From Cucumis sativus (Eukaryota > Streptophyta > Magnoliopsida > Cucurbitales > Cucurbitaceae): 64,000 bases of DNA. Shown here one piece after another: positions 1-64,000 of this stretch. The stretch is taken from positions 18,858,607 through 18,922,606 of the forward strand of contig NC_026656.2 of NCBI RefSeq assembly GCF_000004075.3. Direction: 5' to 3'. The notes beneath the pieces were generated by a model. That model was given only the letters and a program-made list of their open reading frames with translations, did not search any database and was not told where the DNA came from. A program made the position numbers and the translations under genes. Every line of letters begins with the position of its first letter. Position 1 is the stretch's first letter.

Positions 1-155
1 AATTTAGCTTAAAGTTGATAGAGAATTTTGTAGCTTATGTTCTGAATAAGTATATTTCTATTAATCTCTAAACCATGCTGATTACAAGGTTTTGTGATTT
101 TACAGTGGAAGAGAAAAAATAAACAGATGAAGGAGAGATATTATAACGAGCATAC

Positions 156-3100
156 CTCAGACATTATGATCCATGGAATTGCTCCAACACCCAGAGAGAA
201 AGTGACAACCATGGCCTGAAAAAAGATATCTCCTATTGACTCATATGATCAAACTTTTGGAACTAATTTTTAATGATGTGTAAACTTGGACATACCACAA
301 CTCCAACTACCGACACGATCCCCGCTATACTATACAAACTGGAATCCTCAGAGACAGCGTCCTGACATCAATTTTTCAACACAGCAAAGCTTTTAGATGC
401 ATTGCACTAAGACCTTGAGGCTAAGAAAGAATCAAAATAAAGAACTAGTTTACCTTCAGAAAGAATGCCACAGCAACAATCAAAAGGCTAAGAGTCATTC
501 CAACAGAGGAGATCTGAAATAAAATTATAAGATAATTAACAAAGACGTATGGTAATTAAAAGAATCAAGAATGACAACATGGAACTCACAATAAGTAGAA
601 GACGACGTCCGGCTCGGTCGATCACCCACGTTGTAACTGCAGTGGCAACAACCTAAAAAACATACAAGTCGTTGCTGAAAAGCAGAGTTCAGATAGAGCA
701 AATCAATCACTAAGCACATCGATTTTAGATTGTACCTGGATAGCGCCAAGGCCAAATGTAGCTGCATTACTTGAGGTAATACCTGTTTGAAAATTTGATT
801 GCGAAGAGTCATTTGATGCTAAAAATTGGGCGGAGTTTATATTTTTCTCTTCTCTATTTATTTTGACTTTTTGACAAGAATACTATTTTTTCTTTTCGAA
901 ATCATAGATATATAAGAGTGCCTCAAAAGAAAAATAAAAAAACTAAGATGGACAAATAGCAAAAGAAAAAAATGATTTAAACCAAATACTTAATGCAGGG
1001 AAGATATATTTAGTTACCGGCGGATGCAAAGATGGTACTGGAGTAGAATAAAACGCCATTAATTCCACTCAGTTGCTGCAGGATAAGTAATCCTATGCCA
1101 ATCTGAATAATGTGGTAGAGAGAGCTGGAAAAGTAAGTTCCTGAATTCTATGCTTAATATGAATACATATTTAAATTGAATCTTCAAAATCTCCGTACCG
1201 ATAAAGGCAACCAGTATCTTCTCTGCTTCAGATCAGCAAATCTAATAGTTCTTCTTCTGTTGGCTGAAGCTACAGATCTCTGCATCATGTAAGCCGGAAG
1301 AAGTTCTTTGAATCAATGGTGTTACATGGTAACAAATATACATACTTTCCATGGTTCTGCATGAATAAACAGGACTAAACGAATTCATTGGATTATCATG
1401 TGTATTCACCTTGATTTCATTTACTTCAACGGTAATATCTGTGTCAAACCCACGAAGAACTTGCAAAGATGTTTCAAACTCCTCTGTCATTCCCATCTTT
1501 GCCTAAAAGTTGATAGAAGATATATAAAAAAAAACTGTAAGAAATAAAATTTAGATTTATCGAGTTGAAGATATCAATGTCACGACTTTTACCAGCCATC
1601 TTGGAGATTCTGGGATGAAAAACAATCCAGGTATCAATATTGTACAAGGCAAAATTCCTGCAAAAGAAGTTTGTACTTTCTGATGTCAAAGAGGAAAGGG
1701 TGGTTAAATGTTAATGATGCCTGGACAGGATCACACAAATTCATGACATTTTATCACAGCATGGGATTAGAAACTGTTCAACACAACCATCATACACTCT
1801 GTGAAGAACTTTCTAACATCACCTCACACCAAAAATCCGATGCTTATATATATAGGTTCTTCATCAACTCCACGCTTTAAATGAAGGTTCTTTACTGAAG
1901 TAGTAAGTAGGGCTGGAGCCGTATGCAATTAGAAAATAGCCAAGCACCCTCCGCATCCCACAACTTCATTTTAGGTACAATATTACATAACCTCTTTAAC
2001 CCTTGGCTATTATTTATAAGCACAATTTCTAGGGTTCCAATGTCATTTCATTAAGATAATTATAGATAACTTACCTAATACTGCAAGTATTCTCCATGGT
2101 ACGAATAGTCCCAGCAGATAAGACAGCATTATTCCCAAGGTAACAGATAGCTACATCACAAAAGGTGAAAGTAGCTAAGTTGAGAGGTGGTTAGAATTAA
2201 AATGTTTACCAATCCCAAGACCAATTCACAGAACAAACACCAAATATGTCCAACCTGATTGACTGAACCAAGACTTCCTCTCAAGTTTTGGGGTGAAATT
2301 TCAGCAATATAAACGGGGACCTAGAATAGAAGATAGAGTGCCCATCAGTAAAAGTACAAAATCTGAGATTATGTAGCTGAAATTAATGTCGCACCGCACC
2401 GTATAAGAGATTATTCCCACGCCAAAACCTTCCAGTAACCTCCCCATGTAAAGGAAAGACGAATCCTACATAAACAACAAAAATTGGTTATATATAGTAT
2501 ATGTTGCCAGTGGAAGAGTATCCGTTACAAAATGAATCTCTTTTAAACTAACTTTTGCAAATGATATAGCAAGCCAGCCTATGATATTGGGAATTGCAGC
2601 AATCATTAAGGCCTGAAATTAAGCACATAAAAAGTAGGATTAAACCATCCAAATAGAAGAAAACTTTCAGCAAAACAAATTAAAGCAAGAATCAATGAAC
2701 CAACATTACCCCTTTCCGGCCAATATACTCAGCCAACTGACCGCTGGTTATGGCCCCAACCATAGCACCAACATTGCTTAAAGAACCAAATAAAGAATAC
2801 TGTTTCATGAATCAGGTCAGACGTGATTGTAGTTCACAAATGTAGAATGAAAAAGGAAAATACAAGATAACAGAGACATACCTCTGAGACAGTAAGTCCA
2901 AGATCCCGAGTTATTGCCAATTGGGTCGGTGATGAATACCCTCCCTGCAAAGTCAATACTTACTCTGAATGTTTCTTCAACTCAATCAACAATTCGCAAC
3001 GAATTTCAGAGTTACCCCAACAAGCACAAATCTAATTGACATAACCGATCACAACAGAAATGCTCTTCTCTATCTGATCTTTTAGTTCATTCTAGTTTTT

Positions 3101-3423
3101 TCCATTGAAAAACTCAAACCCAGTAACTGAAAAACGAACTAGTAAACTTCCAATAATCCAGTACCCAAAAAATCCCGAGTCAATCTCTCTCAAAGATTTG
3201 GAAAATAAGACTGAAAAAGGTAGTTAGTTACCGTGAAACCAAACTGGATAGGGCCCAAAGCAACGATGAGAACACAAGCAACAACAGAGATGGAGTTATC
3301 ACGAATAGCCTGAGACGAACCCATCAAACTGGATTGTCTGGAACCCATTCGATACCAACTCCCCGTGTGCAGAAATGGCTTCCTGATGTCCCTCCCATCT
3401 TCACTATCATCCCTGAAGCTCAT
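156..3423 (-). CDS. ERDL6: ERD6-like sugar transporter (ERDL6 type), 3' part missing
   Basis: This is a major-facilitator sugar carrier. Arabidopsis ERDL6 exports glucose from the vacuole by proton coupling at the tonoplast, and I infer the same role here. Sixteen exons join in frame to 411 residues: 3232-3423, 2882-2944, 2710-2799, 2553-2612, 2400-2465, 2255-2320, 2075-2150, 1593-1657, 1410-1502, 1199-1279, 1018-1102, 736-782, 590-652, 454-513, 296-361 and 156-215. The start MSFRDDSED matches the family. An ATG four codons upstream (3433-3435) is in frame but less likely. Family marks are GRKG (about 112-115), PESPRWL (about 220-226), [14 protein letters not shown] and DRAGRR (about 339-344). 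The family is about 487 residues long, so roughly 75 residues with the last two membrane spans and the PETKG motif lie left of base 1. Positions 1-155 are intron. Confidence 0.95.
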
Positions 3424-3435
3424 CCTCTTGAACAA

Positions 3436-6400
3436 AGATCAATCGTAATCAAACCCCCAACCTGGCGCGCGATCTGCTTGTACAAATGCCACAACCAAAT
3501 AACAAATTATATAGCTACCGAAAAGAAAGAAGAAAACAGCGGATATACATAAACTTCCCAGAGCAAGATATTCCCCAATTACCCACAAATCTAATTATGT
3601 TGCTTCAATTTTTCTCTAAAAAAATTAGGCCACAAACGGACAGATTCACCAAAAACCAAACATCAATCAATACGTATAAAAATACAGATAGAGATATATA
3701 TAAAATTTGTGGGCTCGTTTTCATTTTCTACTGGGCCATGCCTTCTCAGTATCATCGTGGTGACTGGTAGGCAATTTGGCGAATTCAATCGAATCTCAGG
3801 TTGTTGTGGTACAGCTTGCGCTATAAAATTATTTGTTCTTTGAGCTTTGGGAATCGATTTGGTTTGAACTTATTACCACGTTTTTAAGCTGCATCCTTAC
3901 TTAATTCCAGAAATGTAAGCTAAAATTCGAGTGATCACATGGTTCTTAGAAATGAATTAGCTTTCTCATTCATTAGCCATACATAATCTAACCCTTCAGT
4001 TACTAATTTAGTCTATCGATAATCTGTGAATGAGTTGGTTCAACTTTCAGTTCTCTGTAGGGTAGATTTTTCAATTTTCATAAATTCAAAGAATTTAAAT
4101 GTTAGTTTATGGAACTCTCTGCCCTTATAGAAGTTTTTGGTTATTTTCTTAAGAAAAATAGCTAATTTTCTTTGTATCTCTCACAATCATTTGTATTTTT
4201 TAGTTGAATTGTTTAATTTTTAACTTAATTTTTTTTTATAGAAAAATGGTAAAAAATAGCAAATTTGACAAAATATTTATATTTTATCCATAACAAACAT
4301 GTGATAAACAGTGATATTGATAGTGAAGGATATTATTACTCATAGTTGATAAAATCTAAAAATTTAGCTATTTTTAAAAATATCATTTTTATAAAACAAA
4401 ATTATTTTTTTTAGTTTCCAGAATTTAGTAGAAAAAATAGATAAAAAAAAAAGGGGAAGAAGCAAAAAATATATTTTATTATTTACGAGATTTGCAGTTT
4501 TTAATTTTTGTAGAAAACTACAAAGTATTTTTTTTTTTAATTTTGAAAGTTGAAAAAACCAAAGTTGACTGAGTTTTTAATTGAATGTAGTTTGGTTTAT
4601 GAGGTTTTTCACCTAATTGAGTTATTGCAAAGAAAGGAATGATATGAAGCTTAGAGTTGTCAAATAGAAATGTGGATCCAATTTTGGAAATTTTTGTCAT
4701 TATCATTCAATTAGTTTGGATTTGTTAATGATTTAATTGGAACCAAACACAAAAGAGAAAAAGGGGAAAAACAAAACCTTTAACTTCTCCTCTACAACAT
4801 TAAAATCCAAAACTTTTAGTATTAATTAGGTATATGGATTGATCCTTTTGCTTAGTTAAGTAACTAACCCCATGTTGTTAACAAATGGTTAGTCAATTTA
4901 GATCAATATTGGACTGACTACATTACCCATTTCGTCATTATTTATCCAACATCCATCTTTTGCGAAAATCAATCAACTGAAATGTATGTCAAGTAATGTG
5001 CTATTTTAAAACGTGTTTGAGACACTAAGTTGAATTGTGAAATACGAATGAAGTTTGTTAATAAATGTCATCGATAAATATGCAAATTTAAAAACATGGA
5101 CATGACATCTTACTCTTTTTTTTTTTGTTTTCCATCGTGCAAGAGTTTGTTTTAAAAAACAAGTAATGTAGGTAATTTGTTTTTGAGCAAAGTACATTTT
5201 TGGTTCTTGATATTTGACATTAATGACTATTTGGTGGTTTCTAAAGTGTCAAAATAATGATCACTTTAATTCAACCTCGAGTTTGGTAAACGGTTATGAA
5301 TGAAATTCTTAGACTTAGTATGAAACTACTTTTCTCCTTGTAAACCATCACGTTCCTTCTCTTTTCTCATATTTGTCGTCATCACTGCCTTGATTAAAAG
5401 ATTACTAATTCCTTAAAACCCCATATTTGATTTTTGTTGTGATCTGAAATAAAATTGAGAATGTTTCAAATTTAGACCAAAAGTAAAATTGAATTACACT
5501 TTCATTTAAAATAATAGCCATAAAGCTGTTCATCTCAAAAATAAGAAAGTTTGGACTAGTTAGACTTATTTATGGCCCACCGAAGAGAAAGCCCAATAAC
5601 AAAAGGCCCAACTGACGCTGAAGTCTCAACACCTTTAATCTCACATCTATATCACTCTCTCCCCTCAATATATTGCATTTAGATTTAAAATATTAATTTG
5701 TAAATCAATATTAAAATTCGTAAAGATCACATTAAAAATATTAAGAGTTTACTATATTTACAATTTTTTTGAAAAAAATGTTTTCATCCTCTTGATTATT
5801 ATTTCTAAAGTTATTGCAATTATCTTGAAAACTATAAATTTGTTTGTGCTTCAAAAGAAAATTAAAAACAATCATAAAACTTTTTATTAATTAAATTAGA
5901 TCAACTAAACTTTAGGGAGTCGTAGTTTTGATTTATTGCTCATAATTGTGGGTTCTTTTTCCTACACACTTTTGACTAAATTTATATTTTTCAATAACAT
6001 AGTTAGAGAACTAAACTTTTTTTTTTTTTTTGAACTACGTTCCTATCTTCTACTTATAAGAACATATAATTGTGAAAATATAAACTTAATTAACAAGTTA
6101 AAATTCCCAAACTAAGTTTTAGAGAAACATAAGATCAACTAATTAATTCATAAAGTTTCAATTCAAACAAGACTATGAATCAAACAAATTTTAATATACA
6201 TACACATTGATACACGTACATACATATCATTCTAAATCTATACAATTTGCATTAGATCGAACAAATTTGTCAAAGTCATCAAATTTCTTGGACACACCCG
6301 CCAATGTAGTAAGAAAAAGAAATGAAAATTGGCATAATTAACACATTTCTTTACAAATAATAGTTCTAAAGCTAAAGCAAGACAAAATAAAATCCTATCA

Positions 6401-6900
6401 TAATATAAATTTTCTCCACACGTAAGAGCTTATGTCAACCTAATACAAAAGAACGATATTCATCTTCATACAAACTGTTGTACAAAAAATCTCAAGTGAA
6501 AATTTATATGGTTATGGTCAAGTAAGTGTGTAGACATTGTTACAGAGAATAGATAATGTTGGTAAGGAACTGATATTACTGGCATTCAAAGGTGAAGTAA
6601 TCAAAAAGCATATATGGCATTTTTCATTTGTCGTGAAATCAGGCAGCCCGATGGGTTATTATGCAAATTAGTGGCTATCTGATCTTAGTTATTATCAGAA
6701 ATTCTACGAAGATTCTTTTAGGATATACAATTAATTAAGTTTTTTTTTTTTTACTTTTGTATGGCGTCTGTTTGTAGTTGGCGTTGGCAGCTTTTATTTG
6801 CAATATCACATATTCTCATGGTATATCCCTTTCTACAAACTTTTGCTTTGGGGGACCAAATATTAAACCCTTTTTTTCTTTGTCATCTTCAAAAACCAGA
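3436..6900. other. Intergenic spacer, sugar transporter to acyl-AMP ligase gene
   Basis: This is AT-rich non-coding DNA. It contains one small palindromic element at 4242-4390 and GGCCCA-type motifs near 5573-5611, which are common in plant promoters. Short open frames here show no family resemblance. I see nothing else I can support. Confidence 0.6.
4242..4390. mobile_element. MITE-like fold-back element
   Basis: The ends are inverted. The left arm reads AAAAATGGTAAAAAATAGC, and the reverse complement of the right arm begins AAAAATGATA and continues into AAAAATAGCTAAATTTTTAG. The element is about 150 bp and has no coding capacity. Arms with the same core words (AAAAAT-GCAAAT-ACAAAAT) recur at 48300-48375 and 49473-49570, so this looks like one non-autonomous DNA transposon family. 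A clear target-site duplication is not evident. Confidence 0.5.
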
Positions 6901-6949
6901 AAAGATCCATTACCCATCAGTAATTGACTAACTCTTTACGTTTTTTCAG

Positions 6950-6956
6950 TATAAAT
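6950..6956 (+). promoter_or_regulatory. TATA box of the acyl-AMP ligase-like gene
   Basis: TATAAAT lies 53 bases before the ATG at 7009, which places transcription start near 6980. An ATG at 6965 with a 13-codon frame ending at 7006 would then lie upstream of the mRNA and have no effect. Confidence 0.5.
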
Positions 6957-7008
6957 TGGGTCATATGCGGAAAATCAGTTGCTTACTCGGAAAAGATATA
7001 AGATAATA

Positions 7009-9150
7009 ATGTTATACGAGAATTTTGATCCTTTATTCCCGGAGCAGCCGGTGGTCGACAGGTATCTCCCAGTTTGGGCGAGCCTTCCAGCCTTCCAGTC
7101 GAAGCCAGCGTTCATCTGGTCGGAAGACGGCACTGCCAAGGCCATAAATGAAGACTCATTTCTAACATACCGGCAACTTCACGACTCCGTTCAGTTAATC
7201 ACTGAACAGTTGCTCAGGCAGTTGCGGCGGCGCGATACGGTGGTTGTATTGTGCTCGGCGGGGCTGGACTTTGTCCAGCTAATATATGGTTGTCAAAGAG
7301 CTGGGCTAGTGAGTGTCCCAATCAGCCCCCCGGACGTTTTTTCTGAGAATGAAAATTGTCACCATCTTGCTAGAGCTCTATCCCAGACTAAACCCCGTGC
7401 TGCCATAGCTCACCAGTCTTACATCAACACCGTTTTTCGGTACGTTTTCAACAAACCTTAGTTTTTATTTGTTCATTTATTGAATACTCAAATGCATTGT
7501 CCTAGGCTCATTTATTTGTGTGCATTTGATATCAATGGGCATCTATTCTTACCCTTCACGTAAAAAATATATATATTAACGTAAATGGTGCACTGTGTGT
7601 GTATATATATATAGGTACATCTCATCTTCGGCCGACAAGAAGTTGGCTTTGTTATTGAAGGGCGTGCGATGGATTTCAATGGAGAGTTTAAAACAACCCC
7701 ACAAAGAATCAGAGCTCAATCAACACAAACACCAATCGTCTTTTTATCATTCTTCCTCGTACTCCGGCTGTAATCCAGACGACCCTTATTTAATCCAGTA
7801 CACCTCCGGCGCCACCGCAATTTCCAAGGCGGTGGTGATTACCGCCGGCGCTGCCGCCCACAACGTCCGCGCGGCAAGAAAAGCCTACGACTTAAACCCA
7901 AACGACCTCATCGTTTCATGGCTCCCACAGTACCACGACTGTGGCCTTATGTTCCTTCTCTTAACCGTCATCACAGGGGCCACGTGTGTACTAACTTCAC
8001 CCATCTCATTCGTCACCCAACCAATAACGTGGCTCCACCTCATCACAGCTTTCAAAGCCACGTGCACTCCCGTGCCGTCTTTCACTCTCCCACTCGTACT
8101 CAAGCGGGTGGGTTATTCAAGTGGGCGGGCGGGTAATTTGGATTTGCGGAGCTTGAGGAATTTGATTTTGATTAATGAACCGATTTACCGGTCTACGGTG
8201 GAGGAGTTTGTGGAAGTGTTTAAGACCGTTGGGTTGGACCCGGGTTGTGTTTCTCCGTCGTATGGGTTGGCGGAGAATTGTACTTTTGTTTCGACGGCGT
8301 GGTGTGGCGGTGGTGGGTTCCCGGCGATGCCGAGTTACCGGCAGTTGTTGCCAAGTGGGAGGTTGAGGGATGGGATGTGTAAGGAGATTGAGGTTGTGGT
8401 TGTTAATGAAGAAACTGGGGAGGTGGTTGAGGATGGCGTTGAAGGAGAAATTTGGGTCTCCTCGCCTAGCAATGCCTTGGGTACTTTTCTATGAAACTAT
8501 AAAGATTATAATTAAGCTTATTTTCATACAATATTTTACTTATTCATTTGATTTTAAAAACTTCTCTTTGATCAGGTTATCTTGGCCATCCATCTGTAAC
8601 CGAAGAGACATTCCACAGTAAACTCAAGAACAAATCAAGCCTCAATTTCGTCCGCACAGGCGACAGAGGAGTAATTAAAGGCTCCGACAGGTTCCTCTTC
8701 GTCATCGGCCGGTGTTCAGACGTAATCAAATTAAACAACAACAACCAACAAATCCATCCGCATTACATCGAATCCACATCTTACAACAATTTCTCCGCCT
8801 ATCTTCGAGGCGGCTGCATCGCCGCCGTCAAGGTATCGGGGACAATCGCCCTAGTTGCCGAGATGCAGAGAGACGACAGACACGACGCGGAATTGCTGAG
8901 AAAAATATGCGAAGACATTAGAAAAGCAGTGTTGATTGAAGAGGGAATAGAATTAGGGCTTGTGGTTTTGGTGAAAAGGGGAAATGTGTCCAAAACGACG
9001 TCGGGAAAAGTGAAGAGATGGGTTGTGAAGGAGAAGCTCGCCGGCGGCGGATTGGGGGTTTTGATGGCCTTCGAATTTGGAAAAAACTGTGTGGATTTGA
9101 AGAGAAAAGGAGAGTTTGAAACTCGTCCTGTTCTGATCTCTATGCTTTAA
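7009..9150 (+). CDS. Fatty acyl-AMP ligase-like adenylate-forming enzyme
   Basis: Three exons (7009-7439, 7615-8480, 8576-9150) join in frame to 623 residues, the usual length of a standalone fatty acyl-AMP ligase. Such enzymes adenylate a fatty acid and usually pass it to an acyl carrier protein rather than to CoA. The match is with bacterial FadD-type ligases: an N-terminal GLDFVQLIYGCQRAGL with VPISPP, a P-loop YTSGATAISKAVV from residue 206, SYGLAE (about 359-364), RTGDRG (about 459-464), and the C-terminal catalytic lysine in SGKVKR (about K577). There is no targeting peptide, carrier domain or membrane span, so it is probably soluble and cytosolic. The upstream frame opens with a non-ATG codon, so I chose ATG 7009. 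The oddity is the P-loop, where the usual Ser/Thr-Thr-Gly and Pro-Lys-Gly positions are changed. A plant acyl-CoA synthetase relative is the alternative. Substrate and partner are unknown. Confidence 0.85.
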
Positions 9151-12100
9151 TTTGAGTGTTATATACATGTGGGTGAATTTAGAAAATGTTGGCTTCACCC
9201 ACTTTAAAGTTAGGTCTTTAGCTTAAGCATAAATGCATAATACACCAATGTAAGAGATCCCAAAATTACTTAGTTGTAATTTTCCCAATGATCACTACTT
9301 GTATGTTTCAATTTAAGTCGTTTATACAATATATATGTAAACTTGTTTTTACTCCTTTCTTTCTATTATTCGAAGAGCATCAATTGTTTTTTTGTAAGAT
9401 TTTATTTTATTCATTTTTACAAATTTGAAAACTTTAAAAAATATTTGGTAATTTCATTTTTATGGATGGGAGAGATAAGTGCATGGTAGATGACAAAGTC
9501 TTTTTTCTTTTTCAATATGTCACCATGTTTGTTTGTTTTTTTTTTAAAAAATACTGATAGAAAATAAGTTGAAATGCTTATTGGTGTAGTATCCAATTCC
9601 AATGTGTTTCTAGGTAAGGGAAAATTTGTGTGTTTATAAGAAAAAAACCTATATAAGGTATCTTTTTTACTGATATACTTTCATTATAGATAGACGTTGA
9701 TATATTTTTAAAATGTTATTATATAGTTAAATATTTTGAATCTAATTGTTATACGTTGAGTTTGGAACGAGGGTGAGTGAATGACCATGGATGATGCAAG
9801 AATCGAGGCACGTGGTGGATGTCATTGGGGAGGGTAAAACAGGCCCGTTGAAAATAGCCCGACGTCGTATATGGGCCCCATCTTATGATAAGTAATAATA
9901 AAAAACAGTTGGGCCTAATTTTCCCCGTTGGAATAGAGCCCAACAAAGACAAATGTGGACTATTCTTATTAGAAAAATGAGAGGAAAAGAGAGAGAAGCT
10001 AATAATAACACGGTTTCAAACTTAATTTCACGAATATATTAAATCCAAATTTGAATGTTTAAGACTATTAGGCACAAAATTAAGCAAAAATGAGTTATAC
10101 TCTCTCTTCTATAAACACGATCTTCCTCCTTAGAGGTTAGAAATTCAATCTCTCACCTCATAGTACTTAAAAATAAAAGTTGGTTTTGTTTTCACTAACT
10201 CATTAGACATACATATATATATCAAATGAAATAAATAGTATCAAGATTGAGAGGTACTTTATTCGCATTCTAATAAGATGTTACAAATTAGAGACTATAA
10301 ATAGAGAAATTAGATTGACCTACGTAAAGACATTTGACATACTAATACATTAAATATTTTAATATTTCAAATATCCTAAGAATTGTACACAAAATCAAAC
10401 ATAAAAGAATGGTAAAAAATTCAAAATAACACTCTTGTTTTAGAGATAGAGGAAGAGAATCGAGTGGTAAAAAAAGATAATGACAAATCAAAAGTATAGT
10501 TGTGTGGTTGTAACTATACATTTAAATTTTCAATTGTAAAAATTGAACCAATAAAATTAGGAAGATGTTAAAATTAGAGTTGGTATTTATATAGTTGTAA
10601 AAAGGGAAACTATTTTATATATATTATATATATAAGAGAGAGAGAGAAAAAAAAAAGGTTAGGGTTTGGTTGGTTAAATGGGAAAATTGGGATTAGGATT
10701 GGTTGAAAGATTTGGGGATGATGGGAGTGTGGTGAAAACAAGTACCAAAGCAAAAGACGTGGAAAGAGAGACAAATAAAAAAGAAAGAAAGAAAAAAAAA
10801 AGGCATCGATTGCATCAGAGAAAGGTAAAGACATTGCTTGGGGCAAGCGTGCTGTTTGCAGACACTTTCACAATTAACCTCTTCTGTACGATCAAACCCA
10901 ACACACACACTCACACACAATGCAACGCGACAATCCCATTTACTGTTCACTCTCTCTCCCACTTTTCACTTTTACCCCCCCAGTTTTTTACCTCACCCTT
11001 AATTTATGTGCTTAACGAAAACGTCCTTTTCTCTTCATCTCAATCCTATTTCCTCCATGAGCTCTCACATTCTAACAGCCTTTAGGTATGTTTTTCTTCT
11101 TTGTTTTATTTCACTTCTCTAGAGTATGTCAAGTTGCAACTTTTACTTGATTTCAAATTACAAATTAAAATATATCAAAATATGACCGTAATAGAAAATT
11201 TTAACAAATTAATAAGAAAGAACTACAAATATAGACGTAAGGTTTTAGTATCGTGAGATATATGTTATGTTATAATATAGAAAATTTAAATGATTAGTAG
11301 TATATATGTTTTAAAAGGGGTGGGTGTAAGGAAACTAATTAAATTAAGTATGGTTAATTAAGGTACCTTTTAAAAAGAGGATTTTTATATAATGATTAGC
11401 TTTCGTACATATTAAATGTAGATTTTCATGCATGGTTCCGTTTGAATAATATGGGACCGCAATAATATGGCAACAAATGGAAGAGGGTCACCTACACAAC
11501 AACAAATGAATTAGACTAAACCATGGGAAAGCAATAGATACTGCATCCTCAAGAGCTTGTTTTCTAGTGATGCATTTTTTTGGGGTTTTTTTTTTTTTTT
11601 TTGTATGACATTTTGAATTTTTAAATGAGAAGATGGTTTTTGAATTTTAAATATTTTAAATCTTATTTGAATGTATTCAAACAAATGAGTGAAAACCTAA
11701 AGTTATGAGTATCGCTCAATTTACTTTTTAAAAATTTATATATGTATTATGTAGTGTAATGTAAACTATATGTTAAACAACTTAACAACTATACGATTTT
11801 TTCAATATAAAATATGTTCATAAATATTTAGTAGTCTACGTAATATTTAGTAAGTAACTAATAATAACAATAACATGTTTCTTTAATCCGCTATGAAAAA
11901 ATACAACTAATATAATTATTGAATCTCTCGTTTTCTTTTTTTGAAAAAGATACGTTGGTTCAGTAGATACACCCTAATATCTCCACTAAGTGGACACCTC
12001 CTTAGCACCGTCATCATCCCCAACACAAAAGCCAAACCATAGCGCGAAAAGCTAAAAGGCTAGAGCTAAGCCCACAACAAAAAGTTAGAAAACATTTAAA

Positions 12101-13900
12101 TTGATAGCGATAGAGGAAACATTATAATTTGCAAACATAGAGTATTTGCTAGCTCACAGACCCAAGAGAGAAAGGATGTCTTACCAGAGATCAATGGTAG
12201 ATTTTTCCTTACCCTTGAAAATGCGATTATTTTCCTCCAACCATAAGATCCACAACACGGATGAATAGTATTAAAAAAGATGATAGCCGTTTTGTTGTTG
12301 TGTTGTTTTATTGAGCAGATGAAAGAGCATAAAGAAACATTGAATTTCTTGTTTTCACATTTTGATTTTTAAACTCCCTACCAATATAGATTGTATAATA
12401 CTTTTCAAATAGAAAATTTGATCTTTAATCTATTACTTTCTCATAAGATGATGAATACATACACACATATATATAATAGAATATTTTTTTTCTAAGAAAA
12501 AAGGCTTAATTAAGTTCATAAAACCATTATTATTCCAAGGAAATCAAATAGTACATGATAAGATAGCTCAAATGATATAGGGTTTATAAAAAAAAAACCC
12601 GAGTTAGTTCCTTTATGCCAAGACTATCCTACCTATATTTCACTCACTTTAGTTCTTAAAGACTTTAAAATATTCCAGTTTACAAAATTTCACAACTTTA
12701 AATATTCTACATTTTCCCCAACCACAACTTTAAATTTGTCTTTATTATTATTAATTATTGTAAAAACTACCCCTATCACTCATTCTTCATTAATCAACAA
12801 AGATATATGGATCATTTTCAAATTTCAACACCTAAGCTTACAACATTAAAGTCGAAAATACTTGGTCTATGCAAATACCTACTTATTAGGTACCATAATT
12901 TAATAACACCACACCTACAGACCATTGTATCTCTGAATCAAGTATTATGTTCATCAATTTATGGTTAAATTACAAGCTAAAGTCCGCAACTTTTTCATTG
13001 ATTCGGTCAAAATTTTCAAATAGATTTTTAAGCTTTTAAATTACTCCAAACATCTTTTTAGTATATCTCAATACCCATGTTTTTGGATCTCACTCAAATG
13101 TTTAATAGTTTAAATATTACAAGTTGAAAGCTTATTATTTAGAGAATTGTTATGGATAGAAAAAAAAAACTTAAAAAATTATTATTTGATAAACTTTACT
13201 ATATCTTGTAAATGGTTTTAATATTTTTATATTTTTTGAAACGTTATTTGTTTTTCAATTATGATAGAAAAGAATACATAAAAATATAGCGGGTTGTTAG
13301 TTACACATAGTTTTTAAAAATACTATAGTCATTTATTCAAAAATCATAATGTTACATCAAATCTTAGACGAATAGTTTGAAACTATCGTTATAATATTGA
13401 ATAGTAGTAAGTTGAAGCAAGAATGACATAAGAGGTTGTGAATAGTAACGATAATGGTTAGTTGGATAAAAAAATAAAAAATGGCAACATTTAGACACAA
13501 CATGCTAACAGTTTTTATATAGTACTAAGTATAGACGGAAGAAAATGAAGCTGTAAGTTGAAGAGAAGGAGTGATGGGGAATGGTTATTAAGTAAAATGA
13601 AGGAAGGAATAAAAAAGATTAGGGTTTAAGGGTGGGGGGAGAAATGGGAATATGAAAGCGAAGTAAGGTCGCATCAAAAGGGGGTATGGTTATGAGTAGT
13701 AGTACAGAGCATTGGTGATGGACCATGGTCAAGTGCTTAGAGATAGAAAGAGAGAGAAAATAGAAAGCAATGAATAATAATGAAGGGGCCAAGGGGGAGG
13801 GGTTATGGGTCCCATTTATGGCAGGGCGTGGGAGAGGGATGAACATGACGTTGTCGGTTGTTTTTGTGTATTGCCCTTCCCTTTGGGTGCCATTTTTACC
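9151..13900. other. Intergenic spacer, acyl-AMP ligase gene to ZHD5
   Basis: This is AT-rich DNA with a decayed LINE tail at 11936-12300, a tRNA-promoter-like SINE scrap near 10115-10185, and a leader-like purine/pyrimidine-rich stretch at 10625-11090 described under findings. No gene is supported. Confidence 0.6.
11936..12300 (-). mobile_element. LINE 3' end remnant
   Basis: Read on the minus strand, bases about 12270-12190 encode ILWLEENNRIFKGKEKSTID, the conserved tail after the reverse transcriptase zinc-binding region of plant LINEs. In-frame stops follow almost at once. The minus-strand sequence then runs through a 3' region into an A-rich tail near 11936-11952, as expected for a 5'-truncated LINE copy. 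It is old and non-functional. Confidence 0.6.
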
Positions 13901-14419
13901 CCCCTTTTCCTCTTTTTCCCCAAAATACCCTTCCCATCTCTCTCTTCTTTCTTCTTTCTCCTTCCCTTCGCTTCTCCATAAGCAACCAACCTGTCTCTTG
14001 TTGGATATGTAGCTGGCCTGTTGGATCCCTTGAAGCATCCCCCTCTCTACTCTCTTTCTCTCTCTCTCTCTCTAAAACCCTAATCTCATTCCATTTCTTC
14101 ACTCTCTCTTTCATGGCTCCCAAACCCTAGCTAGCTTCGTCGTCCCATTTCTTCTTCTTCTTCTTCTTATCCTTCTTTTTTCTAATTTCATGGGGGAAAT
14201 TGGGAAAGCGGAAATTAATTTAATTGAGCATGCACCACTAGCAGTTTAATTTAATTCGATTTTCAATTTTAATTACATGTATGTACCTGATTGATTCTTC
14301 GATTTGAACCCCTCTGGCCTTCTTTGAGATCTGAGCTTTTCTTTTTTCCTTTATCCAATTTTTTTTTTTTTCTGTGTGTGTGTGTGTTTCTGTGGTTTAG
14401 GGTTTTGGAATTTACTCGT
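13901..14419 (+). promoter_or_regulatory. CT-rich leader/promoter region of ZHD5
   Basis: A long pyrimidine-rich stretch with a (CT)n run near 14050-14073 is followed by AAAACCCTAA (telo-box-like) and a second CAAACCCTAG near 14121-14130. This is typical of plant 5' leaders. If it is unspliced, it carries small upstream frames: 14113-14130 (five codons plus stop) and 14190-14249 (nineteen codons plus stop). An intron may remove some of them. Confidence 0.5.
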
Positions 14420-15382
14420 ATGGATATGAGAGAACAAGAGAAGGAAGTAATAATGCCTGGAGCTAATTCTGGTGCCGCTGCTTATGGTCATATTTTTGGG
14501 GAAACTTCTTCCGAAAGGATTCATAATGGTTCTCATCACCATATCCAAACAGACCACCACGATGCCGGTGAGAATGTTGGCGGCGGCGGCGGAGGAGGAG
14601 GAGGAGGAGGAGGAGGTGGAGGTGGCGGCGGTGGGGGTGGTGGTAATTTTTCCGCTGGCGGTAGATCCAAGGTGCGAGGGGGTGTTTCTGGAGTTAGATA
14701 TCGTGAATGTTTGAAGAATCACGCGGCGAGCGTTGGGGGGAATATTTACGACGGATGTGGAGAGTTTATGCCGAGTGGTGAAGACGGAACCCTAGAGGCT
14801 TTGAAATGTGCTGCTTGTGAATGTCACCGGAATTTTCACCGGAAAGAAATTGACGGCGAGACTCAATTGAATATCAGTCCTAATTACAGAAGAGGCTTAA
14901 TGTTGAACCATCTCCAGCTTCCTCCGCCATTACCATCTCCTTCAGCTCTTCACGGTCACCATAAATTCTCCATGGCATTAAACCTCCATTCTAGTCCTAC
15001 TGCTCCAATCATCGCTCCGATGAACGTCGCCTTCGCCGGCGGTGGAGGAAACGAGTCTTCCAGTGAGGACTTAAACGTTTTTCACTCCAATGCGGAGGTT
15101 ATGCCGCCGTCTTCTTTCTCCTTGTCGAAAAAGCGTTTCCGTACAAAGTTCACACAGGAGCAAAAGGATCGGATGCTCGAGTTCGCTGAGAAAGTCGGAT
15201 GGAGGATTCAGAAGCAAGATGAAGAAGAAGTGGAAAGATTCTGTACGGAAGTCGGAGTGAAACGGCAAGTCCTCAAAGTCTGGATGCATAACAACAAGAA
15301 CACTGTGAAGAAGCAGAACGAAAATCACGAACCTGAACTCGCCGGTACCGGCGCCGGTGCCGGCATTACGAATGAATCGTAA
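14420..15382 (+). CDS. ZHD5: Zinc-finger homeodomain transcription factor, ZHD5/AtHB33 type
   Basis: This is a nuclear transcription factor of the plant-specific ZF-HD family, whose members dimerise through an N-terminal zinc finger and bind ATTA-type sites. The intronless 320-residue frame starts at ATG 14420 (MDMREQEKE). The longer open frame to the left lacks family similarity and is leader. The zinc finger starts at about residue 92 with RYRECLKNHAASVGG and keeps its Cys/His set through CAACECHRNFHRKE. A proline- and histidine-rich linker and GGGGNESSSEDLN follow, then the homeodomain from about residue 237 (KKRFRTKFTQEQKDRMLEFA to VWMHNNKNTVKKQ). The MDMR start, the AASVGG finger and ESSSEDLN point to Arabidopsis ZHD5 rather than ZHD1 or ZHD2. 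A run of about 22 glycines precedes the finger. A donor-like GGTAAG lies about 37 bases after the stop, so a 3'UTR intron is possible. Confidence 0.95.
   Translation: MDMREQEKEVIMPGANSGAAAYGHIFGETSSERIHNGSHHHIQTDHHDAGENVGGGGGGGGGGGGGGGGGGGGGGNFSAGGRSKVRGGVSGVRYRECLKNHAASVGGNIYDGCGEFMPSGEDGTLEALKCAACECHRNFHRKEIDGETQLNISPNYRRGLMLNHLQLPPPLPSPSALHGHHKFSMALNLHSSPTAPIIAPMNVAFAGGGGNESSSEDLNVFHSNAEVMPPSSFSLSKKRFRTKFTQEQKDRMLEFAEKVGWRIQKQDEEEVERFCTEVGVKRQVLKVWMHNNKNTVKKQNENHEPELAGTGAGAGITNES
14579..14644 (+). repeat. Polyglycine GGN codon repeat in ZHD5
   Basis: About 22 consecutive glycine codons: four GGC, then eight GGA, then a mixed set. The pure GGA run is a trinucleotide microsatellite inside coding DNA, so length variation between plants is likely. 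Confidence 0.85.
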
Positions 15383-15419
15383 CTTGGAATCCATGGCGGC
15401 CAATGCCTGCTGAAGAAGG

Positions 15420-18400
15420 TAAGAATCACGTACGTTAAATTAGAGGAATATAACGTCGTTTATATAATTGAAGGAATATTGAGAGACGATTTTATGTCAG
15501 AGACCTTCTTGTGATTCTTCTTCATCTTAATTAATTTTAATCCCTCAATTATTTATGCTTTTAATTCATCCATTTTTTTTAATCATTTTTCCCCCTCAAC
15601 AGCTTTTCATCATTTCTGACCAATGGGACCAATTTTAATCTCATTCAACTTTGAATTAAAATTAATATCCTTTCTTAACTCTAATGCTCTAAACTCTGAC
15701 AGTCATATTATTATTCTTGTAGTGTTCATGTTTAAATCATTTCTCCATGTTTTAATAACATTTTTTAAATAAAAAAAAACCATTTTTTATATTATTTAAA
15801 TTTAAGTGAATTATTTGTGGATATATATGGACAATTAACTTAGAGAAAAAAAGGAAAGAAAACACATGAAGCAAGGATTGTTCTAAGAACAGTTTCTTAA
15901 AATAAAATTTGCCAATTTAGTTTATACCTCAAATAATTGTTTCTTATCCTATCTTTAGTTTAGTCCTCAAATATGCTTCTATTTAGTATTTTTTATAATT
16001 AACTAGCTAGAGGGCCTAAAGGACTCATATTTGTTTTTCTTTTAATTTTCTTTTTACTATGTTACTAATTAAGCTTTCAAAAAATATGATGTGACATATT
16101 AATGTAGCTTTTATTTTAACTAGAAAAAACTATTTATCTTGAAATACATCTATAATTAGAATAGATATCGAAAGAGACATGAATGTCGATAATCGAAGAT
16201 GCATGTATTGTTTTTCAAAAACATCGAACAAAATCTTGTCTTTTTGACAAGAACAAAATAATAATAAAGCCCTTGATGTTATAGATGATATAGTGTATGT
16301 ATTTTTATGATTTATTGTTTTTTTTTCTTGAAAAGAAAAACATTGGGGCCAATGAAGAGTTGTACTCAAAATTTATTTTAGATGGGTACGTAAAACTTTA
16401 AGGTTGTAGTGCACTCCATGACATGGGTTTAAAACTCATTCGACACATTATATGTATATAGATGACATAATATTATATATAAAACACACACATTCGAACA
16501 TGAGTATAATTAGTTACGAGGTGTGAGAGTAGAACATTTGAGGTTTGTTTAATAACAATAATGTTGTAAATTATACCTAAAAAATATATACAATGTAGAG
16601 GTAAACTAACTAAAATAAAATAAATATTGTGACGATAACCGTAGTTCAATTGATATAGAATTTGTACACTCAACTTTGAAGTAAGAGATTTGATTATTGT
16701 AATCTTTATTTGTTGAGCAAACAATCGTGAGTTAAGCTCCTCTCTCTGCATGGTTTGAAAAAACATTTGTCGGATTTTGGAAGAGTTACCTTGCTTAGCT
16801 TATAGGAGTGTAATTCTAGCTCTTTTATAATTGCATTGCTGATATCTTCCCATGTAAATGAGAAACATGACGAAGGATAAGATTTAAACATAGATTTGAA
16901 GTATAGGTGTGTTAAAGTATATAATTTAGGCCAAGAAAAGAAAAAAAAATGTGGTTAGAGAGTTAATTATAATTTTGTTAGGGAGGGTCCCAAAAGAGTC
17001 CTTTGGATTTGGAGGGATGTGTGAGATTGAGTGTGATATATAAAGCTGATTTGACTTGAAGCTTTATTTATTTATGGTTGAAAATAGGGAATGGGTACAT
17101 GAAAGATAGGGCTACCCATAGGCTACAGACTGGGAGGAGGGACATGTCCCCCTCTTTTTAAATTTAAAGTTAAGAACTATCATAATAATAATATAATAAA
17201 ATCATTATAATAATTACAAATACTCATTCATTTCAGATTTTGTTTCAATTTTGTATTTTGTATTTTGATTTTTTCTTACCCTTTGATCTTAAATTTTATT
17301 CTAAAATACCACAGGCTTGAAATTATTCAGTTTTATTTTCTTAAGGATAAATAAGAAAAAGATGAAAGCAGCAAACTCTTGCGTACAAATTAATAGGTGT
17401 ATGTGATATCATTTATTTCATTAATCTCAATGAATTACTTAATCATTAATACATTGATGATGATCTACATACAATAATGTTATAATAATATAACTTTTAA
17501 ATTTTACTATTTAAAGGATTTTTTTCTTTAAAATAAAACACTCGCTATGGTTTAATTTTTCAAAAATATCAACGTTTGGGTTAAGGAAATAATTGAAATA
17601 GGTTTCAATAAGGTATTATTTTATATAAATTAACATAAATATGAACTAAATGGACTTTGTACATGGTAACCAATTTCTCGAGGTTGAAAATCCAAAATTT
17701 CATACTTCATACTTGGTGAACTAAAAAAGCTATAACAAAACTAAGCATTTACAATCACTTCTACGTTTGGCTTTGTATGATTTGCTAACTGCATTTTTAC
17801 ATTGTTTCAAACCAAAGTTCAAATTCTGAAAGTTACTAAAAGAAATTGATCGATAGTTCTAATATTTTTTTAGAAAAAAATCAAATGTTTATATAGAAAA
17901 TGTCAATGTATTTATACATTTTAGCTCAATGTGAGACAAATAAGAAAACATGAAAATTGTGAATAATAAATGGAGAAAAACACAAACACGAACCTTGGCT
18001 AAATTGTTTTACACGTAACAATTTTAGAAATAATAATTAAGAGTATAGTAATATTAAAAAAAAAAACCAAAATGTAGCAAAATGATAAATTCTTATGGTC
18101 TGTTAGTGATAAAGTATTACTTAGGGTATGTTTCTTTGCTATTTTTATAATTTTTTAAAAAGTATTGTTATATATATATATCAATATATATTAAATCTAA
18201 TGGGTGTATTTAGAATTGTTCTCAGCCAAAATTATTAAAGACATGAGTCCGACATGCCATGAAGTTTGATGCATATGATCAGCAATAACATAACAGATTG
18301 GTTTAATAGGAAAGTTTGAATGACTTTTGCAGATTTTTTGGCTAACTAAAACTGGAATTGGAACAATACATCGAATATGAACTCAATTTTATTTTTGGTA

Positions 18401-21173
18401 TTGGACATGGACTTTGTGGACCCACAGATAATACTTCTCCCCCTCTCTCTTTTGAATGAATTATAAGTTTTAAAGAACAGATGTTTGAATGCAGGGAAGT
18501 CTTATAAAACAAGATGTGCAAAAATTAATTAATTTGTGCTTCAATAGTTAGTGACTAATTTGTACAACTATAGATATTTTATTACATTATTTAATGGTAT
18601 ATTATAAATCATGATTTAGTTGTGGGTTTTACTATAATTGTACTTTAATTATGATAATTAAGGCAGGTGAAGTGTTTCCCTTTAATTTGTATTTAATTTT
18701 GTTATAATTAGATTAAAAGAGATCATTATTAAAGTGTTACCCTGAATTTCATAGTACATAACACTGCATGGGGATGCGAAGAATCAACTTAATTAAGAAA
18801 CAATATAATAATGTTTATATTTTTTGTTTAGTTGATTTTACAATCATTAGAGGAAAGCTGAACTCATCACCCTAACTTCCTTCTAGATTTGTTCACCAAC
18901 CCATCATTTTGTGGCACTAATCTTTATGAACTTCTTTTTTAATGTATATATTTGCGTGTATTTTTTTTTTTAATTTTATTGTAGGGCCTAAAATAATGTC
19001 TTTTTTTTCTTTCTAAACAATAAATTAAAATAACATTTGGGTGCCATAGTTCTAATCAGTTTTTAACTTAGTCTTTTGAAGTTACTTATTTTAATTAAAA
19101 TCAGTTAATAGAATATAAGATTATTATTAATTATAGTGTGTTAGCTGGAAAACCTATCAAACTATTCAAATACTACTTTGATTTGCGCTCTATCATATGA
19201 AATATGAGCATATTATTGACTTTGAAAATGAAAATTACAACTACTAAAATACTATTACAATTTTTGACGATTTTTCTGTTATTTAGTGGTTTTTTAAAAG
19301 TAATATTAATACAAAGTGTGAAGAAAAAGAATCACCAGCGAAAACAAATTATTATAATTGATTTTTCTAAATAACTTGTCTGTATGATATATCTAAATTT
19401 TTATTTATTTTGCAACTCTGGCTGTATTGCCACGATTTCCTTTATCTTGTTTATTTATTTATTTATTATTTTTTTCTTTTATCAAATATCAACTACTTGA
19501 TAAAGTATCCTTTTTAAATAATATATAAATAAAGAAAGGATGAAGAAAATGACAATGACTGTTAATTAAAATAGTGCATGCATTAACACCGTTTTTAATA
19601 AGACAGAGTAAATTATTAGGAGATGAGAAGATATACATTAGATTTATGTGTCAGAAAAATGGCGAACATATCTTAATAAATATGGGTGAGTAATGGGTAT
19701 GACGTTCATTATTTCAACGCACTTAGGCTTATGTAATCATTCCTAATTTGAGAAATTAAACTTATAATTTTAACTAATTGCACCTTTTATTATAGTCTCC
19801 ACATCTCAACATATAATGCATCCTTTGAAGTTAGAAAACAGTACTAACAAATAATCGAGACATTTAGTATATCATAAAGAAAGCCGTATAAGTTAAATCT
19901 AAATTATATTTTATGTGGGTACAAATTTAACCAAGTCTATAATTTTATTGATTAAGTAGTTTAAATTATATAAGTCAATCAATTTATATTAGTAATTATT
20001 ATTTTTATTATTTTTAATTTTTTCAATATAAATTATAACCGTTCAAATTTGTTAAATCGATATTTGAGTTCAAATATAAATTCTAAGAAAAGCTTTAAGT
20101 TAGTTTAATTTCCTAAATTGGTGTTAATTGGCGTACTTATGAAATTTTATGTGTTCTTTAAACGTGAAGGCATTTTTTTTAAAAAAACAAATAAATTAAA
20201 AACCAAGCTTTAAAAACTAAAAAAAGGGCTTATTAATGTTATTTTGTGTTGTAATATTGTACGATAATGCATTTAATTTTGACCCTTTAATTGATTTATT
20301 GTTATTTAAAATGATAATTTATTGTTTTATGAATTCATTGGAGAACAATAACTAATAAAAAACTAAATAATTTTCCAACGAGTTGTTTTACAATAATATT
20401 AATTTATAAAACAATCATTACCAATTTAACATTTGGAGAGTCACACATACTATGCATACTAGATTGAGTCGTCGAGATAATGTATGTGGCAGTGAAAAGT
20501 ATTTTAACTTTTTTTGTTAAAATAATGAAATTTATTTAAAAACTATTATTATATTAAAGAGTAATTAGTAATTCTATGTCTAATAATTAGATATATATTA
20601 ATATAAACTACGAATATAACAAAACAAATTACTCACGTATTTTTATGAATTATTAATAATAACCAATATTTGCAACATAGTGTATTGTTGATAAACTTTT
20701 GTCATTTATAGACTTCAAAAGATTTTGTTACCTTTGCCATTTAAAAAAAACTGTTACTATATATAAAATTATTTTGAATGTAAATGCATTATTTGCAATT
20801 ATGTTCAATATACACACTATACATAATTTCAAAATAATTAAATTACAAATTATAACTTTCTCACACTTGGAAGACATCTAAACACACTTTTACGCCACAT
20901 TAAAAGAAAAATAACTACTAACGGTCATATTAAAAAAAAACAAATAAAAGTTTATTTTCTTTGGTTAACCAAATAACTCGAGGAATTTATATAAATACAA
21001 AAAAAAGAAAAGTATTTACATCAAATAACAAAAAAGAATTGATATTTAGATTTGGGTTAAAATTATGTGAGGTAAATAGTTTGATAATTTTTGTATATTT
21101 TAAAATCATTTGATCAATAATTTCGTAAAAATTACTTAATAACAATGGTAATGGATTAACTTGTCATCAGCTT
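15420..21173. other. Gene-poor intergenic spacer
   Basis: About 5.7 kb of AT-rich DNA. The only thing I can name is a degenerate tRNA-promoter-like repeat near 16635-16710. Open frames in it are short and of extreme composition. I see no gene. Confidence 0.6.
16635..16710 (+). mobile_element. Degenerate tRNA-derived SINE head
   Basis: TAGTTCAATTGATA resembles a Pol III A box, and AGAGATTTGATTATTG lies where a B box (GGTTCGANTCC) would be. The spacing is right for a tRNA-derived SINE, but both boxes are eroded and no tail or target duplication is clear. Confidence 0.3.
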
Positions 21174-21246
21174 GGGGATGTAGCTCAGATGGTAGAACGC
21201 TCGCTTAGCATGCGAGAGGTACGGGGATCGATACCCCGCATCTCCA
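21174..21246 (+). tRNA. tRNA-Ala (AGC)
   Basis: A full cloverleaf of 73 bases. The acceptor stem GGGGATG pairs with CATCTCC. The D arm contains TAGCTCAGATGG. The anticodon stem CTCGC/GCGAG encloses loop TTAGCAT, with AGC at 21207-21209. The T arm is CGGGGATCGATACCCCG and the discriminator base is A. There is no intron, and a TTTTTT run two bases after the end is the Pol III terminator. The internal promoter boxes are intact, so it looks functional. Confidence 0.97.
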
Positions 21247-21249
21247 ATT

Positions 21250-22150
21250 TTTTAAGCTTTTTTTCCCTTTAATCATTTTCGTAATCGACGGCCAAGATCT
21301 GATCGTCAGATATATCTCATGACAAACGGTCAAGATTTTAACGCTGGTTCCCAAGCTCTCAACGGAAGGAAGATCTGACCATGTTAGCGCGTCCCACTTC
21401 TCAAATTTCCCGCCAGTTCGTCTTCTTCCTATCGGGGGAAATCGTTTCTAATCTCTCGTCTCTTCTTCTACTCCACTTCCACCTACTGCTTCGAACTTGA
21501 CTGTGTTTTTCAATGCTTTCTTCCTCCAATCTCTCATCGGTGTTGCCTCTACTGTTCGTTCAACGTTGTTCATTTCATTGATTTCAGGTGTGGGTACTTG
21601 CATTCTCGTTTTGTTTTCACCGTCCACAGATCGGTATCGTATTATAAATGGCGGTTCCTTTTATTCTGGTTCTTGATTACTGTTCACATTACAGTTTATG
21701 TTGATTCACATTTTTGTTCTCAAGATTTCGTTCGTTTTCCAACTCAGGATCGAAATGGTTGATTCGCATTTTGAATCGATTTTACTAGAGAAGTTACTCA
21801 TCTTCCGATATCAGGATTTACTTGAGGAATTCTCCGTCTCCAGGTCAGTGAAATAGATATTAGCATGTCTTGGTTCGGTAACTGTTCGGATCTGTTGTTA
21901 GGAATCTTCCACTATCTTTTCTCTACTTTTATTGTTTCTTTTTGACATCAGAACTTTGAAGCAGTTTGAACGGTCATCTGATCTACTTGCATCGATTTTA
22001 CTAAAGAAGTTACTTATTTGGTCTCAAATTTACACTAACAATTACAAGAAGATGTGGTATGACTCTCTTGGATCATTATCTATTTTTCGTTTGTTCACTT
22101 ATTATTCTGGTTCTTAATATTCTGTTGACAAGTTAGTTGATGAAATGCTG
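21250..22150 (+). promoter_or_regulatory. Promoter/leader-like segment with E2F-type site, no gene recognised
   Basis: This stretch is less AT-rich than its surroundings. It holds TTTCCCGCC near 21404 (an E2F-site consensus), CT-rich runs typical of plant leaders, and TTTCAG-GTGTGG near 21590. No conserved protein is readable. Parts of it are duplicated: ATCGATTTTACTA-AGAAGTTACT occurs near 21775 and 21991, and TTATTCTGGTTCTT near 21661 and 22102. It may be the head of a lost or non-coding transcript. Confidence 0.35.
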
Positions 22151-22551
22151 CTGAGTATATAATTGAATTGATCCTTCCACTTTATACTGATTAGACATAA
22201 CATTGACTAGCCTGTAGCATAGGAGTATCTTTCGTAGCGATAAACAATAAAGGCAAACGAATATATTACATGGTATTCCTTTCTTTTCTTTTCTTTAATG
22301 ATTGGAAAGCGCGAATGAAACAGTAATGATAGAAGTACACAAAAGCAGAGAAATCGGGTACATGAACAATCAGATTACAACTTACAATAGATTATAGTTC
22401 GCTTCACAGGTTACAATAGTTTAGCAATATATGGTAGAAAAGACAAACAGAGCGGGAAAGTAGAGAAATACCGACACCAAGCTATATTCTTGAAATTATC
22501 GAGAACAACGCTTCTACAGCTCTTATTTTATCGTTGGTATAATACCTTGCC

Positions 22552-23822
22552 TTATTGGAGCTTTAGATTCTTCATGAGCCTGCAATAGTTTGAAGAGAGA
22601 ATGATAATTAAAAAGATTAGTTAAACTTAAACTGGAATTTTTCATAAGCGTGCAATAGTTCAAGGAGGCAACGATGTTCAATTAACGCAACCCATGTTAG
22701 CTTAATTTTTTTTTTTAATTAGTACTTTTGTGGCCAAATACTGAAGTAGATCTAAGTTTCAAAGAAGGGATTTATAATTAAATACGTAGATGTCTAAAGT
22801 CAGAAATACAGGATCACGTGCAAAGTAATTTAAAGCATGGGAGATTAGATTTCACGTGGTCTTTTTCTTAGAAAGAGGAAGAGGGAATGCATGAATAGAA
22901 TAGGAATAGCATGAAGTCTTTGTAGAAAAGAGAGTTGTCGGTGTTGGGATTTAAGTTGTTGCTAATCGAGTAGGAAAAGGGAGAACGTGGTACGTAAGGA
23001 TACATGGACATAAAATAATATCATCTTCTTTCTCTCCTCTACACATACTGTTTATAGAAATTCAGTTGAGATTGATTATTTCCTTTTATATAGCCTTGCA
23101 GCCATTTGAACTTCCATTGGGTAAATGATGAAAAGGAAATTGAAATTTTAGTCTGAGGATGGTTGGGAAAGAAACATATACGTGTAGTCTAACATTCACT
23201 CGAAAAGAGAAGATCCATGTTATATAAATAACTAAGGACGTTATTGCTATCGGTATGAGATTTTTGAATGAAACTAAAAACAAAGTCTTATGGATTTAAA
23301 TTCCAAAATTGGATAATAGTATGCCTTTGAAGAAACATGGGAGGTTGGTTCACCTAATAAAGATGGATACCTTTTCTCTTATAAGTTGTTTTTCTAGGGA
23401 CACTAGTAAGAATCGTGTTATTTTGAAGGTCTTTTTTCATTAAGAACTGAATACTCGAAGGTTTTGAATGATTTTCCGAGAATGAAACTATAGGATAGAG
23501 ATACATGACATAAAAAACACGCTTAAGAGTATTAAGAACGTTACCTCTGCTCATCATCATACATTGAACCGTTGGGAGCAATGGGCTTGTAGTTAGGAAG
23601 AGGAACTTTTCCAGATTCTATATGCATGAGATCTTGCAACAGGATATCATAATGCCTTTTTACTTCCTCAGGTGTTTTTCCACCCACTGCCCTGGCCACC
23701 TTTTGCCATCTATCTGGCGTGTCCTCAGGATATAAAACCAGAGCGTCCTCAAATTTTTTGTTTTGCTTAAGAGTCCATGAGGAGCTAGAATTGCCTGAAG
23801 ATTTAAAAGAGCTTGATGCCAT
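22552..23822 (-). CDS. RL: RADIALIS-like single-MYB (SANT) protein
   Basis: This is a small nuclear MYB-related protein of the RAD/RSM family, which compete with or bind other MYB proteins in floral asymmetry and early development. Exon 1 (23545-23822) and a tiny exon 2 (22552-22579) join in frame to 101 residues, the usual family size. The second exon adds only LMKNLKLQ, the typical RL tail. The SANT domain runs from about residue 14 to 66: [20 protein letters not shown], then [20 protein letters not shown] and HYDILLQDL, with VPLPNYK after it. Its Arabidopsis counterparts RL1, RL2, RL5 and RL6 sit in segments related to this window. A TATA box lies about 200 bases before the ATG. Confidence 0.95.
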
Positions 23823-24022
23823 TATATAAAGGAAGTTTGGATGAAAAGTTTTGAAAGGGTGAAGATATATTGTTTGTCTTACAATACACAGGAGAATAAG
23901 TAGGTGAAGATACTGTAAAGAAAGCCGAAGAAATAATGGCCGTAAGAAAGAGACTTAAGGATCCCGTTTAAGAAGAGGACCAAGTCAAGGTTTGGTGTGA
24001 AAATGTGGGCTCTGAGTGCTTC

Positions 24023-24029
24023 TTATATA
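24023..24029 (-). promoter_or_regulatory. TATA box of the RADIALIS-like gene
   Basis: On the minus strand TATATAA lies about 200 bases before the ATG at 23822. This gives a predicted leader of roughly 170 bases. Confidence 0.45.
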
Positions 24030-24920
24030 CTCAAGGTGATGATAGTGGGATTAAATAAGTTGAAGAATAAGGTTTTAGGGCGATTCCCTTTGCTTGAGAA
24101 AGTGCAAGTGACCGACCAAACGAGTCGTAAAATCTTTTCAAAGCACTGTTATTGTCACTTAAAATATCATCACTTCATCACCATTAGGAAATTCTTGAGA
24201 ACTTATAGGCTGGTGGAGGGATTAGATCCAATTCTTAGCCTACGCAATAACACACTGATACTATTTTCAATACAATTAAATTGTTGGTTCGTCCCCATTG
24301 CATATTTCCTTCGCTACTTGCAATAAATTTAATCCAACACCAAGACCATCTTTCTCGCCACTTTTTTAACCGGAAAAAACGGCTACCACTGGTACATGCC
24401 TTTTTGCAACATTAGATTAGATGTGGAAATATAAACTTTTAAAAGAGCCTATCGAATGCCCGTGTATGGGAACTTTAGGAATGGAAGCTTTTCTAGAGAT
24501 ATCAAGTACAGAAAGAAAATGTCAAAGAAAGAACACTTTAGTCACCTGAATCAAAGTATGCTGAAACAAGAAAATAAAATGACTGAAAATACTCTGGAAT
24601 TCTGGGTGCACAATATAAGTAGGTAACAAGTTATAACTAGAGAAATCGTCCAAACTAGAAAATTAAACAAAATATTTTTACTCTCTAAAAATGTATTTTT
24701 TTTTTCTTTCATTATTTTTTTCTATGGGCAAATAGTTTTTTTTTTAAAAAGCTTTTATATCTAATTAGTAAATAAGATACTAATTCTTTATTGACTTTAC
24801 AATAGTTGAACTGTTGTATGTTTAACCTTTCACTTCAGTAATTAAAAAGTGGTAAAGTTCTTGATTTTTTTAAAAACTTTTAACATGTATGGTATTTTTT
24901 GATTGGTTCTTTTTCTTTTA

Positions 24921-25167
24921 ATGGTATGAATAAGCATTTTATGAATAATTTTATATCTTTGGTAGACTTAGATACACATATATTGTTTTATTGATAATTA
25001 ATTTTAATAGTATGAATAAGCATTTTATATCTTTGATAGACTTAGATACACATCTATTGTTTTAGTGATAATCATTTTTAATCGTATGAATAAGCATTTT
25101 ATAAATAATTTTATATTTTTAATAGACTTAGATACACATTCATTGTTTTAGTGATAATCATATTTGA
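24921..25167. repeat. Three-copy tandem repeat, about 86 bp unit
   Basis: Units start at 24921, 25007 and 25081. Each begins ATxxTATGAATAAGCATTTT and contains TAGACTTAGATACACAT, then ATTGTTTTA-TGATAAT. The middle unit is about 12 bp shorter because it lacks ATGAATAATT and neighbouring bases. The sequence is AT-rich and non-coding. Confidence 0.85.
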
Positions 25168-28100
25168 TAGAAATTATTAGTAAATATTTTTTAACCCTTT
25201 TATTATTTGAAATAAATTTTCTTATAAATATATCTTTATATATACATCTTTAAAAATTATATTTTTCTGAATAGAAAGAGAAATTTGCTATGCATCAACT
25301 TTAAATTAGAATTGAGCTATGGGGTGTATTGTACATACAGATCAGTATTACACAGCTTCTTGTGCACATTTCCCTTTGCACCACGTACACTTCTAAAGTA
25401 CCAAATGGACTAAATGATAAATTACATGACTAAAATAAAGTTGTAAAGTTTGGCTGCCAAAAATTATTAAAACATTTTAGGCCAAAATGTTATAAGATGT
25501 TTTAATATTTTATAATTCAAGCATAGATTTGATAAAAATATTGGCTAAAGTAAAGATTGTTTTATTAGAGAGGCATTTGAATGCCACTAGATTATGATTC
25601 AGGTTCCAATCTTAAAAAAAAAAAACAGCAAGTGCTCATGTACGCAGTCAATTTAAAGTAAGATACTTGTGTATTTAAAAAGATAAGTGACTTTTGGCGA
25701 TTATGCGGGTCAACTACGTTTATAGATTGCCTCTCGAACTATGTAATGTTATACCTTTTCTTTTTAAAAAAATCAGTTTATATGTTTATAATCTATTTAT
25801 CTGATTTCTTTAGATTTAGTCTTATAGCTCCACTTAGTGTAAATTTATATTTAATGGCACTGTTATTTTATAACAAAGTATTTTCAGGGAATTCCAAACA
25901 AAATACTAATAATAATAAAATAAATCAAAAGTTACATAACAAAATATTATTTACGACCTTGCCCTTGCTAGTTGCTGGTTAGGCTTTCAAATGCCGAGTA
26001 ATTAAATATTCTGCTGGTTTATCGGTGCGTTTTATTTTTTTTAGATTAAATTATAAATTTAGTTATTAAATTAAAGAAAATTAGAATTAAAATTTAGTCT
26101 CCATTGATAAAATCTTGGACCAAATCATTATAATTAAAATAGTCTCTGTGTAAATACTATTTATTAGTGGTTTTTCAAATCATATACTTATAACGTTTTG
26201 CCAAATTATAATGAGTCTAAGTTTTTAAAATTATATAGACTAAATTCTAGTATAATCATTTTCTTCTAATTATATTTATGAACTTAGTAGTAGTTTACTT
26301 TCGGTTTAAAATTGTATACCTGGTTTCTTTTGCTTACTTCATGAGCAATCAAACATCTTTAAAAAAAAGAAGAAAAATGATATAAAATAATAAAATCGCT
26401 GAAAATTACAAGAAATTTTTTCATAATCTTTTTGGTTGTTTGAAAATAGAAAAAAGAAAACCTTTCAATCAAACTATTTTGTTGTTTAATAATAGTTTTA
26501 AATTATTAGTACAATAAATTTTCTGGGGTAAAAAGCTAGATTGTTATTTCGTAAATTTCCCTTATATTTTGTGATTTTTCTCTTTTGTTTGTGCCTTCAC
26601 CAGAAGGTCTATTATTTTTATTGCAACTTAGTACTCTTGATTATTTTTCTTCTTGCTAATGATTAGATTCCTACTATATCTTTTTCTTTCCGGGTATAAC
26701 ATGGGAGGATAGGAATTTTTACCTCATCTTTTAGTAAGTGGATATAGATAGATCTTAAATGTTTAAGTTATGCTGTGTTGGCTACAATTGAATTCACATT
26801 AATTATACTTGTATAATTAATTGTCGTTCAAGAAATTACTTAGAAGGGTTGTGTTGTTGTCTGAAGTCTATAATTTCTCAATTTTATGTCATAAAATTCT
26901 ACTAAATTTTGTTATTCATGTGGGCCACAAATATACGAGTTTAGATGGCATATTTATTGTTCACGCACATCAAACATCGGGTGGACACTTGAACTCGAAT
27001 GCTAAGATCTTGTACAACTTTTTTACTGAAAAAACTATTTGCTTGAAAAGAAGGTAGTAGACACAATGAATATTGAATTGTGGTTTTTTTTATTTCAACG
27101 TTTCTTACTATTGACTCACTGTATCTCTTAGAGCAGCATATGATTTGTATTTAGTTTTAGATTTATGTCTCTAATCCTCTTTGTATTATTCTAGACTCTC
27201 TCTCCTCTGTACTTGCTGAGGAGATGGTTGGTGTTGGTTAATTCTTTTAATGGATTTTCTTTTCAAGAAAGATAAAAAAAGACGGTCAATAACTTGACCT
27301 ATGAAACTCCACACTGGGCCAAATGCCCCCATATTTTTTTTGAAAAAAGATCTTAGGTAATTATTTATTTGATGATATTTGCTTTAATTAATTGGATTAT
27401 TATAAGATTGTTTAATATTTGAGTTTAAATAACCTTTAAATAAAATACTTGAAAACATACAATAAAATAAACACAACCAGTTATTTGATGGTATAAATTG
27501 TTGTATTAAGGTGGACTATGAATAAGTACACATTAGTTCTTGTTACAACTTGCTGGGAACGAACCATGAATTGATACGCAGTTTATTCTGTTCCGACAAG
27601 AAGGACCAAGCAATAGAGGGCAATATTCAGGTAAGTGCTTTATCTTTTTCTCATGGATTCTTTCTGATCTATCCTTCTCATTTAGAATCCTTATCATCAC
27701 TAGTTTTACACAATAAATGGAAATTCCCAGTTCTTTTTTCGTTTTCTTTTCTTCTTTCTCATCTTTTAAAAAAATATTATTTTGATTTATTTATAACAAA
27801 ATTAAAAAATTTACATGCTTTTAATTTAAAATTTAAAAAACAACTGGATACAAATTCAAATATACATTCAAAAGGATAAAATTGCATATTATATTATAAC
27901 GTCTTTTTTAATATTTTCTTAGTTCATACTTAATTTTATGACTTCATATCATTTCAAGTCTTCGTATCATTTCAAGTCGTAAGATATTCGGATTACATTT
28001 ATACAAAACAAACTACTTTTTGGCTTTGAAAAGAATTATTTTAAACTTCAAATTTGTTACAAATTAACATTTTTTTCAATTTAGCTTTTAGTTTACAAAG

Positions 28101-29059
28101 AGGATGTCTTCTTTTGTCATTCCATCAATAGCTTTTAGTTTACAAAAAAGATACTTTCTTTTAGTTTAAGTCAAAAATTTCCATTGATGGAAAAAATGCA
28201 TGTTAATGATTTGCCAGTAGTGTAGTAATATATGTGACACATGGCTAATTCTATGGTGCCCTTGAACTTTAATTCAAGTTTACAAAAATGACTCCAAAAC
28301 CAGAATTGATTTTAGTAATTAAAGATGTATTTTTAAGTAAATTTATACATGATTTTAACGATTTGAAAATTATTATGAAGCATGTACTTTGAGAAGAATC
28401 TTTTGAACAAATAAAATCCTTATAGGACGCCATTGTAATTTTGAATCTATATTGAAAGGAGAAATCATTTTTGCTCGATTATTCCAAATGATAAGAAATA
28501 AAAGAGCCAATATGATTTTTTTTGAAAAAAACTACCAATGTAAATTGCGAAATGTCTGGGAGGGAATATACACTTTTTAGCATGTTGAGCAACAATTTGA
28601 TGTATAATATTTATCTTTTATATAAATAATTAACCCAACTTGGGTGCATTTCTTTGATTTTATTCTGATGAAGTATATATGTTTTATTATTTTTAGCTGC
28701 TAATAGTTGGAATATTTGTATGATTATATATCCCTGTGTAGGTGCCCTTTGGGATTGTTTTATGAAAGATTCCTAACCATTTCCTATTTTTCTTTTTCGG
28801 GAGTGCACTCCAACACTGCTTTTATGTTAGTTGGTCACTTACCCACAAAAATCACAGAATTTAGTTTTATAATGACAACTTTATTCTATATGAGATAAGC
28901 TTTGAAATAAATATGTATTTAAATTTAACATTTTCACTAAATAAATGTCTCTGAGTTGTACATTTTACTGTGAAAGCCTGAAGTTTTTAACCATTTAGAT
29001 CTGCTGCGATGAATCCAAGCCGATGTAAATAATAGAGGTCATAGAATGAATGAGTTTAA

Positions 29060-29290
29060 TATTTAAAATTGTCAAAAATGGTTATTTCGACTTAATATTA
29101 ATAAAATATAATAAAGTTTTAGATTATATTAATAATAAATATTAATAGATATTGATATGTTTCTATAAGTGACATTGATAGAGTGATAGAAGTTTATCCA
29201 TTTCTATTATTGATATAATCAACAATTTTGCTATAGTTTGTAGATATGTTAGTCTATTTTACTATAATTGAAAATGTCTTTTTAATATTC
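29060..29290. mobile_element. Possible degenerate fold-back (MITE) element
   Basis: The centre holds GTGACATTGATAGAGTGATAG, with TATTGATA words on either side and TTTGCTATAGTTTG near the right arm. This resembles the GATAGA/TATCA-rich cores of small palindromic elements frequent in cucurbit DNA. The arms are too eroded to pair with confidence. Confidence 0.3.
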
Positions 29291-29413
29291 TATAAATTTT
29301 TTTGAATAAATAAATACAGAGGATAAGTAGTTGTCACTAGATGGTGAAGCTTTGTGCATTTTTTAAAAAATTTTTGCCATTTCTTTCTAAACAATTATTG
29401 TAATATGCCTCCG

Positions 29414-29582
29414 ACCATCATGGATGGATTAATCAAGTGGTAAGAAATGAGACATTGTCTCAGTAATAAAGTAAGAAATCTGACCATCATGGATATATTG
29501 TAGAGTCAAACGAATTGTTCTATTAAATTAATCGAGGTACATGTAAGTTGACTCTAACACTTATATATACATAAAAAAATTT
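29414..29582 (+). mobile_element. SINE remnant (Au-like 3' domain)
   Basis: The start GATTAATCAAGTGGTAAGAA looks like an eroded A box. The 3' part, TTAATCGAGGTACATGTAAG followed by TTGACTCTAACACT, matches the GTCGAGGTGCGCGCAAGCTGG-type end shared by the repeats at 62490 and 63137. It ends in an A tract. The B box is poorly preserved. Confidence 0.5.
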
Positions 29583-30021
29583 CTATCAATTTTTCTCCTT
29601 ATTCCCTTATTTGATCCTTCCAACATTTTGAGGACCTTTTGTGATAAAGGTGTTATCAAGATATAGTGGTGCTTATGATCAAGCTTATTTGAGTTGGGCC
29701 AATTCTTACAAGAAGATAAATTTGAAACTAGCGAGTTCAAAGTCTTTCTTAAAATGATCCAAAACCAATACCTAAATTACAATATGTTTTTAGTCCAATG
29801 GAATTGAACGCCATGGTTCCTGTATTGACACAATACAACACAAAATGAATAGTTTGACTGAAGGCAAAAATTACTATCTTATTAAAGTAGCAATTTTTGC
29901 TAATGTTCACATCACATGTTTAATGTTTTGATAACTTTTTTTAATGAAATTATTGTTGAAGGTACACAAGTTTAACGAAGTAACGATTAAATATATTTCT
30001 GTCTATTTGTTATCATATGGT

Positions 30022-30038
30022 GCTGGAATAGCTCAGTT

Positions 30039-30071
<33 letters not shown>

Positions 30072-30095
30072 GAGGTTCAAGCCCTCCTTCTAGCG
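30022..30095 (+). tRNA. tRNA-Asn (GTT)
   Basis: A full cloverleaf of 74 bases. The acceptor stem GCTGGAA pairs with TTCTAGC (one G-T wobble). The D arm is TAGCTCAGTTGGTTAGAGC. The anticodon arm is GTGGCTGTTAACCAC, with GTT at 30056-30058. The T arm is GGAGGTTCAAGCCCTCC and the discriminator base is G. There is no intron, and a T run starting about three bases after the end terminates Pol III. It looks functional. Confidence 0.97.
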
Positions 30096-31200
30096 CTATT
30101 TTTTTCTACATAAAATATTTTTTTACCAACGTTATTATTGATTTTTCAACAATTACAATAACCACTATTTTAAAACAGTAGCATCAAAATAACGATTACT
30201 TTTTTTTTTTTTTTTCAAAATTTTATTTCACGTGTGAATTAGAAAACATGTGGTTCACCATTTCTTATTTGATGTGAACAAAATTTGAATGAATTTGGAA
30301 TTTCATAAAAGACAATGTCAACATGTTTTCTTCAATATTTAGATTTAGAATCCACTAGTTTTGTCTAATTTGATTTTATTTATTTATTATCATTAAAATA
30401 GCAACTTTCATCTCACTTGTCCGTTATTCTGAAGTATATTAAATATTATACCATATTATATTCAAGTATATATACATTATTTTGAATATATTAACAAATA
30501 TAAGAAAAAAATACTCAATTTAGATCAATGTCTAAAAAAAAATGTTATTATGTTTACTTTTGTGGTTTTGAGTTTTTCCCGTAAAAAGTTTCAATATTTA
30601 CATTTTTTCCTTTAATCTATTTTTATTAAATACCAATTTTAGTTTTGGTTAACATCTACTAATTAGTCTACAAATTTACAAATTAAGTTTGTTTCTTAAC
30701 CTTCAAAACCAAGTTTATGAGTAATAAAAAGATAAAGTAAAATTAATTAATTATAATTATTTTAATGATGTAATACAAAAGGAAGTAATTTATGAAAAGT
30801 TAAAATTAAAAGTGTGAAATCTTGAAATTTATTAACGAAATTGATACAAAGCTGGACCATCAATTCGTAGTATAAAGTTATTGTTCATTTTCAAAAATTT
30901 TAAAAATAATTTAAAAAGTAAAAATAGATTTAAAAAAATAAAAAAAATTATGGACAGAATGAATTGTAATTGACTTAATTTTTACATTATAAACCTAAAA
31001 TGTAGAAATAAAAAAAAGAGAGAATTGAAATGAGAGGCGTGGGGAGGGAGTGATAAATGATAATAGGAAAAAAAAAAAAAAGAAAAGAAAAAGAAAGAAA
31101 AGAAATTGGGGGAATATTAATTTTGGTTGAAACGAGGCAAAGCGAAAGCACGGATTCATCGTAGAAATTAGAAAACAAAAATCAAAGCGATTGAAGAAAC
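30096..31200. other. Spacer, tRNA-Asn to RER1
   Basis: AT-rich, with long A and T runs and no coding similarity. The last part (about 31010-31290) is A-rich, then CT-rich. It is probably the RER1 promoter and leader. Confidence 0.5.
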
Positions 31201-31538
31201 GAGGCTAACGGATTCCACTTCATTCATCTTCTTCCCATTTTCGCTCTCAATTTTTTTTTTTTTTCCATCTTACTGTTCTTCAACTTCCTTCAAGGTTAGG
31301 TTTCGATTTCTTTTCTTTTCTTTTTTACCCTACTTCTTCAGTTTCTGCTGTTCATTTCCTAACTGTTCCCTTACTTCCATTGATTTATGCTTCGGATTAC
31401 TCACATTCCCTTTCTGCTTTTGTTTGAAGAAGCTGTGGATTAGATCCACAATCCATTTGACTGATGCTTTTGTTTTTGCTCCTTTAGATCGTGTTTTCTT
31501 AACCTAATGCCATTTCTTTTCCCAGGGGATAAGTCTTT

Positions 31539-33726
31539 ATGGAAGGAGTTGGGGGCGACACGGCATCTGCAGTAGCACCTCTGGCCAAGTGGAGAAACGA
31601 TTTTTCTAGAGCATTTCAATATTACTTGGATCGATCCACTCCTCACCCGGTCCAGAGGTGGTTGGGGACCCTTCTTGTTGCAGCAATTTATGTGTTGCGT
31701 GTTTTCTATGTTCAAGGGTTTTATGTTGTTTCCTATGGATTGGGAATCTATATCTTGAATCTCTTGATTGGGTTTCTTTCGCCCAAGGTTGATCCTGAGC
31801 TCGATGTCTTGGATGGAGCTTCCTTGCCTACCAAAGGTTCTGATGAGTTTAAGCCTTTCATACGCCGGCTTCCGGAGTTCAAGTTTTGGTATTCCTCTTT
31901 CCATTAGCTACTTCCTTAATTTTTTTATTTTGGGATCTGATTGCATTTTAATTTTGCAATTGGTTTTTGGTTAATTATCTAGTAACTTTGGTTCTGGCTG
32001 CTTTAGTTGAATAGATTTCGTTGCTGAAAACTATCATACGTTGCAGCATTTGGTATTCATTTCTCGCTCTTTATTTTGAAATGTTGTATAAGGAGTGCAG
32101 ATAGATATATCAAATAATGTTCCGAAGACCTCACCATTGATACAACTCGAGTATTACTATTGATATACATAGATAATTTGCATTGCGAAAAGATTATATT
32201 TGTTTTACATACTCGTATAAATTGCAGGCTTTATGTTGAAAATATATATTGTATCTATATCCAATTTTTCCTTTTCCTGGGCGGAATGTGCATTAATGGA
32301 TAAAAGTTTTGTTTGGTTACTTATACAGCGTAACGTGTACTTCTGTAAGTTGCTCCTTGCCAAGTGTAAACATATTTCTAAAATTTGTCATTGCATGGAG
32401 ATGGGGTGACTTTGATAATTATGGTGGTGGACATGTTTTTTCTCGTCAGTTGTCATCCTTATTTCAGACACATGGCATTCTTGAGGATGTACATTCATTG
32501 AATTGTGAGGGATTACTATAAGTTATAAATGTATTAGATTTCATGAGTTGTGTGGCATTATATACTGGCTGGTTTTGATGATTCTGGTGGTCTCTTATTC
32601 TTTTCAAGTGTCAAATTATGGCGAATGCTTTGTCATTGCACGGGGTTGGAATGAAATGTGCAGTATCAGATTATACTGATATCATTTAGTTGAGTTGATA
32701 TAGACTTCATGGACCCTTAAAGCCTATCTTTTCTATTTTTCAGGTACGCCATCACCAAAGCTTTTTGTATTGCGTTCCTCATGACCTTCTTCTCGCTATT
32801 CGATGTTCCGGTTTTCTGGCCCATTCTTCTTTGCTATTGGATTGTTCTATTTGTCCTGACAATGAAGCGCCAAATCATGCACATGATCAAATACAAATAC
32901 ATTCCTTTCAGCATAGGAAAACAGGTGAGGCAACAAGAACACTTGGTTAGTGGTAATGGAGTAGGGCGAAAGTACAGATAAAACACCTTCCAGATGGAGA
33001 AAAATACTGTTACACGGGGAAAAAACCACATATACAGAGAGAGAGAGAGAGTAGCCATAAAATCCCAACCCAGGGAAAAACTGAGACACCTTTCGCATAT
33101 AGATAGAACTTTTCCCGTTCTCTAATATTCGTTTAAAACCCATCCTGCTTCCTGGGACATAATTCATGAGTAGCCATGTACTACCATCCCTGAGCGAAAC
33201 CAATTTTATTTGACTAATAGTTCAGTGAATCCATTAGATCTTTGGAAGATAAGTTACAAAAGGCATTTAGAAACTATATACAATGGTCGTTAGGAAGGAG
33301 GATTGAGAGTGAAAGATATCCTTCTCATTCCCAAGACAAAACACTGAGGTGGCGTTTGGCTGCCCCACCGACTTCATAAACTGAATTTAAATAGCTCAAA
33401 CTAACCCTGCTAATTTCAATCGTATTCACTTTGGTTACGAACTTTCTCAAGCAGCTTCATCATCACGACTCAACATCCAAAAATACTTTCTAACTTCAAT
33501 ATATTACCTTTAGACTTTATAACTCAACTTAGCCCTTCAAACACCTGTGAAATATACATTTTCCTTTCCATCCCATGGCAAGAGATAGGGAGAGGGGTAG
33601 TGGTAATTCTGAAAGGTGGGTTAAAATAGTGTAACAATTTAACTTTTGCCTTTTTTTTTTTTGTTGTGGCAGAGATATACGGGAAAGAGGTCTTCTGCAA
33701 GTAGCAGTGGCGTTTCAAGAGACTAA
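31539..33726 (+). CDS. RER1: RER1 retrieval receptor (Golgi-to-ER)
   Basis: RER1 is a four-span membrane protein of the cis-Golgi. It recognises transmembrane domains of ER proteins and returns them in COPI vesicles. Exons 31539-31888, 32744-32924 and 33673-33726 join in frame to 194 residues, the family length. Recognisable stretches are [58 protein letters not shown], and [20 protein letters not shown] with [12 protein letters not shown]. The Ser-rich tail ends SGVSRD. A 5'UTR intron is likely (donor after CAAG at 31295, acceptor CCCAG before 31526). Open frames antisense to exon 1 are shadows. The Arabidopsis relatives RER1A and RER1B are recalled as neighbours of relatives of other genes in this window. 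Confidence 0.96.
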
Positions 33727-35151
33727 AGGTTTCATCATTCCCATCTGGTTAGTAGTAGTAGACAGAAGAAGCGTGCAGCATTCCCAACTCTTCTTTCAGT
33801 TTTTCCTAAACAAGCACTTGGTCTTCTTTGTCAGACAAGTACGAATTCAGGACACTGGTTGAAGAGAAGAAACAGCTTTTATGGTTGGTGGTAATATGGA
33901 TATTGTAATAGCTTTTTTTCTCAATTCTGTGTTGACCACAATACACATCCTATATGGACTTTTCTCTTCTTGTGTTTGTTTTGTCTTTAGGATTCTTTAG
34001 GCTCTATTACTATAGAATATCGCTTATAATTTTTCCTTTTTCTTGTATCCTTATTTTTTTTTTCTGCTGGGGAAGCAAAAAAATTAAATGTCCAATTAAT
34101 ATTTGTTGGGTTCTGATTTTCTTGCCAGTTTTCTTTTGCTTTCAAATGATAGGAAGACATGGAATTGGCCTTTTGCCTGCTTAGCTTATGGACATTTATT
34201 TCATTTAATTAAATAAGGGTGCAGTTGAAATAATAGATTTAAATTTTAGACTAAAGTCGGTGACCTCTCCAATTTAATTTCAAGATTATATTATAGATCT
34301 GTTGCCTAACTATCCATTTGCATTTGTAAGCTCCCAGAAGGAAGTTTCAATTGTATTTTCTTTTAATTCTAATTTTTTAGTTCCCTTGTAGTTGGTTGTT
34401 TGTTTTTTTACCAATTATTACTGCCTCGTATGGACAGCAGAAATCAAATTAATAAACTTACAATAGAAGGCAATATATGTAGCACCAAAGCAATTAACAG
34501 GAGAAGAACAGTTTACTAAAAACAATAATTCTCTTCTAGTAGAAGAAACTGAAACAACTAATCTGTTTTGGTTTCCTTAGACAAATCTTTTGCAATTACG
34601 TTTTCAAATTAATCACTCAACCAATCCAACAAAGTACAATCAGGGCATAAAGTTTTTGAATTTGTCTCTCAAAACTTTGTATTTTTGTTTGTTTAATATT
34701 CAACACATCACAAAAACCCGTCTTATTCATATGGTTGAAGTTAACATAGTCATAGCTTGGCATATAAGAAGAAGTTGACTCATTAATTTGAATTTATTGA
34801 TTAATTTAAGCTGTTTTTGAAATAATTTTGATTATACATCTCACTTGTATTTGTATCTAAAAGTAAAACCCCTAGAAGTAGTGATAACAACCTTCCCAAC
34901 AACTAGTTCTCAACTAACTTGACTTCCTTATATGAAATTTAAAAAAAAAGAATAATTGAATTGCAATGGAATGGAATAGAAGAATAGATTGATTAATTTT
35001 AAATTGGTTACATAAAACATGGCCAGCTAATGGAATTAGGGATTTCCCATTGCCACTTACCAACTCCAAAATACCTTTGCCCTTTGCCTTTAAAACAAAA
35101 GTTTATTCTCTTAAACCTTTTGTTGTTCTCTCTGCTTTCTCTTAACAACAA
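33727..35151. other. Spacer, RER1 to small Pro/Ala-rich gene
   Basis: It begins with the RER1 3' untranslated region and continues as AT-rich DNA without recognisable genes or repeats. Confidence 0.5.
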
Positions 35152-35771
35152 ATGACCCCTCGAGCTTATGTCTTAATCTTCTTCTTCTGGTCTCTCCTCA
35201 CCATCCTCACTCCCGCTCTCGTTTTTCTTTCCGAGAATTCTAAACCCTCGTTGCTCTCCTTCGAATCTACAGGTAAAAGTCTCATATCCTAATGAGTTTG
35301 ATACCCACCCTTTACTTCTTTCTCTTGTTTGATCAAATTTTAGTTTTTCAAAAACAACTTTTTTAATACTCAAAACTATTGTACCATATTGTCATTACTT
35401 TGTTTTTGAGTTGCCGTAAATGATCTCGAGAACTCAAGACGAAAAGCAAAACAATTTGATGGATGGATGGATGAAAGCCAATATTTCAATTTCTATAGCT
35501 TTTGTATTGATTTATGATAGCTTACTTTTCTATTTGAACAGATGGGAAAAATGGAGGTATTGAAATGAGTAGAAAAGTTGTTGGATTGACAAGAAAATAT
35601 CAGATGTTGAAAATTTTGGCTGAAGAACAGAGAGCACCACCGTTGATTCCGACACCCATTACAGCACCGGCGCCCTCGCCAACCCCGGCTCCGGCTCCGG
35701 TACGGAGGTTCATGGCTGATGCCGGAGAAGTCATATTGAGGACATTGAAGGGGTTGAAAGAAGCACTTTGA
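35152..35771 (+). CDS. Small membrane-anchored or secreted Pro/Ala-rich protein, unknown function
   Basis: I do not recognise this family. ATG 35152 opens a 121-base exon ending ACAG-GTAAAAG (35272). An exon after a TTTGAACAG acceptor (about 35542) continues in frame to a TGA at 35771, for 116 residues. Residues about 5-27 form a hydrophobic N-terminal segment (YVLIFFFWSLLTILTPALVF) that would act as a signal peptide or single anchor. A basic stretch follows (MSRKVVGLTRKYQMLKILAE). Then comes TAPAPSPTPAPAP, which has the Ala/Ser/Thr-Pro pattern of arabinogalactan glycomodules. The C-terminal end RRFMADAGEVILRTLKGLKE is likely an amphipathic helix. The precursor is small enough for a cell-wall peptide or an arabinogalactan-like protein. 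Both splice sites and the frame fit, which supports a real gene. The function is open. Confidence 0.7.
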
Positions 35772-37591
35772 TTAAGGGAAGGAAATAATATAATTCATCT
35801 CTTCATCATTATTGTATTGTTTCAAAATAAAAATCACAATATGGTTAGTTGCAAAATACAAATTATTTTGACACTTTTGGTAAATAAAAAAGGGAAAAAA
35901 GGAAATTGTTTGTAAATATTTTACCTTTTTATTAAAGTAATTAATTATAATAAACGTATTGCCTTTCTATTTACTACTTTTTTGTTTCATTTTTTCAACC
36001 AATTATTCCAATATTCGGTAATAGGAAATTAATTAGTTGACTTATAATTTAATTACTTTAATAATTTATTTAGTTGTTGTACTAATAATTCAACTCAACT
36101 GCAATTATTTAAGTTTTTATTCTAATCTCTCTTGGGGCTAATTAAAACAATTCTCTAATTACGTTTCCCATTTATTTGTATAGTATTATAGAAATCCCTT
36201 GTTGTTGTACTTCTACATGACAAAAATAATAGTTCTTATGAAATATTAAAAGAAGAAGAAGAAAAATAAATTAATTAGAATGAAACCTCTTACAACAATA
36301 TGTATTTTAATTTACTTCTTTTAGAAAAATAACTATTTGCAAGTTGGAATTTAAGTCTTATAAGATTTTAGATAATGAATTAGATACTAAATATCAAAAT
36401 AAATAAATCATAAGTCTACAAATGATTCTTTTTAAAACACCATTCGCTTAATTGAATTTGCAAAATCAATAGGTATGTTTAATTACTTATTTATTTTTGA
36501 CAATCTATAAGATGAGATATGGAATCTCTGAGTTCTTCATGTTAATTACAACAATTTTTTTTCTTCTTCTTATTATATGTAAGTGTGTCTAAAAATGAAA
36601 TGGAGTGAATGAGAGATGAAGTAAAGCATAGGGAATTAATTAATATTTTTTTAAAAAAAAAGAGCTTCACATAAAAGCTTTTATTTAGAAAAATGTGGAG
36701 TAGGCAATTAATTAATTAATTAATTAATTAATTAAGTTTGATAACAGAAGTGAAGTTGATTGTTATGCATTTTAATAAAGGGAAAAAGACTTTTGAATTG
36801 TAAAAAAAAGCAATTTATGTGTTAATTAAAAAAAACAATAAAAGCCAGCAGTTGTGTGTTAAAGTTATTTGACAAAAAGGCAACCCCAAGTGTTTTTGCA
36901 TTTGGAAAATCATCAAAATTAAACCTTCACTCACACCTTCCACCTCCAATCACACTTTCATTAATCAACTAATAATTAGAATATATTCAATTTGGTTTGA
37001 GAAATATATGGAATGTGGTAGGGTATGGTATGCATTATGTTTGAATATTGTCGATCCGTCAATTATAGAATTAAGATCAAAATCGTTGTATAAACCATTT
37101 AAAACCTATCCTAATCCTAATAGAGTATAACAATGGATGAAAAATACTTAAGTTTATCTTAAATTGCACTCGTATTAGTGCAATCCGTTTAAGTATCCAA
37201 TCATAAGTTATACAATTGATTAAATGTATATACCTATATGAGAGAAAAACTTAGAAAATGTGAATAGCAAAATGGAACTACCTAAATTTGAAAACATATA
37301 CAATTATAAAAAATTGAAAGAACAAAAAATGTAACAAAATTAATCAACAAACATTTGTACGTCAATATAAAGAAAAGGAAATCAATAAGCTGTATATTAT
37401 ATTAGTCATAGAAAACACCTGTTGGTGAATGGTGAGCATATTATACATATAGTATATATGCATACATAGAATGACAACTACAAGGGAGGCAGAGAGACCA
37501 AAAACACAAAAGAAAAAAGGGGAGCATTCAGCAGATCACCAAGAAATTATTCACTTTAATTCTTCGATCCAATTGTATATTATATTTTGAT
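35772..37591. other. Spacer with TTAA microsatellite
   Basis: AT-rich and non-coding. An (ATTA)n microsatellite of about 30 bases lies near 36706-36736. The right end holds the 3' untranslated region of the reductase gene. Nothing else is supported. Confidence 0.55.
36706..36736. repeat. (ATTA)n microsatellite
   Basis: About seven to eight perfect ATTA units in a row between the small Pro/Ala-rich gene and the reductase gene. Confidence 0.85.
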
Positions 37592-40198
37592 TCAAACAAA
37601 TCGAGAGAGATACTGATCGACAGTGGTGTATTGGACATCAGGGTAGAGTTTTGAAGCCTCCACACCAAAAGATGCTTCAATTTCAAAATTGGTCTCATCT
37701 CCTTTCACAAATATTGAGTGGTTGAGACCCAATATCACATTCAAAGGAAGTGGAGCCTCTGCCAAATTAATTCACATTGTGTATTAGATAATATATATGT
37801 ATGTCTCTAAGAAGTTGAAATTTAGAGCTAAATTAATCCTCACTTGTTCTTATTGTTATATCACATAGAACTCAAACAGACATCCGGTTAAAACATTGGA
37901 ATCTATGCTAGAAATTTGACTGAAATCTTACAATAGTTTGGTGAGGTGATGATCGTTGATTACTTTTTTTTTTTTCTATAGAATATAATTAATCATATAT
38001 CACCTGGACAGTTTGAATTTAAAGAAATTTTCTGATAGAATGAAATAATTACTAATCAATTTATTGGTATATATAATTTTGTAATGATAATAATAACTAT
38101 GCTAATAAATTTAAAAATGGTCCAAGGGGAAGATTGTTCAAAAGAAAGAAGAACTGAGCCCTATGGTGGTAAGCATTTAGATATTTAGTGAATTGAATGG
38201 ATTAATATTTCGGTGAGTTGAGAAAGACTGACCTTGAATGTCCTTAAGGATTTGGTGTTCGGGAACATAGAGCTTTTCCAAGGGTTTGCCGATCTTCTTC
38301 TCCCACAGAGCGACTAGGTCGTTGAAAGAATAGGTGTTGTTGGGAGGCTTGATATACAATATTTTGTTTTCAGTTCTTGGATCATCCACTGCTTTAATGG
38401 TATAAGTCCCGATGTCTTCCTCCAAGTTAAATATTGCTGTGTATTTGTTTTATTTGTCAACCAAAATTATCACTTACAAACACAAAAGAGTGTTTCAAAA
38501 TAAAAATTAAAGAAAATAATCGAAAGGTCCATTTTCGGTGAACATTTTTACTGTAAGAACTAAAACAAACCGAGTAAAATGAACCAAAATCAAGAGTATA
38601 AAGATCAAATTAGTAAAATGACGTAGAAATTGAATTTGGTTGGTATATGGTGACTGACCTTTTGGGTGTCCGTCGCCGGGAATGACGACCTTGTGAGTGG
38701 GAGGAGAGGTGAGTCCAGGCTGCATCAGAGTGGGGAGGAAGTAGCCATTAAAACAGTTGGAGACGACGTAAGTGTAAGGTATTCCTTCCTTCTCAATGGC
38801 CCTTCTGATATTAGCCTTTACGGCCAGTGCAGATTTTGCTGGCTCAACTGCGTGGAGTCGATCCACATCCACTCCAAACTCCGATGGGAAAAATCTCTGC
38901 ATCCATCGTACTCCAAATTAAGCAACACCACTTTCTCAACTATCATCTTTTTTCTCCTCTCTTTCATTTCAAATATTAGCATTTCATATCTACGTTTCTT
39001 TTTTGTTTTTTCTTTTTTGAAAATTCTCAAATGTGTAATAGTCATCCGATTATTAACGTAAGAACTGAGTCGACATATTCATTATATCCTTAAAAAGAAT
39101 CAATGATCCATAACTTAAAATGAAAAAGACAGTGATAATGGGAACAAATATAAATACATTTACCTTTGAGCTCATTTACCTGTGTAAATTGTTTGTTTAT
39201 TATTATTATTTTCTATAAATATTCATTTCACCGATTTTTTCATCAACATTTCTCCCAACTTGAGATCTTTTCCATCAATATCAACATTTTATTAAATATC
39301 AAAATTAAACATAATTTTTACCTTTTCAAGACGGTGAGCTTGAATATATATTGATATGGAAAATAATAGCTATATTTGCAGCATCCAGTTATCAATAATG
39401 TTAATGACATATAGTATGCACATTTTAGCGACTAAGAGATTTGTATTCGTGTAAATCATAAGTTTTGTCCCTAAATGTTGTGTTTCAAATATTTATTCCA
39501 TAAGTGATATTAATCTTTGCTTTCAATTTATACACTAGTTTTTTCTATTACAAAATCCCGAAAGTTCAGTGCAAATAATTTGTCAGGAAGAATCAAAGTT
39601 GAAAAAGAGTTCAGAAATTTGTAACTCTGTGTCTAACCGTGGAGCAGATGATTTCATTTCGCCAAACACGACCAGATATATTGTGAATTAAAGATAAAAG
39701 CAAATCGTGAGAATCAATGAGTGACTAAGTTCGCTACCTTGACATTGCCGGCCTCTTTAATCGCATCAACGATCTTGCTCTGATCTGCCAACTGCATTTG
39801 TCCAACAGTCGAGATCACAACATCCACTTGCTTTATCGCTTTCACTAAACCTTCATGATCATACAGATCCCCCTACATTATTCCACAATTAAAAACCAAC
39901 TCACATTCCTCAATTCAATCACGAATCACAACTATTCTCGAAGAATATAGAAAAAGCAGAGATCAATCAACCAAATCACAATTCATTAAAATCAAACGTA
40001 ACTCACAGTGATGAATTTAACGCCTAAATTCTTAAAACTCTCCAAGAGTTTTGCTTTTACAGGATCGGCAATGGTGCTCTCTCTGACGAGAACAAACGTA
40101 GGATGCGCGGCCTTAGCGCTCGCTTCCACGACAAACTTTCCGATATATCCAGTGCCGCCGATGATAAGAACTTTGCTCTTCTGACCATTCTCCGCCAT
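37592..40198 (-). CDS. PCBER: Phenylcoumaran benzylic ether reductase / isoflavone-reductase-like protein
   Basis: This is a cytosolic NADPH-dependent reductase of the NmrA-like PIP family, which reduces lignan and neolignan benzylic ethers. The exact substrate cannot be read from sequence. Five exons (40007-40198, 39738-39872, 38659-38896, 38233-38436, 37592-37758) join in frame to 311 residues, the family length. The nucleotide-binding loop GGTGYIG is at residues 14-20. The stretch RFFPSEFGVDVDRLHAVEPA continues to AVKANIRRAIE, which holds the family's catalytic lysine region. AIFNLEEDIGTYTIKAVDDP and NFEIEASFGVEASKLYPDV are typical of the family. The protein ends SRFV. A TATA box lies 80 bases upstream. 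Arabidopsis relatives At1g75280, At1g19540 and At4g39230 lie beside RADIALIS-like genes, as here. Confidence 0.95.
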
Positions 40199-40277
40199 TT
40201 TCAATAACTTCAAATATCTTCTTTCGCTGAAGAAACGCAAATTGCTTGGATCGTCTTCCTCCCCTTAAGACCAAAGG

Positions 40278-40285
40278 TATTTATA
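40278..40285 (-). promoter_or_regulatory. TATA box of the reductase gene
   Basis: On the minus strand TATAAATA ends 80 bases before the ATG at 40198. This predicts a leader of about 50 bases. Confidence 0.55.
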
Positions 40286-40299
40286 TGCAGAATTTTAAA

Positions 40300-41988
40300 T
40301 AAAAGTGTAAGATTACATTTATATCCCTCTCCTATATATAGGAAGATTGAAGAAGAAGCAAAACGTGCATGGCAATCCTAAAAGACGAAATTACCCCCCG
40401 CCTAATAGTTGTTGGCCATCGCTGCATTGCTTCGTTTTACAGCAAACAGGTGGGTAAGCAGTCATTTACATTTGTTAGAATAACCCGTCACTGCAATTAC
40501 TATCTTAAAAGTCAGATGATTATTTTTCTACCGTTACAATTTTGAACTAAAAGAAGACATAAAATAAATTTATACGTTAATATATATATATAGTTGTGTG
40601 TTATGTAATTGAAATATGTTAATATAATTACATGACATAGTAGATAAAATCTCATATAGTTAAGCTAATGATCAACAACCAATTTTACATTCACTAACAA
40701 AAAGGGCACAAAAGATTAAAAATTATTACAAAAAAAAGGTTAATTAAATTGAGTTGAGCATACTTATAATAAATTGATAAATTAGTGGAGTTAATGAGCT
40801 TCTTCCACGTGAATTTTTCTTTTTGATTAATTAATTTGATATGCATAGGAACTAATAAATAGCATGGCATCATAAAGCATCATTGCCACACACACAAAAA
40901 AGAAGAAAAAAAAAGAGATAATAATATCGCTCAAGGAAAACAAAAACAATTATTATAAAGTAAAGAACAAGATATATATGATATGGCATCATCAATCAAA
41001 TTTTCCTTTTTGTGTAGGGAAAGAAAATATTGCAAAATTCAACCTAGAAATAGGTAAGTTAATTTATTAGGGAATGTAGCTTCAGTAATGGTATAAAGTT
41101 AGTGGGTTGAATTTTTTGGACTGCCATTTAAACTAACAATATATATACTTATGAGAGAAAGACAGTAAGGAAATTGTGGAGAACTTCTACTAAATATATA
41201 TTTTACTCTAAAATTTGAAAAGATATTGGAAATTATAATTCCTATTATTTAACTAATTTTAGTGAAAGTTAAATATAAAATTGAACACAAATTATTTTGG
41301 AAAAGCGAAGTGAGGTTGAAAAGACTACGACTAAAAGTATCTCCACTGACGAATGGGTTCCCATTTGGAAGCGTGAGTGGGCCAAGCCTTCGAGAATTGG
41401 GCCCACGAGGCCCACTTTTAATTTCTAAAGAATGGGTTTAAATGTTTAATTAAAGCCCAACAAATGGACCTCACCAAAACCCTCCAATCAAATGTTCTAT
41501 TAACCAACGCAACATTGATTTCATTTAATGCTTGCATGAGTGCATGTTTTGAAAACTAATCATTACATTTTTGTTATTTCATCAAAAAAAAAAAAATCGT
41601 ATGTATATTTAATGGATGAGGACCTCACAAGTGATCCAAGATATGGTTAAGAGATAATTAAATTTCAAACCTATAATGATTTTATTAGATGAATAGCAGC
41701 TTAATGCCGAGAATTGTTAAATAAAAAATATGGCAATAATGGTAATTATTAGTAATAATTAGTTCATTCGAACTCTTTTCTTCATCATTAAAAACCTCAT
41801 CATCTCGTTTATATATATATATAATATATTTAAATCCAAATTACAAACCAAACATAACACTGAAATCTTACATTAAGTAAATATATATTATATAATACAT
41901 GTTTATAATTCATATTAATTTTACATATATTCTTATCTTAAGTTCTCTTTTCTTTTCTTTTCTTTTTTTCACACTTTCAGTGTAATTA
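40300..41988. other. Spacer, reductase to 147-residue protein gene
   Basis: AT-rich DNA with GGCCCA/GGGCCC promoter-type motifs near 41375-41460. No gene or clear repeat is seen. Confidence 0.5.
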
Positions 41989-42695
41989 CTAAGCACCGAC
42001 TCCATTGCTGTGATTCAACTTACACGACGCCACGTCGGCGACGCCGTACAACGACACGCAAGCTTTTGAAGCGCCGTCGAGGACTGGCGGTTCATTCAGA
42101 AACGCCGAATTACTCCTCGTCCACCTGCACAATACACAGAGAATTAAACAACAGTATACATGATCTCTGATAAATAACTATTTTATTTTATTTCGTTCAT
42201 ATATATAAATTTCAAGCACTAAGATCCGCGACCGAATAACTAATTAATGCGCGATTTTAAGTTCACCAGCCAATTTTCTTCAATTCCTCTAGGTTTTTTC
42301 TGTCCATTTTGTTCTCAACAAATTTTGCTTCCACCGCAACGTCGTCCTTCGCCGGCGGAAACGAACTCGACCTTTTGTAGTCTAATCCGACTGTTTCACA
42401 ATCATAACGATCGTCCACCGGCAAAGAAACCGCTCTGAGATGTTCTTTCTCCAATTTCCTCTTCGATTTCCAGTATGCTTCGATTTCTTCTTTCGTAAGT
42501 GACCGATTTCTCTTGAACTTGACTGAAATTTCGAAGTTATTACACACGATTATTCAACTAACCTCCGGAACAAAAACAGTACACACATAATGTGATAAAT
42601 AATTCACAAAATCAATGAAAAAACAATTCATCTGGATTATTACCTGATTTGGGATCGAGAACGGGAGAATTCCATCCGCCCATTAGAGAGCCCAT
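41989..42695 (-). CDS. Conserved plant protein of unknown function (MGSLM...GWW...FLNEPPV type)
   Basis: Three exons (42644-42695, 42267-42522, 41989-42124) join in frame to 147 residues. The exon-2 frame on its own runs to a stop just past the splice site, hiding exon 3. Using donor GCTG-GTGAAC and acceptor TTGTGCAG gives a natural GWW junction. The N terminus MGSLMGGWNSPVLDPKS is followed by a basic, helical stretch KFKRNRSLTKEEIEAYWKSK. The C-terminal motif is WWTRSNSAFLNEPPVLDG. I recall this pattern from small plant-specific proteins (related to At1g13390/At1g68490, whose SecA-like label is not informative). There is no signal peptide or membrane span. The function is unknown. Confidence 0.85.
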
Positions 42696-42784
42696 TTCTC
42701 TTCGATACTGAAAAATTTTAGGTTGGCGGAAAAAATTGAGCGAAAATAAGTCGTTTACATGAAGTTCTTTGAAAGGATTACGCC

Positions 42785-42792
42785 TTTATATA
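42785..42792 (-). promoter_or_regulatory. TATA box of the 147-residue protein gene
   Basis: On the minus strand TATATAAA lies 90 bases before the ATG at 42695. This predicts a leader of about 60 bases. Confidence 0.55.
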
Positions 42793-42799
42793 GTCTTTC

Positions 42800-45705
42800 A
42801 AAATGCGTGCTCGCTTGTGGGCCCTTTTTGTTTTGTTTTTCTTTTAGGTAATTATTTAATTGTTTAAATTTGTTCCTATCTCTTAAATTTATTTATCATA
42901 TATATTTTATGTAATGAAGTTAATGTCGGTCTTGTGCCAAATTTATCCCAAAAAAAGAAAAAAAAAAAGAAAGAAAGAGAGAGAATAAGTTTAAAATATT
43001 GTTTGTTTATTGTTAGTATTAGAATAGCAAAAATATAATGATTTGTTGGTGGGGGTGGGAAGCATCGTTGCAATTGATTAATGTCCCACACACCACAAAG
43101 TGAAGGGTTTTATTAAGTTTAATTTGAGCATTTTTTTTAACATATAGAAAAATAATGATTAAACTCATATAGGTTGCAGTAGGTGACAAAATTATTAAAC
43201 CATATGGTAAATTATTTCTCACTTTTAAATATAAGAGAAAAGAGGGGTGGAATTGTACGGCTATGAATTCGTGGGTTTTTGTCGCGATTGAGTACGTGGG
43301 GGATAAAATGTGTTATGGGGTAAGAGAGTGCCACGTAGGAAGTGGGTGGGTCCAGGTGAGATTGATGATGTGGCGGACACGATGAGGTGGGGAGTGAGAT
43401 TCTGTTTTGTTCCGCATCAAACTTACGGCGCCCTCTTTCTTTTAATGCTTTTTTCAATTTTTGCCAGCCTGTCACCTTTCAAGCCCAAGAGAGAGTGTAG
43501 GAAATGAGTTGTGAGAGAATATAGGATAAATTATTAAAACTTTAATTATAAGTTTAGAAATTTGCATTTAATCTGTTTATGGAATTCATTGTTGGAGCTA
43601 GTCCTCCTTGCATATGTCTGTGGTTGAGTTTATTGTTATACAAGAGTGGTAGATCGTTAGAGCTAGTTGTTAGAAACGATCGTTACTAAAGTTAGTTGTG
43701 AAAACTATTGATCTCAGTAGTGATGGTGGTAGTCACATACAACCAAAAACGATTGTGGTGGTTGTTAAAGAAAGTTCGTGAACTACATCAACCATAATAT
43801 ATGGTAGTGGGGTAAAAGAAAATGATAATGATATATTTATTTTTATAATTTTATGTACTTATAAATTATGGAGAAATTAACTATTAAACCCTAAAAAAAA
43901 TAAAAATGTTACATTTCAAATATTTGGGTGGACCAACTTACTCTATAAGTTTCATGTTATTTTTTAAGAAAAATTAACACACAAATTTATATGATTCACT
44001 AAAAATGTATTTTTATATGATTCACTAAAAAAAGTATTTGATGCGTTCATGAAGTAGAACAATTTTATTAAAGATAATAATTCATACTCATAAAGTACAT
44101 ATTTAAAAAATTAAATCAAATAGGTGGTAATTATTTTTGGTTTATTTCTAAAATAAAACCAAATAAATGAAGAAAAAGGGAAAAAGAGACTTCACTTTAA
44201 CCAAAAATATATGATCTCAAATGTATGATTATAGGTTTTAAATCTACACTTATAATGACTATTCCCACCCATGAAAGTTATCAACAAGAGCCAAGCACAT
44301 AAGGATTGAAAACGACAACATTACTAAATACCCGTTCAAATATCTCCACCCACTACCCATTTTTGGCGAATGAGGGGTGTTAATATATTCACACTTTCGC
44401 ATGCATGGCATTATGACACTAACACCAAATTGCTTGCCCAATATATAGGGTAAGAAAAAATCTTTCATATTACATACGTTATCTATATCTTCCTAACTTT
44501 TCAATTTTTCAATCATATGGTTGCATTATACCCAGACATTAATTTCCATAGATAACATGTGTGTATAGAATACGTGGATCCAACTAAAATTTCACAACGA
44601 TTAGATAAGAGGACGATCTTATATATAAGTAACGACAACTATTTATATTGGTATGAGAGACCTTTTAGAATGATATCAAAAGCAAAATCATGAGAGTGTA
44701 TACCAAAAGTGAACAATATCATATCATATATTGTAGATATATTCGGGGTTTTTGTCCTAACAAATGGTATTAGAGTCATGTCTATCCGTTGCTCAGATAG
44801 AGCTTGGCGGATGAGATGATTATTTGAGGGGAGGACCAAATTAAAGTCCTACATTGGTTAGATAAGGAGATGATATACCAAGGGGAACAATATCATACCA
44901 TTGTGGAGATATTCAGAAGTTTGTTACGTATCATCTTTTTAACATTCATGAATGTTTGAATCAATTTATGGGTATGTGTAGGAGATCGTTATGGATTGAA
45001 CAAATTCTTTTTAAGTTGTTTATTAAACTCGTGATATTTATCGATCACTAGGCTAATTTATAGCCGCGAATACCATATTCATGGTGACCTCTAATCGTCT
45101 GGGCTTTTGGCTCATGGCAAGCCTCACATATTAGAGATATCCTGATGTTCTACATTGGAAAAAATTATAAGTCAGAAAGTGAGTTTATGGACCCGAGTTT
45201 CGTAAGAGACGAACAAAAGTGGTTAGTTAGAGTGGTGGATAGTCTTGCCTCTGGTGGAATCGAACAAGTAGATTCAAATGATTGTTTTCTTCTTTAATTA
45301 GATATCTAAAATGCTTATGTTTTCATTAAATAATAAAAGAAAAACAACTAATGACTGACTAATTGCATTTTTTCTTTCTCCATTAATTCTTTCTCTATTT
45401 TCAGGTGAGTGTTATTGTGTTAAGCTTTGAAAGTGACCGTCGTTGAGTTACACAATTTATATATCTACTTAGGTCGAGTAGAATCGAAAGGAATTAACTT
45501 TCAAGAAAATCATCTTCTCACTCTAATTAATTTTGTAGTTTGATGACAAATAACAAATACGAATGAATCGAAAATAAACCAAACTTTATGTTTGAGTAAA
45601 TGTACATCAAAGAATCGTGAAATATAATTAATATTATGAACAGATTTATTAGTGTTTAGATACATAAGAGGAAAATAATAAAGAATGTTTGCAATTATAT
45701 GGTAA
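42800..45705. other. Spacer with TRIM-like remnant
   Basis: AT-rich non-coding DNA. It holds the LTR-element remnant at 44580-44940 and a short tandem duplication (TATATGATTCACTAAAAA) near 43989-44030. Short frames in it have no recognisable similarity. Confidence 0.55.
44580..44940 (+). mobile_element. TRIM-like LTR retrotransposon remnant
   Basis: This is a miniature LTR element of the TRIM type common in dicots. Two related end regions can be seen, about 44580-44760 and 44836-44940. Both contain a GGTTAGATAAGG-like word and GAACAATATCATA followed by TGTGGAGATAT-like sequence. Between them lie a primer-binding site resembling the initiator-Met tRNA complement (TGGTATTAGAG, about 44765) and a purine-rich tract (GAGGGGAGGA, about 44826). 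There is no coding sequence, as is usual for TRIMs. The two ends have diverged clearly, so it is an old, inactive fossil. Confidence 0.55.
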
Positions 45706-47665
45706 TTAGGGATGTGAAGAGAAGGCTCTCTTGAAACGATTCGGCACCGGCCTGAGCCAATCAGCAGCACCAATGAAGGATTTAGTGAAAAATGGTGCAG
45801 CATCTTGGGCAGTCATGTTAGTAAATGACCACGATACCCTTCTCGAAGTATTTGCTCCTTTTCCATAACATTTGTATTGCCCATAGTAAACCGTACTGCC
45901 AAAATATAATTCAATTAGCTTAAGTTGTGATTTAGAAAAGTATAAAATAGTTTTACTTAATTAATAAAATAAGTAAAACCTTTGTTTGGATGGGTCTTGC
46001 CAATTATCCCAACCCTCCGGGAGAATAACGTCCGACATGAAAGTGAATCCAAACACGACTCTAGAGAATGCTCCCCACGGCCTTCCTAAAACCGCCGAGT
46101 TTATTCCCGTGATCTTACACCCCATGAATACGAACCCTGTATTCTCCGATGGTGATTCTCTCCGTTGGGCTGTGATTGTCCCGACGTCCTCCGAAACTGA
46201 CCGTAGGTGGCAATTCTACAAAAGCCCAATAGGCCCATTTTAACATATGTACATAAAATTATGTATTGATTTGACTTAAACGTAAATTCGAACTAACCTC
46301 GAACAATGAAGCTGCGTTTCCACATATGAAATCGGTGGCTCCTTGGATGTAACAACTTTTGTAGTAATGACGACCAATGTCATCTAGGAGAGTGTCTTGA
46401 TGGCCTAAAAATCTACATGCTGTAAATGATACTCTATCTCCAGATACTCGTAAGGCCACTGCTTGTGCACCCGGCCCGTATCCATTCTTCAACCCACCAA
46501 TCAATTAAATTAAATAATAAGTTAATCAAACTTTTCTCTTAATTATACCCAATAAATAAAATCTTAAAATCTTATGTTTATGTTTATTTCTTTTGTTTTT
46601 ATTAATAGTTATGTATATATGTTAATCAGAACATTACTTTGGTTGTTAGAAACTAAAAAAAAAAAGTGTTGTATAAGTTTAGAAAAATGTTAGAATTGTT
46701 GTAATTTATATATATATAGAGGAAAGCAAATTCATAATTTATTGAGTTTATAGTAAATTACTGGATGCTGGTGATGTCAAACCATAAAAGTTTTTAATTA
46801 CATTTTTATTTTTATTTTTATTCTTAAATTTCAAAATATGATATTTTTTTATTGTTGGATTTTGAAAAGTTGATTTTGTTTCTAAGTTTAAAAAGTTAAA
46901 TATTTTATTTTCATTTTTTTTTATCCATACTTATCTTGAGTGTATGACCTTATATTTCAACAAAGTAATTAAAATTATTTACGAGGGTGAAAAGTTAAAT
47001 TTAATGGTAATGAAAGACTTAGAAATAATAATAATAATTTTAGTTATAATTCATTTAAATTAAAAACTATCTCCCCCTTGTTTTTCTTAAATAAAAAAAT
47101 GTAAACGTAAATTTCAAAAACAACCAAAACCAACACAAAAGCTCAAAACTCTCACCCGCAAAAATGGTAAGATTTTCAAAATTTAGAAACACAATAATGT
47201 CGTTGTTCTTATTATTTATTGTTTTCATGTATTAAGATAACCGAAATAGATTCGAAGATGAATATTATATGTTTTTCTCTTGTAGAAATTAGAAACCTGA
47301 ATTGTGAGATATCGTCCAACGAAATCAGAGGCCAAAACTGCAAGAGTTGCAGAATTATAAGTATTCTTGCTATCATTCCAACTGATGATCGTATCCACCG
47401 CTCTTCTTCCACTTATAGTAATGAACGGTTTATTCGCCGGAACCACCACCTTCTCTCTATAAATCCCCGCCTTCACCGAAATAAACACTTCCTCCTTGTT
47501 ATTTATCGGCACTGCATCAATCGCCTGTTGAATCTTCGTAAAGTTCCCCTTCCCAGATTGATCCACGGTTATCAAAACCGCCGTAGTTACCGCCGCTGCC
47601 GTAACCTCTGCCACTAAGACCGCCGCAATAACACTAATAGCAAGTAAAAAACTCGGACGAGACAT
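45706..47665 (-). CDS. Pectinesterase (pectin methylesterase), type II
   Basis: The enzyme removes methyl esters from wall homogalacturonan. Four exons (47297-47665, 46298-46486, 45980-46215, 45706-45895) join in frame to 327 residues. An N-terminal signal peptide ([20 protein letters not shown]) sends it to the cell wall. There is no PMEI pro-domain, which makes it a type-II enzyme. The catalytic set is complete: QAVALR (Q131), HQDTL (Q153, D154), TDFICG (D175) and LGRPWG (R231, W233). The exon-2 acceptor (GGTTGAAG) has a weak pyrimidine tract but the reading frame fits the family. Resemblance is to the Arabidopsis PE8/PE11 group. PE11 (At2g21610) is recalled next to RER1B (At2g21600), matching RER1 to the left here. 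Confidence 0.95.
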
Positions 47666-47726
47666 TTTTGTTTAAGGAATATAATTAAATGATGAGATGG
47701 ATGGGGTGAGGAATAATTGGAGTGAG

Positions 47727-47733
47727 TTTTATA
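47727..47733 (-). promoter_or_regulatory. TATA box of the pectinesterase gene
   Basis: On the minus strand TATAAAA lies about 62 bases before the ATG at 47665. This predicts a leader of about 30 bases. Confidence 0.45.
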
Positions 47734-48299
47734 AGAAAATTTTGAAATATTGAACGCGTTGAGGAGGAAATTTGAAGAGAGAGTTGCTGTTCATTGAAGC
47801 GACGGCGGCGGCGGAGTGAAATTGAAAAACGGAGAGGGAGAAGGAAAAGGAAGAGTGAGTTTGTGGGATTTGGAGGAAAAATTGATTGATATTTAAGGGT
47901 AGAAAGGTAAAAAGGGTGATTAAGAATGTGACGTACACGGTTTCCTCGAGGATTAGTATTATATGGAAGGTAATGCCATTCCATACCTGCTTCTGTTATT
48001 CGTTTAATTTCTCATTGACTTTTCTTTTTCTTCTTTTCATACTCTAATTATCTTTCATTTTCATTATTTTATAAATATAACCAAATACCAAAATATTTCC
48101 CGTCCCTTTCATAAAATTGAGAAAGCATCAAGTCGACTATTTTTCAAACAGTTCTTTGTCATTTCTTTCATTTTCTTGGTGTCAATTAATTGTATGTTGA
48201 TAGAGCATTAATCGCGTGTTGACGGAGGCACAAGACATTAATCACTTATTGACGAAACTTTCTTTTTTTGTATTTTTTATTGTATAACTGTGAATTTTT

Positions 48300-48375
48300 C
48301 TATTTTCAAAAGTAGCAAATTTTACAAAATATTTACAATCCAAAATTTTAATTTATTTTGCTATTTTTAAAAAAT
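48300..48375. mobile_element. Short fold-back element, MITE-like
   Basis: The left arm TTTTCAAAAGTAGCAAATTT pairs with the right arm, whose reverse complement contains TTTTTAAAAATAGCAAAATA. It is about 75-85 bp and non-coding, with arm words shared with 4242-4390 and 49473-49570. Confidence 0.4.
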
Positions 48376-49472
48376 GTTTATTTTCGAAATTAATATATAC
48401 AATATAAATATTTTATCGTTTAAGACCTCTAATAAAAATATATTACTATACCTTTGGGTTTCGTTTTTATTTAGCCACAAAATTTTAAGATCAAACATAA
48501 CTAAATGTATATATTTTTCCGTTATTTTATATAATAGTTATTTTTTGTAGTTATTATTGATTAAGTACGTTTGTGCATGCATGAGTTTGGCTTATGTCAT
48601 CTAATATGAATAGGTTTCATAATATGTTCGGTGAATTATTCTACCACATTGTTAGATTGTACTCGATATCATTAATAGATTTTGACTTGTTAAGGTGATA
48701 ATTTATGAGTGACATGCTAAAGTTGTAATGAGATCATTTGATTCTTTTCATTTAGTCGGATTAGGTCATCTGGCTAGGGTTCGTAACACATGGATTATTG
48801 AGAAAGACACGTGGAAGATTACTCTATTAATACTATGTGTTGTTTTGCATTAATTAATAATGTTAGATGCTAGAAGAAAGAAAGAATGTAATATAGATTT
48901 TATTTAATTAAAAGAAATGAAATTGGTTTATATTTGTAATTAGGATTTGAAAAGGGATTATTAAGTAACAAATCTTTCTTTTCAACTATTTTTTCCATTT
49001 GTTTCTGAATTTTAAAATGAATTTGTTGAATGATACTATTAAAAAAATAAGGAGTGAAATTTCAACTCTTCAAATTCTTATAATCTTAGTTGGCCATTCT
49101 TCAAAAACACTTCTTTGAAGAAGAGTGTCATTCTACCTACTTCAATTTTATTTGTTATTAAATTATAACCTTTTTTTTTTTTTTTTTTGTGAGAAATCAC
49201 ATTCTTCAAATGTAAATTTTCTTATTTATTACAAATTTTAAATAAAAACATAATGTTCATATTTTACATTATCTTTTTCTTCAAAGTTTGAAAGAATGCA
49301 AGGGCTTGCTTGCAATGCTAATTCATGAGCCTCACCATTTAGGCTCGTGTCAATTGGGTCTTAACAGTTGGGTTTGTGTCAATTGGGTCTGTTTTCTTCG
49401 CCAATTCAAGCCCATTGATGAGATAGTTGTGAATATAGTCGTTTGATTCAAAATAATTAAATATATAACAAT

Positions 49473-49570
49473 GTTTTTAAAAAATGCAAATATAACAAAA
49501 TCTGTGAAAATGGATAGAAATGTTAATAGAAATATATCACTTTGTTATATTTATAATTTTTTAAAAATAT
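49473..49570. mobile_element. Fold-back element, MITE-like
   Basis: The left arm TTTTTAAAAAATGCAAATAT continues into AACAAAATC. The reverse complement of the right arm reads TTTTTAAAAAATTATAAATA and continues into TAACAAAG. This is the best-preserved palindrome of the group. It is about 98 bp with a GATAGAAATGTTAATAG core. Confidence 0.55.
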
Positions 49571-50319
49571 TCCTACATACTTAATAATTATTCTAAAATT
49601 GCTACTAATTATAATTATTCTTGTTTCCATTATATTTTGTCGGAATATAATTTTATGTTTGTTATTGTCTAGAAGTCTTAGACGCTTTTTCTCTACCTAA
49701 GTCTCTAAGCCTTAGAAATTTTATTTTTACCCTTGAGTTTCAAATACCCCTTTTTATTTCACTACTAAAAATTTAAAAAACATTAACGATTAAATCACCT
49801 TAATTTTTCTAACAAGTGGAAAAATCTTTTTGGGTTTAGTTTTCATTCCGTCTTATAAGTTTGAAAATTGATTAAAATATCATTTTGGAGTCGATCTAAA
49901 TATTAACCATTGTATTTTTAAATATTTAACTGGGTGTACTTTTACTAAATCTTAAATTTAGTATCACAACAATATTTTTTTTTTTATTGAAATTCAATAT
50001 TTTTTTTTATTGAAATTGATTAATTAATCACGACAAAATCAACAAAAATATATAAGCAAATATAGTATAAACTAATTTAAGATTTATTGAAAGTTAAATT
50101 GAAAAATGAAAGTTAATTTAAATTTGAAAACATTGATGGCGGGTTCGTCAAATATTTGTAAACTTGAAGCTGATTTGCATGGAAAATTTCAGTTCTTATT
50201 ACAATTTACAATCAAATGTCCATCAAATTTGAACATTTATCGCTCCCAACTTCCAAATTCTTCATATACACAAACCTTCTCAAATTTCTTTTCTGTATTT
50301 GGATATTTCTCCATTGTTA

Positions 50320-52689
50320 TTAATACAGAGTTTCAACCTCTTTTCCTTTGCTACTACCACTGTAGCGGCAGCCATGGGGTTGGAGCTTTCCTGGATTCTC
50401 GTCCTCAGAATCACTTGACTCCATTAAAAGCCCTTCCAGGCATCTTCGTCTTATTCTGGGGTCATACGTAACCTTCTCGGCAGGTGTCGCTATGTATTTT
50501 GATTTTCTAGTATGATGATCAGACTCTAATTCATCTTGACAATTTGTTGGTTCTCCTGGGAATTTCAACTTGATTCCTGGATTATTTTCGGTAAATGAGG
50601 TGTTGAACGTGATTGAGTTGTTGATACCTTGTACATTGAGGTTGATGTATAATTCCAGGGGTGGTGGATCTGGATTCTCTTCTGTTGTTGAATCTTTCGC
50701 TGTTTCGTTGTTTGAATTTTCTTTGATGTCTGTGGAACTTTCAGGGCTTTGATCTGGATTACTTTTGTAATGATGGTTGACGTGGATTGAGCTTTCGCTT
50801 TTGGCTTCGTCGGAGAGTAAGTGCATTGATGTTCCTTTGTTATCGCCGATCATTGTTGTGAGACTCTTTGGATTTTCTTCATCTGAATATTTGATGTTTA
50901 GTTTGTTAAAAGCTTTGGATAGGTCTTCCATGGATTCGTCTTGTTGTGTGTTATTTTCTGGTTCAAATGATGAACGACTTTTGGAAGATGTGATTAATGT
51001 GCTTCTAGATGCTTTGGTTTGAAATGCATTGGTTGTCTTTGCCCCATCTTCCTTAGTTTCTTTTGACTCTGTTTGTGATTCTAGAGAGGAATCTAAGCCC
51101 TTTTCTATGGCTTGATCAGATTGTGTGGGGTTTTCAGAAGAGTCCTTGTACGAATGAGGATTGGAAGTGTTCTTAGAAGCAAGCTCTTCCTTATTTTCGT
51201 TCTTGGATGTCAGCTCTTCCTTGGTTTCATGCTGAGTTTTTGATTCTTCCAATTCCACTGGTTTCACGTTTGGTTTCGGGGACTTCTTTGATTCGGCTTG
51301 TATCTGACTTTCTCCACTTGTAGGTATAGCTTTTGGGGATGGATTTGCGGGATCGGAAAGGATTCTATCTGTTGTTTGGTCTCCAATGGATGCAGTAGGT
51401 TCAATAGGCTGTTGTGAGGTTGATTGTGCAGTAGGTTTTCTAGACAAATGAGATGGAGACTGAACCCGGAAGGTTTTTTCTGATGGTGGTTGTAGAGAAT
51501 TTTCTTGAGATGGCGACCGTGGCGGCATAGAAGAATCTTGAGATGGAAATTTTAACTTAGAAGATGATGAAGGCTGAGAATCAGCTTTAAATCTTGATTG
51601 CGATAATGATGGTTTTAAATTTGGATGGTGTTGAATTCCAATGGTTGCAGGAGATTCAGTAGGCTGTTGTGTTGTTGATTGTGCAGTAGATTTTCTGGAC
51701 GAATGAGATGGAGATTGAACCCGAGAGGTTTTAACCGATGGTTGTTGTCGGGAAATTTCATGAGATGGCGACCGTGGTGGCGTAGAAAAATCTTGAGATG
51801 GAAATGTTGATCTTGAAGACGGTGAAGGGTGAGAATCAGCTTTAAATCTTGATTGTGATGGCTGTTTTGAATTTGGATGGCTTTGAATTCGAATGGTTGC
51901 AGGAGACTCAACAGGTTGTTTTGATGTTGATTGTGTAGTGGGTTTTCTGGACAAATTAGATGGAGACTGAACCCGAGAGGTTTTTTCCGATGATTGTTGT
52001 CGAGAATCTTCTTGAGATAGCGACTGTGCCGGCAGAGACGGATCTCGAGATGGAAGTGCTGACCTTGAAGACGATGAAGGCTGAGAATCAGCTTTAACTT
52101 TTAATTGTGAAGTTGGTTTTGAATTTGGATGCTTTTTATTGGATGTTTGAGATGATGAAGACGACGCCTTTGAAGCAATCCGAGGAGGTGTAGCTGCAAC
52201 TGTTGCAGGCGATGAAGGCTTTGAAGAAGCATCCTTTGAAGGGGAGAAAACTTTGCCTGCTGGTGATGACGGCTTTGAACTATCCTGAGACTGGGATCCC
52301 TTGCCTGATGTTGAAGGCTTGTCGGAAGCAACTGAAAATTGAGGAATTGCTTTCGATGATGATGAAGGCTTGGAAGCTGCTCGAGACCGGTTTTTGGCTC
52401 GAGTTGTTGATGGCTGAGAATGAACTTTGCCTGCCTTGTGAGATTTTGAAGGCGGCATAGTTTCACTTCTTTCAGCTGCCTGAGCTGTTGCTAGAGGAGG
52501 TTCTTCTGGTTTTGTCTCAGGAGACTGATCTGGTTGGTGTCGAATATTCGGCACAGTATCGGCTGCAGAAGCAGAACCTTCGGATTCATCTGTAGGCCCA
52601 AAACTCCGTTCTGGCGACTCATTTGCAGAACGAGAAGAAGCTTTTAACGATTGCCAAGGAAGTAGAATGCGCAATTGTGAAAGTGACAT
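50320..52689 (-). CDS. Ser/Pro-rich low-complexity protein with internal triple repeat, function unknown
   Basis: One uninterrupted frame gives 789 residues from the first ATG at 52689 (MSLSQLRILLPWQSLKASS). The open frame extends 17 codons further upstream without an ATG, so an unseen upstream exon is possible. The body is Ser, Pro, Lys, Thr and Gln rich and probably disordered. Three near-identical in-frame units of 84-85 residues (about 51365-52110) carry FKADSQPSSSS, SRVQSPS and SRKPTAQST. The C terminus is different and looks conserved: LELYINLNVQGINNSITFN, then YIATPAEKVTYDPRIRRRCL and EGLLMESSDSEDENPG. There is no signal peptide or membrane span. The basic and acidic patches suggest a nuclear protein. 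A relation to Arabidopsis nucleolar-like proteins At4g39190/At2g21560 is only a guess from memory and position. Confidence 0.8.
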   Translation of the reverse strand: MSLSQLRILLPWQSLKASSRSANESPERSFGPTDESEGSASAADTVPNIRHQPDQSPETKPEEPPLATAQAAERSETMPPSKSHKAGKVHSQPSTTRAKNRSRAASKPSSSSKAIPQFSVASDKPSTSGKGSQSQDSSKPSSPAGKVFSPSKDASSKPSSPATVAATPPRIASKASSSSSQTSNKKHPNSKPTSQLKVKADSQPSSSSRSALPSRDPSLPAQSLSQEDSRQQSSEKTSRVQSPSNLSRKPTTQSTSKQPVESPATIRIQSHPNSKQPSQSRFKADSHPSPSSRSTFPSQDFSTPPRSPSHEISRQQPSVKTSRVQSPSHSSRKSTAQSTTQQPTESPATIGIQHHPNLKPSLSQSRFKADSQPSSSSKLKFPSQDSSMPPRSPSQENSLQPPSEKTFRVQSPSHLSRKPTAQSTSQQPIEPTASIGDQTTDRILSDPANPSPKAIPTSGESQIQAESKKSPKPNVKPVELEESKTQHETKEELTSKNENKEELASKNTSNPHSYKDSSENPTQSDQAIEKGLDSSLESQTESKETKEDGAKTTNAFQTKASRSTLITSSKSRSSFEPENNTQQDESMEDLSKAFNKLNIKYSDEENPKSLTTMIGDNKGTSMHLLSDEAKSESSIHVNHHYKSNPDQSPESSTDIKENSNNETAKDSTTEENPDPPPLELYINLNVQGINNSITFNTSFTENNPGIKLKFPGEPTNCQDELESDHHTRKSKYIATPAEKVTYDPRIRRRCLEGLLMESSDSEDENPGKLQPHGCRYSGSSKGKEVETLY
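51365..52110 (-). repeat. In-frame triple repeat (84-85 codons each)
   Basis: On the plus strand GAGAATCAGC recurs at 52083, 51831 and 51576, spacings of 252 and 255 bases, both multiples of three. Flanking sequence stays highly similar through each unit, indicating tandem duplication within the coding region. Confidence 0.9.
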
Positions 52690-54145
52690 AACAGACAATA
52701 AAGGAATGCTGGGGTTTATCAATGAAGTTATCCTATCCAAAGCAATATATAATTTGGCATTGGATACTTTGGAAACATGCCAACTTTTGCACTAGCTTTT
52801 CCTTCAGAACTTCCTTCTTTAGCTTTCTTTTACCTTTCTGTTCAAAAAGGAATATAGGATGGATGGTTTTGCCTTCTCAAATAAGATATTTCCTTCTTAA
52901 ATGAGCGAAAACATCATATTCAATCCTAAAGTTTACAGTTGCATTTACCTTTGATTTTCAATTGCGTAGGGATGACAACGAGACGAGGAAAATTTGTCCG
53001 CATTTTCTAACCAGACTGAAGACTTTCGTTTTGGTTCGTGCTGGATCTCGACAAGGCATTGCTCCAAAAACCTTACCATCCGTAAGTCTACTTTCTTTCT
53101 TTACCCCCCTACCAAGTAAAGAAGAAGGAATCCCCTTTTCCTTGGAGGCATTACACTTTTTGTGGTAAAATCAAAATGAATTGGCTTAAGACTTAAGATG
53201 TACATAGAGAAGCAAAGGCTTTTGTGCCTAAAAGAAAAGGGGGATTTGGTTTGGATAGAGAAGATCGGAAGAAAGTTTTGGAAATGCAAAAGAAAACATG
53301 ACTCTTTAAGTTTAGATGGCACAAGAATATATTCCACATTTGAGAAAATATAATTCTAAACATTTGGTATCTTTTAAGATTTTTTTAGTAATAATATTGT
53401 TTTTAAAAATGAAAATACTAATAATTTTTTTATTTTAAAACATAATTTTAAATTACAAGTAACATATACTATTGCTTCTATTTTTTTACTGTTTATAATT
53501 CATTCACTTTTTTTATATACATATTTATCTCTCATGTTTCTTTGTTAGAAAATTAAAATCAGAATCAATACATTTTTAGGCTTTTATGCTTTTATGTATT
53601 AAGCATTCATACCTCTTACCCATTCCAAATAGCGTTTTTTGATGAAAACATTATGAAGAAAGCAAAAAAAAAAAAAAAAAAAGGGTGCAATAACTCCACC
53701 CAAAATCAACCCAAGGATCAATATCGGTGGACGCTATATCCCAAGCCACATGTAATATTTTTTTCCTGTTCTTCATTTTGATAATTGAAGCAAAGAATAT
53801 GTTTACTAATCGCAATGTTAATTGAAAAGTAGTTTCTTGATGAAATCAATTAGGATCAATAATGATTGCAAAGACATTCTTGTAAAGCAAAGAATAGTGT
53901 GCACTAATCAAATTAGTTTCATAATGAGATGAACGATAATTACAAGTTATTCTTGTTTATCCTATTTCAAAATGTTCGTGCGTTCATCTTCAAACAGAGC
54001 TTCCTATCACAGTCCAATCCAGATCCTAGGTCAATTATCGTACTAATCTTCACAAAGTTTTTCAATTGTAATAGAAACGACCAAATGAAAATTTATTCAA
54101 ATTAACTAATGATTTCCTTTCAAACTTTTGATGAACAGATCTAAA
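52690..54145. other. Spacer between divergent genes, with possible CBSX3 leader exon
   Basis: It probably holds the promoters of the Ser/Pro-rich gene (left) and the CBSX3-like gene (right). A candidate non-coding leader exon ends at CATCC-GTAAGT (53081). If used with the AACAG acceptor at 54138, it would make a 5'UTR intron of about 1.06 kb. A long A run lies near 53665-53682. Confidence 0.4.
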
Positions 54146-55611
54146 ATGCAGGGGGTCATGAGAGCAGTACGATCATGGCAAGAGACGTTAAAGAAGATCA
54201 CGGTCATGCAACATTCGTATAGAAGAGAGATGAGTAAAGTGAAAAATATCTTGGAAGGATTGGAACTAGAAGGTGGTTCATCTTCCTCACTGAAAAGTTT
54301 GGAGAATATTACTGTCAGAGAGATCGTTTCGAAAAAGGGAGAAGGAGGTATTGGCTCCTCCTGGATATCCTGTAGGGCAGAGGATACTGCAATTGACGCT
54401 GTGCAAAATGTAGGGAGTTTTGTTTGGTTTTTGCCATTTTCAAAAGCAGGAATGTTTTTTCCTTGGAAGAATGAGGACTTCTTCTTTGTTGCAGATGGCT
54501 AGACATAACATTGGATCTTTGGTGGTGATGAAGTCTGAAGGAGAAAACATAGCTGGGATTGTTACAGAACGAGGTAAACCTAAAGGCTACCCTGATGGAT
54601 AATAATTGTTTTTTTCCTCTCAAACTTATTTCAATGTATTATTACTTTCTTAAATTTGAAAAAAAAATTGTTTGGTCCTAGGATTTCAAAATGTTAGGTG
54701 TTTGGAGTAAGGTGTAAAATAGTAAGGAGTAAGGTTATAAATTCCTAGACCTCACTGTTGATTTGATAAGATATAATTAAATTGATAGTTCTTATAAATT
54801 AATAAACAAACATTAACACTAAAAACTTAAGGCAAGTATTAAGTGAGAAATCAATGTAAGTTTAAATAATCCAACCTAAGGATCAAATAGAAACAAAACT
54901 CAAATTTAAGGGTAAAATTGTAACATTAAACCTACAGATAAATTGAAAATGAACTCAAACCTTAAAATTAAAGTGGGGTAAGTACGTAGCATTTTGAAAC
55001 CTAAAGATCCAAGGGTAGTTTTTCGGGGAAGGAAAAGGAAGAAAGTAGGTTCTCCTTTGAGCTCTATTCCATGAATATCATCAACTTGGTGACTGCTGAT
55101 TTCTGATGATCCTAAGCAGACTACCTGAAGAAAATAATAGCAGATGGGAGATCTCCCATATACACAAAAGTTGGAGAAATAATGACTCATGAGGTTATTT
55201 TCTGTCTTCCCTTGGCTACAAAACCAGTTTACAAACAACAGTTCTCAAGCATACATTTTTATTTTTCCATCAACAGGACAAACTAGTAACCATAACGTCG
55301 GACACGAACATCCTTAAAGCAATGCAGCTTATGACAGGTAAATACTAAATGTAGTTTAATTTAGATTCTGAAATTACCATTACAAAAAGGGAAGTCAGCT
55401 CCTTCTTCAGCTGCATCAACGATCATCCAAGAGGAGAATAATCCAGTTGAAGTTTTTGGCATTTGCAGAGAATCACATAAGACATATTCCTGTGATAGAT
55501 GGAAAACTAGTTGGCATGATTTCTATTGTAGATGTTGCCAGAGCAGTTGTAAAGCAGCAAAATGGGGAACTTGAGCAACTAAACAACTATATAAAAGGAG
55601 AATATTATTAA
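54146..55611 (+). CDS. CBSX3: CBS-domain protein, CBSX3-like (mitochondrial)
   Basis: Arabidopsis CBSX3 is a mitochondrial protein with a CBS pair that binds adenosine ligands and regulates thioredoxin o. Five exons (54146-54409, 54495-54573, 55120-55193, 55277-55337, 55469-55611) join in frame to 206 residues, the family size. The start MQGVMRAVRSWQETLKK matches the family's MQGV and suits a targeting peptide. An ATG five codons upstream is in frame but precedes a likely splice acceptor (AACAG, 54138). CBS 1 includes MARHNIGSLVVM and IAGIVTERDYLKKIIADGRS. CBS 2 includes KVGEIMTHEDKLVTITSDTN and NHIRHIPVIDGKLVGMISIV. The C-terminal end is NNYIKGEYY. Every junction keeps frame. Confidence 0.95.
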
Positions 55612-56205
55612 AACTCAAATCTAAGAATCAGAAAATACACAATTCATGCAACAGAAACACTCTTTATTGAGAGACAGCCCGACAATGGATACCATGTAAA
55701 AGCAAAAGAAGGAAAAAGATTTAAAAGAAGTCAAAGCATAGTGTGAAATCTTTATATTTTATTTTATTTTATTTTTATATATATGTGAGTATGCACACGA
55801 CCCTAAAATATTGGTTAGCCAGGAAACTCGCAAGAGGTAGGTGACTGGATTAAATCCGTTCCCTCCAGGTCCTTATTTAGTGGTCAATGAATAATAGTTT
55901 TTTTTCCATGTATTCTTATCTTATTAACTTCATGAAAAATACTACTCGTAAGGTATATGCAACCAAGAATATAGCATGGTTAAAGAAAACTAGAGAGGGG
56001 TTTAACCTATAATCAGTTGGGGGAAATAACAATTCCTCACAAAGCAATGCTGAGATGCCAATTATTTCCATAGAGATCCCATACCATCCTACAAAATCTT
56101 TCTAGCCACTAGCTTTGCACAGAATTCAAGTTGATGGTAAAATATTCACATTTCCGCCAGCAGCAATGAATTGTCGATAAATTTATGAACTATCAAAAAA
56201 TCATC
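55612..56205. other. Convergent 3' region between CBSX3 and NFD5 genes
   Basis: About 600 bases where two convergent genes end. It should hold both 3' untranslated regions. No other feature is seen. Confidence 0.5.
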
Positions 56206-58982
56206 TCAAGGTAGTCTTTTGCCACGAAGAGCTTGAGAAGTCCTCAGAGCCATTTGAAGAGGTTGGGAAGCAATAAAACCCTGGGCCTCCATAACACCCT
56301 CCATCCTTTTAGCATCCTGCAAAAAGCCACCTGCTACAAGTCCATTTATGATCCTTTCAAAATCATCATGTCCCAACTCCTGCTTTTTAGCTTCCAAGAT
56401 CTTCAGAGCTTGCAGCGCCTTTTTCTCAATCCCAGCTCTTGAGTACATATCACATAGGCTAATACGAACCTTAATGGGGAGATAGTGACCCTGTGCGCCA
56501 ATCTTGGCTAATACCTGCTCGGCTTCTTCAACCAGCTGCAACTTACCCAACCAATCTACAAGAACAGCATAAGTTGCAAGCCCAGGCTCAAAGCCATCCT
56601 TTTCAAGTTGTAGTAAAAGATCCAAAGCCTTGTCCAACAGATTCTTCTTTTCATAGGCTGCAATCATACTTGCAGTGCACCTGTCATCAGGTGCGTGCCC
56701 AAGTTTTATCATGTAGTCAAAATTGTTCCTTGCCTTATCAGGATCGCCAGCTTGCCCATATGCCTCGACGAGCAATGTACATGATTCCAAATTTGGAGAG
56801 ATGCCAGCAAACTGCATAGTAGCAGCAATTCTTCCAGCGCCACTAACATAACCACATTGGGAAAATGATCTAAGTAATGCCATGTAAATGTCCTGGCTGG
56901 GTTTGATGTCCCTTGCTTCCATATCTCTCATCAGTGACTCCCCCAACTTGGGTTGTCCAGCATTTACATATGCCATTATCATGGAATTATATACCTTCTC
57001 ATCTGGTTGGAAGCCGTGACTCCTCAAGGAATCAAAAGCTTTCTTCGCACTATCAAGATTGCCTGCCTTGCTATACATATGAATCAAATATATGGTTGTC
57101 AATATGTCCGGTGCAATGCCCTTCTCATTCATCTTGACAAGAATCCTCTCAGCATCCTCTAGGCGATTCTCTTTAGCATAGACCTCAATAAGCTTAGAGT
57201 AGTCACGGATGTTGGTCTGGAAAGACTCTTCACTCAAAAGAAGTTCTGCTACCTTCATTCATAATAAGCAACAAGTTTGAATTAGGGTCTTATTGCTAAC
57301 ATTAAATCGTTCTTTATAATATGCAGTAGAAAAGTTTCATTGATACACACACCCATTGCATAACACCATCAAAAGAGCAGAGGCCAACTTCACGCCAAAT
57401 ATATGACAATCCAAACAAAAGCAACCAAGATCTCATAAAGCAAGCACCAATTCTAACTATTAATACAATGGATAAATGAAATTTCCTCTCCTCTGTTCAG
57501 GACACATAAACATTAAGCAATAACAATTAAGAAAAACAACATAAGGTAAGTGGAAAAAGAAAAAAAACGACAACAATCTTCTCCTTCGTTTATACCAATC
57601 CTCCGTGGAAAACAGCAGCTTCTACTCCAATAATTGATTGTTAAGCACATATACTAGATCGTTACACAAGTAAAAATTATTTGTTTCTGAAATTAAAAAT
57701 GTTGATCTGCAAGATATATCTTGATAGGATTCTACATGGTTTGCATTGACAACACAAGTCTATTTAATGTGTGCAACAAGTATATATATAGGGTAACTGA
57801 GTGAATTTTGAAACAAACAATCAAAATTGTACTATAACGCAAGGCAAGAGTGGGAAATAAAAGATGCTGTTTTACCTTGAAGTATAAGAATCTATTCTTC
57901 TCATTCAACCTATCAAGTAAGGTAATCCAGTCAATCCTAGTGGGTTGAAGAAGCTCTTTCCATTCAGCCAATAATGGAGATGGGTCGTCGTTCTCATTTA
58001 ACAAAAGAATTTTCTCTGTGACCAGTTTGCACATCCCAGAAATTGGCTTTGGTTCCTGCGGCAATATCAGCTTCTCTGCCACATGTAATTTGTCTGCTAA
58101 TTCACTCCACTTAGGATCAGATAAATCAAGACCATAAATCTTGTACTTTAACTTCCCTCGCCTTTTGGGAAGAGAAACAGCCTCGGATTTCACCTCAGAT
58201 GCAGCCTCTGCACCACTTGCAGAATCCTTGTTTTCTTCCTGGGTACGTGCCTCTTTTCTGAGCTGCTCCAGACTCTCGTAAAACTCACTTTCCTCCATTT
58301 TCTCACGGGCCCATTTGAACCTAAATTCCCTCAGCATATCCCCTCGAATACCAACTTCCCCAGCAAACCTACACATTTCCTGAACTTCCCTGGACAGGAG
58401 AAAACCCTTCATTTTCTCCTTCTTTGTAGCCTTCTTCATATCATCCAAAACCATGTTGCTAACTTCAGTTACCGTCTTCCACAAATCCTCACTTAGGTCC
58501 CAATCTGGATTATCAGTTGAAGCCTTTAGCGTCTGCTCAAACCTACCCTTTTCCATTTCAGATACTACTTTTTCCACTATCATCAAAAGCATTGCATTAA
58601 CTGTTTGCTTATCGTAATCCGGAAATTCTTCAGAAATCTTCTCGCGCATTATCCAAACAAATCTGGATAAGAACTCGTTCATTGATCCATCATCATCCTC
58701 AACTTCTGCAGATTCAGGTTTTGGCTCAATTGCTGCATTACTCAACTTGGTTACAGTGAAGTGAATGCACCTACTGAAAAGTGAATTCAATTTGCTGAGC
58801 TCAAAATTTCTAGCAGCAAGTGATGAATAATAACCACGGTGTGAATCAAGCAAAGAAAACGAGGGTTTTGTGATGAATATGTGAGTGGCATTTATGTTAG
58901 GTGATTGCCGATCCAGTAAGTTGCCATTGATTTTTGAAAAATTCTTCCGTGTTTGACGCAGGAGTAAATGCTTTAAGCTCAT
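56206..58982 (-). CDS. NFD5: PPR protein, NFD5-like (organellar RNA binding)
   Basis: PPR proteins bind organelle RNA through 35-residue helical repeats. Arabidopsis NFD5 (At1g19520) is needed for nuclear fusion in the female gametophyte and is probably mitochondrial. Two coding exons (57876-58982 and 56206-57252) join in frame to 717 residues. I chose ATG 58982 (MSLKHLLLRQTRKNFSKING), which has a basic, acid-poor mitochondrial-type start. The open frame runs on upstream into what looks like a 5'UTR intron (59011-59539, CAG-GTCCCA to CAACCAG). The N-terminal half (to about residue 370) is helical and not PPR, with LPKRRGKLKYKIYGLDLSDP. The second exon carries about eight P-class repeats, such as DYSKLIEVYAKENRLEDAER and TTIYLIHMYSKAGNLDSAKK. 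Confidence 0.93.
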
Positions 58983-58999
58983 CTTTGGTCCCTTGCCTT

Positions 59000-60849
59000 G
59001 TTTGGAACCCCTGGTTGCAAATGAGGAAAAAAAATTGGATTTTCCAAGATTGTAAACAGGAAGGAAACAGGAAAAAAAAAAAAACAAATAAACAAACAAC
59101 AACAACAAAACCGTTCCCAACAGCAGCTCCCTGTGTCTCAATTCCTTCAATTAAACTCAAACTCAAAGTTAGTTTTCTATCTTGTTTCCCTTGTATTTTG
59201 TTGTTCATTTCAATTGATCACGATTGTTTCAACTTTTTCAAATACAGTTATCTTTCAACAAGATTTTCATACCAAACCATATACATCTTTCTTTTCTCTT
59301 TGTTTATTGATTCGGATAAGAATGCTAGGCAATTTGTTCCCCATTCATTAATTGATTTAATTCCCTTTTCTTCTTCTAACTTGTGAGGCAAAGATTCTGA
59401 GTTTTAAGCTTTCATTAAGACTAGTGGAACGTGGGTTGAACAACAAATCAACCATTGATTTTCTTCTGTGAAGCGTATAAACCAACAAAACCGAGCAAAA
59501 CAAAAATATATATAAACGCAAAAAATAAAGCATTGGGACCTGAAAAATGAGCTGATGCAGAGCGATCTCACAAACGGAAGTGGTTAGGGGCTGAACCACT
59601 GTGTTTCTGAGAAGAAAAAACCAAAGATAATTAACTTAGATTGGTCGGAGGGGCGAGAGAATTAGAAAAGGAGAGGTCACAACAATTTCGTTGGAAGGCG
59701 GAGAGTGCTGCGGCAGTGACCGGTGAGGCGGCGGCAGGAACGAACAGCGCGGGGAAGGCAGTGGGTACCAATGGTAATATGGGGGTGACTGAACTGAAGT
59801 AGGGTTTAGGAAAAGAGCAACCTTGATGGTTGACGGAATTTTTTTTTAAAAAAAAAACGATCTTTTGCCTACGACGAAATTACAGGAATAAGAGAAATGA
59901 AATTACAAAATTATTACGAAATTGTACCCTAAAATTTAAATGATACAAAGTTTGAGAATTTAATAACATTCTAATCTCAACCTCTCTAAATAGGGTTTAT
60001 TTATTTAAAATTAAAAGATTTAATAGTAAAGAAAAAAAGAGTTAGGTTAACCCTATGTGAACTTAGTGTTAGGTTTTAATTATAAACTTACGTTTGAAAA
60101 TATCAAATTTACCCTTCAACTTTAATTTTGTCTCAAGTATATATATTTTCCTACCATACTATAAATAGAAAACGAGCCTCATAATCGAGCGGTTAAAAAC
60201 GATGAAAGGTATTTCTAATGGCATTTGTAAATTTCTAAAATAACAATACTATTGTTATTATTATTCCTTCACATTAACCATCAACATCAATTTCTTCATT
60301 ATTTCAACATATAAAGAAAAACTACATTATGACAAAAGTGTTAAAAATAATTACAAATTATATTGGATGAATTTTATAATTTTATAATACTTTTTTAGTT
60401 AATTTGATCTATTTGGCTATATTCCAAAACATGAAAATAAAATTGGAGAAAAATAATTAAAATCTAGAGCAGCTATAAATGAAACTTAAGTTTGAGAGGG
60501 GACGGATATTGTGTCTAATTTTAACAAAAATGATATAATAAAAAGAAAGGGCATATTTGTAAAATACCATCTAATGCACGAATGACGGAGCGTTGATCTG
60601 GAGTTGCAGCATGTCCGGAGCCAAATAAAACGCACCGTTCCGAGTGAGTAGATGTCCAAATTGCCCTTCCTTTTGTGGGATATTCTACCCTATTGTGCAA
60701 TCCCCATTTCTTCCTCGTAGCTTTTACTCAGCCTTCCTCGTTTCCACCATTTTTGAAGCAGATACAAGAAGAAGAAGCCCAAAAGCTTCCAGTGATCTTG
60801 GTAGCCTCTGAATAGCGCGAGATCAGAGAGCAAAAGGAAGAAGAAGACG
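59000..60849. promoter_or_regulatory. Divergent promoter region, NFD5 (left) and gamma-CA1 (right)
   Basis: The two genes point away from each other. The left part contains the inferred NFD5 5'UTR intron (59011-59539) and leader exon (from 59540 up to about 59760, GC-rich near 59690-59770). The middle is AT-rich and featureless. The right end, from about 60700, is the CT-rich leader of the carbonic anhydrase gene. Confidence 0.5.
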
Positions 60850-61769
60850 ATGGGAACTCTGGGCAAAGCTATTTACACCGTTGGATTTTGGATCCGTGAG
60901 ACTGGTCAGGCAATCGATCGCCTTGGCTGCCGCCTCCAAGGAAGATATTTCTTCCAAGAACAGCGTAAGCATTGGTTTATTCTTCTTTTTTCTTTTCTGG
61001 GTATACCGCGTTTTCTCTAGTATTGGATCTTTCCACCCTTAATTTTGACTGGATCAGCTTGTGGTAATGCTAATTCATGCTGTCTGAATTTGATTGATAA
61101 AATACAGCTTATGAGTCGTTCAGGGTGCGTGTGTTTTTAATTTTAACTGAATTGAATAGATATTCGGTACGTCAAGGAGAATATTGATTCTCAGTTTGTG
61201 AAATGGCTGAGGTTTCGAGTGTTAGGTTTAGGGATACGTTCATGAATTCTTTTGGGATTTGTATTAGAATTGTTGATTTTTGGTATTTGAAGCAACGTAG
61301 GATGAATGCTTCTATGCTTTTCGATGGGGGGTGTCTAATGCGGTCAAACGGTACTTACTGGGTTATTGTGGAATTTTTAATTAAAAATGCTGATGTACTT
61401 TGAGAGTGAAGGTTGTAGTGAAATTACTCACTTGGGGATTTCAAAGTGTGATTGTTGATGGCATCGTCAGTGTAACACATTTCTTGTTATACATATTTTG
61501 CTTAATTTTCTGTTGTGTCTGGGTTGTTGTTGTGATATATCGATTTGGCTATGACTTATGACTTCCCCTTTCTTGTTCCATCGTCTTGATACCTGATGGT
61601 TTAATATGTCCGAGGTTTCTTGCAGTGTCTAGGCATCGCACTCTGATGAATGTATTTGATAAGGCTCCTGTTGTTGACAAGGATGCATTTGTAGCTCCAA
61701 GTGCATCCATTATTGGGGACGTTCAAGTTGGACGAGGATCTTCCATTTGGTATGGGTGCGTTTTGAGAG
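60850..61769 (+). CDS. GAMMACA1: Gamma carbonic anhydrase 1, mitochondrial complex I subunit (5' exons only)
   Basis: Plant gamma carbonic anhydrases form a trimeric domain on the matrix side of mitochondrial complex I. Exon 1 (60850-60964) encodes MGTLGKAIYTVGFWIRETGQ, then IDRLGCRLQGRYFFQEQ. Exon 2 (61626-61769) adds LSRHRTLMNVFDKAPVVDKD and IGDVQVGRGSSIWYGCVLRG. Together they give 86 residues, matching the start of Arabidopsis At1g19580 (about 275 residues). Exon 2 opens the left-handed beta-helix of hexapeptide repeats. The zinc-binding histidines lie in later exons that are not in the window. The second intron starts at 61770 and exceeds 2.2 kb because of inserted repeats. Neighbour NFD5 is likewise close to it in Arabidopsis. 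Confidence 0.95.
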
Positions 61770-62489
61770 GTAAAATCTACGTGAAGAATCTTGCATTTCT
61801 ACAGTAATTTCTATTTCTTTCGTCAGCACATTTAACCAGTTTGATACGTGCTATGAAAGTTTTGGACTCTAAAATGTTTGTCCATCTTAAACCTCTTCAC
61901 ACTATTTCTTTAACGGGAAGGTTTTTAAAATTAATGTAATGATAGTTTGTGTTTTTGATGTGATTGGTATTTTTATGCTTTTTTATGAGATTTTTTTAAA
62001 TTATATTTGTTCTACTTATTAATTAATTGGGATGTTATCCATAGTTTCTATCTATATCCTTTGACATTTCAACTATCATTAGCTCACTTCCATTCCGCAA
62101 TCTATGCGTTTTCCGTATTGTAGCTTTGTCTTTTCCTGTCAATAAATATCTACGGACTATAGGCACAAGTCTTAACGTATTCTTATTTTCTGATGCCTAC
62201 CGGCTAGCTCTTGCATTCCCTTTTCACCTTAACCTTTACACTTGATGTTTGGTCACCTTAACCTTTTATTTTTATTTTTTTTACTATATATATCTTATTT
62301 GGTAGGATAATTTTTAAGAAGTAGTTTTTTGTTTTAAAACCAAAAAACGAAAATAGTATTTTGTAATGTTTGTATGAAAAATAAATAATAAAAGAACAAG
62401 AAAGATATTTTACCAGATTTTTTTTTTTAGAAATCGAAAAGGATGAAAAATAATTTGAAAAGGTCAACATACAAAATCATTATAACCAC

Positions 62490-62630
62490 CTTGAGTTGAC
62501 CTAGTGGTCATTGAGGCTAGTGAAAATTTGAAGGGACTTAGAAATCATACAAGTTTATTGCTCAGACCATTAGCATAGTAGAGGTGAGTGCAAGCTGACT
62601 CCAAATGCTTATGGATTTTAGGAAAAGAGT
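62490..62630 (+). mobile_element. SINE copy with short middle (Au-like 3' domain)
   Basis: It begins TTGAGTTGACCTAGTGGTCA (A box) and ends TAGAGGTGAGTGCAAGCTGA-CTCCAAATGCTTATGG, the same 3' domain as at 29414-29582. Most of the middle, including the B box, is missing. Confidence 0.55.
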
Positions 62631-63136
62631 CTTATTCATTTGAAAAGAAATTGAAAGAAATTCACTCAAACATCTTCGTAAGCTCGTTTGCCAACAAACT
62701 TTCCTAATAATTCAACTTTTAAATAAAATTTCTAAATCCTTGCTAAAATTTCAAACTTAGAAAAGCTATATTCTATTAGGGAGGACAGACTGCAGAAGAG
62801 AGTATAACTCTATCTGAATGGTAAACATACTTCTAATTATCCATTTTTCCCAATTACATTTCTTTCAAAAGGCCTTTTTTATTCCACTATTCACCTTATT
62901 GCATAAGGTTGTAAACATGGTGGATGACTGATTAGAGATTTCATCTTGGGCTGAAACAAATGAGGAAGTCTGTTGGAACATTGGGGTTTGGGGCCACATA
63001 ATATTGAAGGCACTCTACTCTTCTCTTATGATGGCTAAATGGTCCTAAGAGATAGTGAATTTTTTATTCTCTCAAGTAGGGAATCTGGATTTGGATTTAG
63101 TGAATCTCAATATTGAACCTTTTCGTTGCTATCATA

Positions 63137-63337
63137 GGTTGGCCTAGTGGTAAAAAGTGAGACATGGTCTTACTCACTAGGAGGTCATGGGTTCAATCTA
63201 TGGTGGTCACCTACCTAAGAATTAATTTCCTACTAGTTTTCTTGACATTCAAATGTTGTAGGGTTAGACGGGTTGTCCTGTGAGATTAGTCAAAGTGCAC
63301 TTAAACTGGTCCGGATACTCATTGATACAAAAAAAAT
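63137..63337 (+). mobile_element. tRNA-derived SINE, nearly full length
   Basis: A box TGGCCTAGTGG lies at 63140-63150 and B box GGTCATGGGTTCAATC at 63183-63198. The body includes GTAGGGTTAGACGGGTTGTC and GTGAGATTAGTCAAAGTGCA, the 3' end is CTGGTCCGGATACTCA, and a run of nine A closes it. It has the plan of an Au-type plant SINE and is the best-kept copy in the window. Confidence 0.75.
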
Positions 63338-63640
63338 GTATCAAACCTTATTGTGAAATCCTTATATAAAAACTGAAGTTGTGACTGAGGCGCCATCGTT
63401 GTTGCATACAACAGGGTGACTTGATGATTTTTTTGGAATGTATCTCAGTACTAAATTGGATACTGTAGATAGGTTCGGGGAGGCACCAGAATCAAGCTCT
63501 CTCCTTCTTGGTGTGTCCTATCACTTGTGCTATGCTACAAACATATAGAAGACTCTCACCATGCATTTTCCTACATTTGGAGGTCTTGGGTTCAGGAATA
63601 TTTTCCCTTTTCCATGAGGGAAGGAGAGATGCTCTGACAA

Positions 63641-63739
63641 CTAGTTTTTTTGGAGATCTAGGAGTTAGTGAGATTTAATTGTGGCGCTGACTAGTTTTTC
63701 GGATCTCTAGGAGTTAGTGAGATTTAATTATGGCGCTGA
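63641..63739 (+). repeat. 50-bp tandem duplication
   Basis: Two adjacent units (63641-63690 and 63691-63739) each run from CTAGTTTTTT/CTAGTTTTTC through TAGGAGTTAGTGAGATTTAA to TGGCGCTGA, with only a few differences. Confidence 0.9.
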
Positions 63740-64000
63740 ATCAAAGTATTGTGCTCATTTTCTCCTCTTTTAAGAATTAGAAAAGCTCCCCATAAAAATT
63801 TGGAGAAGTTTTGTCATCTCCCTCAGTTTTTGTAGGTTGGGAAGATATCTTATTTTCCCTTTTAGTTCTATTTTTATTATTTATTTATGTATTGTTTTCT
63901 TCAATTAAAAGTTTGTTTCAATAGAAAAAATTGTCAACTGTTTTTTATTATTTCGAAGAATAAACTTTGCACGATAGTTTCAGCCATGTTTTAAGAACAG

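Follow-up and report, generated by a model that had tools for sequence, protein, structure and literature searches.

The question raised by this locus is whether the 64-kb window of the Cucumis sativus genome analyzed here (the whole stretch of 64,000 nucleotides) holds one fairly complete copy of an old gene block that Arabidopsis has split over four segments, as a preliminary description had proposed. Gene models were obtained as spliced alignments or predictions, domains were assigned by Pfam, and structural relatives were sought by PDB search. Twelve supported protein genes lie inside or overlap the window (Table 1). By gene models, Pfam, and PDB, all eight of the families first named are indeed present together (ERD6-like, ZF-HD, RAD-like MYB, RER1, NmrA, pectinesterase, PPR, and gamma-CA), and 4 of the 12 genes go beyond that list, encoding a FAAL-type AMP ligase, a small protein (U42), a Ser/Pro-rich protein, and a CBS-domain protein. 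A scan of the gaps between gene models leaves some weak candidates. In the flanks, some gene models are still fused or overextended; the proteasome, bZIP, and gamma-CA identities were assigned with Pfam or PDB.

Table 1. Protein genes inside or overlapping the window (window coordinates)
Feature	Positions	Strand	Domain or remark
ERD6-like (ERDL6-type) sugar transporter	1..3423	-	PF00083, 241 bits; 3' end upstream of window
FAAL-type AMP ligase, 3 exons, 623 aa	7009..9150	+	PF00501; outside the block first described
ZF-HD homeobox gene (ZHD), 320 aa, glycine run	14420..15382	+	PF04770, 106 bits
RADIALIS-like MYB	22552..23822	-	PF00249; exon 1 23545-23822, exon 2 22552-22579
RER1 family gene, 2 exons	31539..32981	+	PF03248, 253 bits
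NmrA-type reductase (PCBER/isoflavone-reductase-like), 5 exons	37592..40198	-	PF05368, 316 bits
Small protein U42, 147 aa	41989..42695	-	No Pfam family
Pectinesterase (PE11-like as first named), 4 exons	45706..47665	-	PF01095, 251 bits
Ser/Pro-rich protein, 847 aa	50320..53079	-	No Pfam match; outside the block first described
CBS-domain (CBSX-like) protein	54146..55608	+	PF00571; last exons hand-set, model approximate
PPR protein, NFD5/mS77 kind, 2 exons	56206..58982	-	PF13041 and others
Gamma carbonic anhydrase	60850..64000	+	Exons 60850-60964, 61626-61769; remainder 64392-65877

Among PDB structures, the AMP ligase has adenylate-forming ligases of the bacterial FAAL type as its top matches, the ZHD protein matches the ZF-HD homeodomain chains 1wh7 and 1wh5, the RADIALIS-like protein best matches RADIALIS (2CJJ, 103 bits), and the NmrA protein matches isoflavone-reductase-like and PCBER enzymes (9qrg and 1qyc); the same search gave no match for RER1. 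The gamma-CA protein scores 528 bits against the Arabidopsis gamma-CA1 chain 7a23_q and 506 bits against the gamma-CA2 chain 7aqq_y, with two of its five exons inside the window and the other three at most 1.9 kb past the window end. The spliced alignment of the ERDL gene covers 461 codons with 19 introns. Exon 2 of the window RAD gene, whose edge was placed by eye, terminates in LMKNLKLQ.

Arabidopsis gene order was read from printed locus numbers rather than from an aligned genome. Thirteen of the 15 loci initially listed appear in the literature with a fitting family or name. At1g75280 drew no match in a literature query requiring any two from a set of six loci, and the published passage on At1g19520 uses mS77/rPPR2, with no mention there of the name NFD5. 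Two of the four segments proposed agree with the window in both content and order. The published loci At1g75200 (TYW1), At1g75220 (ERDL6), At1g75240 (HB33), and At1g75250 (RL6) have their four equivalents in the same order in the window and its flanks, as do all four of At1g19450 (ERDL4), At1g19510 (RL5), At1g19520 (PPR), and At1g19580 (gamma-CA1). An old gene block is supported by this fit of window and flank order to At1g19.4-19.6 and At1g75.2-75.3. Locally, the order At1g19520-19540 is reversed in the window, given the positions that we presume for 19530 and 19540. The remaining two segments, At2g21.6 and At4g39.2, probably do not stand as window matches. At2g21600-21650 and At4g39220-39250 begin with RER1, continue with PME or NmrA, and end with RAD, an order present at C2:12.3 Mb in the cucumber genome and absent from the window; taken by itself, the adjacency of RER1 to PME and to NmrA in the window fits At2g21/At4g39.

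The notion that one fairly complete copy was kept fails, as relatives of the window genes regroup elsewhere in the same genome. At C2:12.29-12.39 Mb, four families with window relatives (RAD, PME, an NmrA cluster, and RER1) lie within 94 kb, and at C3:36.91-37.02 Mb there are three (RAD, ERDL, and U42); weaker groupings, of two families each, are found at C7:0.08-0.28 and C4:3.69-3.73 Mb. The order RAD-ERDL-RAD-U42 at C3:36.91-37.02 is that of the window region (C2:18.83-18.90), with orientation the same for two of the four genes, and none of the other neighbors tried was found beside these copies. The RER1-NmrA-PME run, in turn, is kept in order and orientation between the window and C2:12.3 Mb, as an inverted run. 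The two RAD genes found nearby, at window 23 kb and -24 kb, both sit across RER1 from NmrA and PME. Gene by gene, the sole further places found for RER1 and U42 are C2:12.38 Mb and C3:37.016 Mb, respectively, the nearest relative of the pectinesterase by summed score is at C2:12.355 Mb, the ERDL paralogue at C3:36.92 Mb is intact across the same 461 codons (81% amino acid identity), and a gamma-CA paralogue is at C4:3.69 Mb (91%). PAF has a single close copy in the genome, adjoining the window (98%), and the places ranked after it are at 40% or are short. The CBS-domain gene has one weak match elsewhere (C6:9.40 Mb). The C4 ZF-HD gene was rejected as a young partner, its divergence being no smaller than that for other ZF-HD genes.

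Such resemblance might arise by chance alone where families have many members, as is true of the sugar transporters, PME, ZF-HD, and MYB in this genome. Clusters of at least two families number 6, with 7.0 expected, so that there is no excess and the two-family groupings on C7 and C4 are at chance level, and no excess emerges from a label-shuffle null either (2061 of 5000 at 150 kb and 2605 of 5000 at 250 kb). We set this null aside because the positions that bear the clustering stay fixed in it. Under uniform placement, by contrast, a four-family cluster arises in 5 of 5000 trials at 150 kb and 36 of 5000 at 250 kb. When the closest paralogue of each of nine families is taken, four pairs fall within 150 kb where 0.053 are expected, a number reached in 0 of 50000 random placements; without RAD there are two pairs where 0.040 are expected (17 of 50000). 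As RER1 and U42, moreover, each have their one further place within the paralogous segments, a chance gathering is extremely improbable.

The paralogous segments within the genome look to fall at two divergence levels. Between the window and C3, the proportions of synonymous differences (pS) are 0.58 for ERDL, 0.66 for U42, and 0.65 for RAD 36.938 (Ks, 1.09, 1.58, and 1.51, respectively), and gamma-CA of the window and C4 gives 0.65 (Ks, 1.54). Between the window and C2:12.3 Mb, pS reaches 0.79 for RER1, 0.82 for NmrA, 0.84 for RAD, and 0.74 for PME, values at or near saturation. The window and C3:36.9-37.0 copies combine a common gene order with divergence under that of the older pairs, as expected of copies of cucurbit age. 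Elsewhere, NmrA at C2:12.37 and C7:0.25 has a Ks of 1.34, and the outer RAD copies of the window region and C3 give a pS of 0.70 and a Ks of 2.09. Two RAD comparisons run across the proposed grouping, C3:36.908 with C2:12.29 (Ks, 1.18 over 90 codons) and the window with C7:0.120 (Ks, 1.69), and that of the window with C3:36.908 is saturated (pS, 0.88). Pooled 4DTv values are little apart, 0.29 (C3) and 0.34 (C4) versus 0.36 (C2:12.3) and 0.35 (C7). This overlap between both kinds of pair, the low Ks between RAD C3:36.908 and C2:12.29, and the collinear, orientation-keeping RER1-NmrA-PME run would suit a reading in which the window and C2:12.3 Mb are duplicates, segmental or of cucurbit age, and the Arabidopsis segments come from one post-gamma region plus rearrangement. 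That reading is nevertheless quite unlikely given the synonymous differences, which are 0.74-0.84 for window-C2:12.3 versus 0.58-0.66 for window-C3/C4.

We explain the whole pattern by known duplications and consider it likely that an ancestral run of eudicot genes exists in this genome in several copies, the window being one of them. The gamma hexaploidy would have produced three copies of the run, the cucurbit-common tetraploidy would have doubled them, and gene loss would have thinned them. Accepting this, the window would have its younger partner, of cucurbit age, at C3:36.91-37.02 Mb (and at C4:3.69 Mb in the case of gamma-CA), while C2:12.29-12.39 and C7:0.08-0.28 Mb would be its older, gamma-age relatives. 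A published passage on wax gourd states both gamma and the cucurbit-common tetraploidization (CCT) and calls cucumber similar (PMC6856369). The two events in cucumber and its relatives are like the situation here in that paralogous segments occur within the genome at two apparent divergence levels, and we see no difference from the window pattern, the assignment of segments to events being one that we infer.

On the Arabidopsis side, the counterparts of the window would be At1g19.4-19.6 and At1g75.2-75.3 and, probably, At5g42.74-42.79 and At1g47.25-47.27. The published loci in the latter two are At5g42740 (PGI), At5g42780 (HB27), and At5g42790 (PAF1), and At1g47250 (PAF2) and At1g47260 (gamma-CA2), respectively. 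Because the window region adds At5g42740-42790 and At1g47250-47260 instead, in keeping with the single close PAF copy next to it, the 1:4 ratio may hold with another four segments. At2g21.6 and At4g39.2 were probably wrongly given as counterparts of the window copy and would more plausibly belong with C2:12.3/C7:0.1-0.28, because their order is that of C2:12.3 Mb rather than of the window and because a published passage on these genes places the two Arabidopsis RAD pairs in separate core-eudicot clades, RAD2 versus RAD3 (PMC5618610). Their apparent match to the window would then be a case of hidden paralogy, RER1 and pectinesterase having been lost in Arabidopsis from its window-type copies.

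The competing view holds that At1g19, At1g75, At2g21, and At4g39 are the window's four counterparts, all arising from one post-gamma region through the alpha and beta duplications, and it draws on the presence of all eight families in the window and on the publication of 13 of the 15 listed loci within these segments. We judge it unlikely, as the window RAD lies outside the RER1-NmrA-PME run, whereas at At2g21/At4g39 and C2:12.3 RAD lies beyond PME/NmrA from RER1, and as the two Arabidopsis RAD pairs sit in the separate clades just cited. Adding At5g42.7 and At1g47.25 would, furthermore, bring the number of segments to six, and the alpha and beta duplications permit fewer than six per post-gamma region. 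Each of the Arabidopsis alpha/beta duplicated segments retains its own subset of the run, the pattern that gene loss after duplication predicts, but two of the four first named fit another cucumber segment better than the window.

Phylogenetic trees were also generated. For RAD (eight own-genome copies and Antirrhinum RAD), none of the six inner branches was adequately supported, and the copies are not sorted into clades by their resemblance to Antirrhinum RAD (35-45 of 61-62 residues identical per copy). Sequences from Arabidopsis and mung bean were included in the gamma-CA tree, which has 0 of 3 inner branches supported, and the window and C4 copies are clearly close (91%); gamma-CA is the one family for which sequences were compared with the Arabidopsis genes first named. 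In RER1, the window copy has MKRQIM and SIGKQ, and the C2:12.38 copy has MRRQIS and SFGKQ; Arabidopsis RER1A/B presumably have MRRQIA and SFGKQ, a comparison that serves as a lead only.

The window is an ordinary old duplicated plant gene block. Its importance beyond the locus is small; it illustrates how an older paralogue can pass as a counterpart after differential gene loss: RER1 and pectinesterase indicate At2g21/At4g39 only while the C2:12.3 Mb copy is ignored. Transfer of gene function between cucurbits and Arabidopsis at this locus calls for a prior check of the C2:12.3, C3:36.9, and C7:0.1-0.28 Mb copies. That selection, through shared regulation, maintained the RAD-ERDL-RAD-U42 and RER1-NmrA-PME runs beyond chance survival is very doubtful. 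As for the ZF-HD gene of the window, HB33, HB27, or both are its candidate Arabidopsis equivalents.

All eight protein families that the preliminary description named in the window are present: ERD6-like sugar transporter (ERDL), ZF-HD (ZHD), RADIALIS-like MYB (RAD), RER1, NmrA-type reductase, pectinesterase (PME), PPR and gamma-CA. They were recognized by Pfam, with PDB sequences for gamma-CA, RADIALIS (2CJJ) for RAD and PCBER-like enzymes for NmrA. A home-made splice-aware model and spliced protein alignment support 12 protein genes in the window, with weaker candidates in the gaps; four were new to that list, namely a FAAL-type ligase, a small protein at 41989-42695 on the minus strand (U42), a Ser/Pro-rich protein and a CBS protein. 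Nine of ten window proteins tried matched a Pfam family, U42 being the sole exception. We also examined 70 kb on either side. Among the flank proteins plus the Ser/Pro-rich window protein, 6 of 8 matched Pfam, and no match was found for the small upstream flank protein or the Ser/Pro-rich protein. In the PDB, the downstream proteasome alpha gene comes nearest to an alpha subunit of plant length, followed by human alpha type-1 and yeast alpha-6/PRE5; on this basis we take it to be of the PAF type.

Features of the window, its flanks and related places in the genome (window positions unless a contig, C2 or C3, is named; the window spans C2:18858607-18922606)
Feature	Location	Strand	Remarks
Phosphoglucose isomerase (PGI)	approx. 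-58 to -51 kb		upstream
TYW1-type flavodoxin/radical SAM protein	approx. -40 to -34 kb		upstream
KCS	approx. -33 to -31 kb		upstream
Second RAD gene	approx. -24 kb		upstream
HAD 5'-nucleotidase	approx. -20 to -10 kb		upstream
Small predicted protein	approx. -5 to -3 kb		upstream
FAAL-type AMP ligase	7009-9150	+	three exons, 623 aa; top PDB matches bacterial FAAL-type adenylate-forming ligases
tRNA gene	21173-21247		in window
tRNA gene	30022-30096		in window
gamma-CA, remainder of gene			downstream of window
pfkB kinase	approx. 68-71 kb		downstream
Proteasome alpha gene	approx. 72-77 kb		downstream
Protein kinase of MAP-kinase look			downstream, beyond proteasome alpha gene
bZIP gene			downstream, beyond proteasome alpha gene
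RAD gene	C2:12293 kb		near C2 RER1 copy
PME, closest by summed score	C2:12355-12357 kb		near C2 RER1 copy
NmrA cluster	C2:12360-12370 kb		near C2 RER1 copy
RAD gene	C3:36908 kb
ERDL	C3:36921-36925 kb		intact across 461 aligned codons
RAD gene	C3:36939 kb
U42	C3:37016 kb		only other place found in genome

Arabidopsis locus numbers increase along the chromosome, and order was read from these numbers, using printed loci only. Printed loci are ERDL4 (At1g19450) and ERDL6 (At1g75220) (PMC8450595); RAD-like At1g19510, At1g75250, At2g21650 and At4g39250 (PMC5618610); RER1 At2g21600 and At4g39220 (PMC3482696, where the A and B names are swapped between text and table); isoflavone reductase At4g39230 (PMC3430217); At2g21610, listed among pectin methylesterase pairs (PMC7063471); the PPR protein mS77/rPPR2, At1g19520 (PMC6953067); gamma-CA 1 (At1g19580) and gamma-CA 2 (At1g47260) (PMC7447434); and the ZF-HD genes HB33 (At1g75240, a ZF-HD gene in PMC3485569 too) and HB27 (At5g42780) (PMC9369202). 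We added TYW1 (At1g75200; PMC2956550), cytosolic PGI (At5g42740; PMC12751066), and PAF1 (At5g42790) and PAF2 (At1g47250) (PMC11546751). In window coordinates the compared genes run PGI, TYW1, RAD, ERDL, ZHD, RAD, RER1, NmrA, PME, PPR, gamma-CA, PAF. The proposal of an old gene block is right in outline. TYW1, ERDL6, HB33 and RL6 of At1g75 and ERDL4, RL5, PPR and gamma-CA1 of At1g19 each follow the window-region order (4/4 printed loci). So do PGI, HB27 and PAF1 of At5g42 (3/3), if the window ZF-HD gene answers to HB27. PAF2 and gamma-CA2 adjoin by locus number in At1g47. The two other proposed segments, At2g21 (RER1, PME, RAD) and At4g39 (RER1, NmrA, RAD), do not follow the window-region order, because RER1 separates both window-region RAD genes from NmrA and PME. 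Further presumed counterparts are KCS4 (At1g19440), the nucleotidase (At1g75210), pfkB (At1g19600), the U42 counterpart (At1g19530), the CBS protein (At1g47271) and NmrA (At1g19540, At1g75280).

The genome (226.6 Mb, 88 contigs) was searched with ten of the 12 window proteins (RAD, ZHD, RER1, NmrA, U42, PME, gamma-CA, ERDL, CBS and FAAL) and with flank PAF. The one further RER1 match is at C2:12383-12387 kb; read from there, RER1, NmrA, PME and RAD stand in At2g21/At4g39 order, and RER1, NmrA and PME form an inverted run whose order and orientation are common to the window and C2:12.3. On C3, the RAD-ERDL-RAD-U42 order is that of C2:18834-18901 kb, with the same orientation for two of four; within 60 kb of C3, a stretch short of U42, only ERDL and RAD matched among 16 window and flank proteins. 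These groups at C2:12.3 and C3:36.9-37.0 contradict the idea that one fairly complete copy was kept. C7:80-279 kb holds four RAD genes together with an NmrA cluster, the NmrA gene closest by score being outside it at C7:4.75 Mb, and gamma-CA and a ZF-HD gene lie at C4:3693-3726 kb. PAF has no second close copy in the genome, the next places being 40% identical or short, and therefore PAF1 and PAF2 must both correspond to this one flank gene. NmrA reductases are clustered on C2 and at C7:225-279 kb, versus a single gene in the window. ERDL is bracketed by RAD genes in both C2:18834-18882 kb and C3:36908-36939 kb; this suggests a RAD pair older than the split of the C2 and C3 segments, a point that RAD distances do not settle.

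With one closest paralogue for each of 9 families, 4 pairs fall within 150 kb (0.053 expected; 0 of 50000 random placements), and 2 without RAD (0.040 expected; 17/50000); at 250 kb the counts are 2/50000 with RAD and 70/50000 without. When all 122 paralogue places are placed uniformly, a four-family cluster arises in 5/5000 placements at 150 kb and 36/5000 at 250 kb, two clusters of at least three families in 54/5000 (150 kb), and three such clusters in 27/5000 (250 kb). Clusters of at least two families show no excess (6 seen versus 7.0 expected at 150 kb; 8 versus 10.8 at 250 kb), so the case for C7 and C4 comes from their divergence and content, not from this count. When family labels were shuffled among the observed places there was no excess either (at 150 kb, 2061/5000 and 4213/5000; at 250 kb, 2605/5000 and 3412/5000), which is what a null that keeps positions should give.

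Divergence from the window is Ks 1.09 for C3 ERDL (81% amino acid identity), 1.58 for C3 U42 (50%), 1.51 for C3 RAD at 36.938 (57%) and 1.54 for C4 gamma-CA (91%). RER1, NmrA, PME and RAD at C2:12.3 (79%, 66%, 56% and 58% identity) have pS of 0.74-0.84, at or near saturation. NmrA at C7:0.25 gives Ks 1.34 to C2:12.37 and 2.48 to the window. Pooled 4DTv from the window is 0.29 (C3), 0.34 (C4), 0.36 (C2:12.3) and 0.35 (C7), a less clear separation than Ks, and 0.28 between C2:12.37 and C7. Two divergence levels among the paralogous segments are thus suggested, not proved, because the figures come from a simple method (Nei-Gojobori with Jukes-Cantor). Counter to the grouping run three RAD pairs of 68-90 codons each: C3:36.908 and C2:12.29 (Ks 1.18), the window and C7:0.120 (1.69), and C2:18.834 with C3:36.908, the presumed outer partners (2.09). 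Neither tree built (RAD, gamma-CA) resolved the branching.

Wax gourd has undergone both the eudicot-common hexaploidy and the cucurbit-common tetraploidization, and cucumber is described as similar (PMC6856369); up to six copies of the old run are therefore expected. The window, together with C3 (C4 for gamma-CA), C2:12.3 and C7:0.1-0.28, makes up a natural part of that set. Nothing here goes beyond what known polyploidies followed by gene loss ordinarily produce. At2g21 and At4g39 were probably misassigned as window counterparts, as their order matches C2:12.3 and their RAD genes belong to a different clade: RAD2 holds At2g21650/At4g39250 and RAD3 holds At1g19510/At1g75250, clades traced to the core-eudicot ancestor in a study that did not fully resolve RAD1 from RAD3 (PMC5618610). 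We consider it fairly likely, in keeping with the RAD clades, that At2g21/At4g39 are related to At1g19/At1g75 at gamma age and that C2:12.3 is the segment of this genome that corresponds to At2g21/At4g39; Arabidopsis loss of window-type RER1 and PME would then be the sole reason the window copies point to At2g21/At4g39.

FAAL-like domains occur in plants with function unknown, according to PMC8460268; the ligase's best relative in the genome, at C4:13.82 Mb, is 35% identical within a 1000-residue open frame, the remaining matches being much weaker. The Ser/Pro-rich protein gene (50320-53079, minus strand) carries three 252-base tandem repeats at 51382-52131 (84 codons each, 83% match), and the glycine run of the ZF-HD gene is encoded by a short tandem repeat at 14578-14643. 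A short open frame of coding-like composition lies between RER1 and NmrA (35542-35771, plus strand). The window tRNA genes are tRNA-Ala and tRNA-Asn, and each flank has one tRNA-Glu(ttc), at 9320-9392 of flank stretch L026 and 2819-2891 of flank stretch L033.
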